64,000 nucleotides of DNA from Atriophallophorus winterbourni. Its lineage: Eukaryota; Platyhelminthes; Trematoda; Plagiorchiida; Microphallidae. The stretch lies in NCBI GenBank assembly GCA_013407085.1, contig JACCGJ010013456.1, positions 1 through 64,000 on the forward strand, written 5' to 3'. The translations under genes were made by a program, and so were the position numbers. The notes under the pieces were generated by a model. It was not told the origin of the DNA. It saw only the letters and a program-made list of their open reading frames with translations, and searched no databases. Shown here piece after piece: positions 1-64,000 of this stretch (position 1 is the first letter of the stretch; each line of letters opens with the position of its first letter).

Positions 1-1513
1 GAGTAGCTAGGCGCTGAACACCTTCACGCGTGGCAATGTCCTTTTCCAAGTAAGGAGACCAAGCTTGAACGCAATACTCGAGATGAGGTCTCACTATCGC
101 TTTATACAATGGGATGAAAACCTCCGGGGACATGCAAGATAAAACTGATCGGAGGCGAAAGAGCTGGTTCCTAGCGCGTTGTGCAGCAGCTGCACATTGA
201 TCAGCCCATTTAAAGTCCGCTGAAACCGCAATACCTAAGTCCCAGACTTTTGATACCCCAGTTATCTCCAGTATGTTATCAGGTCCAGCAACCTGCAGCT
301 TCGTTGCAGCTTTGGACAGAAGATAGCTTTTGGAGAAGTTGATTGATAGATCCCACGTGGAAGACCACTTGATGACCTTTTCTATATCCTCAAAAAGATC
401 CTGTTCGTTCAGCGATCCGATGAACTTGACATCGTCTGCAAAAATATAGCAGGGACACTTAAGCGAGGCTGCCAAATCATCGATGAAGATAAGAAAGTGT
501 AGTGGGCCTAGTACTGAACCCTGCGGGACTCCACTAACAACTCCTGCTTTCGCGGAATACATATTGCCTATGCGAACGCGAAAATACCGATTGCTCAAGA
601 AATTTGTGATCCAGTTCTTTAGAGGGCCATCGATACCTATTTGTCCAATCTTCATTGCAAGCAACCTGTGTTTTACCGAGTCAAAGGCTTTACAGAAGTC
701 CAAGTAGAGAACTTCGACCTGGTGGCCTTTATCTAGCCTCCTAGTGACCTCATTTAGAAAACATAATAGGTTCGTTAGGCAAGACTTCCCTTTTAGTAAA
801 CCATGCTGAGCAGAGTTTAGTAACGAACCAGAGACAAGGTGGCGACAGATCATGTCCCTAATAAGTCTCTCTAGGGTTTTGCAAAGGATACTAGTAAGGC
901 TTACAGGTCTGTAGTTGCAAACTGAAGATCGACTGCCACCTTTATGTATAGGAATCACATCAGCCTGCATCCAAGCACTGGAATATACCCATAACTTAAG
1001 GATGCGTTAAAGAGGCGACCCACCGGTTGTGCTAATACAGGCGCCAGGTTCTTAATAACTTGAGGGTGAATACTATCCGGGCCCGCAGATTTATGTGGAT
1101 TAGTTGCTTCAAGCGCAAGCCTAACCTCATTATCAGTGAAAATTATTTCATCGAGGGTAGGAACGCTATCTGACCTTATGTGCACTGGCATATTCGGGAG
1201 ATCAGTTTGGCGATCAGGCCTCTGAACAGCTCGAAAATGTTCGAGAAAAGCCGAAGCCTTTTCAGAATCTGAATCTAGTTGAGATCCATTGTCCAGTTTA
1301 AGGTTGCCTATGCAATCGCGAGTTTTGCCTTTGGATTGTGCATAGCTATAGAAACGCTTTGGGCACTGTCTTATATTACATACCAGTCCTGCCTCAAAGT
1401 CACGTTTTGCCTAACAATGGCTTCCCACAGCCTTATTTCTAAGTAGTTTATACCTTGTTCAGGCCCATTATGTCTGAGAAGCTTTGTAAGTTTTCCAGGC
1501 ACGGTCCCGGATT
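1..1513 (-). mobile_element. CR1-type non-LTR retrotransposon, ORF2 reverse transcriptase (3' end cut by window edge)
   Basis: Read on the minus strand, this is the endonuclease-RT linker and most of the RT domain of a CR1-clade ORF2 protein, which copies its RNA at a nicked target. Seen: NPHKSAGPDSIHP near 1100, a GVPQGSVLGP motif near 525, the catalytic FADD box near 445, and the thumb motif IVRPHLEYCVQAW near 75. From about 975 to base 1 the frame appears open. One frameshift sits near 976, just after GYIP. In the linker (1513-1375) the frame is interrupted by three stops near 1465, 1459 and 1411, with RDRAWKTYK at its start. The 5' break at about 1513 is typical of LINE truncation. It is the best preserved LINE here, so probably the youngest. 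The C-terminus lies outside the window. Clade call is from motif pattern only. Confidence 0.9.
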
Positions 1514-1914
1514 ATAATACTACGGCGCATGGATGGTGTCCACCATGTAAAACTGAGATTCTCGAATGATGAATCACTCATGGAAATATATCACTTTAAA
1601 TGCTTGCAAAAAATTCTATGTGGTAGATGGAAAATGATTGCTTCCAAAGTAATTATCATTCAATGTTCAATGTGCATCATTATTGATAATTTTATTCAAT
1701 TTTTGTTATTGTCTGATGAAACTAAAACTTATGAACGTGACCATCATAAATTTGCTGATTTTGTTGATACTTTTTATTGTATTAATGGGTTTTCTGTTGT
1801 ATAATTTAGTTGTATCCAGGATCACAATTCTCATTATCAAAATATTGCATATCACGTCCCGATAATTTTTCAATTTGAGATTCGGTTTACACACTTTAAT
1901 CGTTTAAGAAAATG
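1514..1914. other. no gene seen; AT-rich spacer
   Basis: Short overlapping open frames on both strands have no recognisable motif and biased AT composition. Nothing supportable. Confidence 0.5.
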
Positions 1915-2037
1915 CAAAGATTTTAGCCAAAGAAAACAACCAACGAGCGCGAGAATTCATCGAAGCATGGCAATCAACAACGACATCAATTAATCAGCAC
2001 CTCCAATTGGCTACAACCTATGGACCAATGATAACTT
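1915..2037 (+). mobile_element. Penelope-like element remnant, GIY-YIG/C-terminal region
   Basis: The plus-strand frame from 1917 reads AREFIEAW followed by TTTSINQH and a Tyr-Gly ending before a TGA. The pattern REF-x-EAW, then S-x-N-x-H, is what I know from the GIY-YIG endonuclease end of Penelope-like retroelement proteins in flukes. Only about 40 codons survive. The next 200 bases look like the usual 3' non-coding tail of such elements (a TTTAATCGTG stretch near 2217). It matters because Penelope-like elements are known carriers of hammerhead ribozymes, and this window is full of hammerhead repeats. Family assignment is inferred from a short motif. Confidence 0.5.
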
Positions 2038-2688
2038 GACGGACAATAATGCAACATGTGAATTCCAACAACCACCGGAAGTGATTAGAGAACGGACAGA
2101 CAGGCCTTATAAATCCAATGAATACCAATTATAAGTCACTTCGAAAGAAGTTCTGCTGATGATGTCATCTATCTTGACAACTACACAAGCTCGGTGAACA
2201 CGATCTGAACAACACACTTTAATCGTGTTTGTCAGCTTTATTGTGCATAACATTGAGATCATTAATCTGTAGGAGAATTGAAAAACATTTATCTGGATGC
2301 TGGGATTCTACCTAAAATCAACATAGGCTCAAGCCAAATACTCAACTACTTACAAGCTCGCAATAGGAAATGCACCGCTTTAGTTAATTTGTATTTATTC
2401 ATTCAAGTTTTATACTCTAACCAACTAAAAATGCCGAGTGTATTCCGTTGAATAAATCGAAGTTTACCATAAGAAATTGACAAGAATTTAGTCGAAAATC
2501 AAACATTATTATCTCGATTGTACCAGTTGTTTTTATGTTTATGGAGAAAATTCTGTTTGTTACATTCTGCTGTTTGCAATTGAGCTGTGGATTCAGGATT
2601 CACCGAGTGTGACAGAAGCACAAGTGTCTCAATGTCGCCACGGAGTAGAGTGTGTAGATATTATCCTGAATTTGATTCTGGTGCATCA
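2038..2688. other. no gene seen; possible retroelement 3' tail then spacer
   Basis: The first 200 bases may be the non-coding tail of the preceding remnant. A 25-codon frame at 2535 starts with a hydrophobic run (MFMEKILFVTFCC) that resembles a signal peptide but stops at once. I do not call a gene. Confidence 0.4.
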
Positions 2689-3165
2689 TATTCGGTACCA
2701 TCATCATGAATACATACCTGAGACCACTCATGGAATACTCTGTGCAGTCATCATAAACGTGGTTCAAAAAGAAGTGGAACTAATGGCCGAGTCTATCATC
2801 ATTTTAGATACTATTTATCAGCATCTGAATCAAGCCTTACTAAGAAACAATAGCTCATCTTAGTTTGTTTTGTCTTTTCCTATCGACAAATCACAGAAGA
2901 TCTTATCATACATTACAAAATATTTTATTCCTTACAGGTACTTTTCACGTGAAGGGATGTGGGGAACTATCGCATCAATGATAATACGCTGGTGGTATCC
3001 TATTCCCACCTAAACTGTAAATGCTATATATTAATTCTGTTAGTGTCTGTTTTTCTTGGAACAGTATACCCCTTACCGTTAATCACGCTACTAGGTTGAT
3101 TGAGTTTAAAACAAAATTAGACGAGTATTTATCAAATTATTCGTTTTCCGACTGCATATATACTG
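2689..3165 (+). mobile_element. CR1-type LINE, decayed RT C-terminus and 3' tail
   Basis: Three frames together give the end of a CR1 ORF2: TYLRPLMEYSVQS near 2715 (thumb motif), a KEVELMAES piece near 2775, and SWNSIPLT followed by FKTKLDEYLSN at 3057-3143, which is the usual C-terminal end. Many frameshifts and stops. The last part matches the tail at 50.93-51.06 kb. Confidence 0.6.
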
Positions 3166-4089
3166 TTTAGTCTAGTTGCTCAACTTGTTTCTGAACGATT
3201 ATATTTTATTTTTCACAATCCTATGGTTATTATTAAGCTTGATGTTTTAAGAGCATTACACACATTGAACTTTGAATGATTACTAATGATTTCGTAGGCA
3301 GTGGTAACCGATATGCGAGTGCTTTTGAAAGGTTACTTACTAAATCTTATCTGTGAAAAGTAACCGCTTTATTATTTGTGCACGGGTCGAATGATCTTGA
3401 CCTCTTCCGTTATCGATCAAACTATTTCCTGATTGGTGACGCCCAATTTCCGAGGTGTCGAGGTTGGATATGCATATAATGTCGTAGAACATTCACAGAG
3501 CATCAGCGCTTGGTGTAGTTTCCGCGCTTATCAATAAGTTTGCCAGATGTTGAAACTAATAACATAAAATAAAAAATAGTGGTTCAGTGTGGTTTACAGC
3601 CAACTGTCCAAACGTTCAGCTTCGAGACTTCGCCGATCGAACACACATTGAATGCCGTAGTGAAAAATCTTCAAGGATTTATGTGTAAAAAGTTTAAACA
3701 CCTCAAATGTAAAATAATCATACTTTCGTGTTTGCATCCATGTGGTTCGAAGAAAGAGTAAAAATAATTGTTTGACCTGGAGTAAGGAAATGTCGGCAGG
3801 AAAGGTATGTTTTGGTAAATCTGTTTTCCAAGTGTGTATGAAACAAAATCCATACGGGTTATCAGTAAACTTGGTCCTACACAATATTATTTGAGATAAA
3901 AGATCGTAACGTTTTTTGAATATCATTTCATTCTAAGAGGACAGAATTTTTGACGATAAACTGTTCTACAGAAAGCACACACGGAATAGAAGTACCGGCG
4001 ACATTTAATCAGAAAATTGGTATTTAAATGGTGAGGCCATAACTGCGTGTTAGGTGATTGGAACGAAATTTAAATAGTTGCCGGAGAGG
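3166..4089. other. no gene seen
   Basis: Two overlapping open frames (3579-3761 plus, 3594-3926 minus) shadow each other and show no motif or splice context. Treated as spacer. Confidence 0.5.
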
Positions 4090-4770
4090 TTTACCGTTAT
4101 ATCCGGAATATTTCACATCGGATTGGCTTGTACTTGAGGCTGCCCAGTCTGAGTTTAGCTAGTCGTTGTTCAGTGGGATTATAACACAATCCGGCAGTCA
4201 TTTTAGTAGTCTGATGGTAAATCCTTTTGAGTAGCAAAATGTGTTTTTGCAGCATAAATGCCCAGGCTACGCTGTGTAGTCGACAACTTGGTTTATGTTT
4301 GTATTGCGTACCTTTGTCAATTATTGAGCTGTGAAACTTCCGAAAATTCATCAAGTTAGTCGAGTATGCTGCATGCACGCTGCACTGCAGAATGTTTTTA
4401 AGTTACCACACATCCAGAAATCCAGATCTTTCTCCCAAGTACTCCGCTCAAGCTTGTGAGTGTCAAGTGTCTATGAGAACGGGAAGGGTTTACAACCCGC
4501 AACATTTTGCACTTGCGGTAGTTGAAGAACAGCTTGTTTTAAATTAACCCCTGAAGCAGCTTATTTAGTTATACATGCAAAACTATGCAATCCTCAACAG
4601 AGTTGACATTTATCAAAAGTTTTACATAATAGCCGTATATAATACGTTAACATCGTACTAATTGCTGTAGATCAGATTTTATTATTAGGAACAGTAATAA
4701 TTCGAGTACTGAACCTTGTGGAACTGCTCTCGTGGCTTCAATAGTTCATTATATTTTGTCATCCATACTG
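4090..4770 (-). mobile_element. CR1-type LINE, decayed RT fragment
   Basis: On the minus strand an AVPQGSVLE motif lies near 4725, a worn form of the RT motif GVPQGSVLGP. About 500 bases downstream at 4240-4100 comes TTKMTAGLCYNPTEQRLAKL and then LGSLKYKPIR, the thumb/C-terminal region of CR1 RT. Spacing and order fit one old element with the palm (including the catalytic ADD box) lost or unreadable. Confidence 0.6.
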
Positions 4771-5597
4771 AAAGTAAAGAAGTCATTCGTTGATCCAGCA
4801 CGCGGTACCTTTATACACTCAGATATCACTGTCTGCACAAGTCTGTCATTAGATATACTAAAAATGTTTTGAAAAATTGGTGATTTCTTGTAACAATGAG
4901 TGTCAAATATTTTGAAAATATGTCTCATTTCACAATTTAATAGCAATGCTGCTATCGTTCTCTGTATATCATTTACATTCAAGAGTTAAGACTTCAGTGA
5001 TTTGGCCATGTTTTCCATTAGGCTGACTTGTAGTAGACTGACCACTACAATAATGTCCCCAAGAATGTTGGAGAAAAGGCACAGGAAATGGAAGGTTTAT
5101 CGCGGTAGCCAAAAGGGTGCACGAAGGTACATGGTAGCAATCACGGAACACGAATCAACGGAAAGTGAGTTATCAAGGTCAATTGTTATGTACAGGAAAA
5201 CAATGTTGTTACGGACTCAGTGCTCATTAGCTTTTCATCGATCTCAAATATGCACTTCATGGTGGAGTAAAACTGGTCGAGAGGAGATTTCGGTTTTAAA
5301 AAGAAAGGAAAATACTGGTTGCTTCAAAATAAACGCCTCTCAATTTTTGGAGATATGAACGTACAATACGTCATTAACCATTGACTTAGCCGAAACACTT
5401 AGGCGATCGACGCAAATACAAATACATAAAGAATAATATTATCAAAATTTTCTCCTAATACCGACACATTTTAAAGTTAATGACATGGTTGTGATGAACC
5501 TCGTAACACCGGGTGAAATGGTAAACAATTTTACTGTCTTGACTAACTTTTATAGTGTTCAAAGAAAGATTCACAGAACCAGTATTGAATCTATTGT
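4771..5597. other. no recognised gene; one 118-codon open frame
   Basis: A plus-strand frame at 5002-5358 is open for 118 codons but is Arg/Ser/Thr rich with no motif, and the opposite strand is open in places too. No convincing splice sites flank it. I see no function and do not call it a gene. Confidence 0.4.
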
Positions 5598-5665
5598 AAG
5601 TGACCAATAAATTGTGGCGCTACTACTCTCATGATTGGTCATTATCAGGGTGGAGACAGTGACCA
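5598..5665 (-). repeat. ribozyme repeat family B, degenerate copy
   Basis: Minus strand reads CTGTCTCCACC then CTGATAA, followed directly by the family tail GCGCCACAATTTATTGGTC. The GAAA box and most of stem II are missing, so it cannot cleave. Confidence 0.5.
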
Positions 5666-5979
5666 TTCAAATAGTGATTTGACCGCACACGGATGTTACC
5701 TATTCTAGGGATGAAGGAATCGATGTGATAATTACGTCAGGTCAATAGAGCTCACATCGCGTTCCGTGTTCTAATGTATTTCAGCGTCTTTACACAGGCT
5801 TCGAGAACACTCGATGCAAACTTAACCGCGCAATATCTCCACGTTCCAATTACGTCCCAATTGACTGCCTAGTTCAACCTTACCAACGTTAATCACATTC
5901 ACACAACAATCTCAAAACATATTAGAACGTCAATCGGTAAATGAGTTGATCATGCACATGCCAAAGAATAAAACACGCC

Positions 5980-6250
5980 CAAAGTGATGTGTTCCTCACA
6001 ACCCCCGAAATTATACTCCAATACTAGTTTCTGTCCTTTTGCCGTCATCAGATGGAGACAGTAAGATTAGGTTCAGTGAGCCTTGAATCAGTGGATAAAT
6101 GGTAAACAAGTGTATACTTAAAAGCCACTGTTGCATAGGGTTCGTACAACGAACCACGATGTTTAAACACGGAATCACTTAGTGATTCATGGTCAAGCAC
6201 TCAAGGCACTTATGGATGACCAAAGTGATGCGTTGCTCACATCCCCCGAT
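5980..6250 (-). repeat. ribozyme repeat family B, full monomer plus second-unit edge
   Basis: Minus-strand monomer of about 240 bases. From 6250 downward it runs GGGGGATGTGAGCAA, a long stem-forming middle, TTTACCATTTATCCACTG, CTCACTGAACC, then the hammerhead at 6057-6016, then GGGGGTTGTGAGGAA again near 6000. The repeated GGGGG-TGTGAG block at both ends shows that this was a head-to-tail tandem of monomers. Confidence 0.75.
6016..6057 (-). ncRNA. hammerhead ribozyme, family B copy
   Basis: Order on the minus strand: CTCCAT, CTGATGA, a stem II region starting CGGC, GAAA, stem III as AC/GT around TA, cleavage base A, then TTGGAG. Helix I pairs CTCCA with TGGAG over five bases with one mismatch next to the core. 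Both invariant boxes are intact; stem II is weak because its 3' side has mutated. This is a type I layout, with open ends in helix I. Confidence 0.65.
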
Positions 6251-6292
6251 TCTGTGTTTGAACATCGTGGCTCGTTGAACGAACCCTATACA
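6133..6292. repeat. imperfect inverted repeat, arms about 45 bp
   Basis: Arm 6133-6177 and arm 6248-6292 are near-complementary, each carrying the words CATAGGGTTCGT, ACCACGATGTTTAAACAC and GAATC (with a few changes). The loop holds a perfect short palindrome, GAATCACTTAGTGATTC. The left arm belongs to the family B monomer and the right arm is an inverted second copy. Confidence 0.7.
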
Positions 6293-6349
6293 ACAAAATA
6301 CTCCTAACTTATATAGCCAAATTTTGTTACTACAACAATATTCTGGACA

Positions 6350-6460
6350 CGTCTTGGATCTGATTTGTCAATCAATTTCGCACCAAACGGTTCAATTCAA
6401 TGCCTCACCGCATTGGACACGTCTGACCGACAATGAGTAATCGTACATCGTTGAATCGAA
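6350..6460 (+). repeat. dispersed repeat family D, fragment
   Basis: Shares ATTTGTCAATC-ATTTCGC and a TGACCGACA-TGA block with the longer copies at 28.98 and 35.77 kb. Only about 110 bases are recognisable. Confidence 0.45.
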
Positions 6461-8261
6461 TGGGAACAAGAAGTAAATGACTTAATTCATGTACACGGAT
6501 TTTTAGAAATTAGATAAATTTCACCGCAAAATTAGGAAATAATTACTATGAACGCTCAACATCATATTTCAAATCGCTAGTCGCGCTTTCAACTCTGAAG
6601 AAAAACGGTTGATTGTTTAACCAAGTATCGAGCTAATTAAAGGACAATTGAATTTCTACACTCTCAAGTTATTCAATAAAGAACGAAATATTACACGATG
6701 CGAACCCTCTGCTTCGATTTTCGAAAACGTTTTCAACCCGCTCATACAATTTCTACGCAGACCGATTTTACACGTGTTGGCGGTGATTGCCATTAGACAT
6801 TCCACAATGCGTTCGACTCATGTGTTGTGCCAAAGGTTGATATTCTTTATGATAGATACCACTGTGCACTTCACACCTGTGCAACATGTTTGCGCAGCCT
6901 AACACAGATTTCAAAATCCAACGTACGTTTATTCCAGGACAAATGCCGAAGAGATTCGACATGACTATGTTTTTGTTTCGCTCACTTCTACTTAATGAGG
7001 GTCAACAACCTAAAACTGGTAGAGGGATGCAGCTCTGGGGTGTTTAAGCTACACAATTCATTGGATGTTTATATGCGTTTCAATTCGTATTAAGTATAGG
7101 ATTCTACATGCCAACTCATTGCTTCGTCGCGGGAATTTTATATATCAATGATTTTCAAAGTCAAACAACTTTTTTTAATAAACATGACTTACGGTCAAAT
7201 CAATTAATTTTACCGAATTTTCAGATAATTCCGTCTACCTAATGTACTGCGTACAAACTGAAATTGTACTATTTTGATGGATATTCCTTGCTTAACGCAA
7301 ACACAATTAGCTTTTTAATCCGCCGAAAAAAACGGATTTTTTCCCAAAGTGTAACTGAAGACTTTCACATCGATAAAGAATGCACAGAAAAATTTGAATT
7401 CTTAGTTTGAATCTCAAACTGCTTGATTTATTGCAGCAATTACCATTTATCCATATGGCGAAATCTTGTAGTAAAATTTTTGGACAGAGATTTCGTCATC
7501 TGATCTTTTCATCTAAAGCAAGTATAGACTAGTGACCGACCACCTGAAGTGCACTTAAGTCTGGAATGCGCCAGACTAAACGTAATGCCTGTGCCGTTAC
7601 ATTGAGGAAATTGAATTCGACGCTATAATATTACCGTTAAATAATAAACCACATCAGAAAAGCTACAAATCCTATTGCAATCTGTGAATATTCAAAAGTT
7701 AACAGTTGACTTCTATCACACCCTGGAAGCGCCGCATTAACAATGCAACTTCCAAACGAGAATAGGACACCATATATCTGTTAAGGAGGTTAAGCTAGAG
7801 AGCTTTGATACTTTTATGTAATAATAAGTCTTACTACAGATTATTGATTGCTTTTAGCACTAAGGTGGTTGGGGCGTGATTAGAAATATTGTATTTCGAA
7901 GCATTGGCACACAGTATGCTGAAGTTTGAAAAAAAACTACTGGCTAAACAAGCACTATAAATTTTTGAATTACATAACAGCAGTAAAACGCTTAAAATCA
8001 AGAAAAATATGTTTTTTCACTTATGTTAAGCGAATTCACATGCGATTTTTGTGGGCTCTTGGGACTGAAAGGGTTGACCGTGCCAGCCTTAGTCAAGAGT
8101 GACTACGAGTTTCAAAATGAATCAAATAAATTTCTGATCTCTTACGGATGGTTGACGGTTCCTAATGGTTTTCGATTATGAGCAAACAGTCTGAACCCAC
8201 ACGTGCTGTGCTGCACAATATTTTGTACTATTTAGTGTCCGCCGAACCTCTTGTAAACTGT
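6461..8261. other. no gene seen; AT-rich spacer
   Basis: Small open frames (for example 6648-6902) are mirrored on the other strand and lack motifs. No repeat family recognised. Confidence 0.5.
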
Positions 8262-8400
8262 CATCAGTAATTTGAAATTCGACCCTGACTGTTTTAAAAT
8301 TTTAATCACAAAAGATGGTCGAGAGCTAGTTTTGTCCAAAGATAGATTCAACGACAATGTCCACATGCACCGCAAACAAATGTCTTCCGTCTCCAGGTCA
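8262..8400 (+). mobile_element. possible gypsy-type LTR retrotransposon Pol C-terminal remnant
   Basis: The plus frame contains DCFKILITKDGRELVLSKDR then FNDNVHMHRK. This resembles the last part of gypsy/Ty3 integrase proteins, where a FKIL-type strand is followed by a DG-containing turn and V-S-x-DR-x-KPA. No integrase core or LTR was found around it. The call rests on one short motif. Confidence 0.35.
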
Positions 8401-10642
8401 ACAAAATCACAAATTACAGACATGTGGGGAATTTGTTTCGAAACAGAAAACATGGACATGTATGATCAATGAATAAAATGATAACAAAATCACAAAAAGG
8501 AGAAAGTGAAAAATTTCTTCAAACTTCCCAGCCAATAATATCGCTCTTGTGAAACAACTTAACATCATTTGACAAATTTAGGAAACGTATACTAAACATG
8601 CTATAAAGAAGTCGTTGACAAGTTTGGTTTTTATTATTTTTTCAATGATTTTTTCTTCAAGGTCACCAATTAAATTGTACGACCGTTTTGGAAAATTTGC
8701 AATTCAATTTATCCTCAAAATATTTAACACAATTCTTTCATATCCGTAGCAACTTGCAGTAAACAGAATAGTTTGACGAAATTGACAATGTTAAATATTT
8801 TTTGTTGAAAAAGCAAGCTGAATAATTGCCTGCACCCGGTGAATATTCATTCCAAAAATGAACAGCTCATCAGCCGAGTATGTATAGTTTGAAAAACATC
8901 ACTATTGTTAGCCGAACACCTCATTCAAGTGCATTATATGCTTTTCGGAATTTCACAGTGTAAGCGCGAGAAAACATTGGGAAAATGTAACTGCGCAACA
9001 TTAATGTTACACGAAAATCATAATCACATGTTTTTGCTGAGACTGTCGCATCGATGTCGGCCAAGACAATGAGAATAATGCAAACAGATCATTTTGGGAT
9101 GCATAATTCCGTTCTAATTATTATGACGAACATTGGATCAGGTGTTATCAAAATGCAATAGCCTGGTTTCCGTGAAATGTTATTGCAAACTGAGCAGATG
9201 ATAGATTACGTGTCATCATGTTTCACTATGTGGCCTGCAATGATTCGAATGTTCATCTTTTGTTCACACAACATGGGTGGTGTTGAAACTTACGTTTTTC
9301 AAGCCTTTGCATCGTTCGGTCAATGTTTCCGCAATATAGGTTGGACAAAAATGGTGAATGCACTTTTTCGGAAAAACATTTATTCAATTCAAAAACATTT
9401 TTCGAACGATTTTTGGACGTTTCAACCGGCAGATACGTTTAAATAATACAAACAAACTTTAATTTTATATGAAACAATACTGGCTCAGCTGACTGAGAAT
9501 CTATAATCCTAACCTCATTTATGTGTGTAAAAAGCTGTGACAGAGTTGGTTTCGAGACATTCATCTCACTGTTGTTGTGGAAAATTTGGAACCGAAGGCC
9601 TTTTATATAGTTACTAGTTAGACTCAATTTTGTTGTGGCAAGTTCTGCGGTGGCATTTTTCTCCGTATCTTACAAGCTGCTCATCGGGTTTTATTAGTTT
9701 CCTGATGGCAAAACAGTTTGCTGCATTTGCGAGAGCTTGTACTTTATGATGAATTGCCCTGGCGTACATCTCAGAGGAAAATCCATTCCAATTTTGTGAA
9801 TATTAACCAAAAGATTAACAGGTACTTGTTAAAAGTTATGGCTCGACTGGAGTAAAATTACGTCATAGGGCTGGTTTAAAAATTTCGCGAATTTTTCATA
9901 TTATAATAAATACCTACCTCCTACCTCCTACATAAAGCAATCCAGCCTCTAGTCAATAAGGTGCACCCTCGAAACGGACTGCTATTCCAATTGGGTGCAA
10001 GAAGGTTGGAAACCAACCGAAATATTGACTGAATTCTTCCGCACCAACGGAACAAATTGCTAACACAGAATGATCAGTTAAGAAAATTTGAAACTGGAAA
10101 GTCCGGTCCATGCTTCCCGGGTTACATGACGATATCTCAAACATCAGAGACGTAAGATAAAGAAATGCCATTGAAATGATCTTAAGTCTGCCTTGAAAGA
10201 GAGGTGGCTACCAGCCACTTATATTTTAAAAGAAAGCTATTTCCAATTTTTCGAAAAGAAAGGCGCTTTGATGAGACAAGACTGTATGTAGTTAAGTTTG
10301 ACTTATGTAACAGCTTACCAAAATCGGAAGAACCAAGTATTAGCGGAATAGAATAGATTCAGACTCTAAATCTGAAGTGTAGTGTACCTACGTTCAGCTT
10401 CGGCTTTTGATGATAAAACGCCATTTTTCATCACCTCATAATATTCCTTAAATTCATGCTACTGAAAAAGTGCGCAGTGGTAATAGTAGATTTTAATGCC
10501 ACAGTTGATGCACTTGACGAGTCTTAGAAAAACGGTCTGGAATTGATGGGGAAATGTAGAAAAAAATGAAAATAGAGATTTAATCATAAATGATATACTC
10601 AGATAAAATGTTCTGCTACAAGGATATACAAGCGGAGAATAT
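8401..10642. other. no gene seen
   Basis: Open frames at 9177-9446 and 9953-10171 show no domain. A short run of CCTAC units lies near 9911-9930. Confidence 0.5.
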
Positions 10643-10687
10643 GCACTGCTGATTAGCTCAAATAAGAGCGAAACTCGTGTCCAGTGC
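10643..10687 (+). ncRNA. hammerhead ribozyme, SINE unit 1
   Basis: Helix I GCACTG (10643-10648) pairs perfectly with CAGTGC (10682-10687). Stem II GCTC/GAGC pairs perfectly around AAATAA. GAAA is intact. Stem III is AC/GT around TCGT, cleavage base C at 10681. The only defect is the core box, CTGATTA instead of CTGATGA, which should abolish or severely reduce cleavage. Confidence 0.85.
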
Positions 10688-10984
10688 TTCCATTATTGAC
10701 CGTCGTGATCAACTTTGTGAATAGTTCGATGGGCATGGCACGGATGAGTAGTCACAAATATAAACAACGTATTCTCCAAATATCGCTTAGACAACAATGC
10801 CCATCATATCTAATCAGTGTTAGCTTACACTGTATCTGATAGGATGCCTGGACACGTAGATCTGTTCGGTTGGGCGACCACAACAGATGTTGCTGGTTCT
10901 TTCTGGACTGGTCGAGCGAACAAAGCTACTCAAATGTGCGAGTCTGGAGAACCGTACATAAACGCTTAATTGAGACTGGTCAAA

Positions 10985-11058
10985 CGGTGGATGGTAGCCC
11001 TGGTCGTTAAGGCGTGGGACTACAATTGTGATGGTCGGGGGTTCAAATCCCATCCGAA
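10985..11058 (+). repeat. tRNA-like pol III promoter region of the SINE
   Basis: Contains TAGCCCTGGTCGTTAAGG (A-box type) and 32 bases later GGTTCAAATCC (B box), with GGATGG near the start and CCATCC at the end able to form an acceptor-like stem. It is embedded in the repeat and its anticodon arm is poor, so it is a SINE head, not a tRNA gene. Confidence 0.75.
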
Positions 11059-11069
11059 GCAAAGGATAT

Positions 11070-11114
11070 GCACTGCTGATGAGCTCAAATAAAAACAAAA
11101 CTCGAGCCAAGTGC
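11070..11114 (+). ncRNA. hammerhead ribozyme, SINE unit 2 (mutated)
   Basis: GCACTG, an intact CTGATGA and GCTC AAATAA match unit 1. The 3' stem II strand reads AAAC instead of GAGC, the GAAA box reads AAAA, and helix I 3' is AAGTGC. Probably inactive, but it supplies the intact core box that unit 1 lacks. Confidence 0.75.
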
Positions 11115-11227
11115 TTCTATTATGGACGGTCGTGATCAACTTTGTGTATAGTTCGATGTGCTTGGTACGGATTAGTAGTCACAAATATAAACAACATATT
11201 CTCCAAATATCGCTGAAACGAAAGTTG

Positions 11228-11440
11228 TTCTAACAGGTTAAACAGTTTAAACATAGCCCATCTGATCGACACGGGTCACCGAGTAAAACTTGCAGATACA
11301 TACTCTGCCATGGCCGCGGTCCCGAAAACGTATCACTAACACTTGATTAGAACATGTTGTGCACATCTCGTGTAAAAAAGATTTCTGCCAAATTTGTGTA
11401 CTGAAATGATCAGTTCGCGATCCCTCATTGCCTTGACCAT
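11228..11440 (+). mobile_element. possible Penelope-like element remnant
   Basis: The frame reads IAHLIDTGHRVKLADTYSAM, then a second frame gives KRFLPNLCTEM. A H-L-x-x-TGH motif followed about 40 residues later by F-x-P-x-LC is a pattern I associate with the region between RT and GIY-YIG of fluke Penelope-like proteins. It directly follows the SINE dimer. Weak, based on pattern. Confidence 0.4.
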
Positions 11441-12199
11441 CATTTATATATACTAAAACAGCTTAATAAATTGATTTTCAGTTGTTCAAAGGTTTGATAT
11501 TGATCAATTGTTTTTTCTATTGCATGTATTACACGAAATACTGAAGTGGACTACCCCAAATCTCAAGTGAACAACAGGCAGTAAAGAGGCCGTTTAATTG
11601 ACCTATGTTATCAAGTCAAAATCTTATAAGCCGTAAGTGCAATTCAAGATTCAAGCTCGTAGCTGTACAACACCACAGGATATTCGTACATGCAGTGGTT
11701 TCAGAGTTCAAAACTCTTTCCTAAATCTCACAATGTAAAATGTGAACTGCGTCCATGCATAGACCTTTGCCGTCTCATCTGGCGCGGTTCATCCCCACGT
11801 GTTTCCTATAGAGAACGAAGAGCAATTTAGCCAGTAATGAAGTGAAAAGTTATGGAAGATCGATGCAGTAAATTTCAAGTAGAATAGAAAAAGCATTACC
11901 CAGTTTAATTAGCCAAATGTGCTGGTATACGAATAGTTTCTGTAGATAACTTTGCACACTTGAAATTGTTTATGTCGATGAATCATGCTGCAATATGGTA
12001 CGTAAAATGTACGTCTGCAATTTCGAATTTTCCTTTTCCGTTGCGACTGCTTTATTGTGGTTTCAATGATGCGAACCCTATTTGGCTCAACACGATGAAC
12101 TTGGGATTTCCGAACAAATACAAAGAGACTAACTTGACTACAATTTTCGTTGCATGTAGACACACATTTTTATATCCCTATTGATTGATCGTTCCACAT
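11441..12199. other. no gene seen
   Basis: Two antisense open frames (11909-12163 minus, 11960-12184 plus) overlap and have no motif. Confidence 0.5.
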
Positions 12200-12512
12200 A
12201 ATAACATAGATGATTCATCATGCAGCAGTGCACAAATCAGGGCAGCATCAACAACCGGCCTGGGATTTAGTCACATCCGTCACAAAATCGATTGGCTCGC
12301 TCGCAAACAACAAATGTGTGTGCGTTTTTTTCTCGGAGGGAAGGGGGCTGTCCAAACCGGCACACACATTAATCGATCCGTCTGTGTGACTTACCCGGCT
12401 GCCTGAGGTTAGGATGTGATTCGGGGATTTTGTTTGCCCAAGTGCCTCGAAAGAAGCTGCACTCGGGAGTTTTTTGTGCAGTTTCTCAAAATCAGAACCG
12501 CCAGAATTTTAA
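12200..12512 (+). promoter_or_regulatory. candidate promoter/5' non-coding exon upstream of the host gene
   Basis: This block is clearly GC-richer than its surroundings (GGGAAGGGGGCTG, CCCGGCTGCCTGAGG) and ends in a strong donor, AA followed by GTAAGT at 12513. It has no long clear reading frame. Position and strand fit a non-coding first exon spliced to the acceptor TTTTCCAG at 21328, just before the first coding exon. This is inference from composition and one splice site. Confidence 0.3.
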
Positions 12513-13686
12513 GTAAGTTTTTTGCCGGCAAAATGTTTGAATTTTTAAACTTTCTAGCATCAAATACAAAAAATTGACAAGTTTTCATTTGGTTGATTTC
12601 ATATAATATATAGAGACAATTTCCGTTGTTTTTAGGGATGAATTATTTCGATAATGCTCATAAGTTTCAGTATTGCTTATAAATGTGGTTAATAAAAACG
12701 GACAATGAATCACTTAAATTTTCGCTCCCAGTAGTAAATCTCATCATATGACCTAGTAAAGCACAACTATGTTAATACCGTGTTAGATGATGACAAATAA
12801 CTAAGGAAAATTATCATACAGAGCTGCAACTTCCGAACATTCACTTAGAAATTTTTACTTGTATGGTGAATTTGTTTATAATTGTTTCTCACATGTTAAG
12901 TTATTGAGGCTTTTCATAATATGCACTGAAATAAGCTTCTCGTACATAGAACCAAATGCATTCACCTCCTTATGTGTTCCTTTTATATTTAAATCGTTTT
13001 AGCAGCAAATGTTTCTTCGTTTATTTATAAAACGAAACCCATATCAAAAATTTTGGGAATTCCTCAGAACCATGATTATACTGCGTATCGTTGAAATTTG
13101 AATAAAAATACTTGCAAAACCAAATATATTTCGCTAAGATCTGATCAAAACACTTGAAAATCACATTTTTTCAACGAAACTCGTATAATGTGTCCTCTCT
13201 TTGCAAAGGACGACCACTTGAACTTATACCAGATACACATATTCGCGATTCTGTGGAACTGAAATGTGAATGGGATAATATTGAAAACGTAAGATTTTTC
13301 AATACTAAGGGCCCCTCTCAGGAAAATACAAGATCTAATCGCCTAGTGCACATCAATTGCTTTCGCTTATCCATAGATTAAAATCGGTTTAGACATCAAA
13401 CGTTGTGATGGTAATCTACGAAATTTCTGCCTGCAAGTTTTTTCCAATATTTTTTCCATTATTCATTTGAAATTACTTCAACCGGCGCAGCAAAATTTTC
13501 ATGTTCCAAAATATAAAAATATTAATCGCATTTCTAGCGTGTGGGGTGTCGAATATCCTTGGTTGATATAGAAACATGTTAAAAAATTTAGCAACAAATA
13601 GTTTACATGATGATAGAAAAAATATCTGGAAAAATTAATTTTTAATAAGCCCAATTTGAAGGCCATGCATAAACAGAAATCTGTTT
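12513..13686. other. no gene seen; AT-rich
   Basis: A 75-codon frame at 13154-13381 has no recognisable domain or flanking splice pair. Confidence 0.5.
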
Positions 13687-13795
13687 CAAGCGCATGCGGA
13701 TCCTGATCTTACTGTCGCTACATGATGAGTGCAAACAGCACGAAACTGGTCGTGGGGTGTGTGTGAGGGGAAAGCATGCAAATGAATATTTTAGA
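13687..13795 (+). repeat. ribozyme repeat family A, copy
   Basis: Carries the family signature: CAAGCGCATGCGGATCCTGA, the hammerhead, a GT-rich run, then GCATGCAAATGA. Confidence 0.8.
13716..13757 (+). ncRNA. hammerhead ribozyme, family A copy
   Basis: CGCTAC / core ATGATGA (first C lost) / GTGC AAACA GCAC (perfect stem II) / GAAA / stem III AC-TG-GT / cleavage C at 13751 / GTGGGG. Helix I pairs C:G, A:T, T:G, C:G, G:G mismatch, C:G. The changed first core base probably reduces activity. Confidence 0.75.
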
Positions 13796-16140
13796 AATCT
13801 GTTCAATTTTGGCCAATTAATAAAGTAAACATTTCAATAGTTGCAAATTCAATTAACCTCTTAAAACAATTTCGATATGTCCTACTTGAAATTATTCAGC
13901 AAGTGCAGGAATAGTAAAACAGTGATAATATCATTAAATTGAACAATATCGAATTTGATTCAATCGAATTTCTGAGTGATGATGTCAAACTTTCTACAAG
14001 GACTGAGAAAAAATCAGACATTTATTATAATTTATTGCAAGGATACGTTTGAAGGAAAAACGACAGATGTATAAATTTGACCTTTAAAACACTAAATGTA
14101 AGATATGAATATTGCGGAAGGCCAAAATAGCATAGTGTCGATACATAAAGACCTGTGGATATTAGCAACCACCAAGTTACGTTTGATGGCATTGGACTCA
14201 ACAATAATCCAAACATACACGAAAGAGTTACCTATCAGTCTCTATTTTAGTCAGATTTGTTATAACACAGCCGGTGGAGAAATGTTTTGAGGTTTTCTTC
14301 TTTTTATTTTGAAAACACACAATATTTTGAAAACAACACAATTTTAACCCGCTTGTATAAAGTGGATGAGAGTCTAAAAACCTCAAATAAACTTTGATAT
14401 TTCTTGCTAATTTAATGAGCGTATAAGAAGAGCAAACCACGTGGATAGCGAAATTCTCTTAGAACGATGAAACAATTCCACCCGAGCTTGTCAAAATCGG
14501 TAATATAACGCAAGGAAGCTTCTGTACAAGTCGATATGTGTGATACAGATCCCGCTACACTGCATCAATCACCCTTAAATATCACGAGAAAAGTAATTGT
14601 CAAACATTTTATAAAAGCGTCCACATAATTTAACAACGTGAACCCTATATGGACAGAACAACCGTGGATATGATCTATTCAAACCTCGCTTCGGTGATAA
14701 AACGGTTTGTACATCTAATACATCTTTATTCGCCATTACACCGGAACGCTCAAATGCACATTTTGATCCAGTGAATCCTACAGGAGCATAAAATAAGTGT
14801 ATGTTTCTAACATCAAAGTAATGTGTTGCTCACATCCCCCGAAATTCAAGTATACACTTGATTACCTCTATAATCTGTTTCAATCGCAACAAACCGAAAT
14901 TAACGACGTAGTGATATACTAACTCGAATGTAAAAAATAATTGTAGTAAAATGAATTTAAGCTACTCCTTAACAGAATTCGCTCAGAATTGCTTTAAAAT
15001 ATGGGAATGATTCATACAGTGCGGGATTTATTCAGCACCATTGTTTTTGACCAACAAGAACCCAAAATTCAAGAGTGTGAAATATTTCAATGTTAAAAGA
15101 GGAAAGGTAATTTTAGCGATAGCAGACGGAACTAATAAAAGTTGATTTATCATGCAACATATGTGAAATGAGAAATCACTTTAGACCTAATCCACAAGAG
15201 AGTTGGCGAAATGCATGCAAAAACAAGCATGCTTAATTCAGAATCTATGGTGTAATGATGATGAATTGATATTTGGGTGTTACAAATGTTGCATACGGTA
15301 CCAGGCAAATTTCGCTTTTCAATTTTCTACATTATCGTCCGGTTAAAGAGTCGACCGCCACCAACAAAGAAAAAATAATTTTTTGTTATTTTGCATCCAA
15401 TAACAGGTCTATCTCATCAATTCAGGTTCACATTTGTCTTCTGGAACTGAGAACCACTTATGCGAATAGTAAATTCGATAGCTGTGCTATTTGTTTAAGA
15501 AAAGTTGAACGTTTTTCATAAAAGGAATTAATAAATAAAAACAGGCTGAGCAGTTAGAACGCGAAACCGATTGTTGTATGGGATGTTAACAAACTATGTA
15601 TACATTTAGTTGAAATTACTTCACAAAAAAGGTAGCAGGTGAATGCAACGAATTATCGTTTGTTTTGACGTGCATTATATACCCGTAAAATCTTTTTTAC
15701 AAGCATTTTATTCACACACACACACACCGCGAGTGAGTTTGTGCTGTTTGCATTCAGTACAGTACAATCGAGACCCCTATGCCTTGAAACAATGACGCAA
15801 TTATCAAAAAAGTTGGAACATTGATTCCGCTGTTGGATAATTCGCATAATTACATAATCAGGCTGATCATCTCAGGCTCCGAAGTTTACACGTTATATAC
15901 AAGATTTTTGATTTTTCGCACATGAGTCTCCATCTGTTTACTACAGCTGACGGCTAGCAAGCATTTAAATAGCATTATTGATCAACTCTTTTCGGTATCT
16001 ATTTTAGGATAATACAATTTTTGGAACTGCAGACTGAAAAAGACGTTTCGAATATAAAACATGCTCGTTTCGTTTCACCTCCCATTCTTACGCTAACCTT
16101 TATGACCATATAAATTTACTGGAATTAAAAGTTAATTAAA
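13796..16140. other. no gene seen; one repeat scrap and a CA microsatellite
   Basis: At 14818-14845 there is a family B scrap (TGTTGCTCACATCCCCCGAA, minus orientation). At 15713-15727 a CA dinucleotide run. The remainder holds short unsupported open frames. Confidence 0.5.
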
Positions 16141-16142
16141 TC

Positions 16143-16245
16143 AATCGCATGCGGATCCTGATCCTATTGTCTCTACCTGATGAGTGCAAACAGCACGAAA
16201 CCGGTAGTGGGGTGTGTGTGACGGAAAAGCATGCACATGGATATT
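16143..16245 (+). repeat. ribozyme repeat family A, copy
   Basis: CAATCGCATGCGGATCCTGA before and GCATGCACATGG after the hammerhead. Confidence 0.8.
16171..16212 (+). ncRNA. hammerhead ribozyme, family A, apparently intact
   Basis: Helix I CTCTAC (16171-16176) pairs with GTGGGG (16207-16212) through C:G, A:T, T:G, C:G, T:G, C:G. The core CTGATGA, stem II GTGC/GCAC with loop AAACA, and GAAA are all exact. Stem III is A:T and C:G around CG. The cleavage base is A at 16206, an allowed H. Type I with a minimal stem III, as in schistosome and Penelope-like hammerheads. Best intact candidate together with 58915. Confidence 0.88.
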
Positions 16246-17680
16246 TTGGTTAGTTAAATCTTGTTGGGATACATTTTCGAAATATTTGAAACAGAAATAA
16301 GCGATGCATATTTCAAATACATATCACGTTTTGAACTTGTCAATCTGTATATTTCTACTCAGGGTTGATGATGCCGAGTCGGTTAAATGAATCCATGCTC
16401 AGTTGGAAAAATATTACCAACATACCAAATCACCTTAAAAATTTGAAAAATATATATCTTATAGGTGAATATTTTAACACCTAATGATTCTAACTCCTAA
16501 AAACGAAATTTAGCCATCAGAGTTCACTGGTGAAAAATCAAAATTTAGAATAGTGTTAGCCCAAATTAAAGATATTTTCTAGTTTCTTAAAGTATAGTAC
16601 CTAATTTTCAAATGTCAACTAGAAAATTGGGCACAGAAAGAATATTAGCTCGGCTGATAGTCATGCAATTTTTTCCATCAGCTTGCCAAAATTTACTAAT
16701 TCAAAACCGGTAAACGTGTTTTTATTTTCGGTTACTGGAAACATGATTTGACGCATTCCAACATAAAGCGAAAAAATGTGACACTTTCGTGAATTCTCAA
16801 GTAATATTTAACGGTTTGCTAAAATTGGTGGGCTTAAAATTGTTGATGGTATCTTGGGGTGAGATAACTGTGGTTTGTAAATGGAACGAAATTAGTTAGA
16901 CATTTTCCACGACATACAGCATGCATATAATTATGTTGAAATCTACGCTAAAGTTAGTAGAAATCACGCTACTAATGATAGTACTTTATGTTCAAAGCTT
17001 TAGTTCAAATTGATTGAAAAAATACAAGATAATAAAAAAAATTTCAATTTTTTTTCAAAATATGACATGGTCATCTTTGGAAACAGAATGGATACATCGA
17101 TGCAACACGTGTCGCTCGTTTCTGTTACATTAAATGAAAAAACAATACCGACAAATCCATCTTCAATGATTAAAGGATATAAAACTACTTGGTGCGTTTA
17201 AACCAAAATGAAATTTATACTCTTTGTCCATGAATTTAAGGTGGATGTAGCAATCTAACATTAGTTGAGGCGTTGGCATGTAGACGTAAGGTAAACTATT
17301 CAATTCATACAAAATTTCTTCAAAGTGCAAAATTGGATTACCATTTGTGAATTCGAGAATAAATCAACACTTGCAAATTCAAATTTAGCTTCCATATGAC
17401 GACTAAACTAAGTCCCACAATCAGTGCAATGCAGCACCGGTAACTGTTTGAAATATTTTTTCAACAACAAGAAGAAGCCAGATTTTTATATTAATAAGTA
17501 GTATATGACGTTCGAAAAGCAGAACGGAAGCACACAACCGGTTTCGCGGTTGTTTCAGCTCATCAGTTATGCGTATCCGTGACCTGACATGCGAAAGCGG
17601 ATCTGTCGTTGTGCTATACCCAATTCTTTGATAATACGAGGATAAATCGTCATTTTGAAACTGATTATCATTTCTCCACT
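16246..17680. other. no gene seen
   Basis: AT-rich with only short frames (for example 17010-17201) and no motif. Confidence 0.5.
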
Positions 17681-17785
17681 TTCAGAAGCATACTGATCCT
17701 GGTCATACTGACCTTAACCAATGAGTGCAAATCGCACGAAACGGCTCGTAGCTCATGTGTGATGTTGAAGCATGCACATATAATT
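17681..17785 (+). repeat. ribozyme repeat family A, degenerate copy
   Basis: Core reads CCAATGA. Stem II GTGC AAATC GCAC and the GAAA box survive, but the stem III and helix I partners (CGGCTCGTAGC) no longer pair well. Confidence 0.65.
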
Positions 17786-18732
17786 TTTATAAAGTTTCAT
17801 TGTCATTTTTTCATTTCTAACTTTGTGAATGAGGTGTTAACGTTGCCAGATATCTTAGTTATGTTACTAGGGTAAGCAATTCTCGGCTGATTAGTTTTTA
17901 CTTATTAGCATTAAAACCGTCATTCTACGTAAAATAAAAATTCTACGAAATACATCGATATGTATTCAAAGTAACGAAATATGACGGCGAATTTGTTTCA
18001 TAATTTCGCATTATTTATTATTCCTCACAGATGTACATATTTTTTCTTGTATGTAATCTCCAGAGTCATTCTTAGTGGAAATGTAATGGAAAATGGGTGC
18101 CGGTTGATATGTGATCTACACAAGAGATATGATATACTAAAATATGAATTTATTAAATGCAATCATACCTAGCAATATACAGTGTGAATATCTTTTTTAA
18201 AAAGTGACAAAAATATTTTCTTCATTTGAGCGTAGAATTTTCCATGTGATAAAGTTTAAGTGAGATTGCAATATGTGTATTGGAACTCCACTCATCTTTT
18301 CGAGAATAAGAATTTTAGCTTCTTGCAAAGATCGTTCAGTGCTTTGCGTAAGTGTTCCATCTTGATGATGAATATAGCTTTGCTGGTGGTTGACGGTGAA
18401 ATGATAGAAATAGCGATTTAGAGTCGAGTAGGCGGGCCATTCATCTGAGTGGATGACGGAGCATTCTTGAACTTCTCTTAGAATAATCGGTCCTAAAGTA
18501 GCAATTTATTAATATTAAGGTAGATCACCAGCTAAACTAGACACATGTAGGTAGATCACATACTAAACCGACACCGGAAAATGGTTGAGACCAATCGATT
18601 AGTCATTGTCATGCAAATGAAATTCAAAGCAATCGGTAAGACCAGTATTTGGTAACGTTCCGACTCTCAAACAGAAGCTTCGTCAGACCAAGTGTGATAG
18701 TCAGAATAGGGCACGTAATTTAATATAACTTC
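17786..18732. other. no gene seen
   Basis: Only short AT-rich frames. Confidence 0.5.
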
Positions 18733-18850
18733 AAGGCTCACTGAACCTAAACTTACTGTTTCCACCTGATGTCGGCCAACAGCCAGAGCCCGGTAGTGGA
18801 GTGTAATGTAGGGGAATGTGAGCAACACATCACTTTAAATATCGCTTCAT
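18733..18850 (+). repeat. ribozyme repeat family B, copy with worn hammerhead
   Basis: CAAGGCTCACTGAACCT leads into a hammerhead at 18760-18801: helix I TTCCAC pairs with GTGGAG over six bases (last pair T:G) and stem II GGC/GCC pairs, but the core is CTGATGT and GAAA has become GAGC. Followed by GGGGAATGTGAGCAACAC. Confidence 0.7.
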
Positions 18851-19082
18851 TCACTACCTCTAATTGATCTCACCACTGAAAGCCTAGGGATGTCAAGACG
18901 TCTAAACAAACACCGGATCGATTGGACTACGTACATAGTGCAGCCTGAATTTGTCAAGGACAATTGACACTGGCCACATGTGCCCGCGCAAAGAGTGTAG
19001 AAAAACGTGACTAAAGCTGAGTGGGATTAAAATATGATTAAATATAAACATAAATGTAACATATAATGCTATTTGTCTGTTG

Positions 19083-19215
19083 CAGTGCCGACAGCCATAT
19101 CGTGGAGATCTCTGCCCCAGCTACCTTGTTGACTGGATTTCTACCAGACATCGTAAATTTTGCTGCCTCTGCATGCAAACGTTCCATATAAGGCTTAATG
19201 CCACGTCACAGATGA
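19083..19215 (-). repeat. dispersed repeat family C with a shared reading frame
   Basis: Minus strand encodes GIKPYMERLHAEAAKF, then a segment with RNPVN and AEIS. The copy at 34725-34845 encodes the related RGIKPYGDRIYADAAE, RFAVN, AEIR in the same order and spacing. Two diverged copies holding the same frame suggest a protein-coding ancestor, probably a retroelement. Family not recognised. Confidence 0.5.
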
Positions 19216-19537
19216 GCTACGTTTCCTAAGGGTTCCCACGGTGTCCGGTGTCCAACAACATGTGTTGAACTGAACATCTAGTGTGATTTCGCATGGTGCT
19301 ATGGTGTTTTTTTTAATTTATTCGACTATTGTTGATACCATTTTAACCCACTGATAAGTTTGGGGTAATACATTTGATCACACGTCTTAACATTCGCAAT
19401 CACTTTGTTATTGATCCTGAACATTCCGCATGAAAGATATTCGCGGTCCAAACGATATGATACTTAAAGCAATTATGAAAGTAGTGTAAATACGTGGAAT
19501 GTGTGCAATAAACGATGAAAAATATTAATACTCAGAA
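19216..19537. other. no gene seen
   Basis: AT-rich spacer between the family C copy and a ribozyme repeat. Confidence 0.5.
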
Positions 19538-19645
19538 ACACATGCGGGTCCTGATCCTACTGTCCCTACCTGATGAGTACAAACAGCAATAAACCGGTCG
19601 TGGTGTGTGTGTGTGTGATGGAGATGCATGCAAATGAGCTTTTAT
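19538..19645 (+). repeat. ribozyme repeat family A, copy
   Basis: Hammerhead at 19564-19606: CCCTAC, exact CTGATGA, GTAC AAACA GCAA, TAAA in place of GAAA, stem III AC-CG-GT, cleavage C, GTGGTG. Loss of the G in the second box should inactivate it. Followed by a GT run and GCATGCAAATGAGC. Confidence 0.75.
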
Positions 19646-21328
19646 ACACAGAAACATCGTTTGTCGAAAGTAAGCACAAAATAAAACAATCCATGGAAAT
19701 TAAATAATCTCATGGTACAACAAACAGTCAAAGATTTGGCTGACCAAATTTGAAATACTGTAGATGAAGACGAAAATGGACCTTCAAACTTGACGGCTGA
19801 ATCTCAATTAATTAATCATTAAATATATTCGGAAAAGTGAATCCAAACTGAAGGGAATGATTCATAAAATCTTGATAACAATTCGAGGGATGACTGCTAA
19901 AAATTTTTCAGTGTGAATTGTTATTATCCACACCGATTTGTCATCTTCATTTATGATTGTAAGGTGTTTTTGCCTGGTACACCACAATTGGGGACTACAA
20001 GAACACCTGCGTTGTTTGAATTGACCAAGTCCGAAAGCATACATCATTAGACGTATGAGGACTGAGATATAATGCTTATTCTGTAATTTTGTAATATATT
20101 AAGTTCATTTATTAACTACAGAATATTATTGATTTACAGATTGTTTATCTATTGTTATTAGTATGCAGAACACTATCCCGTTAGTTTGAGTTTTTTCAGA
20201 TGTTCCAATAGCCGCCTCTGATGCGTTTAAAACTGGATAGAATTGTTTGAAAACCGTAGATGAACAACCGAGTTCCACAATATTCGTTCATATGCCTACA
20301 TTTTTAAGAATCGTTATTATTCCTAAAGTGTATAATAGTAGTGAAACAGAATGCAAGCGGCAGATTGTTTACGGTTAGACATTTGCTCGTCACACCAAAA
20401 AAGCGTGAATATGTGTTGTGATGTTACTATCATCCCATACGTAAACATCACTTCCAGTCAGAGATGTTTGGGATCACTATGTAATGAACCGTTGCGATTC
20501 AAGATTTATGGTTGAAAAAACAATTAACTTTACAAAAAACCACTAGGTCAAAATGTAGATAAAATAGATTGTATTATTAATTTGAATGGATTCTGTTGAG
20601 TTGGGTAAGGTAGAGAAACGATGTATTCCTTTGTGGGCACAGTAACAGGGTTAAATTCCATATAAATTCCAGGTTTTGATTTACTTGAAACAAAAGTAGT
20701 GGAGTTTATCAAGCTGGCAGGTAGTGAATTCCTCACGAATTTACAGGAACTAAATAAAATTACCTGCGGAATAAGGGATATCGCACATACAACAATGATT
20801 TAGGATTTTTTTAAACGTTTAAAGATGGAATAAGTGAGAAACAGTATTAAGAACTTTGCAAGCATTACCATTTGTTAGAGAATCCTCAGATTTAGTCGTC
20901 AGAGGCGTTTAACCAAGGGTATATTTTGAAAACCATCAAGAGGCTACTTCACTCGAATAACTATGATTATCGAATCAAAACAGGGTATTCGTTGAAAAGT
21001 TTTTACTGATTACTCTCATCATTAAAATGTGTATGAATGAGAATTTCCTGATGTTTTTTCTGGCTTTTTGAGAACTGTTTATTTGTATTATTTCAAAAAT
21101 ATCCAGATGACCATAGTTTTTCAGGCCTACGTAAGATCCCCATGTAAAATACCATATCACATAATATACCCTCTAAATAAATATTATTTTGCATCGATAT
21201 CAAATGTCTGAACAATTTTCATGCGACATTCCTGCATTAATTCGCCAAGCAGTGGCGTATTTGCACACCTGTTGATAATTGATCATGATGGATTAATAAA
21301 TGCACCTTCCCTTACACAGCTTTTCCAG
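19646..21328. other. no gene seen upstream of first coding exon
   Basis: AT-rich with short unsupported frames. If the 12.2-12.5 kb exon is real, this lies in intron 1 of the host gene. Confidence 0.4.
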
Positions 21329-21340
21329 CTAACCGAAAAA

Positions 21341-21625
21341 ATGAACGGTGTTGCGTCGAAAATGCCAAATGGCACCGGACAAACGGACTGTGCTCCAGCT
21401 TATAGTCTATTGCGAGATGTGAACGGGTTGGAAGCGCTGCGAAAAAACCAAAACTCAGTCGGTCGATATACAGTCCTCTCGAAAACCGTAAAGAAAAAGA
21501 ATGGAAATGAATCCGGGGTGTATGAGCCATCGACCAATTTCAACCAATTCTCTACACTCGACTCAAGTAAACGTGCTCAATCCCATCACACATTCGATCG
21601 ACATGGGTCGATGAACTCATCGCAA
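21341..21625 (+). CDS. host gene coding exon 1 (residues 1-95): Ser/Pro/Gln-rich protein with C-terminal coiled coil
   Basis: First of eight exons that join into one frame of 605 codons plus stop. I do not recognise the protein. It is mostly hydrophilic and low-complexity (Ser, Asn, Gln, Thr, Arg), without membrane segments or known catalytic motifs, and ends in a leucine zipper, so a cytoplasmic scaffold or adaptor role is plausible but inferred. This exon starts at ATG 21341 (AAAAAATGAACGG, A at -3), contains MNGVASKMPNGTGQ and a basic TVKKKNGN patch near residue 50, and ends CAA followed by GTAAGT (phase 0). The acceptor TTTTCCAG lies at 21321-21328. The frame stays open upstream to 21221, so a longer exon with more upstream coding cannot be excluded. 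Confidence 0.75.
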
Positions 21626-21727
21626 GTAAGTGAACGCTTGCAATCAGGCAAAACATTGATGCGATCTGTTGTTTCACTTATATCATGAAAACCAATTCTG
21701 ATCCGTTTTTGAAATACTCAATTGCAT

Positions 21728-21795
21728 ACACTTACACACCACAAACGGTTTCTGACTGATTGCGATCATAATGATGAGACAGTAAGATCTGCAAT
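21728..21795 (-). repeat. ribozyme repeat family B, degenerate copy
   Basis: Minus strand: CTTACTGTCTCATCA, then CAGTCAGAAACCGTTTGTGG and TGTGTAAGTG. The GAAAC-stem III-GTGG half survives; the CTGATGA half is lost. Confidence 0.55.
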
Positions 21796-22357
21796 AGATG
21801 ATAATATCTTTATATGTTCCCCATGATGTGTTCGCCACGTATAAGTGGGAAACAAAGTGGTTCTTGAATGTCAATGTTAATCCAATTGGCACAGCAACTC
21901 TGCGGATGATCTATCCAAAAGGTGGATCTAAAAAGACCAATCAAATCAATGAAAATAACCATTATCGGAGTGTTCACATCCCCCGTATCGATAGAATCAA
22001 GATACAAGTACAATAGCAACTGACCAATCAGGATAAATTTGGTTTATAAAATTTAGCAAAATAATAAAACATAGTAAATCGAAAATGTTTGATCTTGACA
22101 TCTCTCAATGAAATTTTTAGTATCCCTGATGTCAATTATAAAAAAACAATTATCAGCGAAATTGAAACTGTGTTCTGGCCAATACTATCTAAGTCTGGGA
22201 ACCATGTCTTGAACAAACGTATCCCGCTTCTACATATGTCAATTCAAGGCGTTTATAGAGCTCATTATTATGAAAATCTGTAGTTGAAATTTTGATGTAT
22301 GAAAACTATTTTACAAAGGCATTCTACTATAGATTTATTTAATAATTTACCATTGTT

Positions 22358-22450
22358 TCAAGGCTCACTGAACCTGATCTTACTGCCTCATTCTTGATGA
22401 GAGTAAACAGCTAGAAAATGGTTGCGGTATATAACCACTTCATAACACTC
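22358..22450 (+). repeat. ribozyme repeat family B, degenerate copy
   Basis: TTTCAAGGCTCACTGAACCT then core TTGATGA at 22394, AAACAGCTA, GAAAA, TGGTTGCGG. The core's first base and stem II are altered. Confidence 0.65.
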
Positions 22451-23049
22451 ATTATATAACGCTTAAACCAAGGAGATTATAACATTTTCGACAGTTTTGA
22501 ATACCAACAAAAGCAGTGTCGCCTAATCGATTGTACGTAACATATCTTCTATGAATAAAAAGGCAAAGTGAATTTACCTTTACATACAAAATACTCAATA
22601 GTATCTATTTCCGTGTAGATAAGTTATGCTGACATCCAACTTTAGCAAGAAGCAATATCATGTCTAGATGCCGGATATCACACACTTCAAGCAAAATTTT
22701 GAACCTATTTTATTCAAGGGAATTCTCTCTGAGTATAAATTATAAAATCAGGACGTTTAGTTATTTTCAAAAGAAAACTTGATACTCATGTGGAAGTTTA
22801 TGCCAAACTAAACGCATATACATATAAAACTCTGCAGTAGCCCAAACCTGAATATCATATAAACATATTATTTTTTCAACGTGTAAGTACAGTTAAATCA
22901 ATAGTTTTTCGAACTCTATTCTTGAATTTTGAATAAAAATATGATTTGGGCCAATACAACTTGTTTTGACGATATCAAACGTAACTTTCATCAGTGAAAC
23001 TAAGAAACACATGTCTACTGCATAATATTCGAAAATTTCGTAATGTGCT

Positions 23050-23255
23050 TTAAGGGTAAAAAAGCTCATTTGCATGCATCTCCATCACGCACACAAACCA
23101 CGAACGGTTTCATGCTGTTTTGCACAAATCAGGTAGGGACAGAAGGATCAGGATCCGCATGCGTTTGATACAGTGGAATAATGGTAAACAATTTGCGCTT
23201 GTATGCCACTGTTGGGTTAGGTTGGTGCGACCAACCTGTTCAATCACATGAGCCA
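23050..23255 (-). repeat. ribozyme repeat family A, minus copy of an inverted pair
   Basis: Minus strand ends in GCATGCAAATGAGC; its hammerhead (about 23138-23094) has helix I CCCTAC, core CTGATTT, stem II GTGC with GCAT, GAAA, AC-CG-TT, CGTGG. Upstream part includes AACAGTGGCATACAAGCGC and the GGTTGGTCGCACC block. Core mutated. Confidence 0.75.
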
Positions 23256-23257
23256 CC

Positions 23258-23440
23258 AGTCATGTGAGTGCAAACAGCACGAAACCGGGCGTGGTTTTGA
23301 TGTGTGATGGAGATGCAAGCAAATGAGCTTTTTATTCATGGTCATGGGTTTTAAACCCAGTCTACATGAGTGCGACGCATGTGATTGAACAGGTTGGTCG
23401 TAGCAAACTTACCTAACAATGACATACAAGCGCAACGCGT
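23258..23440 (+). repeat. ribozyme repeat family A, plus copy of an inverted pair
   Basis: Begins abruptly at a worn core CATGTGA (23261), then exact GTGC AAACA GCAC GAAA CCGG, a GT-rich run, GCAAGCAAATGAGC, the block TTCATGGTCATGGGTTTTAA, and GATTGAACAGGTTGGTCG. It abuts the minus copy with opposite orientation, so transcripts could fold into a long hairpin through the shared GGTTGGTCG blocks. Confidence 0.75.
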
Positions 23441-24989
23441 TTAAGGGCATTTTGCAATATTGCAACATCGTGATTTCATTTGCGTTATCTTGAAGCTGAT
23501 CAAGCGTTATTTTGGTTCAACACATCCAACAAGTAATACATCATCATCATTATAAGTATTTATTTTATAGCTGCAGAAATGTCCTCAATTAATTATTTAG
23601 CAATTCGAGTAAGGTAAATGATCAATTGTCTTACATTTCCAACAATCAAAGCATTCGATTAAACCTGAGAAATAAGTAGACTTGATCAGAGACTATAGAT
23701 TTAAGATGTCGAAAACCAGTTAGGTAATGTTTTCATTAGGTATTAAATAGTTATCTCTATTCTGTTGATGCTTATAATTTCCTGCATGCTCAAAATATTA
23801 AAGGTTTGATCTCGTAGCAGCATTCTGTAGTTAAAATGTATAGATAATTGATCTTTGAGACATTTTCTCGTATGATACTAAGTATTGCTGTTGTATGTCC
23901 GATGAGACAAAACCATCTAAGCGTTACAAGACTTGTTCAACAAGCCAATACGCCAGAGAAACAACATCTTGTGAATGAATGGTGTTTGCGTCAGGTCAAG
24001 GTGACAACGACGATGAATGTTATTAAGGTAAATTCTACTGGTGGTTCGAGTGTGCAAAGCAAAATGTGTAGTCAAACTTTCCCACGAATAACCCGAATCT
24101 TACACGTGGTGCTTTGAAGAATAGGAGAAAAAATAAAACCTGTGATTGCTATTAGCCAGATTTTTTTGTTTCAATAAAACGCAAAAGTGCACCAAAACTG
24201 AAAACAAAATGCTGGAAATCAGGTATGAAAGACAAATATCATTTACACGGTTAAAATATTTGAAAACAAGTGCCGACAACGCAAAATAAGTAACATTTAA
24301 ATTCAATAAGGGATAATTTCTATAACTTTCCTAATTATGTAATTATTAATTTCGTAAGAATACTCAGATGATTATGAAAATTTCGTATGATTACAAAATG
24401 TAGGCAAATCAGTCGAAATTCACCGGAACAGAATAAAAGCTTACGTTCGGCGAACTCAAAAGTTTGAATGAGCACTGCATTGATGGTCTGATGTGTGTGT
24501 GATGGAAATGCATTTAGAGGAACAGTTTTAATCCAACTCTCGTTTCTGAATTTAAATGAGCAATATTACTACTGAATATGTTTAAGTAGCGTACATTGAA
24601 TATTTATTTAAATGATCAGCGTGTTACAAACCGAAGTCAATTGTCCGGTCTTTCTTAGTGTTTAACCTCAACAAATTTATGACAAATATATTGGCTTGTA
24701 TTTTATATCAACTCGAAGTAAAGTATACAAAGTTCTTATTGATGGCTCTGTTCGATAAAGGTTGAACATATTTTTCGCAATATTATCTGTATTGGATTCA
24801 ACAAATCACTAATTTACCTTAAAAAGCCAACACTTTAGTACACCAAAGTATTACGGTTTGGATGAAAATGTTAAGACGTACATAATGAACGATTAGAGTG
24901 TATTTAAATTACGGCTCACGAATGATGATCTTTTGTATATGATTCTACAAGTTCGTTTTAAATAACGCCATGCACCTAGAGCCCACCCG

Positions 24990-25390
24990 CCCAGCCCGCC
25001 TAAAGCTACTCTACTGAGTATGTTCACCCTACTGCAACAGCGTTGCCTTCGATGTATGAGTCATATGTGAAAATATAAAATGGTCGTATTCCAAAAGATC
25101 TACTGTTTGGTGAGTTTATATCAGAAATGTGAATTTTGGGCAAACCGCACTTGCGGTACAAAGACCCTACGAGTTGGGAAAAACTTGCTCTTGACCTGTG
25201 ACTTTTGAGATACTGTATTAAGCGTCATGTCCGAGCTGGTAAAGGAAAGCTACAACAGTTGGCTGCTAAACGCAGCTGACGCCGATCGACCGAGTTTTGC
25301 TCATCGCTGCAAGCGCTGCGGGAGTGATTGTCACTCGCGATTTGGCCTATTTAGCCATTCTAAAAGCTGCGGAGCATGAAAACATTTTGC
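24990..25390 (+). mobile_element. non-LTR retrotransposon 3' end with zinc-knuckle-like C-terminus
   Basis: Starts MFTLLQQRCLRCMSHM (compare MFTLLRQRRLRWLGHV in the 38.9 kb copy), runs through a frameshifted KIYCLVSLYQKCEF, NSW and DADRPSFAH pieces, and ends CKRCGSDCHSRFGLFSHSKSC without its last residue matching a full finger. The C-x2-C-x5-8-H-x-C style end is typical of this LINE family, in which it binds nucleic acid. Several stops; dead. Clade not assigned. Confidence 0.7.
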
Positions 25391-25639
25391 GCTTATGATA
25401 TACGTCCATGACCAATATCGACTGACGTAGGACAACAAAAGATATGAATAATATCGCGTCGTGTCTTGTGTTTGTTCCCCGTGAAACGAATTCGGACGGA
25501 GATAATAATTAGACCAATATCCAATCAAGAATGTCGTTGAAGCCTTTTAATGTTTGTGTGTTCGAGTAAGGTCTTTGTGCTTTAGTAAATGTTGGAGTGG
25601 ATGATTTTCGGTGTGCATAACTTTAAATGTCATTAATGG

Positions 25640-26400
25640 ATAAAATCAGGTAGCTTAATTCTTCACATTCGCTCTTGGCGATTTTTTGTGAATGAGACCA
25701 AACATGGTCACACGATAATAAATCCTGTCAAGTAGTTCAAAATTCATCCTCAGCCTTGGTGATAGGGCTTGGATCGAATATTCAGCAATATGACTAATAT
25801 ATGTATTAACTAACCAGGATAAGATTTCGGGCATAATAAATCTGAATATCTTCTTCAGTAGATACAATATAAGGCAGGGCTTATCACACATTGTTTGACA
25901 CTGATGTACAGGATTGAGGTACACGAAACATGACAACTAGATCTTTTTCAGCAGCCGCCCAGATGAGATCTTGTATGCCAAGCTTATACGTATGGTGCAG
26001 AGACTTGCCCAACCGCAGCATTTTACATTTCACAGGATTGAATTGGTAATTTTTATCTGGGACCAACGGTATAAAATGCGCAATTCCCCTTGTAATGTCA
26101 TATAGTCTCTAATAGTCTTAACACGTTTCCATATTTTAATTTCGTCGGCAGTCAGTCTCAAATTACGCGCAACATCCTCCACTACATCATTCATATACAC
26201 CCTTAACAGAATAGGTTCAAGCACCAGGCCATGCGGAACTCCAATTTTGACTTGACAAATTCGTATAGATAAGCTGCCCGAGATCAATTACAGCGCTCAG
26301 TTTATAATTCTTTTTCTTTATATAAAATTCGGCGACTGATGTTGTCGCACATTTAGTTCGAAATGTCTTGAAATTATGTCAATATATTCACCAGTTTGCA
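25640..26400 (-). mobile_element. CR1-type LINE, RT fragment
   Basis: Minus strand from about 26285: SLSIRICQVKIGVPHGLVLE (worn GVPQGSVLGP), PILLRVYMNDV, then LTADEIKIWKRV, where the catalytic ADD has become ADE. Next come NPVKCKMLRLGKS and AAEKDLVV, and after frameshifts LVNTYISHIAEYSIQA, the thumb motif. It shares its last part with the copy at 62.49-62.74 kb. Loss of the second Asp means no polymerase activity. Confidence 0.8.
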
Positions 26401-26604
26401 CTTGCTGTGACTGCATACCAGATCTTCTGTTAAATAGAATTTCGATCTCATTGCCAGGTTATCCTTGCAATCACACATAGCTAACCCCATAATTAGAAAC
26501 TAATATTTGCAGCACTAATCAGATTTCTGTAAGGCATTTGATGAAATACATAAATAAGCGCTTCCATACACAAAACGTATGGTACAAAAAATAAATATTC
26601 AATA

Positions 26605-27425
26605 GGATGGTGCAAACATTTCGAAAATATATTCCATGCTTTTTATTTAGGCAATATTATAACAAGATCATTATTATAGAAAATATTTTCCATCGTTTTC
26701 AAGCAACTGCTTCCATCAATTCGGTAGGATATGCACACCTTCGCTGTTTTGGAGTTGAAAAATTCTTCCGAAACTGTTTTCACTACTTCACTCATGAGAA
26801 AAAATTTCGGTATGAAGGAAAACTGATGGTAAAGGCCATGTCGGGAATATATAGTGTGTGTGTGGAGGAATGTTTTCAGCCCCAATCAAGCTGTATCTGC
26901 CTGATCGACTTCGCAGCATGCGGTCTAGCGTTATCTTGTAGGAAACACGGTTTAGTTGCAACCATTATCCTTGTATAGCTAAACGATGAAGCTGAGAAAA
27001 GTAGACTTTTGAATTTTTGGCCACATTTCGTTAAAGCGGCATCTAATGCAAAGGATCTTGTATATTGCAATAAATACACAGCCTTATATTCCACTGCTGC
27101 ACACCTGACCTTGGAATCGTCCTTGGCGTTTGATCGACTGCTATCCCTGACCTTCCGCTGGTTGCGTTTCATAGTGGATCTCCGGTGATAACATTGAAAA
27201 AATAACCAGAGCTGCACTTCGCAAGAGAAGGTTCAAAACATGCCTCAGTTCGGCGGAGTTTATCATAATCGGTAAAAATGAACAAAGCCCTGAATCGTGA
27301 CTATTTGACAGCTGTGCACCATCTAGCGGCGATGGAAATTATTTTCTATGCTAATAATCGTGATCTACGATATTTTTGCTTTAATAAACATCATGAAATA
27401 ATTTACGTAAACGTTTGCACCAAGC
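26605..27425 (-). mobile_element. mariner-type DNA transposon, internally deleted and frameshifted
   Basis: Ends carry inverted TGGTGCAAAC (26608-26617 plus; 27413-27422 minus), preceded on the left by TA. At about 820 bases it is shorter than the usual 1.3 kb. The minus strand has the transposase C-terminal half: FLQDNARPHAAKSIRQIQLD near 26900, keeping the second catalytic Asp of the D,D34D triad. After a frameshift it reads YSRHGLYHQF where the family has Y-S-P-D-L-A-P-S-D-Y, so the third Asp is lost, then FFNSK. The N-terminal helix-turn-helix region is missing. Non-functional. Confidence 0.85.
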
Positions 27426-27846
27426 AAACATATATATAGTAGTTGAACGACGTTATATAAACTGATTTATTGCGAACAAATGGGAGTGCCACCTATAAAT
27501 TCCGCCAAATTTTCGCAAAGACCAACATGTACGGCTTAATGTTGGGTTGACCAATCCGGGAAACTGGATCACGACACACACCAATATCGATCGTAGACGT
27601 ACCCGCACCAGTCCGTTGCACCAACAACCAATATACACCAAAATGATGGTTCGTACAGCAACGAATGTGCACAATCGTTGCTTGGTTGCATGCCCAACAA
27701 ACATCAATGAAAGTACTTTTCTTTGCGACACTATGCAACGTCTCGTCTCAGCATTTCGGTGACAGCTTTTAACGTGTGATTTATTGGCACACTAAAGCTT
27801 GACGAGATTTCCCTTTCGTTACCTGTACTTTCTTTCAATAATTTAG

Positions 27847-28399
27847 ACTCTTCGGAACGGATATTTTCATCAAAATGGAAACAATACCCACTCATATAAA
27901 TCCGGCGTGGATAGCACCACATTTAAAGGAGCGGAGACACACGCACTAAACAAATTTACGGACACGAAACACTACAAATCCCATTCGGTCTCTTCCACTT
28001 TTGTTCTGCGTGACACCGGTAATCGATCTGCAGGAGGGAGTCAATCTTGCGGTCAGGCAAGTCCATCGTCCGCAACCGAGGATTCTACTATCAGCGCCTT
28101 TTCGCCCAACAGTGTTCGTACGACCGAGGCCACCAGGCCACAACATCAATCTTTGTGGCTGCATCAATCGGAAATTGTGCTACCAACTGGGAGAGATTTC
28201 GACTCCGCGCGAAACGCGAATCGAGGAGGGGAGAAAAGAACAATTAGCGTCGCGGAATTACAAACAGATCGATCGCTTGGAAGTTTGTCATCGATCGATC
28301 AACACGAGAAATATTATACGTTGAACTCAAATTCGATGTTGTATGCAAGCACTGCGAGTCGCAACAATTCAGAAGAATACATGAACTCATATCCATCAG
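27847..28399 (+). CDS. host gene coding exon 2 (residues 96-279)
   Basis: Acceptor TTTCTTTCAATAATTTAG ends at 27846; the TAG of the acceptor is the only stop in frame, so coding must begin here, with ACT CTT CGG. Donor CAG followed by GTATGAG at 28400 (phase 1). Encodes a Ser/Thr/Asn-rich stretch: TDTKHYKSHSVSSTF, GGSQSCGQASPSSATEDST, EKRTISVAELQTDRSLGSL and NSEEYMNSYPSG. No domain recognised. GC content and codon use stand out sharply from the flanking AT-rich intron. The only in-frame initiator-like codon near the start, GTG 27907, is internal. Confidence 0.85.
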
Positions 28400-28982
28400 G
28401 TATGAGATATATAATTAATTATTTTTCACTAAATATCCATTAAGGGAAATATAAAATCATGATTATTATTGATTTATTGAATTTGTTTAAATTTAATAAA
28501 TCAAGTAAATATGATAAATTAATGTAAAATATCTTATTTGTTTCACACTTTTTTTCTCAAAATTCATTCTACTTAATACTTACTTACTTACTTACTTAAT
28601 TAATCAATATACTTGAACCAAAATTAAAGTTTACTCTTAGATATTTTATTTATTTACAACTTTCTGAAAGTTTAAAATATTTGTTATGGCACACAAAAGT
28701 GCTTTATTGATAACAAGTTTTAAATATGTTTCTGCGTGATGTCTCACAAAATGTTCATTTTTACAATAAACATAATTTCACAGTACGTTTATTGATCTAA
28801 ATGAATTATCGAATTCTTCGTGTGAGGTTGACGTGTGCGGTTATAGAATTCGGGAGATTATGTTATTGCAATCGAGGTGAAATCGTGTTCCCTGTTATAA
28901 CGTTACACCCACCCCACGAGGCAATTTGACTTCACTATTCTACCCTGATTCATCCCTGAGGTGATTTATCCAGCTCACCCAC

Positions 28983-29385
28983 GATTCCCCTATACAAGAG
29001 AAAGCCGATAAGTCAAATTGTTTTATTATGCACAATCAAATGAAGAAAACAGAACTATCTTATATAGGCAAATCTACTAGCCACAACTCTGACCAGAGAC
29101 AGATTTGATTCGGTTGTCACTTCAATCTGTTTTTTGAATCGATGTCGTGACAACCGGGGGAATTCAATCAGGGTTCGTTTAACCGACACTGGCGAATTGA
29201 AAATTGTACGATTGCGCCTGTTGTTGCCCTTCTTCGCATAATTCTGAGGGTGTTGTAGATCTAGACTTTCTAATGCAATCTTTTCGAAATCCGGGTTATT
29301 ACGAGTTGGCATTTGTCGACATAGGACTTTTAGCCACTTCTTGCACTTGTGTTGTGCCAGAGGTTGGTAGACCGCATATCACCCG
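28983..29385 (+). repeat. dispersed repeat family D, copy 1
   Basis: Aligns end to end with 35772-36165: GAGAAA-CGAT, TTTTATTATGC, TTATAT-GGCAAATC, ACCGACACTGGCGAATT, AATGCAATCTTTTCGAA and TTGTGTTGTGCCAGA. On the minus strand both copies have GCATAATAAA, a possible poly(A) signal, so it could be a solo LTR or the 3' end of an element. Not identified. Confidence 0.55.
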
Positions 29386-29737
29386 AAAGATCGTGATTAA
29401 CAGTAATCGATATTGCACTATAAGACCCCACAGTACAACAGAATAATTGTTCGGGAAGGACCTATAGCTCCTTTGAAAATTCTACTCAAAAATTTCCGAT
29501 ATTCTTGCTACAACGCGTTTCGAAATGTTAAATATATTCTTCTAAATACATCGAATTTCATTTCAACGGATTATGTTAGGTTATATTACTTAACCTGACG
29601 TGATGTAAATACAGGAAAATTCATACGTTTTGTTCAAACACATGGTATTAATCTATCTAAAAAGCTGAAGGTAGTGCCAACCTTATCCAACAGTTTTTTT
29701 ACAAGTTCACATCTCAGTTACTATTTCTCCATTTTCT

Positions 29738-29935
29738 CAAGGCACGCGGATCTTGATCATATGGTTCTTATCTTTGGGGTACAAACAGCACAAAACCGGT
29801 CGTGGATTGTGTGTGTAGGAAATGCATGCAAATGAGAATTTTGCCCGTCTACATGAGTGTGGACAAGTATGATTGAATATGTCGATCGTGCAAAACTAAC
29901 CCAAAATGGCTTATAAGTTCACTCCTTGCATTACT
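29738..29935 (+). repeat. ribozyme repeat family A, degenerate long copy
   Basis: GGCACGCGGATCTTGATC, core lost (ATCTTTGGGG), then ACAAACAGCACAAAACCGG, TCGTGG, GCATGCAAATGA, CTACATGAGTGTGGA and GATTGAATATGTCGATCG. Useful because it shows the full-length 3' half of the monomer. Confidence 0.65.
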
Positions 29936-32284
29936 CAATATATCTTGATTTACAAAACGGTGAATGCTCTACAATTATTGTGAGACATATCAAAATGAGA
30001 TTCAGGAAAAAACAGTTTTTTTAACGCACAGGAGTCCTTTTGAAGCGACCGATTCGCTCGAGGCCCAAAATACATTGGAGTGTATACATTCTCAACAAAA
30101 CTGACACGTTCTGCTAGAAATGGTCAAAAATATAAAATGCTATAAAAAGTTTTAATTATTGGGGTACTTAATGATTCCGGTTGTCCGATTGATGCTTTTC
30201 ATGTTACCGCGGATAATTGAATACTTATTTAACATTTTCGCTGTATTTTTGAAGAACGTTCATTCACGTTGATACCGTATAATAGAATTGACAGAAAGTT
30301 TGTACGAGAACAGGAATTCTATTGGCTTGATCAGATGGATCGAATTCTAATTTATTTAATCTAATTTTGCCTCTAGCCGATATTTAAGACATTATTTACC
30401 AACATGGCTATATGTCAAGTATCACTTAATCAAATTTTACAGACTCCATCTGAAAACATAGAGTTGCAAATTTGTTGTGATTTGTAAGATCAGATAATGG
30501 CTGCTTTACAAAACTGAGAATGCGTGTTGAATTGTTCGGTTAGTTTACAGCCACTAATTGAAACGTTTATATATTCCAGCCTGTATGGCTATTGAAAACC
30601 ATGGTTTTTCACTATTACATAATTTATATCGGACTGAATATAATATCTTTATATCTATCTAAAAGTAGTGTGTGTTTGCCAAGAATGACAGCAAATAATT
30701 ACACCTAATTCATATTGAATGTTTACGTTTATTTATATATTTTGTGTGGACACTTCATATAACATTTCTCTCTGTCATTTTGTTCGAGAGTAACTAATAT
30801 GAATTTCTCGTTTGTCACCTTTGATGCTTCAAATATGATTGAATTAGCTAAACTGTATCAAACTGATGGTACAAAATTTAGAAAACGGGCTTGGATGATT
30901 TCGCTTCAGGAATTGGATTAGTTAATGATTATTTGAATCAGATATTGTCTAATTAATAAAATATATTCACAATCAAGCGCCTAGCCGAAAAAAAGAACTA
31001 ATAATTCGACATGACAAAACTGGTTCATTTGTGCTTATAACCTAATTGTTGACCAACATCATCTCAATGATCAAATGTCTTCTTCTTTGCTTACACAAAC
31101 ATAAAAATCCTAAGAACCATTACATGGTCAAGGTTTGCGTGGAACTCAATATACTCCATTTTGATACGTACCTCAGATTCGCCAAATTAAGCAGCCATTC
31201 TCATCGGTCTTCGTTGCCGTAATTCTATGTTTAAAATTGTGAGCACAAGTGGCTAAACAAAATCAAGGAGAACACCAAGTGAGATTTGTTAACAAATTCA
31301 GCTTTTAATCAAAACTTTCGTAGATCAAACACCAATGGGGTTGGGCATTCGGAAATCATATGCTCAACTATGATTCTAAAATCTACGCCGATCTGTAATG
31401 GGCACCAAAAATGATACATTGTATTAATTGCGACAGTCTGGCACCATTTACAGCTGATTAGATCTAATAAATTATATTACATCGTGCGAAAGAAAGTGCA
31501 AATGCACAGACAAACATTGGACTCAATATGAACAATGGTTTAGCTAATATAAATTACTATAAGTAATCTATATGCAAGTATTTGCTAATCGCAGTTTGAT
31601 CGTGAGGGCAATATTAAGTATGGTATATTGGGAGAACATAGTTATTTACTCACAAAGATTTACTCTCAAGCGATTACGCGAATATAAATTAAAAATGGAG
31701 AATTTTGTCTGATAGTCTGCATTTACATTGCACTTTCGGTTAAAAATTTCCATCTCGTTGCCGAAAAACACTTGTGGAATGCGATTTGACAAGTAAAAAT
31801 TATACGGTTTTTTAACAAATGTGCTTGCCTGGCCACGAAAGATTTCTTAATAAAAGATGTTTAATTAATAAAATAGATGCGCTTATTTGAAGTTTATAAA
31901 GTTATCCGAGCCGGTACATGTGATTGAGGACATTTTGTCATTAAACTAAATGTTAACATCAACGAAACCTCTTTCGAAGTAAATTCGCATATTCAGCCGC
32001 TCATAACCCGAGATTTTCAAAGATTTTTTAAAAAGAAAAGGGATCGCTTCGAAGATATTATTGATAAACGCGTATCATCTTATCTGGAAATGACTTAATT
32101 TACTGAAATAAAATTGAGACAAAATTTAATTACGCAAATATTTAATAAACCACACATTTACTATATCAATTTTATGTATTAAAATTTCGAAACCCTGAAC
32201 AGCTCATATTGATCAAATAACCAGTGAGTGATCTAAACTGAATAACATCGAAGCATTATATTTTGGCGATACACAAATATAATC

Positions 32285-32335
32285 AAATCGTGGGGTGTGA
32301 ATGACGGAAAAGCATGCAAATGAATATTTTATAAT
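32285..32335 (+). repeat. ribozyme repeat family A, 3' fragment
   Basis: Begins at the helix I strand TCGTGGGGTGTG and continues to GCATGCAAATGAATATTTT, exactly what lies 3' of the cleavage site. Such a copy is what insertion of a cleaved RNA would leave. Confidence 0.6.
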
Positions 32336-33526
32336 CAAATTAAGTTTAGGCAGAAATACACCATATATATATATTTCTTGAAGAAATTCTTGTGAAAACT
32401 TCAGCTTGATTCATTCCGTTCCGTCAAGTTGCACAAATTTTACATTCTGTTAGAAAGGTTTATCATGATCTGAAAAGATCCTACAATTTTTTTCACTTGA
32501 AATTCCACGTGTCATTTTTGATCTCGGCGCCGCTTCCATGCATAAATAATTAATTAATGGTAAAGAACACCTTAAAAAAGAGAGCGTAGTATGTTTTCAA
32601 AATTTATAATGTTAACAGCGGTTCGATCAAGCATTCTTTTGTTAGAAAGCTAGCTGGTAACCAAGGATAAAATGCAAATAATTTTTGACGAGTATTCGAA
32701 ACAAAGGTGGACATTGGGATTGTAGTTTAAACAGATTTATCTCGATAACTATGTTGTGAATCGCAATGTGTTTGCTGATCCTGCGTAATATTGTCTGTTT
32801 CGTTGTTTATCTTTGACTAAAAAAAGATCGGGAACGGTGATTGACTCGGAATTCATTTGCGATAGTATTTGAAACAATTTGAACGAAATCGCATGTAGCA
32901 GTAATGTTAAAATCGAGATTAGTGCATCATTTGAGACAAATGGACCAGCATTAGCATACTTTCACAACAATGTTTTTAAGGTTTCCAGTAAGGCGGCTAT
33001 GATGGAGCTATTTATACAAAACAATATGACACAGAAGGGACAATTAAATAATACATTTTCGTTTGAAATATTTGTCGATCGTAAATCCTTGATAGTTGCT
33101 TTTTAAGCATTTTCAGTTCAACTTGATTGCAAGCTAATGTGCCATCATATTACAAAATGATATACTTAGAATCATATGATAAGAAATGTCAACCAATGTT
33201 TTGACCTTCTGAATACTTTGCATAATGCTCTCCGCCTGCACATTTCACCTGGTGTTAAGAACTCCCGTTTTAGCAGTAATTACAATCAGTAACGGTTTTC
33301 GTCATCTCATTGTTTGAGATTGATTCAAACACTTCTATTGTGACTCTCAGTGTACATGTTATCAGTCTAAGAAATTTATTGTTTGACTTTTAAAAATAAC
33401 TAACAACACGAAAAACCCGAAAACCAAGTTCTGGTTATTTGCCATCAGAAGGTCAATACGAATTTGTTATTTTTAGAAAACCTTCGTTTTAATAAAAAAA
33501 TTATTTTCAATTTTCTCACCTTACAG

Positions 33527-33630
33527 GACCCAGTCATCGCAAGATTCAAAATATTCAAGGAAGCGGAGCCGCACAAAGAAGATATCCTTCGGACACAACG
33601 TTGAATTATCCACAACGTGAAGGCTCGCAG
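33527..33630 (+). CDS. host gene coding exon 3 (residues 280-314)
   Basis: Acceptor TTTTCTCACCTTACAG ends at 33526, donor CAG followed by GTGAGA at 33631. Phase 1 in, phase 0 out; the split codon G|GA gives Gly. Encodes PSHRKIQNIQGSGAAQRRYP and SDTTLNYPQREGSQ: basic, Gln/Ser-rich. Fits exons 2 and 4 exactly. Confidence 0.85.
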
Positions 33631-34724
33631 GTGAGATAAAATAAAGAAGTTCTTGATTTATGTGTACAGTGAGGCTAAGAAATAAAGGGAATTACTTTTG
33701 CACTGTGATCTTTAAGGTATTTATATAACGGTATAGATATTGCATGTGTATATAGTTAAATTACGGAAATGAATTTATTGTGTTGTACCATTTCAGATAA
33801 CTGGTTACTAATCTGGGATGTAATCCTTACATTTACGCAATTTATTGGTTCTGCAATGTTGTGAATCAAGGTCATTACGATCAATCAATTTCCATTATGA
33901 ACCAGGCCACCACCTGGTTTTTCTTCTAATGTAAACATATATATATATCGTTTTAAACCAGAATGGCAATCAGTTTTCACTGGTAGATCACTTTTCCATC
34001 AACATAAACTCTAAAGCAATATTGTTTTAAAGCAACTTTACATCATGCAGTCTGTTTTAGCCATTTTGGCTATCCAAATGATGCTTCTATAGTTTGAAAC
34101 CAGATGGATGATTTCACCACAGTCGGAAGAGTAACATCGACTGGCAGATCATTCGCGGCAGCAATATATCATCGACCTATACCGTTTGTTCGTTAACTGC
34201 TTTTTAACATTGTCTATTCTAGCATTTTTCCAATGTTGTTGACGATGCTAAAAATCTGTTCTGCGTAAGTATATCATCACGAACGGTGAATTTCATGTTT
34301 TTAAGCTTCTAATTGTAGATATTTAAGTTACTGTCGATTTATCAACAAATGTGATTATGTAAGCAAACGATCGTGCAGTCATAATGGAAAGATACTTGCA
34401 TTTAATCGGTTAGATCTGTTTTCAGTATAGTTTCCTCAATGACACAGAATCTTCGTCAGGCAGGACAGTGAATATGGCTGAGTAGCAGTGGACCTAGCCG
34501 CTAACCTGCATAAGGCTTGTGTAGTCACGTAAGCAGGTCCATGATCATGGGTCGATTTGCCTATTACGGTGTGTATGTACATGAATATAATACAAGTGAA
34601 CACATACAAGTTTGCTTGACACTGTGGCTGACATGTGTCAAAGTGCATAAATACTGGGCTTAAGATTAAAAATTTAAAAAAATTGATTAGCTGATAGGTA
34701 TACGATGTATTCGAGCAACTTACT

Positions 34725-34845
34725 TTCGTATTAGCGCTGATACGGATCTCTGCCTCATCCAGCTAATTGACTGCAAATCGACTAGGGTGAGTAATTTCGG
34801 CCGCATCTGCATAAATGCGATCGCCGTACGGTTTAATACCTCTTC
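34725..34845 (-). repeat. dispersed repeat family C, copy 2
   Basis: Minus strand RGIKPYGDRIYADAAE then RFAVN, a stop, and DEAEIRIS. Partner of 19083-19215. The in-frame stop shows this copy is dead. Confidence 0.5.
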
Positions 34846-35771
34846 GAAACAATTCAACATTGTCTAAATCGATTCTGTGAAACGTAGTGACTTAGGGTTA
34901 GCCAAGACTGGATCACGGAAAACCCAATTAGTAATGCATTTTTACGCATGTGAACCACGCTGCCCACTGACCTTGACCGTGTTCACGTGTTTTCGAATAA
35001 TGTACACAATTCGACCAGTGATCCTGGTCGGGCCTACATGAGTTCACACCCCGATGCATAATATAGACTGCTTAGTGTGAAGGTCAAATAAGATGTGGTT
35101 AGTGTAATGATAGCTAGTCATGTTCCCTGTCCTGATCATCGACGTTAATCTGATGAAGCGTCTCTGTCATAAGCAAAACGTTACCCCAAACTGCTCGATT
35201 CGATTGTATAATACTTTTTTTTTGAATCAAAAAGGATTAGCATTCAATAGACATAGACATGTTTGGAAAACGACGTAGTCAATGTAACGGCCCTATAGAC
35301 ATCTGATACATTATCCGTCCATTATATACTCAGCGAGCATCAAATACTTCACGAATGTAGACCTTTCAGCTTTCGTTCCTTCAATGAACCATTTTTCGAT
35401 GCACAGAAGAAAGGCAGTTAATGCACAAAATTTGATTTCCACTTAGCAGTATTTCTAAAATCATTCTTTGAAAAAATGATGTAATAATGCAGCGAACGAG
35501 AGGTCAACCGGTTTTGGGATAGAACGTCTATTACACTGGTTGAATCACACAACTGCTTCAGATTATCAACCGATTTCCGGTTCACTTTTCCAACATCAGG
35601 TAATCCGTCAGTGTGTAGCCCATAACCAACATATCTCCTCTTAGCAATACATTTCAGGTAATCTATATAACATTCATCACGTCACCTTTCGCGTGTCAGA
35701 GCAAGTTAAATATTGTGCAGTTATTCATCAATGACATCGTCAACCTGTCCAACAATAATCTCATTCTCCCA

Positions 35772-36165
35772 AGAATCCCACGACCAAAGAGAAAACGATT
35801 AATCAAACGCCTTTATTATGCCCAATGCAGAACAAAAGACTCGCTTATCTTAAATAAGCAAATCAAGTATCCACAACGCAGAACTAAATCGTTTCTGTCC
35901 GGCTTGTCTCTTTTATCTCATTTGTCAATCGATTTCGCGTTAACCGGTACAGGTGAAGCCCTAACCATGCGGGGCTTGTTTGACCGACATTGACGAATTT
36001 CATATCGAACGACTGTGGATGACATTGTCCATCTTCAAATGCTTGCAAAGATATTCTAGTCCGAACCGTTCGAATGCAATCCTTTCGAAGCCTTCGCGAT
36101 TTTTGTCGTCTTAATTTTCGGCATTTACTACTCTCTTGTTGTACCAGATGAAGGGTTTCCGAAAA
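35772..36165 (+). repeat. dispersed repeat family D, copy 2
   Basis: Open on the plus strand for about 90 codons (35715-35993), but the corresponding frame is not kept in copy 1, so I do not call a protein. Shares CTTTATTATGC, ATTTGTCAATCGATTTCGC and TTGACCGACATTGACGAATT with the other copies. Confidence 0.55.
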
Positions 36166-36834
36166 AGGTGATAAGAATTCACTGCCAATCTACTTCACAA
36201 CTCTACAATCTTAGATGCCATTCTTTGAATGTGTACCGTTAATTTTTCCGGAATTGTATCAGTTAAGATCAAAATTCTTTTTTACTATTCATGGTTTTAA
36301 ATAAAGAATAATAATATTTTTTAATTTTATCGATGTCAACCGAAAAACGAAGGCATTTTAATTATTTGGATTATGAACTCACCATACCATCAAGACATTA
36401 ATTTGGTGGAAATGAAATGAATCAATTTATGGATGAAGATATACTTTTAATGCTCAAATATATATCCAATATATTCGAATAGCTGAAGAATAAAGCGCTT
36501 TTCTGTGAGATGAATTCTGTAATTTGTATAATCTATTCAGCTGGCGAAATATATGCTCAAATTTTTGAGATCTGAAAAGTAAGCTCACGGAAGCACACCA
36601 ATTAAACTCGATGCGTAAACAGTGTAAGCGCATATAATAAATAAATTTTTCTCAGAACGTTTATAGCGTCCGTTGTGGTGCGATTTAGTCAGCAGTAAAT
36701 AATCGCGTTGTAGAAGCATAGATTATCACGCAAGAAATTAATTTCACTCTGCCTTTTGTGGAATTAAATGATATTTTCCTTTGCATAGCTCAATATCATT
36801 GTTCTTATTATGATGAATTTTTCACACATGACAG

Positions 36835-37092
36835 ATTTATACATCTGGAAACAAGCCAGGGCCGGTCACGATCCCTGCTCGAAGTCGGAGTGCTCAACCA
36901 AGTCCTGGGCCAAGTCCTCTGGCCAGCCCAACGGGGTTATATCGAGTTTCGGATCAAGACCAGCGAAACAGAGTTACGCGATCACAACAATACATCGATT
37001 TGCAGTACTCTCCAGCACCACGGGGTCGATCATCACCACCGATCCTAACAAGACCTCAGTTCAGCACATTTGCAGTAAATGGCGGTTCTGAG
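36835..37092 (+). CDS. host gene coding exon 4 (residues 315-400)
   Basis: Acceptor TTTTTCACACATGACAG ends at 36834, donor GAG followed by GTTAGT at 37093; 258 bases, phase 0 both sides. The correct frame has no ATG and reads IYTSGNKPGPVTIPARSRSA, then QPSPGPSPLASPTGLY, and ends FSTFAVNGGSE. Strongly Pro/Ser/Arg-rich, with SPGPSPLASP-type SH3 or proline-directed kinase sites. The two other open frames here (36758-37048, 36810-37091) are shadows. Composition and exact splice fit make it a firm exon. Confidence 0.85.
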
Positions 37093-37214
37093 GTTAGTAT
37101 TTGGTGTTAAATTACTTAATACAACGTTCCCATGATTGGAAATTGATACAATGTTTAAAAGAGAAATTTAGTAAACGAAGTTTAACATTTAAACCCACTG
37201 TTGGATATGGCTTG

Positions 37215-38073
37215 GGTGACCGGTCACTCAATCGTCAGACAATTAATTGTCAGACACTTAATCTCCGACACTTAATCCTTAGTCACTTAATCGCCATACA
37301 CTTAATCCCCAATTTGATAACTTCTGAAGAATGCAGAATACGTTTACATGAATTTATTTAGCATGCAATTGAATTGAGAAGGTCAATCTTCACGTAGTTG
37401 AGTTACGCTGAATTGCTCGAGATGTCATACCATGCAACGAAAATTAAGTGAACTAGGTATGAAAGCAGATTATCAGGCAGATGATGATTTACGCCTCATG
37501 ATTGTGCCGTTAAATGATGTAGTCGACACATTTGAGATTTTAGCCGAATCTATACCTCAAAGTGAGAGGATGAATAAACTCTTATCATATTTTGAACATA
37601 CATCTGTTCAAGGTCAATGAATTAGAGGTAGAAGAGAAAACTTTGCACCAGCTATATTTCCACCTGAATCCTGGAATAAGTATGAAGACGCAAATAATGG
37701 TGTTGCCCGAACGAATAACACTATAGAAGGCTGGCATCATGCATTAAATTCATTCTTTTCTTGCCAACCTCTCACTATGTGGACATTTCTTAACAGTTTG
37801 CGACAGGAATGCCGACAGAATACGGCCTCAGTTCTTCAAGCAAGTGCTGGGGTTCATATTAAACAGAAGCAGAAGTATGCTGAGATATGCGACAGTACAT
37901 GTCGGCAATTCAGCTATACTCAACTACGGAAAGATTGACGTTCCTGAAATCAATTGCATATCTCTCCCGCTAAACAAAATTCATTCAAACGTATTCTGCA
38001 TCCTTCAGAAGTTATCAAACTGGGGATTAAATGTCTGGTGATTAAGAGTCTAGGGATTAAGTGTCAGTGAAAC
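37215..38073 (+). mobile_element. Mutator-like (MULE) DNA transposon, 859-bp deletion derivative
   Basis: Flanked by the 8-base direct repeat ATGGCTTG (37207-37214 and 38074-38081), a plausible target duplication. Terminal inverted repeats of about 130 bases: both ends carry GACACTTAATC-like units, then TTAATCCCCA-TTTGATAACTTCTGAAG and ATGCAGAATACGTTT. The interior plus frame gives ESWNKYEDANNGVARTNNTI then EGWHHALNSFF and LTMWTFLNSLRQECR, the RTNN-x-x-EGWH and W-x-F-x-x-x-L-x-x-E pattern of the C-terminal MULE transposase. The DDE core is absent and the frame has one stop at 37618. Moved by a full-length relative, if at all. Confidence 0.82.
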
Positions 38074-38759
38074 ATGGCTTGCACCACCAGACTTGTCAAT
38101 TTCATGTGGCTACATACATGTAATTTAAAATCTGAGGTACCTGCAGTTTCACCACACAACAGATAAGCGCCCAAACCACAAAATAGAGATTTTAGAAGAC
38201 CCTGAGTATAACATCATTTTAATGTTCGAACAGATTGGTAGTGCCAACCTTACACAACAATATGTTTAAAGTTCATTCTTCCTCCACTGTTTTACGTTAC
38301 TCAGATATTGATCGTACTGTCTACATAGAGCTGGAAACTGCTCGCAGAGTCTGATGGAAATATATGAAAATGCAAGAAATTTGGTGTTTGCATCTTATTC
38401 AATCGATTTTGTAGTTTGTAGTATATTTTGCATATTTTCAGAAAATCTGCGAATAAAATCTGTGTCTGAGGCATATTTGCGTTTACTTTGAACAGGTTAT
38501 TTGCGCTAATATAGAGCAGGCATTTTGATACTTTTCTTACACCTGGTAGCACAAGCTGAACAAAATACCGAATCGAAGGCTCGCAACGTTCAAATACAAG
38601 GTCACACAGCTTATAGCATATAATATAGGGAAAAATAAGTCCAGCCGCACTATGGAGACTATTGTTTTGTAACTTACAAGGAAAACTGCGATATTATTTA
38701 CATTGATGCTTAATTGTTAATATTAATTTAACTGGAGAAAATGAACTCTAGTAAGAATA

Positions 38760-39420
38760 TATGTTGTTGCTGGCAACGATAGTCAGAACTCGGTTGTATT
38801 GCATCAGCTGCACGCCGACAAAGGGGTGATCTGTGTTCAGCAGCAAAGAGCAGTATCTGCTCCTCCCCAGCTTGCAGACGACGCTTTGCGCAATGCCTCC
38901 AATGTGAGCGATCAAGAGCAAGTTATTTCCAACTCACGGGGTCAATGACAAGATATTTCATATCTCTTTTGCAAACGTATTTTGTACCGCAGTTGCAGTC
39001 TGCCCAATGGTCGACTTCTTAATTGCAACTCACCATATAGTAGATCTTTTAGAATATGACCATTTTCCATTCTGTAGACATGACCAAGCCACCGCAGGCG
39101 GCGCTGTCGCAATAGGGTGAACATGCTCTGTAAACCGGCTTTTGAAAGCACTTCAGCATTAGTCACTCTGTCCATCCACCATATGTTCAAGATACGACGG
39201 ATGTTTCGTAGGTGGAAAGAATTCAGCTTCCGTTCAAGTCTTGCGTATGTGGTCCAGGATTCACTGCCGTACATTAAAGCATTTAGTACGCACGCGCTGT
39301 ATACCATCATCTCTGTCTTTACCGTCAGCTTGCGGTTACCCCAAACACGAGAGTTCAATCGCGACAGAATGACCGCAAATGTGTATTGGACTGAAATTAA
39401 CCTCGGTATGTAAAAGGAGC
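38760..39420 (-). mobile_element. non-LTR retrotransposon 3' end, same family as 24.99 kb
   Basis: Minus frame 39358-38942 is open for 138 codons: VWGNRKLTVKTEMMVYSACV, YGSESWTTYARLERKLNSF, MFTLLRQRRLRWLGHVYRM and KDLLYGELQ. After a frameshift near 38935 it continues LALDRSHWRHCAKRRLQAG and EEQILLFAAEHRS. This is the region between RT and the C-terminal zinc finger in a widespread LINE family. The palm with the catalytic Asp residues is not present: 5' truncated. Confidence 0.85.
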
Positions 39421-39662
39421 AGGATTCCTAATGTTTATGGTGTGTATGATGGGATCAAGCGATTCGTTGGTTCAAACATACTTTATTAAGTCTTTATCTG
39501 AGGAAAGTTTTCTGGTGACCACAGAATCTAACCTGTGGTCAATGAAAATATATGCAAGTATAGATTATTGACTAGTCTATTTTAAATTGCTTACACTCGA
39601 GTATAAACATTTATTTTATTATGTATATTCGGCATGATATGTTAGGCGTATTCGATTTTCAG

Positions 39663-40013
39663 GATGACGTAGAATCACCGATTCTTCCGTCTGTGCGTGA
39701 AATCATCCGACAAGTAGAGGAAATGACGCGTTCAAATGCGGCTACCTCAACAACTGATATAACTGTCGCAGGCACATCCCCTGGTCAAAGTTCAATACCC
39801 AGATACCAACGCAATCTAACTAGTCGGGGTCCGGAGCACTTGACACGCGCGGGCATTCTTCGACAGCCAGGAAGCAGTCAACGAACCACAAGTGCACCGC
39901 AATTACGTTCGACGCAATACACACCGATGCAAGCCAAATTCAACTCCATCATGGCAACGCAAAGTCGAAACGTCGCGCCGCCAGTTCCACCACACGGAAC
40001 CACGAAGAGCAAG
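39663..40013 (+). CDS. host gene coding exon 5 (residues 401-517)
   Basis: Acceptor TTCGATTTTCAG ends at 39662, donor AAG followed by GTATGC at 40014; 351 bases, phase 0 both sides. Starts with an acidic, probably helical DDVESPILPSVREIIRQVEE, followed by MTRSNAATSTTDITVAGTSP, then a basic Ser/Gln/Pro-rich part and NVAPPVPPHGTTKSK, whose APPVPPH could bind SH3 domains. This is the only predicted helix before the C-terminal coil. No catalytic motif. Confidence 0.85.
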
Positions 40014-40537
40014 GTATGCGGATTCGTCCTTTTAGACTACTAACATTGAAGACAGTTTGATCGAATTGGCATCAGGGTGATTTTAAACTACATTACACTG
40101 GCACGGTTTAGCTGAATGATATTTACCTTTGAAGCCTTGCCCAAAAAGTTGGCATTTAAAAAGCGTTTTCTGCACATTTTCATGGTAACCCTGTTTCCAC
40201 GCATATACCAAAATATTTTATTGAAATTTATCTTTTGTGATTAGCAAATAACGTAAACGCTACAAGGATCCTTCATTTTGATGGCTTTGATAATTTATTG
40301 CGAATTTAAAGTCGTCGGATACGCATCTTATCTAAATACCGTAAACCTATTTGTTTACAATCGCAATTTCGGATCATTCCTCCCCATCCAATGTACCTCA
40401 ATGTGTTTTGTTTATGTGAAAGCTTAGTAGCGATAAAAATTTCGGCCAGTTTGAGAAAATGAACAATGTTTATGTCTTTCTTGAAATTAAAATCTGTAGG
40501 AAAATTTCCGTGGAGCCTAATTACGTTCACGGGAAAT

Positions 40538-40773
40538 TTCCCTCTTTCCAAGGCACGAAAACCCAACGAAAAAACGTTTGACCAAATGCTGTAGATCTGC
40601 AAATTTAGCAAAAATATTGATTACTAATTTGATGTAGATCCTTCACTAAGCAACGTTCCCTCTTTCCAAGGCACGAAAACCCAACGAAAAAACGTTTGAC
40701 CAAATGCTGTAGATCTGCAAATTTAGCAAAAATATTGATTGCTAATTTGATGTAGATCCTTCACTAAGCAACG
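40538..40773. repeat. tandem duplication, two 118-bp units
   Basis: Units 40538-40655 and 40656-40773 start TTCCCTCTTTCCAAGGCACG and end CTTCACTAAGCAACG. I see only one difference (ATTGATTACTAA versus ATTGATTGCTAA), so the duplication is recent or the result of an assembly error. Confidence 0.9.
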
Positions 40774-41654
40774 TGGTTTAATCTGACGAAAAATGATGGC
40801 AACAATAAGCAGTCAGCGTTATTATTCGTAACGAAGCGCATCTTAATTTTGTAACAAAGAAGAAGAAAACAGCATTACTTGTTGGAACATATTTTCAACA
40901 ATTGATACTAAATTATCCACACATATTTCCGGGATACAATAAATCAACAGAATATAAAATTTATAATTTTATGAAAAACTTTGAATTGCGGCTCAAATTT
41001 TAAAATCCGAAGCAGATTCAGATTCGTCTACCAGCGACATCGAATGTTGTGATGGTTACCGACGAAATTTCAAAATATTTTAGAATTTAAAACGTACATC
41101 GCATTTATAGCATGCGGTTTACTATGAAACATGCTTAAACGTGTTCTTAAAGTGGGTTACTTATCGATAAAAAAATGAAAATTAATTTTATCCACAGTCG
41201 CTTTAAAGGCCTCGCAAAATTAGTTGCAACAAAATAATCGAAATGCCCATATTTGCACAATTTTCTATCACACCCACCAAAGACCGGTATCATGATGTCG
41301 CGATCACTTACGAGGTGGCAAGCTGAGTAGAATCCACTTTTTCGAAATAATTAGCTTGTCGCTGATGTTGTATTTGCATTTAATTTATCATATTTGAATA
41401 AAGATGGTTAGAGTAACAAGGCATCCTCGCCTGATTGACTGCATTGAAAACGAGGCAAAACATTGAGCGGATATTGCAATAATCCCCAAGAAGAACACTG
41501 GTATGGTTTCGTGTTTATTATTGCTCAATCCTTGCAGTCATAAGCAGGTAATGTGGCGGTTTGTTTTGTTAACCACATGCCCTGAGTTCTCATTCAACCA
41601 CCTTATAATACATTCGTATACAAGGGCAACTAGTTTACCATTATTCTACTGTTC

Positions 41655-41765
41655 AGAAGCATGATGATCCTTACAATATTTCCCCATACCTGATGAGTGC
41701 AAACAACACGTAACTTGTCGTGGGTTGTCTGTGGTAGAAGTGCACGCAAGTGTTTTTTTTGTTTG
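41655..41765 (+). repeat. ribozyme repeat family A, copy
   Basis: Hammerhead 41684-41724: CCATAC, exact CTGATGA, GTGC AAACA ACAC, GTAA in place of GAAA, CTTGTC, GTGGG. Second box broken. Confidence 0.7.
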
Positions 41766-42204
41766 TAGAATTTAACCAAATACGCTGTTTTTGATCGCTA
41801 AGAATGCTCACATACTTTATAGTTTGGCCAGTCAACAACAAACATCTGGTGAGACTTGTGTATAGATGGTCAGAGACTATTTTCTCAGTGGGATCCACTA
41901 GGTGTAGGAGAACGGGTTGTGCCTAAATCTATCCCAAGTTCAAGAACATTATGACTCACAAAAGAATTTGAAATCAAATTTGTTCTCAAATTTTTCGTGT
42001 AAAATAGCAACTCTTACTCCTCTACATTAGTAATCCTCAATCAACGTTCACAAACTTATCAGAATCAATGGAGCAACAAGAAAAGAATCGTGTTGGCTTG
42101 TTTGAAGTAGGCTCGTAAGTCATGTACGATTTATAAGATCAATCAAGTTTAAAATAGGTTTAAATGGTGGCTGCATTCCTAATCAGCAACCAAAAGACGA
42201 TTCC

Positions 42205-42300
42205 ATATTGTGGTGTTCAAATCCCCATTCCTTACACACCACAACTTGTTTCTCGCTGTTTGCCGCCATCATCTGGAGATAATAATGCATTGAAACATTG
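42205..42300 (-). repeat. ribozyme repeat family B, minus copy of an inverted pair
   Basis: Minus strand: TATCTCCAGATGATGGCGGC, AAACAGCGAGAAACAAGTTG, TGGTGTGTAAGG. GAAAC and GGC/GCG-type stem II are recognisable; the core reads AGATGATG. Confidence 0.65.
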
Positions 42301-42339
42301 ATAACGGTAAACGTAGGTATACTCAAATCTCCTGTTAAA

Positions 42340-42500
42340 TATGGTTAAAGTCTCAGTGATCATGTTCTTACTGTCCCCACCTGATGACGGTAGCATCCAG
42401 AAACAACAGCTGTGGTGTGTGAGTGATGGAAATTTGAGCGCCACAATATATGGCCTTTGATAAGCGCCTCAAGTGCTTGACCAGGACTAACTTCTTGATT
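42340..42500 (+). repeat. ribozyme repeat family B, plus copy of an inverted pair
   Basis: Hammerhead 42375-42416: CCCCAC, exact CTGATGA, CGGTAGCATCCA in place of a clean stem II, GAAA, then ACAGCTGTGGTG. Followed by GCGCCACAATATATGG and TAAGCGCCTCAAGTGCTTGA. Confidence 0.7.
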
Positions 42501-42681
42501 CTGTATTTGAAAAAAGTGGTGCTTTGAAGAAACCTATTTACTAGTGGTATTCATGTAAACCTTTTTGAAAACGCGTTTTTGTTTGCACTTATCATGATCA
42601 TTTAGTATCGGTGATTTGACCGTACTGTTTATACCATTTATCCGGCACAACCCATCCACTTATATTCTTTCATTTTACCAG

Positions 42682-42765
42682 GCGATCATCGGAGCATTCA
42701 CTCGCCGAACAGACCCAACTCAACAAGATTCAACGATCCACCCCCAACGATTCGAAGTCACCGCG
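42682..42765 (+). CDS. host gene coding exon 6 (residues 518-545)
   Basis: Acceptor TTCTTTCATTTTACCAG ends at 42681, donor GCG followed by GTAAGA at 42766; 84 bases, phase 0 both sides. Encodes AIIGAFTRRTDPTQQDSTIH and PQRFEVTA. GC-richer than the surrounding sequence. Small, but both splice sites are good and the frame matches the neighbours. Confidence 0.78.
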
Positions 42766-43034
42766 GTAAGATTGGATTTACATACATTTCCCAAATTTGC
42801 GAAAGATTATTTCTATTTCAACAAAGTTCTACTTTGCAGTCACGTTGATCGTTATAGCGGAACTAACGTTTAGATAACCGACACGATTGGATCTAAATGG
42901 ATCTAAATGAATCACAAGAATGGGAGCAATTACAACACAAAATAACCGGTTTTTTGCTGCTTCCCGACATCAGCAACTCATAATCAGTTTAGCATACGGA
43001 GCCATTTAATAACCAATCGGCTCAATCGATCTGA

Positions 43035-43125
43035 CTTGTTTACGGATTGATGAGATGACATCAAACAGCCAGAAACTGGATGTGTTGTGTTGGTACGGAG
43101 GATGTGAACACCCCAAAAGTTTTTA
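43035..43125 (+). repeat. ribozyme repeat family B, degenerate copy
   Basis: ATTGATGAGATGACATC, AAACAGCCAGAAACTGGATG, TGTTGTG and GGATGTGAACACC keep the family order, but the core is blurred. Confidence 0.5.
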
Positions 43126-43495
43126 TTTCCTGATTTTTTTGACACAAGTGGTAGATGGCTAAATTGAATGCGGATAAGTTTGCGAACATAAACATTCAAA
43201 AATGTACAAAATCCTAAGCAAATCTTGATACAATTAATAAACGAAAATCGTAGGAGATGATTCTAGGTGCCATATTAATTTGTGCATTCGGCTGAATGAA
43301 TTGAGGACGATACTTGTGGAATATATATTCTAAGTACTCGAAGACCTCGCACATGGAGGTTTACAAGATTTAAGTTTATATGTAAACCAGGACAACCAAC
43401 ATTAAGCAACAATTTATGATGAATTGAAACGGCTTCACTTGAATTAAACAAGATTTTGATGGTAAACTACCGCAATCAGATCATGATCGTTGTGT

Positions 43496-43537
43496 CCCTA
43501 CCTAATGAGTGAAAACAGCACAAAACCGGTCGTGGTG
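43496..43537 (+). ncRNA. hammerhead ribozyme, trimer unit 1 (mutated)
   Basis: CCCTAC / CTAATGA / GTGA AAACA GCAC / AAAA / AC-CG-GT / C / GTGGTG. Both invariant boxes carry one change. Confidence 0.65.
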
Positions 43538-43720
43538 TGTTTGTATGCGATCGACATGCTCGCAAATGAGATTTTTGTTCATAGTCATGGGTTCAAACAG
43601 TGTGGGATCATGCGATTGAACAGGTTGGTCGTATTCTCCTTAACTAACAGTGGTATACAACCGCAAATTGTCTACCATTCCCCCACTTTTTCAAGCGCAT
43701 GCCGATCCTGATCCTACTGT

Positions 43721-43762
43721 ACCTACCTGATAAGCGAAAACAGCACGAAACCGGTCGTGGGG
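43721..43762 (+). ncRNA. hammerhead ribozyme, trimer unit 2 (mutated core)
   Basis: ACCTAC / CTGATAA / GCGA AAACA GCAC / GAAA / AC-CG-GT / cleavage C 43756 / GTGGGG. GAAA, stem III and helix I are good; the core box has G to A. Confidence 0.7.
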
Positions 43763-43955
43763 TGTGTGTGTTTGAGATGCATGCAAATGAGCTTTTTTAT
43801 TCATGGTCATGGGTTTTAAACCCAGTCTATATGAGTGGGGGCTCATGTGATTAAACAGGTTGTTCGTACCAACCATACCCAAAAGTGGCATGCGAGCGCA
43901 ACTTGTATACAATTCTTCCACTGTTTTAAGCACATGCAGATCGAGATTTTACTGT

Positions 43956-43997
43956 CTCTCCCTGATGAGTGCAAACAGAATGAAACCAGTTGCGGGT
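43956..43997 (+). ncRNA. hammerhead ribozyme, trimer unit 3
   Basis: CTCTCC / exact CTGATGA / GTGC AAACA GAAT / exact GAAA / AC-CA-GT / cleavage T 43991 / GCGGGT. Both boxes are exact; stem II keeps only its outer pairs, and helix I has one mismatch. Weak activity is possible. Confidence 0.7.
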
Positions 43998-44884
43998 TGT
44001 ATGTTGGATGGAAATGCATGTAATTCAGCTTTTTGTCAAAGATTTTCATACTGTTCATCAAACATTTGAATGCAAGGTAACATAAACAAATTATAATTTA
44101 CCTTTGAATAGCCAGGATTTGCGCTTAATTAAAACAGCTTCCAGTATATAAGATTGACGATCAAGTAATACATTCCTCCCGGACAAATGTTGATGGATTT
44201 TGTCATATAAAACGGTGTTTATACCCACATAATTAAACAAAATTAATTTACATTGGGACTAGATACTTTTGAAAATGAACGTTGGGTTTTATATAGAAGA
44301 ATATTCATTGATTCAACTATGTGGAATTTCTATCGATCGCAGGCAAGACTACTAGGCAGACTTGTAAATTGTTGCGAAACATATGTTTTACAAATCAAGT
44401 ATTTGACAGACATACATGAAATTGAAACGGAACTTACGGGAGTGGTGCAGCGAAATTACCGAATTTAATTGTTCAACACATTTCTTGCGATAGGATTATC
44501 CCAAATGCGATGATAAACGAAGGAAGAAAGAGATAATACTTATTGAAAATCAACAGCGAAAATGAGAATTCTTACGCTTTACTGCAAGATTTTAGTTGTA
44601 ATCGTTTCAGGACAATTTGTATGGATAGAAATGTTTTCTAAATACAACGGCAGAAAACATAAAACCGCCGGTAGGCAAACTACCTGGATTATAAATCATT
44701 CAATTTCAAAATAAACTAAAAAGATTCTACTAGACATTTCCAAAAATTGTGCGTAATTTAATTTAAACTAACCCTCGGCATTCAATATATATTTTTATTT
44801 ACAATCTGTTGATGCGTGTGATTATGAATACATATAGTCACTAATCATGAATTTTTCAAAATAATCTTGGCCAAATAAATTTAT

Positions 44885-45065
44885 ACACGTATGCCACCGT
44901 TGCATAGGGTTCTTACAAAGAACCACGGTATTTAGATACAAAATCACAAAGTGATTCTTGGGCTCGAGGCGTTTTTAAGAGACGAATGTATTATGGTGGT
45001 TACATCCAGAAACCGGTTGTGGTGTCTAAGGGATGGGATGTGAGCATCAAAATATATTAATGTTG
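44885..45065 (+). repeat. ribozyme repeat family B, core-deleted copy
   Basis: TATGCCACCGTTGCATAGGG, TTCTTACAAAGAACCACGG, AAATCACAAAGTGATTC, then CCAGAAACCGGTTGTGGTG and GGGATGTGAGCATC. The CTGATGA half of the hammerhead is missing. Confidence 0.65.
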
Positions 45066-46099
45066 GGTAAATGATTTTGTTATTTTAATAGTATATCGAA
45101 CACATTCTAGAATAATTATTTATTTTCTAGTATGCCATTCTGCCATAATCGATCTTATGTTAAACTATACATAAAGGTCTTAATACTACTCCATAAAATA
45201 TTCGTTTCTTGATCTTAATGCAGTAGATCATCGCAGTACCTATTAAAATATACCTTTGGTTTTATCTAAATTTAATTGAATATTTGCAATGCCTTGTTAT
45301 TCAAATTTGTAATTAACTAAGTAACAGGAATTATTTTTGAGGAACTTTTGTTACTTCAGTCCAAGTAGAAAGTTTGGAAATGACAGTTTTGAAATAATCT
45401 AAATAATATTGAGCCCGAAAATTTGCGTCTCCTACTCCAATACCAATTAAATGTCAAGAAAGAATAAATAAAGAATAATGCTAAGCTAGAATTGACTAAA
45501 ATGATTGTTTGATGGAACTTGTCTGGTCTACTACCAAAAATAAAATCTATTTCATTTTGGCTTCCATATTCTTGTTGAAACAGCCATACAGAACGAACGC
45601 TGATAATTGCAAGCGTATCCTTAAAAATGATATTCGGCATATTTACGGCCCTGAAATTTTACAGTAAACAACTAAATTATGTGCGCCTCGATATAGATTA
45701 TACAAAATAAAATCGACAACAACCTGCGAACGCGTGCCGAATCCTTCGACTGGAATCAACCTTACAATGACTGAATCACTAAGCACATGCATCAAGATAT
45801 ACCCCAGAGACCCATACGGTTTAGACATTATGTTGACACACTAATGTCCATTGTTAGGTGAATTATTATAGCCGAAGAATAAATTCCAAATCAAGCTATA
45901 AATTGCTGCGCGATTAAACATGATTGTCGAAATATCATTTAATGATTCGCGGGAAATGATTTTCCTCGAGAAAATTCTCACGTATATAGTGCAAAAACGT
46001 ATACACGAGAGTCATTATTAAATAATGGTTTTTACAGAGATACATGATGCTTAAATAGAAAAAACGATTCCTAGTTTAGCACCCAAAGGTCCTACGAAC

Positions 46100-46240
46100 G
46101 ACCAGCGTATTGTGGTGCTTACTTCTCCCGTACATACAAACCACAAGCGGTTTTTGGATGTCTGTCGTCATCAGGTGGACACCGTGAGTTCAGGTTCCAT
46201 GAGCCTCAAAATAGTGGTAAATTGGTAAACAAAGGTATAC
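46100..46240 (-). repeat. ribozyme repeat family B, minus copy of an inverted pair
   Basis: Hammerhead on the minus strand at 46180-46139: GTCCAC, exact CTGATGA, CGACAGACATCCA, AAAAACCGCTT, GTGG. The GAAA box lost its G. Helix I pairs CCAC with GTGG. Confidence 0.7.
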
Positions 46241-46254
46241 AAAGGTAAACCACA

Positions 46255-46390
46255 AGCTACTGTTCCACGGTTAACTGAAACTACTTTTACTTTTCTTACC
46301 TGATATAAGCCAAAACGGCCAGAAACCGAGTGTGGAGTGCAGGAAATGTGAATGTGAACACCATAATATATTGGTGGTTTATAGTACAAA
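46255..46390 (+). repeat. ribozyme repeat family B, plus copy of an inverted pair
   Basis: CTGATAT at 46300, stem II AAGCC AAAAC GGCC, GAAACCGAGT, GTGGAG, then GTGAACACCATAATATATTG. Core mutated and an extra base sits at stem III. Confidence 0.65.
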
Positions 46391-46761
46391 TTTCTGAAAA
46401 AGATTGATGTAGGCTAGATCATATTTTACAATTGTATTTATTGTTCACTCAGACCTTTCAAATGCTATTTAGACTAAGCGTTCATTTTATATTATTTTCT
46501 GATGTGATTGCATTTCTACCTTAAAAGTAACAGATGCTGATTCCGTAAAAAAATCAAAAATGTATACGAGGTATTCATTCCAACATTTCTAAATAGCTTG
46601 GATATTCTTAATGCAGACTCTGAATTTTGACATGTAAAATAATGGTACCAGTTGATGAACGGCGATTTTGTATAACTAATTATCCGGCACAGAAACGTGA
46701 AGTGAAAATACATAATAGGAAACCTACGTATTTGAAAACGTTCTCTTCAGGTAATAAAGCT

Positions 46762-46815
46762 ACTTTGCATGCATTTTCATCACACACACACACCATGACC
46801 GGTTTCGTGAGGTAA
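46762..46815 (-). repeat. ribozyme repeat family A, fragment cut inside the ribozyme
   Basis: Minus strand starts CACGAAACCGGTCATGGTG, then a GT run and GATGAAAATGCATGCAAAG. Everything 5' of the GAAA box is absent. Confidence 0.7.
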
Positions 46816-49800
46816 TTCATGAATGTCTAAGAAACATCGATTGAAAGTTTTAAATTATGTAGATTCAAAGTTAGAACACGTCGACCAGATTCAATTTTTT
46901 ATAATTCGGTAACTTTGAACTGGAGTACTTTCAAACAAAGCTGTTGATTGAGATCACATAATTCAGCTGAGCAGTATTGAAATTGTGTTTTGATAATTTG
47001 AGTTCACGTTAGTTGCACTGGATTTTCATTTAGTGAACATAAAAAAGTTTTCACTAGAAAATTAGTTGTAGATTACAAATCAAAATTATTTTCAAAATCT
47101 AACAAAATCTGTTAGCGTAATTGTTTGATTTGTCATTTATGAAAACCCTTGATCTGAGGATATGTTTATTCTCTGGATGACTCGTGGTATGCGATTTTGA
47201 CCAATCCTCAACTAAACCGCCTTCTGTCTACAACGATTCATTGTGCCTTACCCAGCGGTAATTTCAAATTATGTGTCAGATTTAATTCTCGGAATGCATC
47301 AGCGATGCCCTTAAAATTTGGCTAAGTTTTCCACAATAGTTAACCATGACATTTGGAATTTTAGCATCGTACGTGATTGTACTACACGTATAAATGCGAC
47401 CTCATTATCGACCATTAGGCAAGAGAGCAAAAACGGGTAATCTGCCGGAGTATGGACAACGGTATTTTTAGAAATTAGAAAGGAGATGTATTTGTAATGA
47501 CATTTATCTAATGAGATGACTTTTTGTGGTACAATGGCTCACTATCTCAAATGATCGGTATCTAAGAATGGCAGTTAGCTCGATTTTCCAAAGATAAAGC
47601 CTCACAAATATTATGAAACAAAATGTTGCTGTGAATTTTTGTTTGATTGTGCAACTCTAAAAGTAGTTGATAAACAATGGCATCCCAAATACGTTACGGA
47701 ATCGATTGTTTTTAGAAAGCTTTATTGTAATGTACAGAAGTTTAATGCAAATAACTTTAACCGAACTAAAAACAAATTTACAGAATGGCGCACACTTCTT
47801 ATTGATGACTGTTGTAAAACAAAATATCGTTTCTATTTTTATTCAAAAATCTCTAAAAATTTCGATTTTGAGACCTAGATAATATCATGCGAGCGACATT
47901 AGTTTGCACTAACGAGAACGTAATTGATTACTAATCTTGAGATGGAAATTACTTGCGAAATTGATTAAGGTATCGAGTTCTTTCATACTATAATGTTGAC
48001 CGTTTGTACTATTCTAATGTCGACATCATTTTTTAACGTGTGACTGTAATGATGTGTTGTAGGCTAAGCAAAATTGAGACCCAACGAAGCTTTAGAATTT
48101 CTTAATCGAACGTTGTTACAGCCTGTGGTCTTTGGAACATAGGCTTCCAGTTTCTGGCCCGCATGCGTGGTCTATTGTGTTTTGCCTAATTGCCATCTGC
48201 AGACAGAATGATTCAATGGCGGGTTACTTGGTACGATAAAATTTAGCATCTTGACCTTGAAAGTCTATTAACGTAACCGAATTGAAAGAAAAAAGACCAG
48301 ATTCATAAACTTACATGATCTCTAACAATATGCAGTGATTAAAATGACTACAGTTGTCAAAATTGAGGAAGAATCACGTTTGCCGCATTAATGTTAGGCA
48401 ATACGCAGATGAACTCAGATTAGTCCTGGCAGAAATTAACAGGGCGACAATAATAAATTATCGCTGACATTCGAAGTTTGCGGATATTAATAACGATCAT
48501 GTTGTGTGGATGTATCGATAGAGTGAAAATTTCAATCATGTCGATAATACCTCTTTTCAATTTTTCCTGGTAACTCGCGTGCTAATAAAACTGCAAGAGA
48601 TGGAGAAACCTGTCGAACATTGATATTATTTAATCACGTGAAACTTGTAACAAATTAGTTTAAAAATTCTATTACAATTGATGGGATGAAAACATCACTG
48701 CACATATATTTGTTCACATCTATGGATTAGCGTGGATGCATAATGCGAAATGTGCCCCCACTGCTCTTTAATTTTGGTCTGCCAAGCTGATACAGATTAC
48801 AAAGACTTCTTGGAATATACCGGCGTAAACTTTTCAGATGAATATGGAGCAGTTATATTCCGACTGTTTAAACGCAATGGAGAGGTTTGAATTGATAAAT
48901 TCGACCTTTGAGTTGATTAATCAGATTTAACTCTTTACGTCAGTGAAACTATAACGTTCAGTGAACAAGCTCCTATACGCTCACCATCTAGGCTTAGGAT
49001 AAATCCTGTGTGTGCTAATATAAACTCTCCACAGACAGTATTATTTACTTATCCAATAATGCTATGCTTAAAGTTGAATTGAATTTATAATATGAAAATC
49101 CAACAATCTTTTTATTATCAACTGTGTTCTAGTTTCGTGCACAATAAACGTGCAAATTGTGCTATAATCTTTCAATTTTGACAACAACGACTTCCTGACA
49201 CAATAGCACTTAATACACCTTTTTTCCCAGTATCGATTCAGTAAACATTTGACAATCCTATCTATCATCGCACCGAGGAAACATTCAGCATCGCAAAGTG
49301 CAAATTCTCAATACCGGACATTTTGTAAATATGAAAATCGTAGAGGGCAGAAATCTATGCCAAGACATGAACAAACAATTCTCAACGGTAAAATGCAAAG
49401 TGTCAATCTTGATTGAGCGTTGTGGAACTATGTGGACCTATTAATTTGGAATTAAATTCGGGTATCGAAATTCACCAAATTTTCTCGAGCAATTAGTCCG
49501 CGACACCATGGTTAAATTGCAGGTGTAATTCATCAAATTAATTAATCGATAACCTTAACTAGATAAATATCAATCATTAATCTTGATTGTCATGGTAGAT
49601 TGAGGAATGCGTTATAAATATCAAATTATATTTTATTAAAGTGTAGAAAAATGTAAAATATCTAGATAAAATATCCACCTCACGAGCTTGTTTGTAGCAC
49701 GAGGAAATTTTCAACCAAGATTGTCGGAATCAATTCTTCACTACAATAAAATTAACTAGCGTTTTCTTGCTTTGAATGTTTGACCGTACTGATCTAATTT

Positions 49801-49959
49801 AAAAGAATGTGAATAATGATTTGTTTAAGCACGATTTGTACTCCTTTAAACAATATTTCCCGGTTTTAACCTACTTAGTTTTGTTTACGGTAAACTCATG
49901 TTCCTTATTTCCCAGCGAATTGAGCACTAATTTAAATGGTTCAATTGGTACAACAAATC

Positions 49960-50130
49960 CCAATTTGCATTGGTTCCCAACAAAAACACCCTACGACCGA
50001 TTTTGTGTTGGTTTTGCGTATTAGATAGGATCAGGATCCACATGCCACAAAACAGCGGAAAAACGGTAAAAATCGTTTTGAACTGCTTGGAATCTGTTTG
50101 TTAATAGCGGCTCTACCAAAATATTTCTGT
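49960..50130 (-). repeat. ribozyme repeat family A, minus copy of an inverted pair
   Basis: Minus strand: GGCATGTGGATCCTGATCCT, then a worn hammerhead CTAATACGC, AAAACCAACACAAAATCGGTC, GTAGGG and an ATGCAAATTGG tail. Confidence 0.6.
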
Positions 50131-50137
50131 CGCATGT

Positions 50138-50350
50138 GCTCACATACAAGCGCATGGGGATCTATTCCATCCCTACATGATGAGTCCAAACAGAATGAAA
50201 TCCCGGTCTTTGGGTGTGCGCAAATCATTTACATGCAAATACGGATATTTTTGTTCAAACTCTTGAGTTTAATCCATCTATATGTGTGTGGTCATATGCG
50301 ATTGAACAAGCTATTTGTGAAACCCTCGCCTAACGGTGGCTTACAAGTTT
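50138..50350 (+). repeat. ribozyme repeat family A, plus copy of an inverted pair
   Basis: Hammerhead 50171-50217: CCCTAC, ATGATGA, GTCC AAACA GAAT, exact GAAA, then TCCCGGTC. Followed by TACATGCAAAT, TATGTGTGTGGTCATATGCG, ATTGAACAAGCTATTTGTG, AACGGTGGCTTACAAG. First core base lost as in the 13.7 kb copy. Confidence 0.7.
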
Positions 50351-50929
50351 CAAATCTGTTAATCATAGACTGTTTTATAAATTTAATTATTGTACCGGAG
50401 ACAATAATTTCACAAGAATTTTGAAACCTCATTCTGATTTTTACACTGTTTTGACAATCGGAACGGTAACAAGTGTTTCATGATGCGCATTCCAAAGATA
50501 TAACAAGGAAGTCTAGAAAAATTATTGGCGACAGGCGGAGCAGGAAATCAGAGTTGATAATTTTGCTCAGGGTCTGTGTGTTTCACGTCATTTGAATAAC
50601 CAGCGGATCATAAATAGTTAGCCGAACAGCGTCATCGAATAAACTGTGAAGTCCTGGGATTCATGTCCAAGGAACATAAGTAACTTGTCCCGTAAATTTA
50701 TAAAAAACGCAACAAAACTAGCACATCTCATGCAAACAATCCGTTGAAATAAATGATAGCTCACCTGAAATTGTTCGACTTCTACATTGACGAACAGCGG
50801 AGAACTATTATTAGTTAATAAAATCTTCTATACACCCAACCTTTCCTTATAAGCGATTTTCTCGCGAATTTGAGATTGTACAATGGTGGTGCCCCATAAC
50901 AGCCTAAAATTTATTTATATTCTCTCCGG

Positions 50930-51062
50930 GTATGTTTTTAGATAGAACAGTTTACCTTCTACCGGTAATAACTCGACTGACTTACAAGAAATCAGAATTA
51001 AATCGAATGAGTTTTTATCCAATCATTCGTTTCCTGAGTGTTTAGACTCTGTGTAATTTAAC
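50930..51062 (+). mobile_element. CR1-type LINE 3' tail fragment
   Basis: Shares the TATTTATC/TTTTTATCCAATCATTCGTT block with 3126-3150 and encodes remnants resembling the FK-x-K-LDEYL end of CR1 ORF2. Very short. Confidence 0.45.
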
Positions 51063-51489
51063 GTGACAGTGTCTGTTTAACTTCACTTAAATTTCGATTG
51101 CAACTGTCCAATAGATGTTGGTAGGTTCAATGAATTTTGACCACTAAATACCTTTTCTTATCTTAAATTAAAATGAAATATTTTCACAATAGCCAGTCTT
51201 GATAAAGACTGCCACATTATTTCATGCCCATCGGGCGTAGGTTGGCTTGAATAATTCAGGATTGGAAACACGAATGTTTTGAGTATAAATGGTAAGATTT
51301 CGAGACAACAAGACAATCTCACTAAGTAAGCCCAGTTAATTGGTTAGTTAGATAGAACACAACTTGCTCACTTCGATTAAGAATTGCCTAAATTACACAG
51401 CCCAGCGATAAAAGTATTATCACTTTGTATATTTACAACACATGATTGCAGGGAAACCCAAAAGATATTTAGAAGACTGTTATGTTGAA

Positions 51490-51810
51490 GAGAATATGTG
51501 CTTGCTTACTTGCGGTAATCCCTTGAGTTCCTGGAGGAAAATAGGGCCTCGGTAACTTGTCTCCAGTTTGGTCTGTCCATAGCAGCCAGTTTGATGCCGT
51601 TCCAGTTAAGTCCACACTTGCGGGTTTCCTCTTCAGACGAGCGCTTCCAAGATAGCCTTGGGCGTCCGACCCTTCTCTTCCCGATTGGGTTCCATGCCAG
51701 AGCATGACGCGTGATGTCATCATAAGGTTTCTGCTGGGCGATCGGATCCTCAGCAGCAATCTGCCACAAGTTTTGATTCATTATATTTTCTGGCCATTTT
51801 ACCATAATAA
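51490..51810 (-). mobile_element. non-LTR retrotransposon ORF2 C-terminal fragment
   Basis: Minus frame: PYDDITRHALAWNPIGKRRV, GRPRLSWKRSSEEETRK, NWNGIKLAAMDRPNWRQVTE. The W-N-P-x-G-K-R-R-x-G-R-P and A-x-DR-x-x-W-R pattern is the usual C-terminal end of LINE proteins downstream of RT. Open for 99 codons, no RT palm, 5' truncated. Confidence 0.8.
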
Positions 51811-53120
51811 TTCGACGAAGGAAGGAGAATATGTAATCAATATTAAATTCGTTCTAGTGATACTAAATGCAGAATATCGAAAAATCGATACATAATACAT
51901 TAACGTTTTTCAGTGAATATAAACGGAACTTTTCCAACGTTGTCCAATCATCCTGTTCTGATTCGCATTTGAAATAACGCCAAAATATGAATAGACATAA
52001 ATAACTAAAATGGTTTTTAGATAAGGACTGGAATCGCAAGTAGGATTAGTTAATGTCAACTCTATGAGACTTAGAAAATGATGATAAATAAGACCATTTT
52101 CATGTAACACTTGAATTGTTTCGAATTCGCGGGTATATTTCAATGAAAATTAAATAAACTTACATAAAGTACCACTCGTATTTGTAACTAAATCTGTGAA
52201 TCGGCCAGTTGCCTTTCTTATTCGACAAGTGTAATTTTACATATTACTTTTTTCAAACACCGGGGAAATTAATATCAAAACCTCGTACTATTTGGTTTCG
52301 CTAGTGTATCATTGTTGATCTCTGTAAATTGTAATTTAATTAAAATATATTCAGGAAATAGACCTACAAGTTTAGCCATCGTGTTCACCAAAATGGCAAT
52401 AAGTGACACGCCCGCAATTTTTACATAATTTCAGCATGTGAAATTCTTCTAAGTAAAAACTATCACTTCCGCCGCAATGGCTAGTAACTTTATACGACCA
52501 ATAGGATAATTCGTGCAATTTAGAACGAAACGTTTCAATTGAAAAGCTGATATCAATGTCAGATATGATTGCCCATTCCTTTCTGGATACACCATGCTTT
52601 CAAAAGAGTGAACCACTTTAGTGTTCTAATCCGGAAGATCAATATTACATGAGGTATTTTAATGAACTTCGTTGGTTAAAGCGCCGCTTTATCTATGCAG
52701 TCTAACTGGTGTAAATTTACACAATTTCAAAGATTAACACTGATTCGTTTATGCTAAAACAATGGTTTTTGCATTTCATTTTGTGCAGCTATCTTCAACT
52801 TCGTCATTGACTAGTAAAGCTGCCTGGGAGATGGCAGCGTTACATCTATCGTCAATGTATTTTGCTTGAATCTATAAAGTTGTTTAGCAAATTAACAAGT
52901 TTTGATTCAGGGAAGCATAAATAATATTAAATCCGTTCAATGTCAGCTGTTTATAATTTAGTCTGCAAATTGATACGCTTTACATGCCGCTGGATGAAAG
53001 ATTCATCGTTAGCAAAATAAACATAACTTAGAAAAAGATGATTGCTGTCTTCTTTTGCTATGAGTTTGTAACCGTTATTAAAGTTATCTAGTTCAATCGT
53101 TGTTTTCAAATTTTGTTCAG

Positions 53121-53180
53121 AATCCCGTGAGCGCGAAGAAAACTGAGTTGCTCAGTCATCTGCCAATGGATTATCAAAAG
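53121..53180 (+). CDS. host gene coding exon 7 (residues 546-565)
   Basis: A 60-base microexon-like exon: acceptor AAATTTTGTTCAG ends at 53120, donor AAG followed by GTAACG at 53181, phase 0 both sides. Encodes NPVSAKKTELLSHLPMDYQK, which leads directly into the coiled coil of exon 8. GC-rich compared with the intron on either side. Its multiple-of-three length means skipping would keep the frame, so it could be alternatively spliced. Confidence 0.75.
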
Positions 53181-53847
53181 GTAACGTTTTAATTCTTAGA
53201 TATGATGATAATTTGCTACATCTATCTACTCATCTATTTGCTTTTCACTACATTATGCATCCCACTGTAAGTTAGAATGCACATTTAAATTTATATAATT
53301 AATAAAGTTTTGAAAAAAACATTACTGTTTAGCACGTCGCATTCAATCCTTAATGCTGTAAGCTCAGTTTACAGATTTAATGATCTCCAGCATAATGCGT
53401 GTATCAATATGATATTCCTCTCGAGGATGCAATTCATCAATATTCATAAAATTATTTGAAAATATCGTTGTTCATTTCAATTTATCAATCTGTTCCATGG
53501 GATCATTTGGTGTGACGTACGCTTAACCAGATAACGTTAACATCAAATTTACAACATGTAATTGCAGCAACATATGCCAGTTAATTCATTTAAGAGCAGC
53601 TATTGTTTGATTTACCCATAACACATTCGTGTACCCATCAATTAACAGATACAGCAACATTGCAAGCGAAAATAGATTGAATCTCAGTGCATATTTTCCA
53701 TCTGTCTCATAAGTGATCTCGATCAGATTTTTTGTTCCATCCCGTGGGTCTACCCCCAACTTGACGTATGTTGGCACATGTTTGAACAGATTAATCTTGC
53801 TAGCATTATCCAACATCTAATCGCAAGTTCAAACGTTGTATACTCTT

Positions 53848-53940
53848 GATCCGCTGTTTTATGCACTCGGATCTTCACCCTCATGAGCACAAAAGGTACG
53901 AAATTGACCGTGGTGTCTGCTGGAAATGTATGTCTATTTA
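53848..53940 (+). repeat. ribozyme repeat family A, degenerate copy
   Basis: CTGTTTTATGCACTCGGATC, TCATGAGCACAAAAGGTAC, GAAATTGACCGTGGTGTC. GAAA and the GTGG strand survive. Confidence 0.5.
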
Positions 53941-54309
53941 ATATATTGATATCAATCCCGCCAATGACAAACTTTACGCATTTTCTGGCTATTTTCCGTA
54001 ATCGAGTGGAGAAAATAGATATTATTTTAATCGGATCTTGTAGCTCACTTACGTTTTGAAGTCACTGCTAAATAGAGTTCCTAGAAAGAACCACAATATT
54101 CAATTACTAAACATACATTACGCTGGCTCTAACGTTCAACTTTGTTCACCACATAGTTATGTTACAACTACAATTTAATGAAAAAATTGCAGAATAGTAT
54201 TCGATTATATTGGTAAACATTGAGTAATAGCGCTTGACATATGTCAGTATGCTTAGGGATAAAACTTTGTCACTTTTCACGTAATGAAACCTGCATATTG
54301 GAACTAAAA

Positions 54310-54482
54310 CATACCTGTTCATTTGCTTGCATTTCCATCACACACACGACCCCTTTCGTAATGTTTGCACTAATCAGGTAGAGAAAGTAGGATAATGATC
54401 CGCATGCGCTTGAAATAGTGGCAGAATGGAAAATAAGGTGCGCTTGTATGCCAACGTTGGATAAAGTTGGTACACCCAACCT
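54310..54482 (-). repeat. ribozyme repeat family A, minus copy
   Basis: Hammerhead on the minus strand (about 54383-54338): TCTCTAC, CTGATTA, GTGC AAACA TTAC, GAAA, GGGGTC, GTGTGTG. The upstream monomer part reads GGTTGGGTGTACCAAC, CGTTGGCATACAAGCGCACC and TCAAGCGCATGCGGATC. Confidence 0.7.
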
Positions 54483-54839
54483 TAAAATAACATGTTTCCT
54501 ATTATCAGAATCGTCAAATTAATGCACAAAAATCAATCAATCTGTGCTTAGAAAAAAAATGGTTGCTGACCTAATTAAATGTTTATTCTCACAAAATATA
54601 ATAAATATCCATTAGGAATCATTTCGCCTTTCAATTTTCACACATACATATCATTCAATTAAAAATTAACGCTAGTAGCTATTTCACCAGATTTGAATTA
54701 TCTACATAATTTACTTGAATAGATGTATAAATTTATAATAGCCAATCCAATTTAATCTATATTCGCATTCAGATCGATTATTGACAGTAATCAGTGCACG
54801 CTAGTATAAATTTCTCAGATGAAGAATGTTTAATATTAT

Positions 54840-55105
54840 ACTGTGGTGCTCTCACTCCGATCACTTACACAGCTAAACCGGTTTCTGGCTGTATGCCGTC
54901 ATTAGGTGGAGACAAGTATTGGAGGTTCGGAAAACCTTGAAATAGTGATAGCGGTAAACAGAGGTAGACTTGTATACCACTGGTAAATAGGGTTCTTACA
55001 AAAAATCACGAGGTTCAAATAGAATGATAAAATGATTCCAAGTCAAGCACTTAAGGTGCTTATAAATGACCAATGTGTTGTGGTGCTCACATCATATATA
55101 TTGTT
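54840..55105 (-). repeat. ribozyme repeat family B, full minus monomer
   Basis: From 55105 downward: GTGAGCACCACAACACATTG, TAAGCACCTTAAGTGCTTGA, GTAAGAACCCTATTTACCAG, CGCTATCACTATTTCAAGG, then the hammerhead at 54911-54870: CTCCAC, CTAATGA, GGC ATACA GCC, exact GAAA, AC-CG-GT, T. Stem II pairs; the 3' helix I strand has drifted. Confidence 0.75.
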
Positions 55106-55721
55106 AATTTATAAGCGCCTTGCCTGCCTTGAACAGAACCCTTTGAGATTCTGCATTTCAACAATGTGGTTCTTTAAAATAACTTCACGTTTGTAAAGCG
55201 GAATATTGCGTAAAATTTAAAGTCTAAAGGGTATAAATTTCTTGCATAACTTTCGCACTGGGTCCCACCTTATCGGGGAAAAAATTCAAAAATTTTGTTT
55301 AGAAATTTGCTGTTTTATTATCCATAACCCTCGAATGCGTACCTGATTGCAAAGAAACAGTATAAACAAGAAAATATTTAAGTTCACATATTGAGGTTGT
55401 TTCAAAAGTATGTCATTGGAACATAATAATATGGAAAATTATTTAGGAAAAAATATTTTATGTATGCAAGAATTTACGGGAGATTTATTCGGTCAAATTT
55501 CACCAAATTTATAGGTTCAATCAAAAGTAACAACAAACAATTTTTATCCATTTACGTTCAATGTTTATGATTTGCAAACAAGCAATACATGAAGTTGCTT
55601 ACTAATTAACTAGGTGAAATTAATTCTATGCAAACTCTCCCAAGTTACCACTCACAATTGTTAGGTGATCTTGGACTCAAACTGAATGAAATTTTTTGCA
55701 TTCAAGTTAAACCTTGTTTAC

Positions 55722-55850
55722 CATTTATCCACTGTTTCAATGATCCCTGAACCTGATCTTACTGTCTCCACCTGATGACGGCAAACAGACAGAAACCGGT
55801 AGTAGTATGTAAGGGTTGGGGATGTGAGCACCATAATATATTTGAATATT
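55722..55850 (+). repeat. ribozyme repeat family B, well-preserved copy
   Basis: TACCATTTATCCACTGTTTC, CCTGAACCTGATCTTACTG, hammerhead, then GTAAGGG and GGGGATGTGAGCACC. Sense to the host gene, inside intron 7. Confidence 0.75.
55766..55807 (+). ncRNA. hammerhead ribozyme, family B, both boxes intact
   Basis: CTCCAC / exact CTGATGA / CGGC AAACA GACA / exact GAAA / AC-CG-GT / cleavage A 55801 / GTAGTA. Stem II is reduced and helix I has one mismatch, so activity would be low, but the core is complete. Confidence 0.7.
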
Positions 55851-57376
55851 TTATATTTCGATTTTCGGTCCGTAATTTTATTGACAAAGTGTGTTATATA
55901 GCAACATAACTACATAACAATCCCCAAGTGCAGATATTGCACATAATATTCTTATTGTAAAAACAGCTTATGAATTTGTGATTTAATCGCGATTGACCAG
56001 ATGTATGAGCGATTCATGTAAGTAGGGAAAAAGATACTCCGCAAAATACTTCTCAAATTACGCGAGCACCGTATATGCCTTTGAGTGTGACGATTGAATA
56101 AAATATCACTTTTCAATCTATGTAAACATCGTTCAGTTTTCTGACGACCATATTGAGCAGAAACAATTGAACCCGAAACAAGCTTATTGAACATTAAAAA
56201 TAACCTCATTTTTTTCACCCGTAACTTTGGACTAAACACAAAGGAAAAGTTAACAAATGAAACTTCAAAGCGACTACCTGGTCAAAGTGGTTTGGCAGTA
56301 AAAATCTAAAAAGCGCTATCAAGTTCAACTAGTTCTTCGTGCACAGGGAAATATTAACATATATCTGAAACGTGAGACGTAATTTCCAGTTGTCTAGAAT
56401 AGAGGACACGACTAATATTTTTGTTGCCAGACTATTCGTTTACACACTTGATTAATATTCAATGAAATGAATAAAACAACTTTTAATGTCACACAACGTG
56501 AGATTAATACTTATTTTCTTATTGCTGAATTTTCGCGACAGGTCTAATATCTCATTGATTTTGGAAGCTTTGAATATTTTTCTTTTAAGTGGAACGAATT
56601 GAAGCTGAATTAAATACCATTCCTGAAATTTGAAGTCATTGCACAAAGCCATTATTTCGCTGATATTTCCGGTTATTCAAACAAAGGAAACGTTCGGTGT
56701 AACTGAGATAAGTTAGAAAGATCAAATGAATAAGAATTAAAATGCACTCAGTTGAGGCGGAATTGTTTTTAACCAGCAGTAGATATTGTTGAAGCAATAC
56801 AGGTAATAATGCCATTAGAAGTTCAGTGAGACAATTTCAACCGAAGCGGTTACCGCAATGAGCAGTTCCCGACCGAGTGGCGGAATCTGAAAGTTACGTA
56901 TTAAGTCTACGTGCAAAATAATGAAACCAATACATGCTGATCGCCAGGGTAAAGAATGCACTTCACATTGTCATTCCAGAGCGTACCGTCAAGAGCAAGT
57001 GCTTTTTAACTCATATGTTGAATTTCTATAGGTCTCGCATCTGTACCTCCAAATTGTTGGCACCACACGTGCTGTGTGAAGGGCACATATACAACCTACG
57101 ATGGATGTTTCGAGATGTATATTTCATTATGCACACAATCAAGATTCGAAATTCACACAATTATTACAACACGACAGAATAAAAGACTTTGTAAAATCGT
57201 TGCCCCAAATTCTGAAAACTTGAAACTCCAAGGTGGATAAAATTTGATCGTTAAATCGCGGTACCATGATTCCGGCAGTAATACGGTCAACCAATTTCCT
57301 ACTCATTTCATAGATTTTTTCTCATGTAATTCGACTAATTCGTATTCCATTTCGATTCACTCTCATTCGCAAACAG

Positions 57377-57499
57377 CTTCGTGAAGCATTCATCGAGCAA
57401 CGTCGAGAAATCCAACGTTTGCGTAAGCAGTTGGCCGAGAAAGACATGTTAATCAATCAATTGCAAGGTGATATCCGTCTCTACGAGCCTTGGCGATGA
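57377..57499 (+). CDS. host gene terminal exon 8 (residues 566-605): C-terminal leucine zipper
   Basis: Acceptor ATTCGCAAACAG ends at 57376; stop TGA at 57497-57499. Encodes LREAFIEQRREIQRLRKQLA then EKDMLINQLQGDIRLYEPWR. A regular heptad coil: a positions F5, I12, L19, I26, I33; d positions Q8, L15, K22, L29, Y36 of this exon, so a parallel dimeric coiled coil is likely. The ending EPWR is unusual and may be a functional tail. The coil resembles in style the dimerisation zippers of cGMP-dependent kinases and their myosin-phosphatase partners, but I have no motif that proves kinship. Confidence 0.88.
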   Translation, partial: LREAFIEQRREIQRLRKQLAEKDMLINQLQGDIRLYEPWR

Positions 57500-58789
57500 A
57501 GTCACAAGCAGTAGTTTTTAACAATGCAACCACCCGAATGTGAACTTGTCTAATCATTGAATCACGCGCGCATTGTGTTTTTGAGGAGCGGAACTAGTTT
57601 GTGACCGCCTGTGTTTATCCACAAATTCCTTCACAGACTGTTAACCGGATAGTTTTGATTTATCGGAAGGAAATTAAGTTGCTTAAAATGCTTTCATAAA
57701 GAAAATTTCAATCAATATATCTCGTTATGTTTTATGGTTTATGGGGAGAAAGAATAGAATAGACATCAATTAACCTTATTGGTTTTTTCTCCACGCAACA
57801 CTCCGACAAATCATGTGGATTGTACATAACAAATATTCACGAAGATTTATGGATGCACAATTCTGGGAAGAGATTCAATTATTGAGAAACAAGGTTTTGC
57901 TCGAATATGTTTTATGGCACCTCACTAAACTTATCGGTTAATTATACGATAGATCGAGAGCACAAATATTTTCATCAATATACAATAGATTATTCAAAAA
58001 GATATAACAATAATGATATCTGAAAAAGCATGAGATATATCAAGCTGATGAACCTCATACCGTATAATGGGACACAGATTTTTCACTAAAATATGATTTC
58101 TGGCATATACACTTTGAGGAAAATATGTTTCGAATCGATTACAGAAATTCAAAGTGATTCTTTAGTCATTTTTCAACTGGTGTCGTATTCCTCAAGCACC
58201 TTACTTACAACAATAACCATGAGGAATCTGTTACAAGCCTGGACACAACGTATAAGAAAAAGTTTAGCATAAACTGAACTCTTGTAAATCGTAGCTACAT
58301 AAGGGTTGTTTCGTCAAGTTGAAAAGTATCACAGTTGTTTATTTTCGATGTTTGGCTGAAAGTGAATTTTACACAAAAACGGGATGTTCCATATTCAAAC
58401 TTACACCGTTAGTAATATCTTTTCCATCCCTGGAATAATTTATTCCGACTTTTAAATATCAGCTAGCTGAGTGATCACAGTTGTAGCCTGGCTATCCCAC
58501 AATAAACACTTATTTCTATCCCGGGCTAGCGAATTTTATGTGAAAATCCACTCCCAGAAGTTGTGAGATTTTCATTAATTTTAGCTATTTAAAAAATCTT
58601 TTTGATTAAGAGCGAGTGAATTCAGATGTTGCCCATAAATCCTTACAAATATAAATCTACCATAACCCAGTGATGATGGGAAATTCACTATATTTATACG
58701 CTGTATTCAGATTTAAAGCAAAATGTTTTTTTTTCATCCATAACTTTGAAATTTGAATCCAAATTGATTTCTTGCAAATAACATGGTTC
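57500..58789 (+). other. 3' untranslated region and downstream flank of the host gene
   Basis: The first 150 bases keep a higher GC content and probably belong to the 3' UTR. A CATAAAG at 57696 and an AATAAA near 58502 are the only poly(A)-signal-like sites; neither can be assigned. A 43-codon frame from 57812 contains FWEEIQLLRNKVLLEYV but has no supporting splice site. Confidence 0.4.
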
Positions 58790-59005
58790 TAATCTTGGTA
58801 CGACCAACCTGTTGAATCACGTGTCCAAACACATATAGATATGGTGTAAAGAATAACTACAACGTGTTCACCATTCTTCACTGTTTCAATAGCATGCGGA
58901 TCCTGATCCTACCGTCCTACCTGATGAGTTCAAACAGAACGAAACCGGTCGTGGTGTGTGTGTGTGTGTGATGGAAATGCATGCAAATGAACTTTTTGGT
59001 TCAGA
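58790..59005 (+). repeat. ribozyme repeat family A, nearly full monomer
   Basis: GGTACGACCAACCTGTTGAA (inverted relative to the usual GGTTGGTCG block), TTCACTGTTTCAATAGCATG, CGGATCCTGATCCTACCG, the hammerhead, a GT run at 58951-58971, and GATGGAAATGCATGCAAATG. Confidence 0.85.
58915..58956 (+). ncRNA. hammerhead ribozyme, family A, apparently intact, with covariant stem II
   Basis: TCCTAC / exact CTGATGA (58921-58927) / GTTC AAACA GAAC / exact GAAA (58941-58944) / AC-CG-GT / cleavage C 58950 / GTGGTG. Stem II is GTTC/GAAC here but GTGC/GCAC in other copies: both strands changed together. Helix I pairs C:G, A:T, T:G, C:G, then a C:T mismatch and T:G. With 16171 this is the copy I would expect to cleave. 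Confidence 0.9.
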
Positions 59006-59630
59006 TATAATTCGTGCAGCGAATGATTTGAAATTCCCGCGTCCAGACTGAATTAAAATTTAATTCAAATCATGAAATATTGATAAGACTTAAGGACTGT
59101 TGGACCACAACAAATGATGATGATAGCTACTGCTAACTAAGTCTAACATTGAAGGAATAATTGGTAAACTTTTTGTGAGCGATTAAAAACACTTAATCAC
59201 AATCTTCCGAATGGTTTGTTGTAGATGAAGCCACAAATTGTCTCAGGGCGTAGTTGATTTTATAAGCATTATCCGTATGCAGCGCAGGTATGGATAAAAG
59301 TAAGGGCAGTGTTCTGGTTCAGAGATTCCATTGCGAGTTAACGTGATCGAGGTGATGTATATTTAACAAATATGTATAAAACTTTATATCATCGTTGACA
59401 AACATTGAACATGAAATTCATCACTTGTAAAGTTTCGCACAAGCCACCAGTTGCATCCGTGTATGCTGCGGAACTACCACTAATACAAGACTTGTCAGGT
59501 ACAAGCAAAAACGTGTACATTTCAGGTTAAATAGTAAAACCAATACGATTGAACAACTCAATTAGTGTTTGGCTAGTGTAAATATAAACACTTAAGCCAG
59601 GCATGAACCGTTGGTTATGCGAAACAATTG
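59006..59630. other. no gene seen
   Basis: AT-rich, no motif. GACAAACATTGAA near 59398 recurs at 60688 and may mark an older extent of the duplication listed next. Confidence 0.45.
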
Positions 59631-61026
59631 CAAAATTGTTTGCATGTTTGTTTGTTTTATGAGTTGTATTGTAAAACGTCAATAATAGGTATTGTCTGAT
59701 CATATTACATTCGAAATAGGCATTTGGCTAACAGGTTTTAGATTAATGTAAACGGGAATTTTATGTTTCATGCCCAGTTACTGTGCGATGGAAATGCTTG
59801 TGGTCTTGAAATTTCTTAAAGCTCTCACATTTTAAAAAGTATAATTCTCAAACAGTAGCAGTTTAAGTAATTTAGGTTTTGATGGCTAATCATAGCAATA
59901 TAACCTCATTCGGCAATAATATGCGAATATTTCTAGTCATCAGGTACCGAGCATTCGTCAACTCATGAATATTTGATTGGATTTCAATAATTTGATCAAT
60001 CTACGAATCGGGAAGATGTTCATAAACATTTATTAGTACTACTATAGTGATCCGGTAACACTTTCAATTTAAACGTAATTTCCAGGAATTTTTTATACAA
60101 AAATATGACTTATTCTCAAGATTATGCACGGGACTTATCAGCTACAAAAACTTATTTGTATGCCAATAGTACAGGGATGTGTGATTGTATGCACTTACGT
60201 ACAGTGGAACCCGGGTACAACGAATCACAGGGGGAAATGAACTACCTTTCAATTTCAGCAAATGCAAGGTATTGACTGTGGAAGATATTTTGAGTTCTCT
60301 TTACACCCTCCGGTTCCATATTCTTGAAGCAACTGACAAGAGAAGGACCTGGGTGTGTGGGTGAGCAGCAACATTGAACCGTCGCATAACGCAAAGCTGT
60401 CTAGGAAAAGACGGTCGCGAGTACTACTACGCTAAACTCGTGTGTCGGGATTTTCCTAGCAAACCGTTCATCGAATAATTAATACGTACTTGAAGCCAAA
60501 TTGGTTCAGCCGGCTTTTTCAGAGAATATATAATCTTACGTTTGAAACAACAATACGAAGATATTGTCTAACTAAGTCTAGAGGTATTGTCTTACCTTTC
60601 CCCGAATGTTATACATGTATTCATGCGTGTGTAAGGTCCATTTGTTATGCTTACCTGATAGGTATGTAATTTAACAACGCAAAACAGTTGACAAACATTG
60701 AAACAGTCACAACTGTGATAGGCCATCCAAGTTCCAAGTTCAAAATTGTTTGCTCATTGTAAAACGTCAATAATAGGTATTTTCATATTACATTCGAAAT
60801 AGGCATTTGGCTAACAGGTTTTAGATTAATGTAAACGAGAATAGGTTTCATGCCCAGTTACTGTGCGATAGAAATGCTTGTGGTCTTGAAATTTCTTAAA
60901 GCTCTCACATTTTAAAAAGTATAAGTCTCAAACAGTAGCAGTTTAAGTAATTTAGGTTTTGATGGCTAATCATAGCAATATAACCTCATTCGGCAATAAT
61001 ATGCGAATATTTCTAGTCATCAGGTA
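59631..61026. repeat. segmental duplication: 59631-59945 and 60741-61026
   Basis: Two direct copies about 1.1 kb apart, starting CAAAATTGTTTGC and ending TTCTAGTCATCAGGTA, with few differences (for example AATAGGTATTGTCTGATC versus AATAGGTATTTTC). The right copy lies inside the pogo-like element and the left copy outside it. No protein frame is kept. Confidence 0.88.
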
Positions 61027-61909
61027 TTCGTGCGTAATGATTATGTGCTATTTTGACATTTTTGAATTGATTATTTTTGTAATTGAAATTGAAAATCGCC
61101 TCGGTTTTGTAAGTAAAACGCATTGTCAGACATGTGATTTTGGCGCCGTTTTTCTATACACTTGTAAACAATAAAGTAGTGAAGAATGTCTTACCTTTGT
61201 GTTTCTGCATGCGTGTAATCCATTTGATGAATAGATAATGCCACAGCACACAGATCACAACATTAATTCCAAGTTCATGTTAATAAAAGTAAATTTATTC
61301 TAAAACGAATAGCATGAATGTTTCATAGAGTTCCTTCTTCTGCTGCAGGAAGGTGGACAGCGTTGATTTTGCTATGCCATATTTTTTTAGCAATTTCAGA
61401 TTTTGTCATTTGGCCATTATCCTCTTCAGCTAAAATTTCCTTTTTTCTCTAGGCTAAACTGCTCTCGTTTTCGTTTTCTGTCAGCCATCGTGTAACTGTA
61501 AGAAGGGAATGAAGTGTCTGCCTGAGTGATTGCAATTTTTCATGAGTCTGTGATTACCAATCGCACAGAATTCACGTGATTTTCTTGTGCGTGCGTGCGA
61601 GTCAGTAAGCACACTGTAGGCCAGGCTGCCTGTGTCTCGCCAAGCTGTCAGTTCTATTCTTAGCGCACTGCAGGCCACTCTTGACGGAGCATTGTGAGCT
61701 AAAGGCAAGACAAAGCGAGTTCCTTGTATGCATAAACTTTATTGAACAAATATAGCTGTCGGGAACGTGTACAGTGTTCGTGATAGGCGAGATTCGTAAC
61801 GAACAGATTCGTTGTACGAATGTTTTAAATAGGCTTACAAAGAATTTATTTGGGAAATCATGGTGTGTTCGTTCGTTGTAAGCGAGTTCGCTGTGGGTGG
61901 GTTCCACTG
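60202..61909 (-). mobile_element. pogo/Tigger-like DNA transposon (Tc1/mariner superfamily), truncated inside
   Basis: Inverted ends CAGTGGAACCC (60202-60212) and GGGTTCCACTG (61899-61909), both flanked by TA (60200-60201, 61910-61911), the target duplication of this superfamily. Further inside, both ends carry ACAACGAA-type words. Minus strand from ATG 61488: MADRKRKREQFSL, then after frameshifts EILAEEDNGQMTKSEIAKK and YGIAKSTLSTFLQQKKEL. This is a pipsqueak/CENP-B-type helix-turn-helix that binds the transposon ends. The DDE catalytic domain is gone; that space holds a CR1 scrap and the duplicated segment. Confidence 0.85.
60240..60520 (+). mobile_element. CR1-type RT scrap inside the pogo-like element
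   Basis: Plus frame FNFSKCKVLTVEDILSSLYT, then ATDKRRTWVCG and a stop, matching the order FN-x-x-KCK-x-L, Y-x-L, EKDL-x-V in the 25.6-26.4 kb CR1. Several stops. Confidence 0.6.
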
Positions 61910-61911
61910 TA

Positions 61912-62489
61912 CTACGTAGTTAATACTGTGCTTCATTAATTTGAGATTGGAACGCGAAAACACGCTGGAATCGCACCGCCATTTTTATTTTTCTAATGTT
62001 TATAGTTCTTGGCAAACCGACAGTTACTTAGTGCACGCGCAGAATTTGATTGTGCTAAATTACTGAGATCTATGTGTGCGATTTCATATATACAAAATAT
62101 TCTCTACCTTAAAGAACGGTATTGGTTCAAGCAGTACCCAAATTCTCGCAAATAATATTTGCTATCAATATTTAAATGGACTTGGTTAAATTGCTTCAAT
62201 TACCGAAATAAAATGTCTAAAACAAATGCCTGAGAACAATGTTCATATTGTCGATCAATTAGACACTGACGTACGAGCAACTTTATGCAAAACGTTGAAA
62301 TCAACTTCAAACATGGCGATCTGAATTATGTATGCCATGAATTGCTCTCAAATATCCTAGTCAGAACTCGGATAGTTTTACGGTAGCAAAAGCGGTAAGC
62401 TTAACACTAACAGGAGGTCAATCCGTATACGTGGATGAGTAAAATCGTGCAGATTCAGTTTTAACATTCGATCTTCGAAAGGCAAATAT
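61912..62489. other. no gene seen
   Basis: Spacer between the pogo-like element and CR1 fragments. Confidence 0.5.
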
Positions 62490-62740
62490 CTGTAAAGGGA
62501 GACCAACTTTGTCGCAGGATGGTGAATCCCGTCAAGTAGTTCGATATCCTGCCTCAGCCATGGTGCCCAGGCTTGGATAGAATATTACATAACAGGACGT
62601 ATATAGGTATTAATCAACCCGTATAAAGATTCTCGCGTAAAAATCCAGAATATCTTTTTTAAAAGATTCAAGATACGACAGGCTCCTTAAATCATTACGT
62701 TTTTAGAGGTGTTCCAGGGTCTACGTGTCGTATCCATGCA
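62490..62740 (-). mobile_element. CR1-type LINE, RT C-terminal fragment
   Basis: Minus strand: RESLYGLINTYIRPVM, a stop, YSIQAWAPWLRQDIELLDGI and HHPATKLVSLYR: the thumb region. Closely parallels the 25.65-25.85 kb fragment. Confidence 0.75.
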
Positions 62741-62754
62741 GATCTACCATGGTG

Positions 62755-63080
62755 GGAGCGAAAGTCGTCGAAGAAATCTCGAGAAGAAAATAATCCGAGA
62801 AGTATTGTATTCTAGGCGTTCCGGAAGATGCTGATGAACCTTATCAAGAAACGTCTGATCAGGATTATAAACAGTGGAAATACCCAGACGAACACAACGG
62901 TATTAAATAAGCCATACATGTGGGTACTTTTGGGATACTGCGGTCAGTCAACTATAAATGGCAAGGTCCTAGCCATTTAAAGCTAACATTCTTGACCACC
63001 GAATTGACCGATATTATCAAACGTGAACGGAAAGCTAATACAAGAAACCTACCCCAAAACTACAAGTTGAGCTTGCCATG
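62755..63080 (+). mobile_element. CR1-type LINE, ORF1 remnant
   Basis: Plus frame: KYCILGVPEDADEPYQE, a stop after NGIK, then GPSHLKLTFLTTELTDIIKR and NTRNLPQNYKLSLP. CR1 ORF1 proteins, RNA-binding chaperones, have this order: ILGVPE, then P-x-x-LK-x-F, then LP-x-x-YK-x-S. It sits about 210 bases before the endonuclease ORF in the same orientation, so both belong to one element. Confidence 0.6.
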
Positions 63081-63292
63081 ATAATAGCCGAAGGCAAGCA
63101 AGCGGATGGTACCAATCCATCAGCTTGATGACGAAACGTCCTACTGTTACAATGCCAGCTCAGCGAACACACAACACACAACAACCAATCCATCAGTGCC
63201 TAGTGATGCTGTTCAAACTGAATATTATGTGATAGCTCCAAGAAACTTAAGTATTGTGACTCAACGCAATAGCTACCTTACACGATCCGACA

Positions 63293-64000
63293 TTGTGTAA
63301 TATATATACGATGAAGTGCATATATACGAATGCTCAGTGCTTAACCAACAAAGTGGCTAAACTATGCGAGCTTTGTGACAGACTTTCGCTTGATTTGGTT
63401 GCAATTACAGAGACTTGGTACCAGCCCTACATAACTGAATCTGAGTTCTCTATTCTGAAAATTTCACTAGTCCGTCGCGATTGCCTAATATCCGGCGGTG
63501 GAGTTGCAGTCTACTTTCATGAACGTTAAGCACAGTGTGACGCAATAGATCATCCTGACCTCAACCTTCCTGATCCGATGTGGTATTCAGTAAATATATT
63601 GAATGGAGACGAATGTACGATCGGCATCAATTACAGCTCGCCATCATCAGAAAGCTCTTTTAATGATAAACTAATCGAATCTTTCCAAAACATCACAAGC
63701 TGCCAGACTATCCAATTGCTGATCATGGACGATTTTAAATCTCCCGCATCTGTTTTCAAGACGTGAACACTTTCATTCGTCTGAACATAAATTTAAGGAG
63801 GTTATCGAATTTGCTTCATTGCACAACCACGGTAATCAGCCAACTCGCGGACAAACATTCAACGCTTGACCTTGTCTTAACGAATGAAGCAACCGCTGTA
63901 GAGGATATTCAATACCTGGCACCACTGAGAAAGAGTGACCTGCGGTCATCATCACCATCATCAAAGACAGCATTACACCGATAGCACGGACCGAATGCTT
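63293..64000 (+). mobile_element. CR1-type LINE, ORF2 apurinic-like endonuclease domain (runs off window)
   Basis: Exonuclease/endonuclease/phosphatase fold that nicks the target DNA. Seen in order: MKCIYTNAQCLTNK, LDLVAITETWYQPYI (catalytic Glu in ITETW), GGGVAVYFHE, then after a stop and frameshift WYSVNILNGDECTIGINYSS, LLIMDDFKSPA (family GDFN, here DDFK), and STLDLVLTNEATAVEDIQYL. The final catalytic His motif SDH reads SDL at 63940; deletion of one base restores the expected downstream frame. Broken at three places, so not active. RT lies beyond the window. Confidence 0.88.

Follow-up and report, generated by a model that had tools for sequence, protein, structure and literature searches.

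Repeats carrying a type I hammerhead ribozyme motif are present on both strands of the 64-kb stretch of DNA analyzed here (the window), at a frequency far above chance, and they fall into two families, A and B. The consensuses of both families have the elements of a type I hammerhead, namely CUGAUGA, GAAA, NUH, three helices and ends in helix I. Scanning both strands of the window with a descriptor of the exact hammerhead core returned four sites, versus a mean of 0.017 and a maximum of one in 60 dinucleotide shuffles, those within family A being kin copies and not independent events. When up to one core mismatch was allowed, nine sites were found (0.32, maximum two, in 60 shuffles), one of which, at 13607, lies outside the A and B repeats, and at up to two mismatches the signal weakens, because 12 sites then compare with 3.6 (maximum eight) in 30 shuffles. 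Rfam gave no match in the window at gathering thresholds, and four Hammerhead_1 matches below threshold, each on a family A copy: 13716-13757 (the best, 29.9 bits, E 0.0025, gathering cutoff 34), 58915-58956 (25.9 bits), 16171-16212 (24.5 bits) and 50171-50214 (21.5 bits, E 1.5). A covariance model (CM) built from 26 aligned A and B copies detected 32 loci at E<=0.002 in the 64 kb, i.e. its 26 training copies and six new ones, and the GC content of its 39 matches ranged from 0.27 to 0.49. The preliminary description of this DNA had proposed a type I hammerhead superfamily, and the analysis of the window supports the proposal. That an unrelated repeat resembles a hammerhead by coincidence is hardly credible; the empty Rfam result at gathering threshold would suit such an explanation, but the four exact-core sites against 0.017 expected, and the covarying stems described below, would not.

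Family A includes three solo insertions on the plus strand, at 13682-13794 (the insertion itself spanning 13686-13792; 122.8 bits by CM; core C3 changed, ATGATGA), 16137-16249 (119 bits) and 19530-19646 (99.7 bits; G12 changed, TAAA), the second of which has an intact core by the exact descriptor at 16171-16212, with cleavage predicted after A. Further plus-strand copies lie at 17678-17790 (core decayed, 79 bits), 29732-29844 (core decayed, 96.2 bits) and 41649-41762 (a single core mismatch, GTAA; 81.8 bits), and minus-strand copies at 15684-15792 (heavily decayed, 57.3 bits), 46752-46858 (weak, outside the training set, CM E 5.5e-4) and 54310-54417 (84.4 bits), the last of them having the common 3' end discussed below. 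Several loci are composite: 23056-23443, found with nhmmer, joins a minus copy (23265-23056) head-to-head to a plus copy (23265-23443), the CM detected a head-to-head pair at 49952-50347 (minus 50148-49955, plus 50145-50347), and at 58795-59003 a plus copy (58856-59003, 111.2 bits), which contains a predicted intact ribozyme with an exact core and a GUC site at 58915-58956, stands head-to-head with a minus fragment (58845-58795). A weak plus copy and a weak minus copy (53939-54111) form a tail-to-tail pair at 53723-54111 (CM E 0.001 and 0.0018). The plus-strand locus 43462-44036 is a tandem array of three hammerhead domains, with units at 43532-43756 (225 bp) and 43757-43991 (235 bp), and there is no ORF of at least 120 aa at 43.5-44.0 kb. 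The A unit measures about 230 bp and has its hammerhead at the end of an extended, rod-like helix I.

Two family B copies, at 5979-6091 (minus strand, 87.3 bits) and 55732-55844 (plus strand, 108 bits), keep their catalytic bases intact and carry two mismatches in helix II, one of them C.A at 10.1-11.1. The others are a solo insertion at 18726-18838 (plus, 92.6 bits), single copies at 21709-21802 (minus, 61 bits), 22353-22483 (plus, 63.6 bits), 44952-45060 (plus, decayed, 44.8 bits) and 54833-54945 (minus, 84.6 bits; core G5 changed, CTAATGA), and two head-to-head pairs detected by CM, at 42160-42455 (minus 42346-42160, plus 42342-42451) and 46095-46385 (hammerhead domains at minus 46214-46102 and plus 46260-46374). 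Weak plus-strand copies from outside the training set lie at 6970-7064 (CM E 1e-4) and 38287-38386 (CM E 0.0016). The range originally assigned to the superfamily, 13687-59005, was too narrow, given the copies at 5979-6091 and 6970-7064.

The claim that more than twenty copies share one order of elements stands as a statement of homology and fails as one of intactness, since CUGAUGA, GAAA, U16.1 and H17 are all kept in only 5 of the 26 aligned copies; the catalytic bases together with a four-pair helix II are found in two (16171-16212 and 58915-58956). Judged from their sequences, nearly all A and B copies are decayed, with cores that are mostly dead, and the copies are old, mean pairwise identity being 71% within A and 63% within B. 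The view of the two as sister families holds. Their consensuses agree at all 21 columns of the core, loop II and loop III, and at 50 of the other 78 columns (p=6e-4); the ribozyme core stayed unchanged during their divergence. The architecture, said to be the same in both, is so for the core and loops and differs at the basal pair of helix II, 10.1-11.1, which is G-C in the family A consensus and C.A in 7 of 11 family B copies, with A at 11.1 in all 11.

The flanks of the two families were noted earlier as different, which they are, and they are themselves structural, supplying the 5' arm of distal helix I, which covaries (GCATGC/GCATGC in A, GCTCAC/GTGAGC in B), both sides being changed in three of six pairs between the consensuses. 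Across the aligned copies, 80.4% of distal helix I cells are paired, and the whole drawn structure is 77.3% paired versus 19-36% when slid, a comparison that favors the drawn over the slid versions, as the structure was drawn after the consensuses had been viewed. In 34 cells both sides have changed, versus 16.7 in shuffles, and the covariation of the drawn structure is 0.264 versus 0.175. Two further measures are unremarkable, with nine pairs showing two-sided change (7.6 in shuffles, 12 when slid by -1) and 25 pair types versus 22.3, and the A/B split is a single event. Overall, distal helix I appears to have been conserved by compensatory change. Stem III, previously drawn as two base pairs with a two-base loop, is better read as near-absent, a single A-U pair capped by a palindromic CCGG tetraloop. 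RNAalifold found no consensus structure unaided for family A or family B, the minimum free energy (MFE) of whole units was unremarkable (z -1.1 and -2.0 as circles, -1.74 linear), and z for the hammerhead domain ranged from -2.9 to +1.7 over 12 copies, with similar values for the antisense. For dimers of the 42-base windows 16171-16212 and 58915-58956, the unconstrained MFE structure was the double hammerhead in both cases, and with alignment-derived window edges it was so in 1 of 26 copies.

Four of the 26 copies are 103-107-bp insertions between duplications of 11-13 bp: the three family A solo insertions, flanked in order by AGAAATCTGTT (11/11), GTTAATTAAATC / GTTAGTTAAATC (11/12) and ATACTCAGAAACA / ATACACAGAAACA (12/13), and the family B insertion at 18726-18838, flanked by AATATAACTTCA / AATATCGCTTCA (10/12; p 0.22 under a stricter score). 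Duplications stand at one consistent place in 4 of 26 copies, whereas the two nulls gave 80 among 4000 placements at random and 8 among 650 mismatched pairs of copies (P 2.8e-4 and 1.7e-3, respectively), under a criterion set post hoc, after all four cases had been viewed, by which the other 22 copies have none. In addition, TTTAAGGG stands on each outer side of the composite at 23056-23443, and AAGATTTT may be a duplication enclosing the tandem array (43441-44036), each with p 0.044 uncorrected for the 16 loci tested. Of 30 profile matches, 12 have their end 44-58 nt beyond the cleavage site (model position 283-297), and all 12 belong to family A; one window of +-8 holds 13 ends, versus a mean maximum of 5.9 and a largest value of 11 in 2000 uniform draws; starts are scattered, with at most 6 of 30 in a comparable window. 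The 18 remaining matches comprise ten of family B, whose tails diverge from the A model, four of family A ending elsewhere, one in the array, one fragment and two without a family, so the evidence for the shared 3' end comes from family A. As seen in these alignments, family A copies appear mostly to share a 3' end just outside the distal stem while their 5' ends vary, and the insertion scars suggest copying from a point just past the ribozyme rather than at the cut site. A satellite DNA spread by recombination, in which the hammerhead is a relic without a current role, would be consistent with old copies (71% and 63% identity) and mostly dead cores, but is very unlikely in view of single copies that are dispersed, flanked by duplications and alike in their 3' end, the compensatory changes in helix I and a core unchanged between families.

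Most A and B copies are single or partial, with only one array of three domains, in which the same unit runs on past the shared 3' end. Pairs of copies within 60 bp comprise six head-to-head, one tail-to-tail and two tandem cases (raw counts), two of the six head-to-head pairs overlapping owing to the flanks included in the B profile, and in three of the pairs (starting at 42160, 46095 and 49952) both members hold a whole hammerhead domain. The only clear reverse transcriptase (RT) in the window is LINE-like, at 2-1006 on the minus strand, running off the left window edge (RVT_1 E 3e-28), and it is conceivable, though we would not expect it, that A and B are retrozymes moved by this LINE machinery through ordinary 3'-end target priming, with head-to-head pairs as twin-priming inversions. 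This account overlaps the explanation we prefer, which permits a LINE helper, and both the 11-13 bp duplications with variable 5' ends and the locus 23056-23443, which resembles one inverted insertion with TTTAAGGG flanks, would suit it. Running against it, the array unit continues beyond the shared 3' end, so that this end would be internal to a multimer, twin priming on single-unit RNA would not give the whole domain twice as in the three pairs above, and none of the copies was seen to carry a poly-A tail.

The preliminary description had sensibly named Sm-alpha and Penelope-like hammerheads as precedents, the internal RT start of the latter paralleling the A ends. In one Penelope-like element, reverse transcription begins at an internal point downstream of the hammerhead, both strands are cut and extended, AT-rich DNA is preferred, and hammerhead cleavage is not needed in vitro (Frangieh 2024, PMC11167929); family A insertions similarly end past the hammerhead, at +44 to +58 in 12 of 30 matches. 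A crude RT/GIY-YIG motif screen, run on the 634 six-frame ORFs of 40 aa or more in the window, returned two matches. One is the LINE-like RT; the other, an 80-aa ORF at 46413-46174 (minus strand), has a GIY-like motif inside the 46095-46385 repeat, which we take for chance. Unlike in Penelope-like elements, no RT-GIY-YIG ORF was recognized between or beside the repeats, nor was a Penelope-like RT recognized elsewhere in the window. We consider it unlikely that the copies are solo or partial pseudo-LTRs (pLTRs) of an autonomous Penelope-like element with its ORF outside the window, A and B being pLTR subfamilies. Published features of Penelope-like elements would fit (minimal hammerheads with a vestigial helix III, tandem and partial-tandem pLTRs, an internal RT start or 'tail', and cutting of both strands), as would the head-to-head pairs and the 3' end shared beyond the ribozyme, but the tandem units are of 225-235 bp with no ORF of at least 120 aa between hammerheads, and the screen gave nothing beyond its LINE-like RT and the chance ORF.

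We think it rather probable that A and B are metazoan-type retrozymes, non-autonomous non-LTR retroelements inserted by target-primed reverse transcription from an internal start past the ribozyme, and they are probably new families of a known kind. Tandem copies would be transcribed, and neighboring hammerheads would cut as a double hammerhead to release monomer RNA, possibly circular. An RT acting in trans, most likely from a Penelope-like element and otherwise from a LINE, would begin cDNA synthesis on the structured hammerhead domain from a nicked target, its start lying internally, past the ribozyme, and not at the cut end. The array would then stem from a multimeric or circular template, solo copies would result from early stops, and head-to-head pairs would form where both strands of the target serve as primers. 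In published work on metazoan hammerheads (Cervera & de la Pena 2020, PMC7229834), platyhelminths are named as carriers of non-LTR retrozymes, which resemble A and B in their type I hammerhead, size of ~170-400 nt and short tandem arrays, as well as in GC below 50% and duplications above 4 bp (here 0.27-0.49, and 11-13 bp in 4 of 26), and the array units of 225 and 235 bp fall inside the published 150-450 bp of metazoan hammerhead repeats. Unlike in those retrozymes, both ends of the A and B solo insertions lie outside the ribozyme, and the 10.1-11.1 pair is non-canonical in family B. The same work describes newt satellite 2 and axolotl HHR_Amex1, similar in architecture, with a one-pair helix III and a palindromic tetraloop, and efficient as dimers, in units of 330-350 bp versus ~230 bp here (PMC7229834). 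Most invertebrate type I hammerheads are described as having a stable helix III (PMC7761336), unlike the vestigial, palindromic helix III of A and B. The Schistosoma W-elements W25.2, W26.2 and W27.2 are likewise repeats with minimal hammerheads and an extremely short stem III, and three candidates tested in vitro cleave; they differ in being W-chromosome satellites with autosomal copies, with a 403-bp unit for W27.2 (Stitz 2021, PMC8490949).

What minimal hammerheads do in Penelope-like elements and Terminons has been termed 'still a mystery' (PMC7761336). Families A and B may offer a natural comparison, with the fold kept by compensatory change and the catalytic helix altered in one lineage, and two natural sequences make it directly testable whether cleavage or the fold is needed for retrotransposition. 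A more speculative and somewhat doubtful reading is that what moves is the hammerhead domain itself, a rod closing on itself from distal helix I to the vestigial helix III, whose fold would act as the landing hairpin for an element-encoded RT copying from just outside, cleavage being dispensable for insertion; if this were true, family B, having amplified with C.A at the base of helix II, would be a natural lineage in which the fold is kept and catalysis weakened. At 32 loci per 64 kb, the elements may form a large share of the genome if the window is typical.

A separate hammerhead repeat, family C, is present on the plus strand in two copies with 87-88% identity, at 10630-10792 (hammerhead at 10640-10690) and 11057-11219, with an Rfam Hammerhead_HH9 match of 32.1 bits (E 3.7e-4), below the cutoff of 52. 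Inspection by eye suggested a tRNA-like head upstream of its second copy, at ~10990-11060, containing a box-B-like GGTTCAAATCC, and ARAGORN reported no tRNA in the window. This combination of tRNA-like head and hammerhead looks like the Sm-alpha/Sj-alpha SINE-like type, unlike A and B, on which no tRNA-like head was noticed and which do not match C beyond the hammerhead region. On the minus strand, 17533-17569 fits the exact-core descriptor with three of four helix II pairs, has 76% identity to 10649-10694 (E 0.071) and matches the A/B CM weakly (E 0.19), and is probably kin to family C rather than to A or B.

The hammerhead core of the family A and family B repeats is real: a descriptor with the exact catalytic core found four sites in the window against 0.017 expected, three of them in family A (16177, 43962 and 58921) and one, at 17566 on the reverse strand, family C-like rather than A. 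Rfam returned no match in the window (64 kb, about 36% GC) at curated thresholds; below threshold, Hammerhead_1 gave four matches, all on the repeats. The custom covariance model proposed as a check in the preliminary description was built from 26 copies placed by hand (15 A, 11 B) and, run on the window, it returned 39 matches at E<=1, with 32 loci at E<=0.002, six of them outside the training set. Structured-pattern scans found no match in viral contigs and none in genome contigs, collections from which records near the window's own genome were possibly excluded. All scored catalytic bases are kept in five of the 26 aligned copies, namely A16 (16137-16249, forward), A58 (58795-59003), one domain of the forward-strand array at 43462-44036, and the family B copies at 5979-6091 (reverse) and 55732-55844 (forward); only A16 and A58 combine them with a four-pair helix II made entirely of G-C or A-U/U-A pairs. 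Judged by these bases, the majority of A and B copies are dead ribozymes. Their insertions are old, mean pairwise identity being 71% among A copies, 63% among B copies and 54% across the two families. The profile-based repeat coverage, 10.3% of the window, is too high, since flanks were included in the extracts behind the B profile. Every conclusion rests on this single 64-kb window.

The structure extends further than the hammerhead first described, where a distal helix I was missed. The flanks do differ by family, as had been noted, but they are not mere flanks: they form the 5' arm of this distal helix, in which GCATGC pairs with GCATGC 3' of the ribozyme in family A, and GCTCAC pairs with GTGAGC in family B. 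Between the consensuses, three of the six distal pairs are changed on both sides with pairing kept (A-U to U-A, U-A to C-G and G-C to A-U, from A to B), and the case for distal helix I, as read from the consensus sequences, rests on all three being compensatory. For neither family's alignment did RNAalifold return a consensus structure, so the one tested was drawn by hand, guided by consensus folds and complementarity, before its pairing was counted. It has 16 pairs, and 77.3% of its cells are paired; sliding the partners by 1-3 columns leaves 19-36%. Both-sided changes occur in 34 cells, compared with 16.7 in shuffles. These counts overstate the independent evidence, since the structure was drawn post hoc, with the consensuses already inspected, and A and B parted in one event on the tree. 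The number of pairs with both-sided change (9, against 7.6 shuffled and 12 slid by -1) and of further pair types (25 against 22.3) was unremarkable, as were most minimum free energy (MFE) z-scores for whole units and hammerhead domains. More short hairpins lie 5' of the ribozyme, at about 43800-43880 in A and at 6104-6192, 44873-44961 and 54956-55024 in B, with stems GGTTGG/CCAACC in A and GGTTCG/CGAACC in B, and also TGGGTTTTAAACCCA and AATCACTTAGTGATT; they apparently differ between the families in compensatory fashion.

Within the core, loop II and loop III, the majority consensuses of A and B agree at 21/21 columns, compared with 50/78 elsewhere (p=6e-4 by Fisher's test, leaving out gapped columns and those lacking a 40% majority). 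Helix II is the sole part of the ribozyme that differs (A GUGC/GCAC, B CGGC/GCCA): its second pair is compensated, U-A to G-C, and the basal pair 10.1-11.1, a pair important in hammerhead biochemistry, is left as C.A in B. This mismatch should weaken family B cleavage, and family B amplified despite it. Stem III is indeed very short, as first reported, but with the minimum size of a hairpin loop in mind it is better not read as two pairs with a 2-base loop; both consensuses have A-CCGG-U, a single pair capped by a palindromic tetraloop. Axolotl motifs, which are efficient cleavers in dimeric form, have been described with this layout too (PMC7229834). Unconstrained co-folding of the 42-base windows at 16171 and 58915 gave exactly the double hammerhead in both, whereas in alignment-cut windows it was the MFE structure in 1 of 26 copies, so the prediction hinges on window edges.

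The family A tandem unit measures 225-235 bp (43532-43991), and 12 of 30 profile hits, all family A, stop at model position 283-297, which is 44-58 nt past the cleavage site and immediately outside the distal stem. The remaining 18 comprise four A hits with other ends (model positions 266, 381, 383 and 396), one in the array, one fragment, two unassigned and 10 from family B, whose tails diverge from the A-based profile. Starts are scattered, the densest window holding 6/30 starts versus 13/30 ends. Four solo copies of 103-107 bp (A13, 13682-13794; A16; A19, 19530-19646; and B18, 18726-18838, all forward) lie between duplications of 11/11, 11/12, 12/13 and 10/12 bases, of which the downstream member starts 12-14 nt past the 3' arm, while its upstream counterpart ends from 6 nt before to 1 nt into the 5' arm. 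By the same criterion, fixed after the four cases had been seen, 80/4000 random placements (P 1.7e-3) and 8/650 mismatched copy pairs (P 2.8e-4) also scored; under a stricter score three of the four gave p 0.002-0.006, and B18 p 0.22. No such duplication was found at the corresponding place in the other 22 of 26 copies, and duplication tests on larger loci were weak (3/16 at p 0.044), among them the pair at 23056-23443, with TTTAAGGG at both outer sides (p 0.044, one of 16 tests). Neighbors within 60 bp, as raw counts, form six head-to-head, two tandem and one tail-to-tail pair; in two of the head-to-head cases the members overlap as a result of the flanks in the B profile. A Pol III terminator or octamer-promoter at the 3' end was considered and rejected: ATGCAAAT and TTTTT, present in A, are absent from the B consensus, which reads GTGAGCACCACA at that position.

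Since solo insertions end outside the ribozyme, the cleavage site does not define their ends. The shared 3' end within the tandem unit, varied 5' ends, duplications, array and head-to-head pairs fit target-primed reverse transcription beginning at an internal site on a multimeric or circular RNA template; we infer that tandem copies would be transcribed, cleaved and circularized, with a helper reverse transcriptase. Mobilization by LINE machinery, with the head-to-head pairs as twin-priming inversions, is a live alternative. A purified Penelope-like element behaves as the internal-site reading would have it: it starts internally, downstream of its hammerhead, cuts and extends both strands at AT-rich targets, and inserts unaffected by hammerhead mutations (PMC11167929). 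The retrozyme authors also consider Penelope-like elements strong candidates for the helper and count LINEs as one alternative (PMC7229834). We therefore favor A and B as putative non-autonomous elements of the retrozyme kind moved by a Penelope-like reverse transcriptase; that the copies are 'solo pLTRs', the pseudo-LTRs of a Penelope-like element, is also a live reading.

Repeats of similar length with a type I hammerhead occur in many animals, platyhelminths included (PMC7229834), and the S. mansoni W-elements carry active minimal hammerheads that share the very short stem III (PMC8490949); A and B are therefore probably new families within a known kind. A search of publications returned no description recognized as these repeats, and they may already be catalogued elsewhere.

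Family C is a separate hammerhead repeat with two copies (10630-10792 and 11057-11219, 87-88% alike), neither intact (CTGATTA, broken helix II), which appears to resemble Sm-alpha type SINEs. A tRNA-like stretch with a box-B-like motif lies at about 10990-11060, upstream of the second copy. A and B as family C SINEs were rejected, with no blastn match to C outside the hammerhead region. A lone hammerhead at 17533-17569 on the reverse strand has an exact core, a palindromic CCGG loop and flanks like those of family C; it lies near a family A copy (17678-17790) and is oriented the opposite way.

The window also holds LINE-like reverse transcriptase at 2-1006, extending past the left edge, and 955-1410 (reverse strand, two overlapping frames, RVT_1, E 3e-28); a protein search with 955-1407 gave 35 candidates, none at E<=0.001. 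A LINE-like C-terminal fragment at 38942-39427 (reverse), searched with 38945-39427, has 201 related proteins at E<=0.001, and the 120 listed show 53-72% identity, several with RVT_1; the three listed with an organism (Penaeus, Mobula, Branchiostoma) are all animals. With its LINE-like pieces the window thus appears to come from an animal, for which a schistosome or another flatworm is a possibility. Five ORFs had no Pfam match at E<=0.01. Other repeats include an inverted pair (37225-37355 and 37977-38070, 87% complementary over 94 nt) with a degenerate 15/29-bp tandem repeat, direct repeats at 59700-59946 and 60783-61026 (98% identical, about 1080 bp apart), and a 118-bp unit in tandem duplicate at 40538-40773 (99% identity), much younger than the hammerhead repeats.
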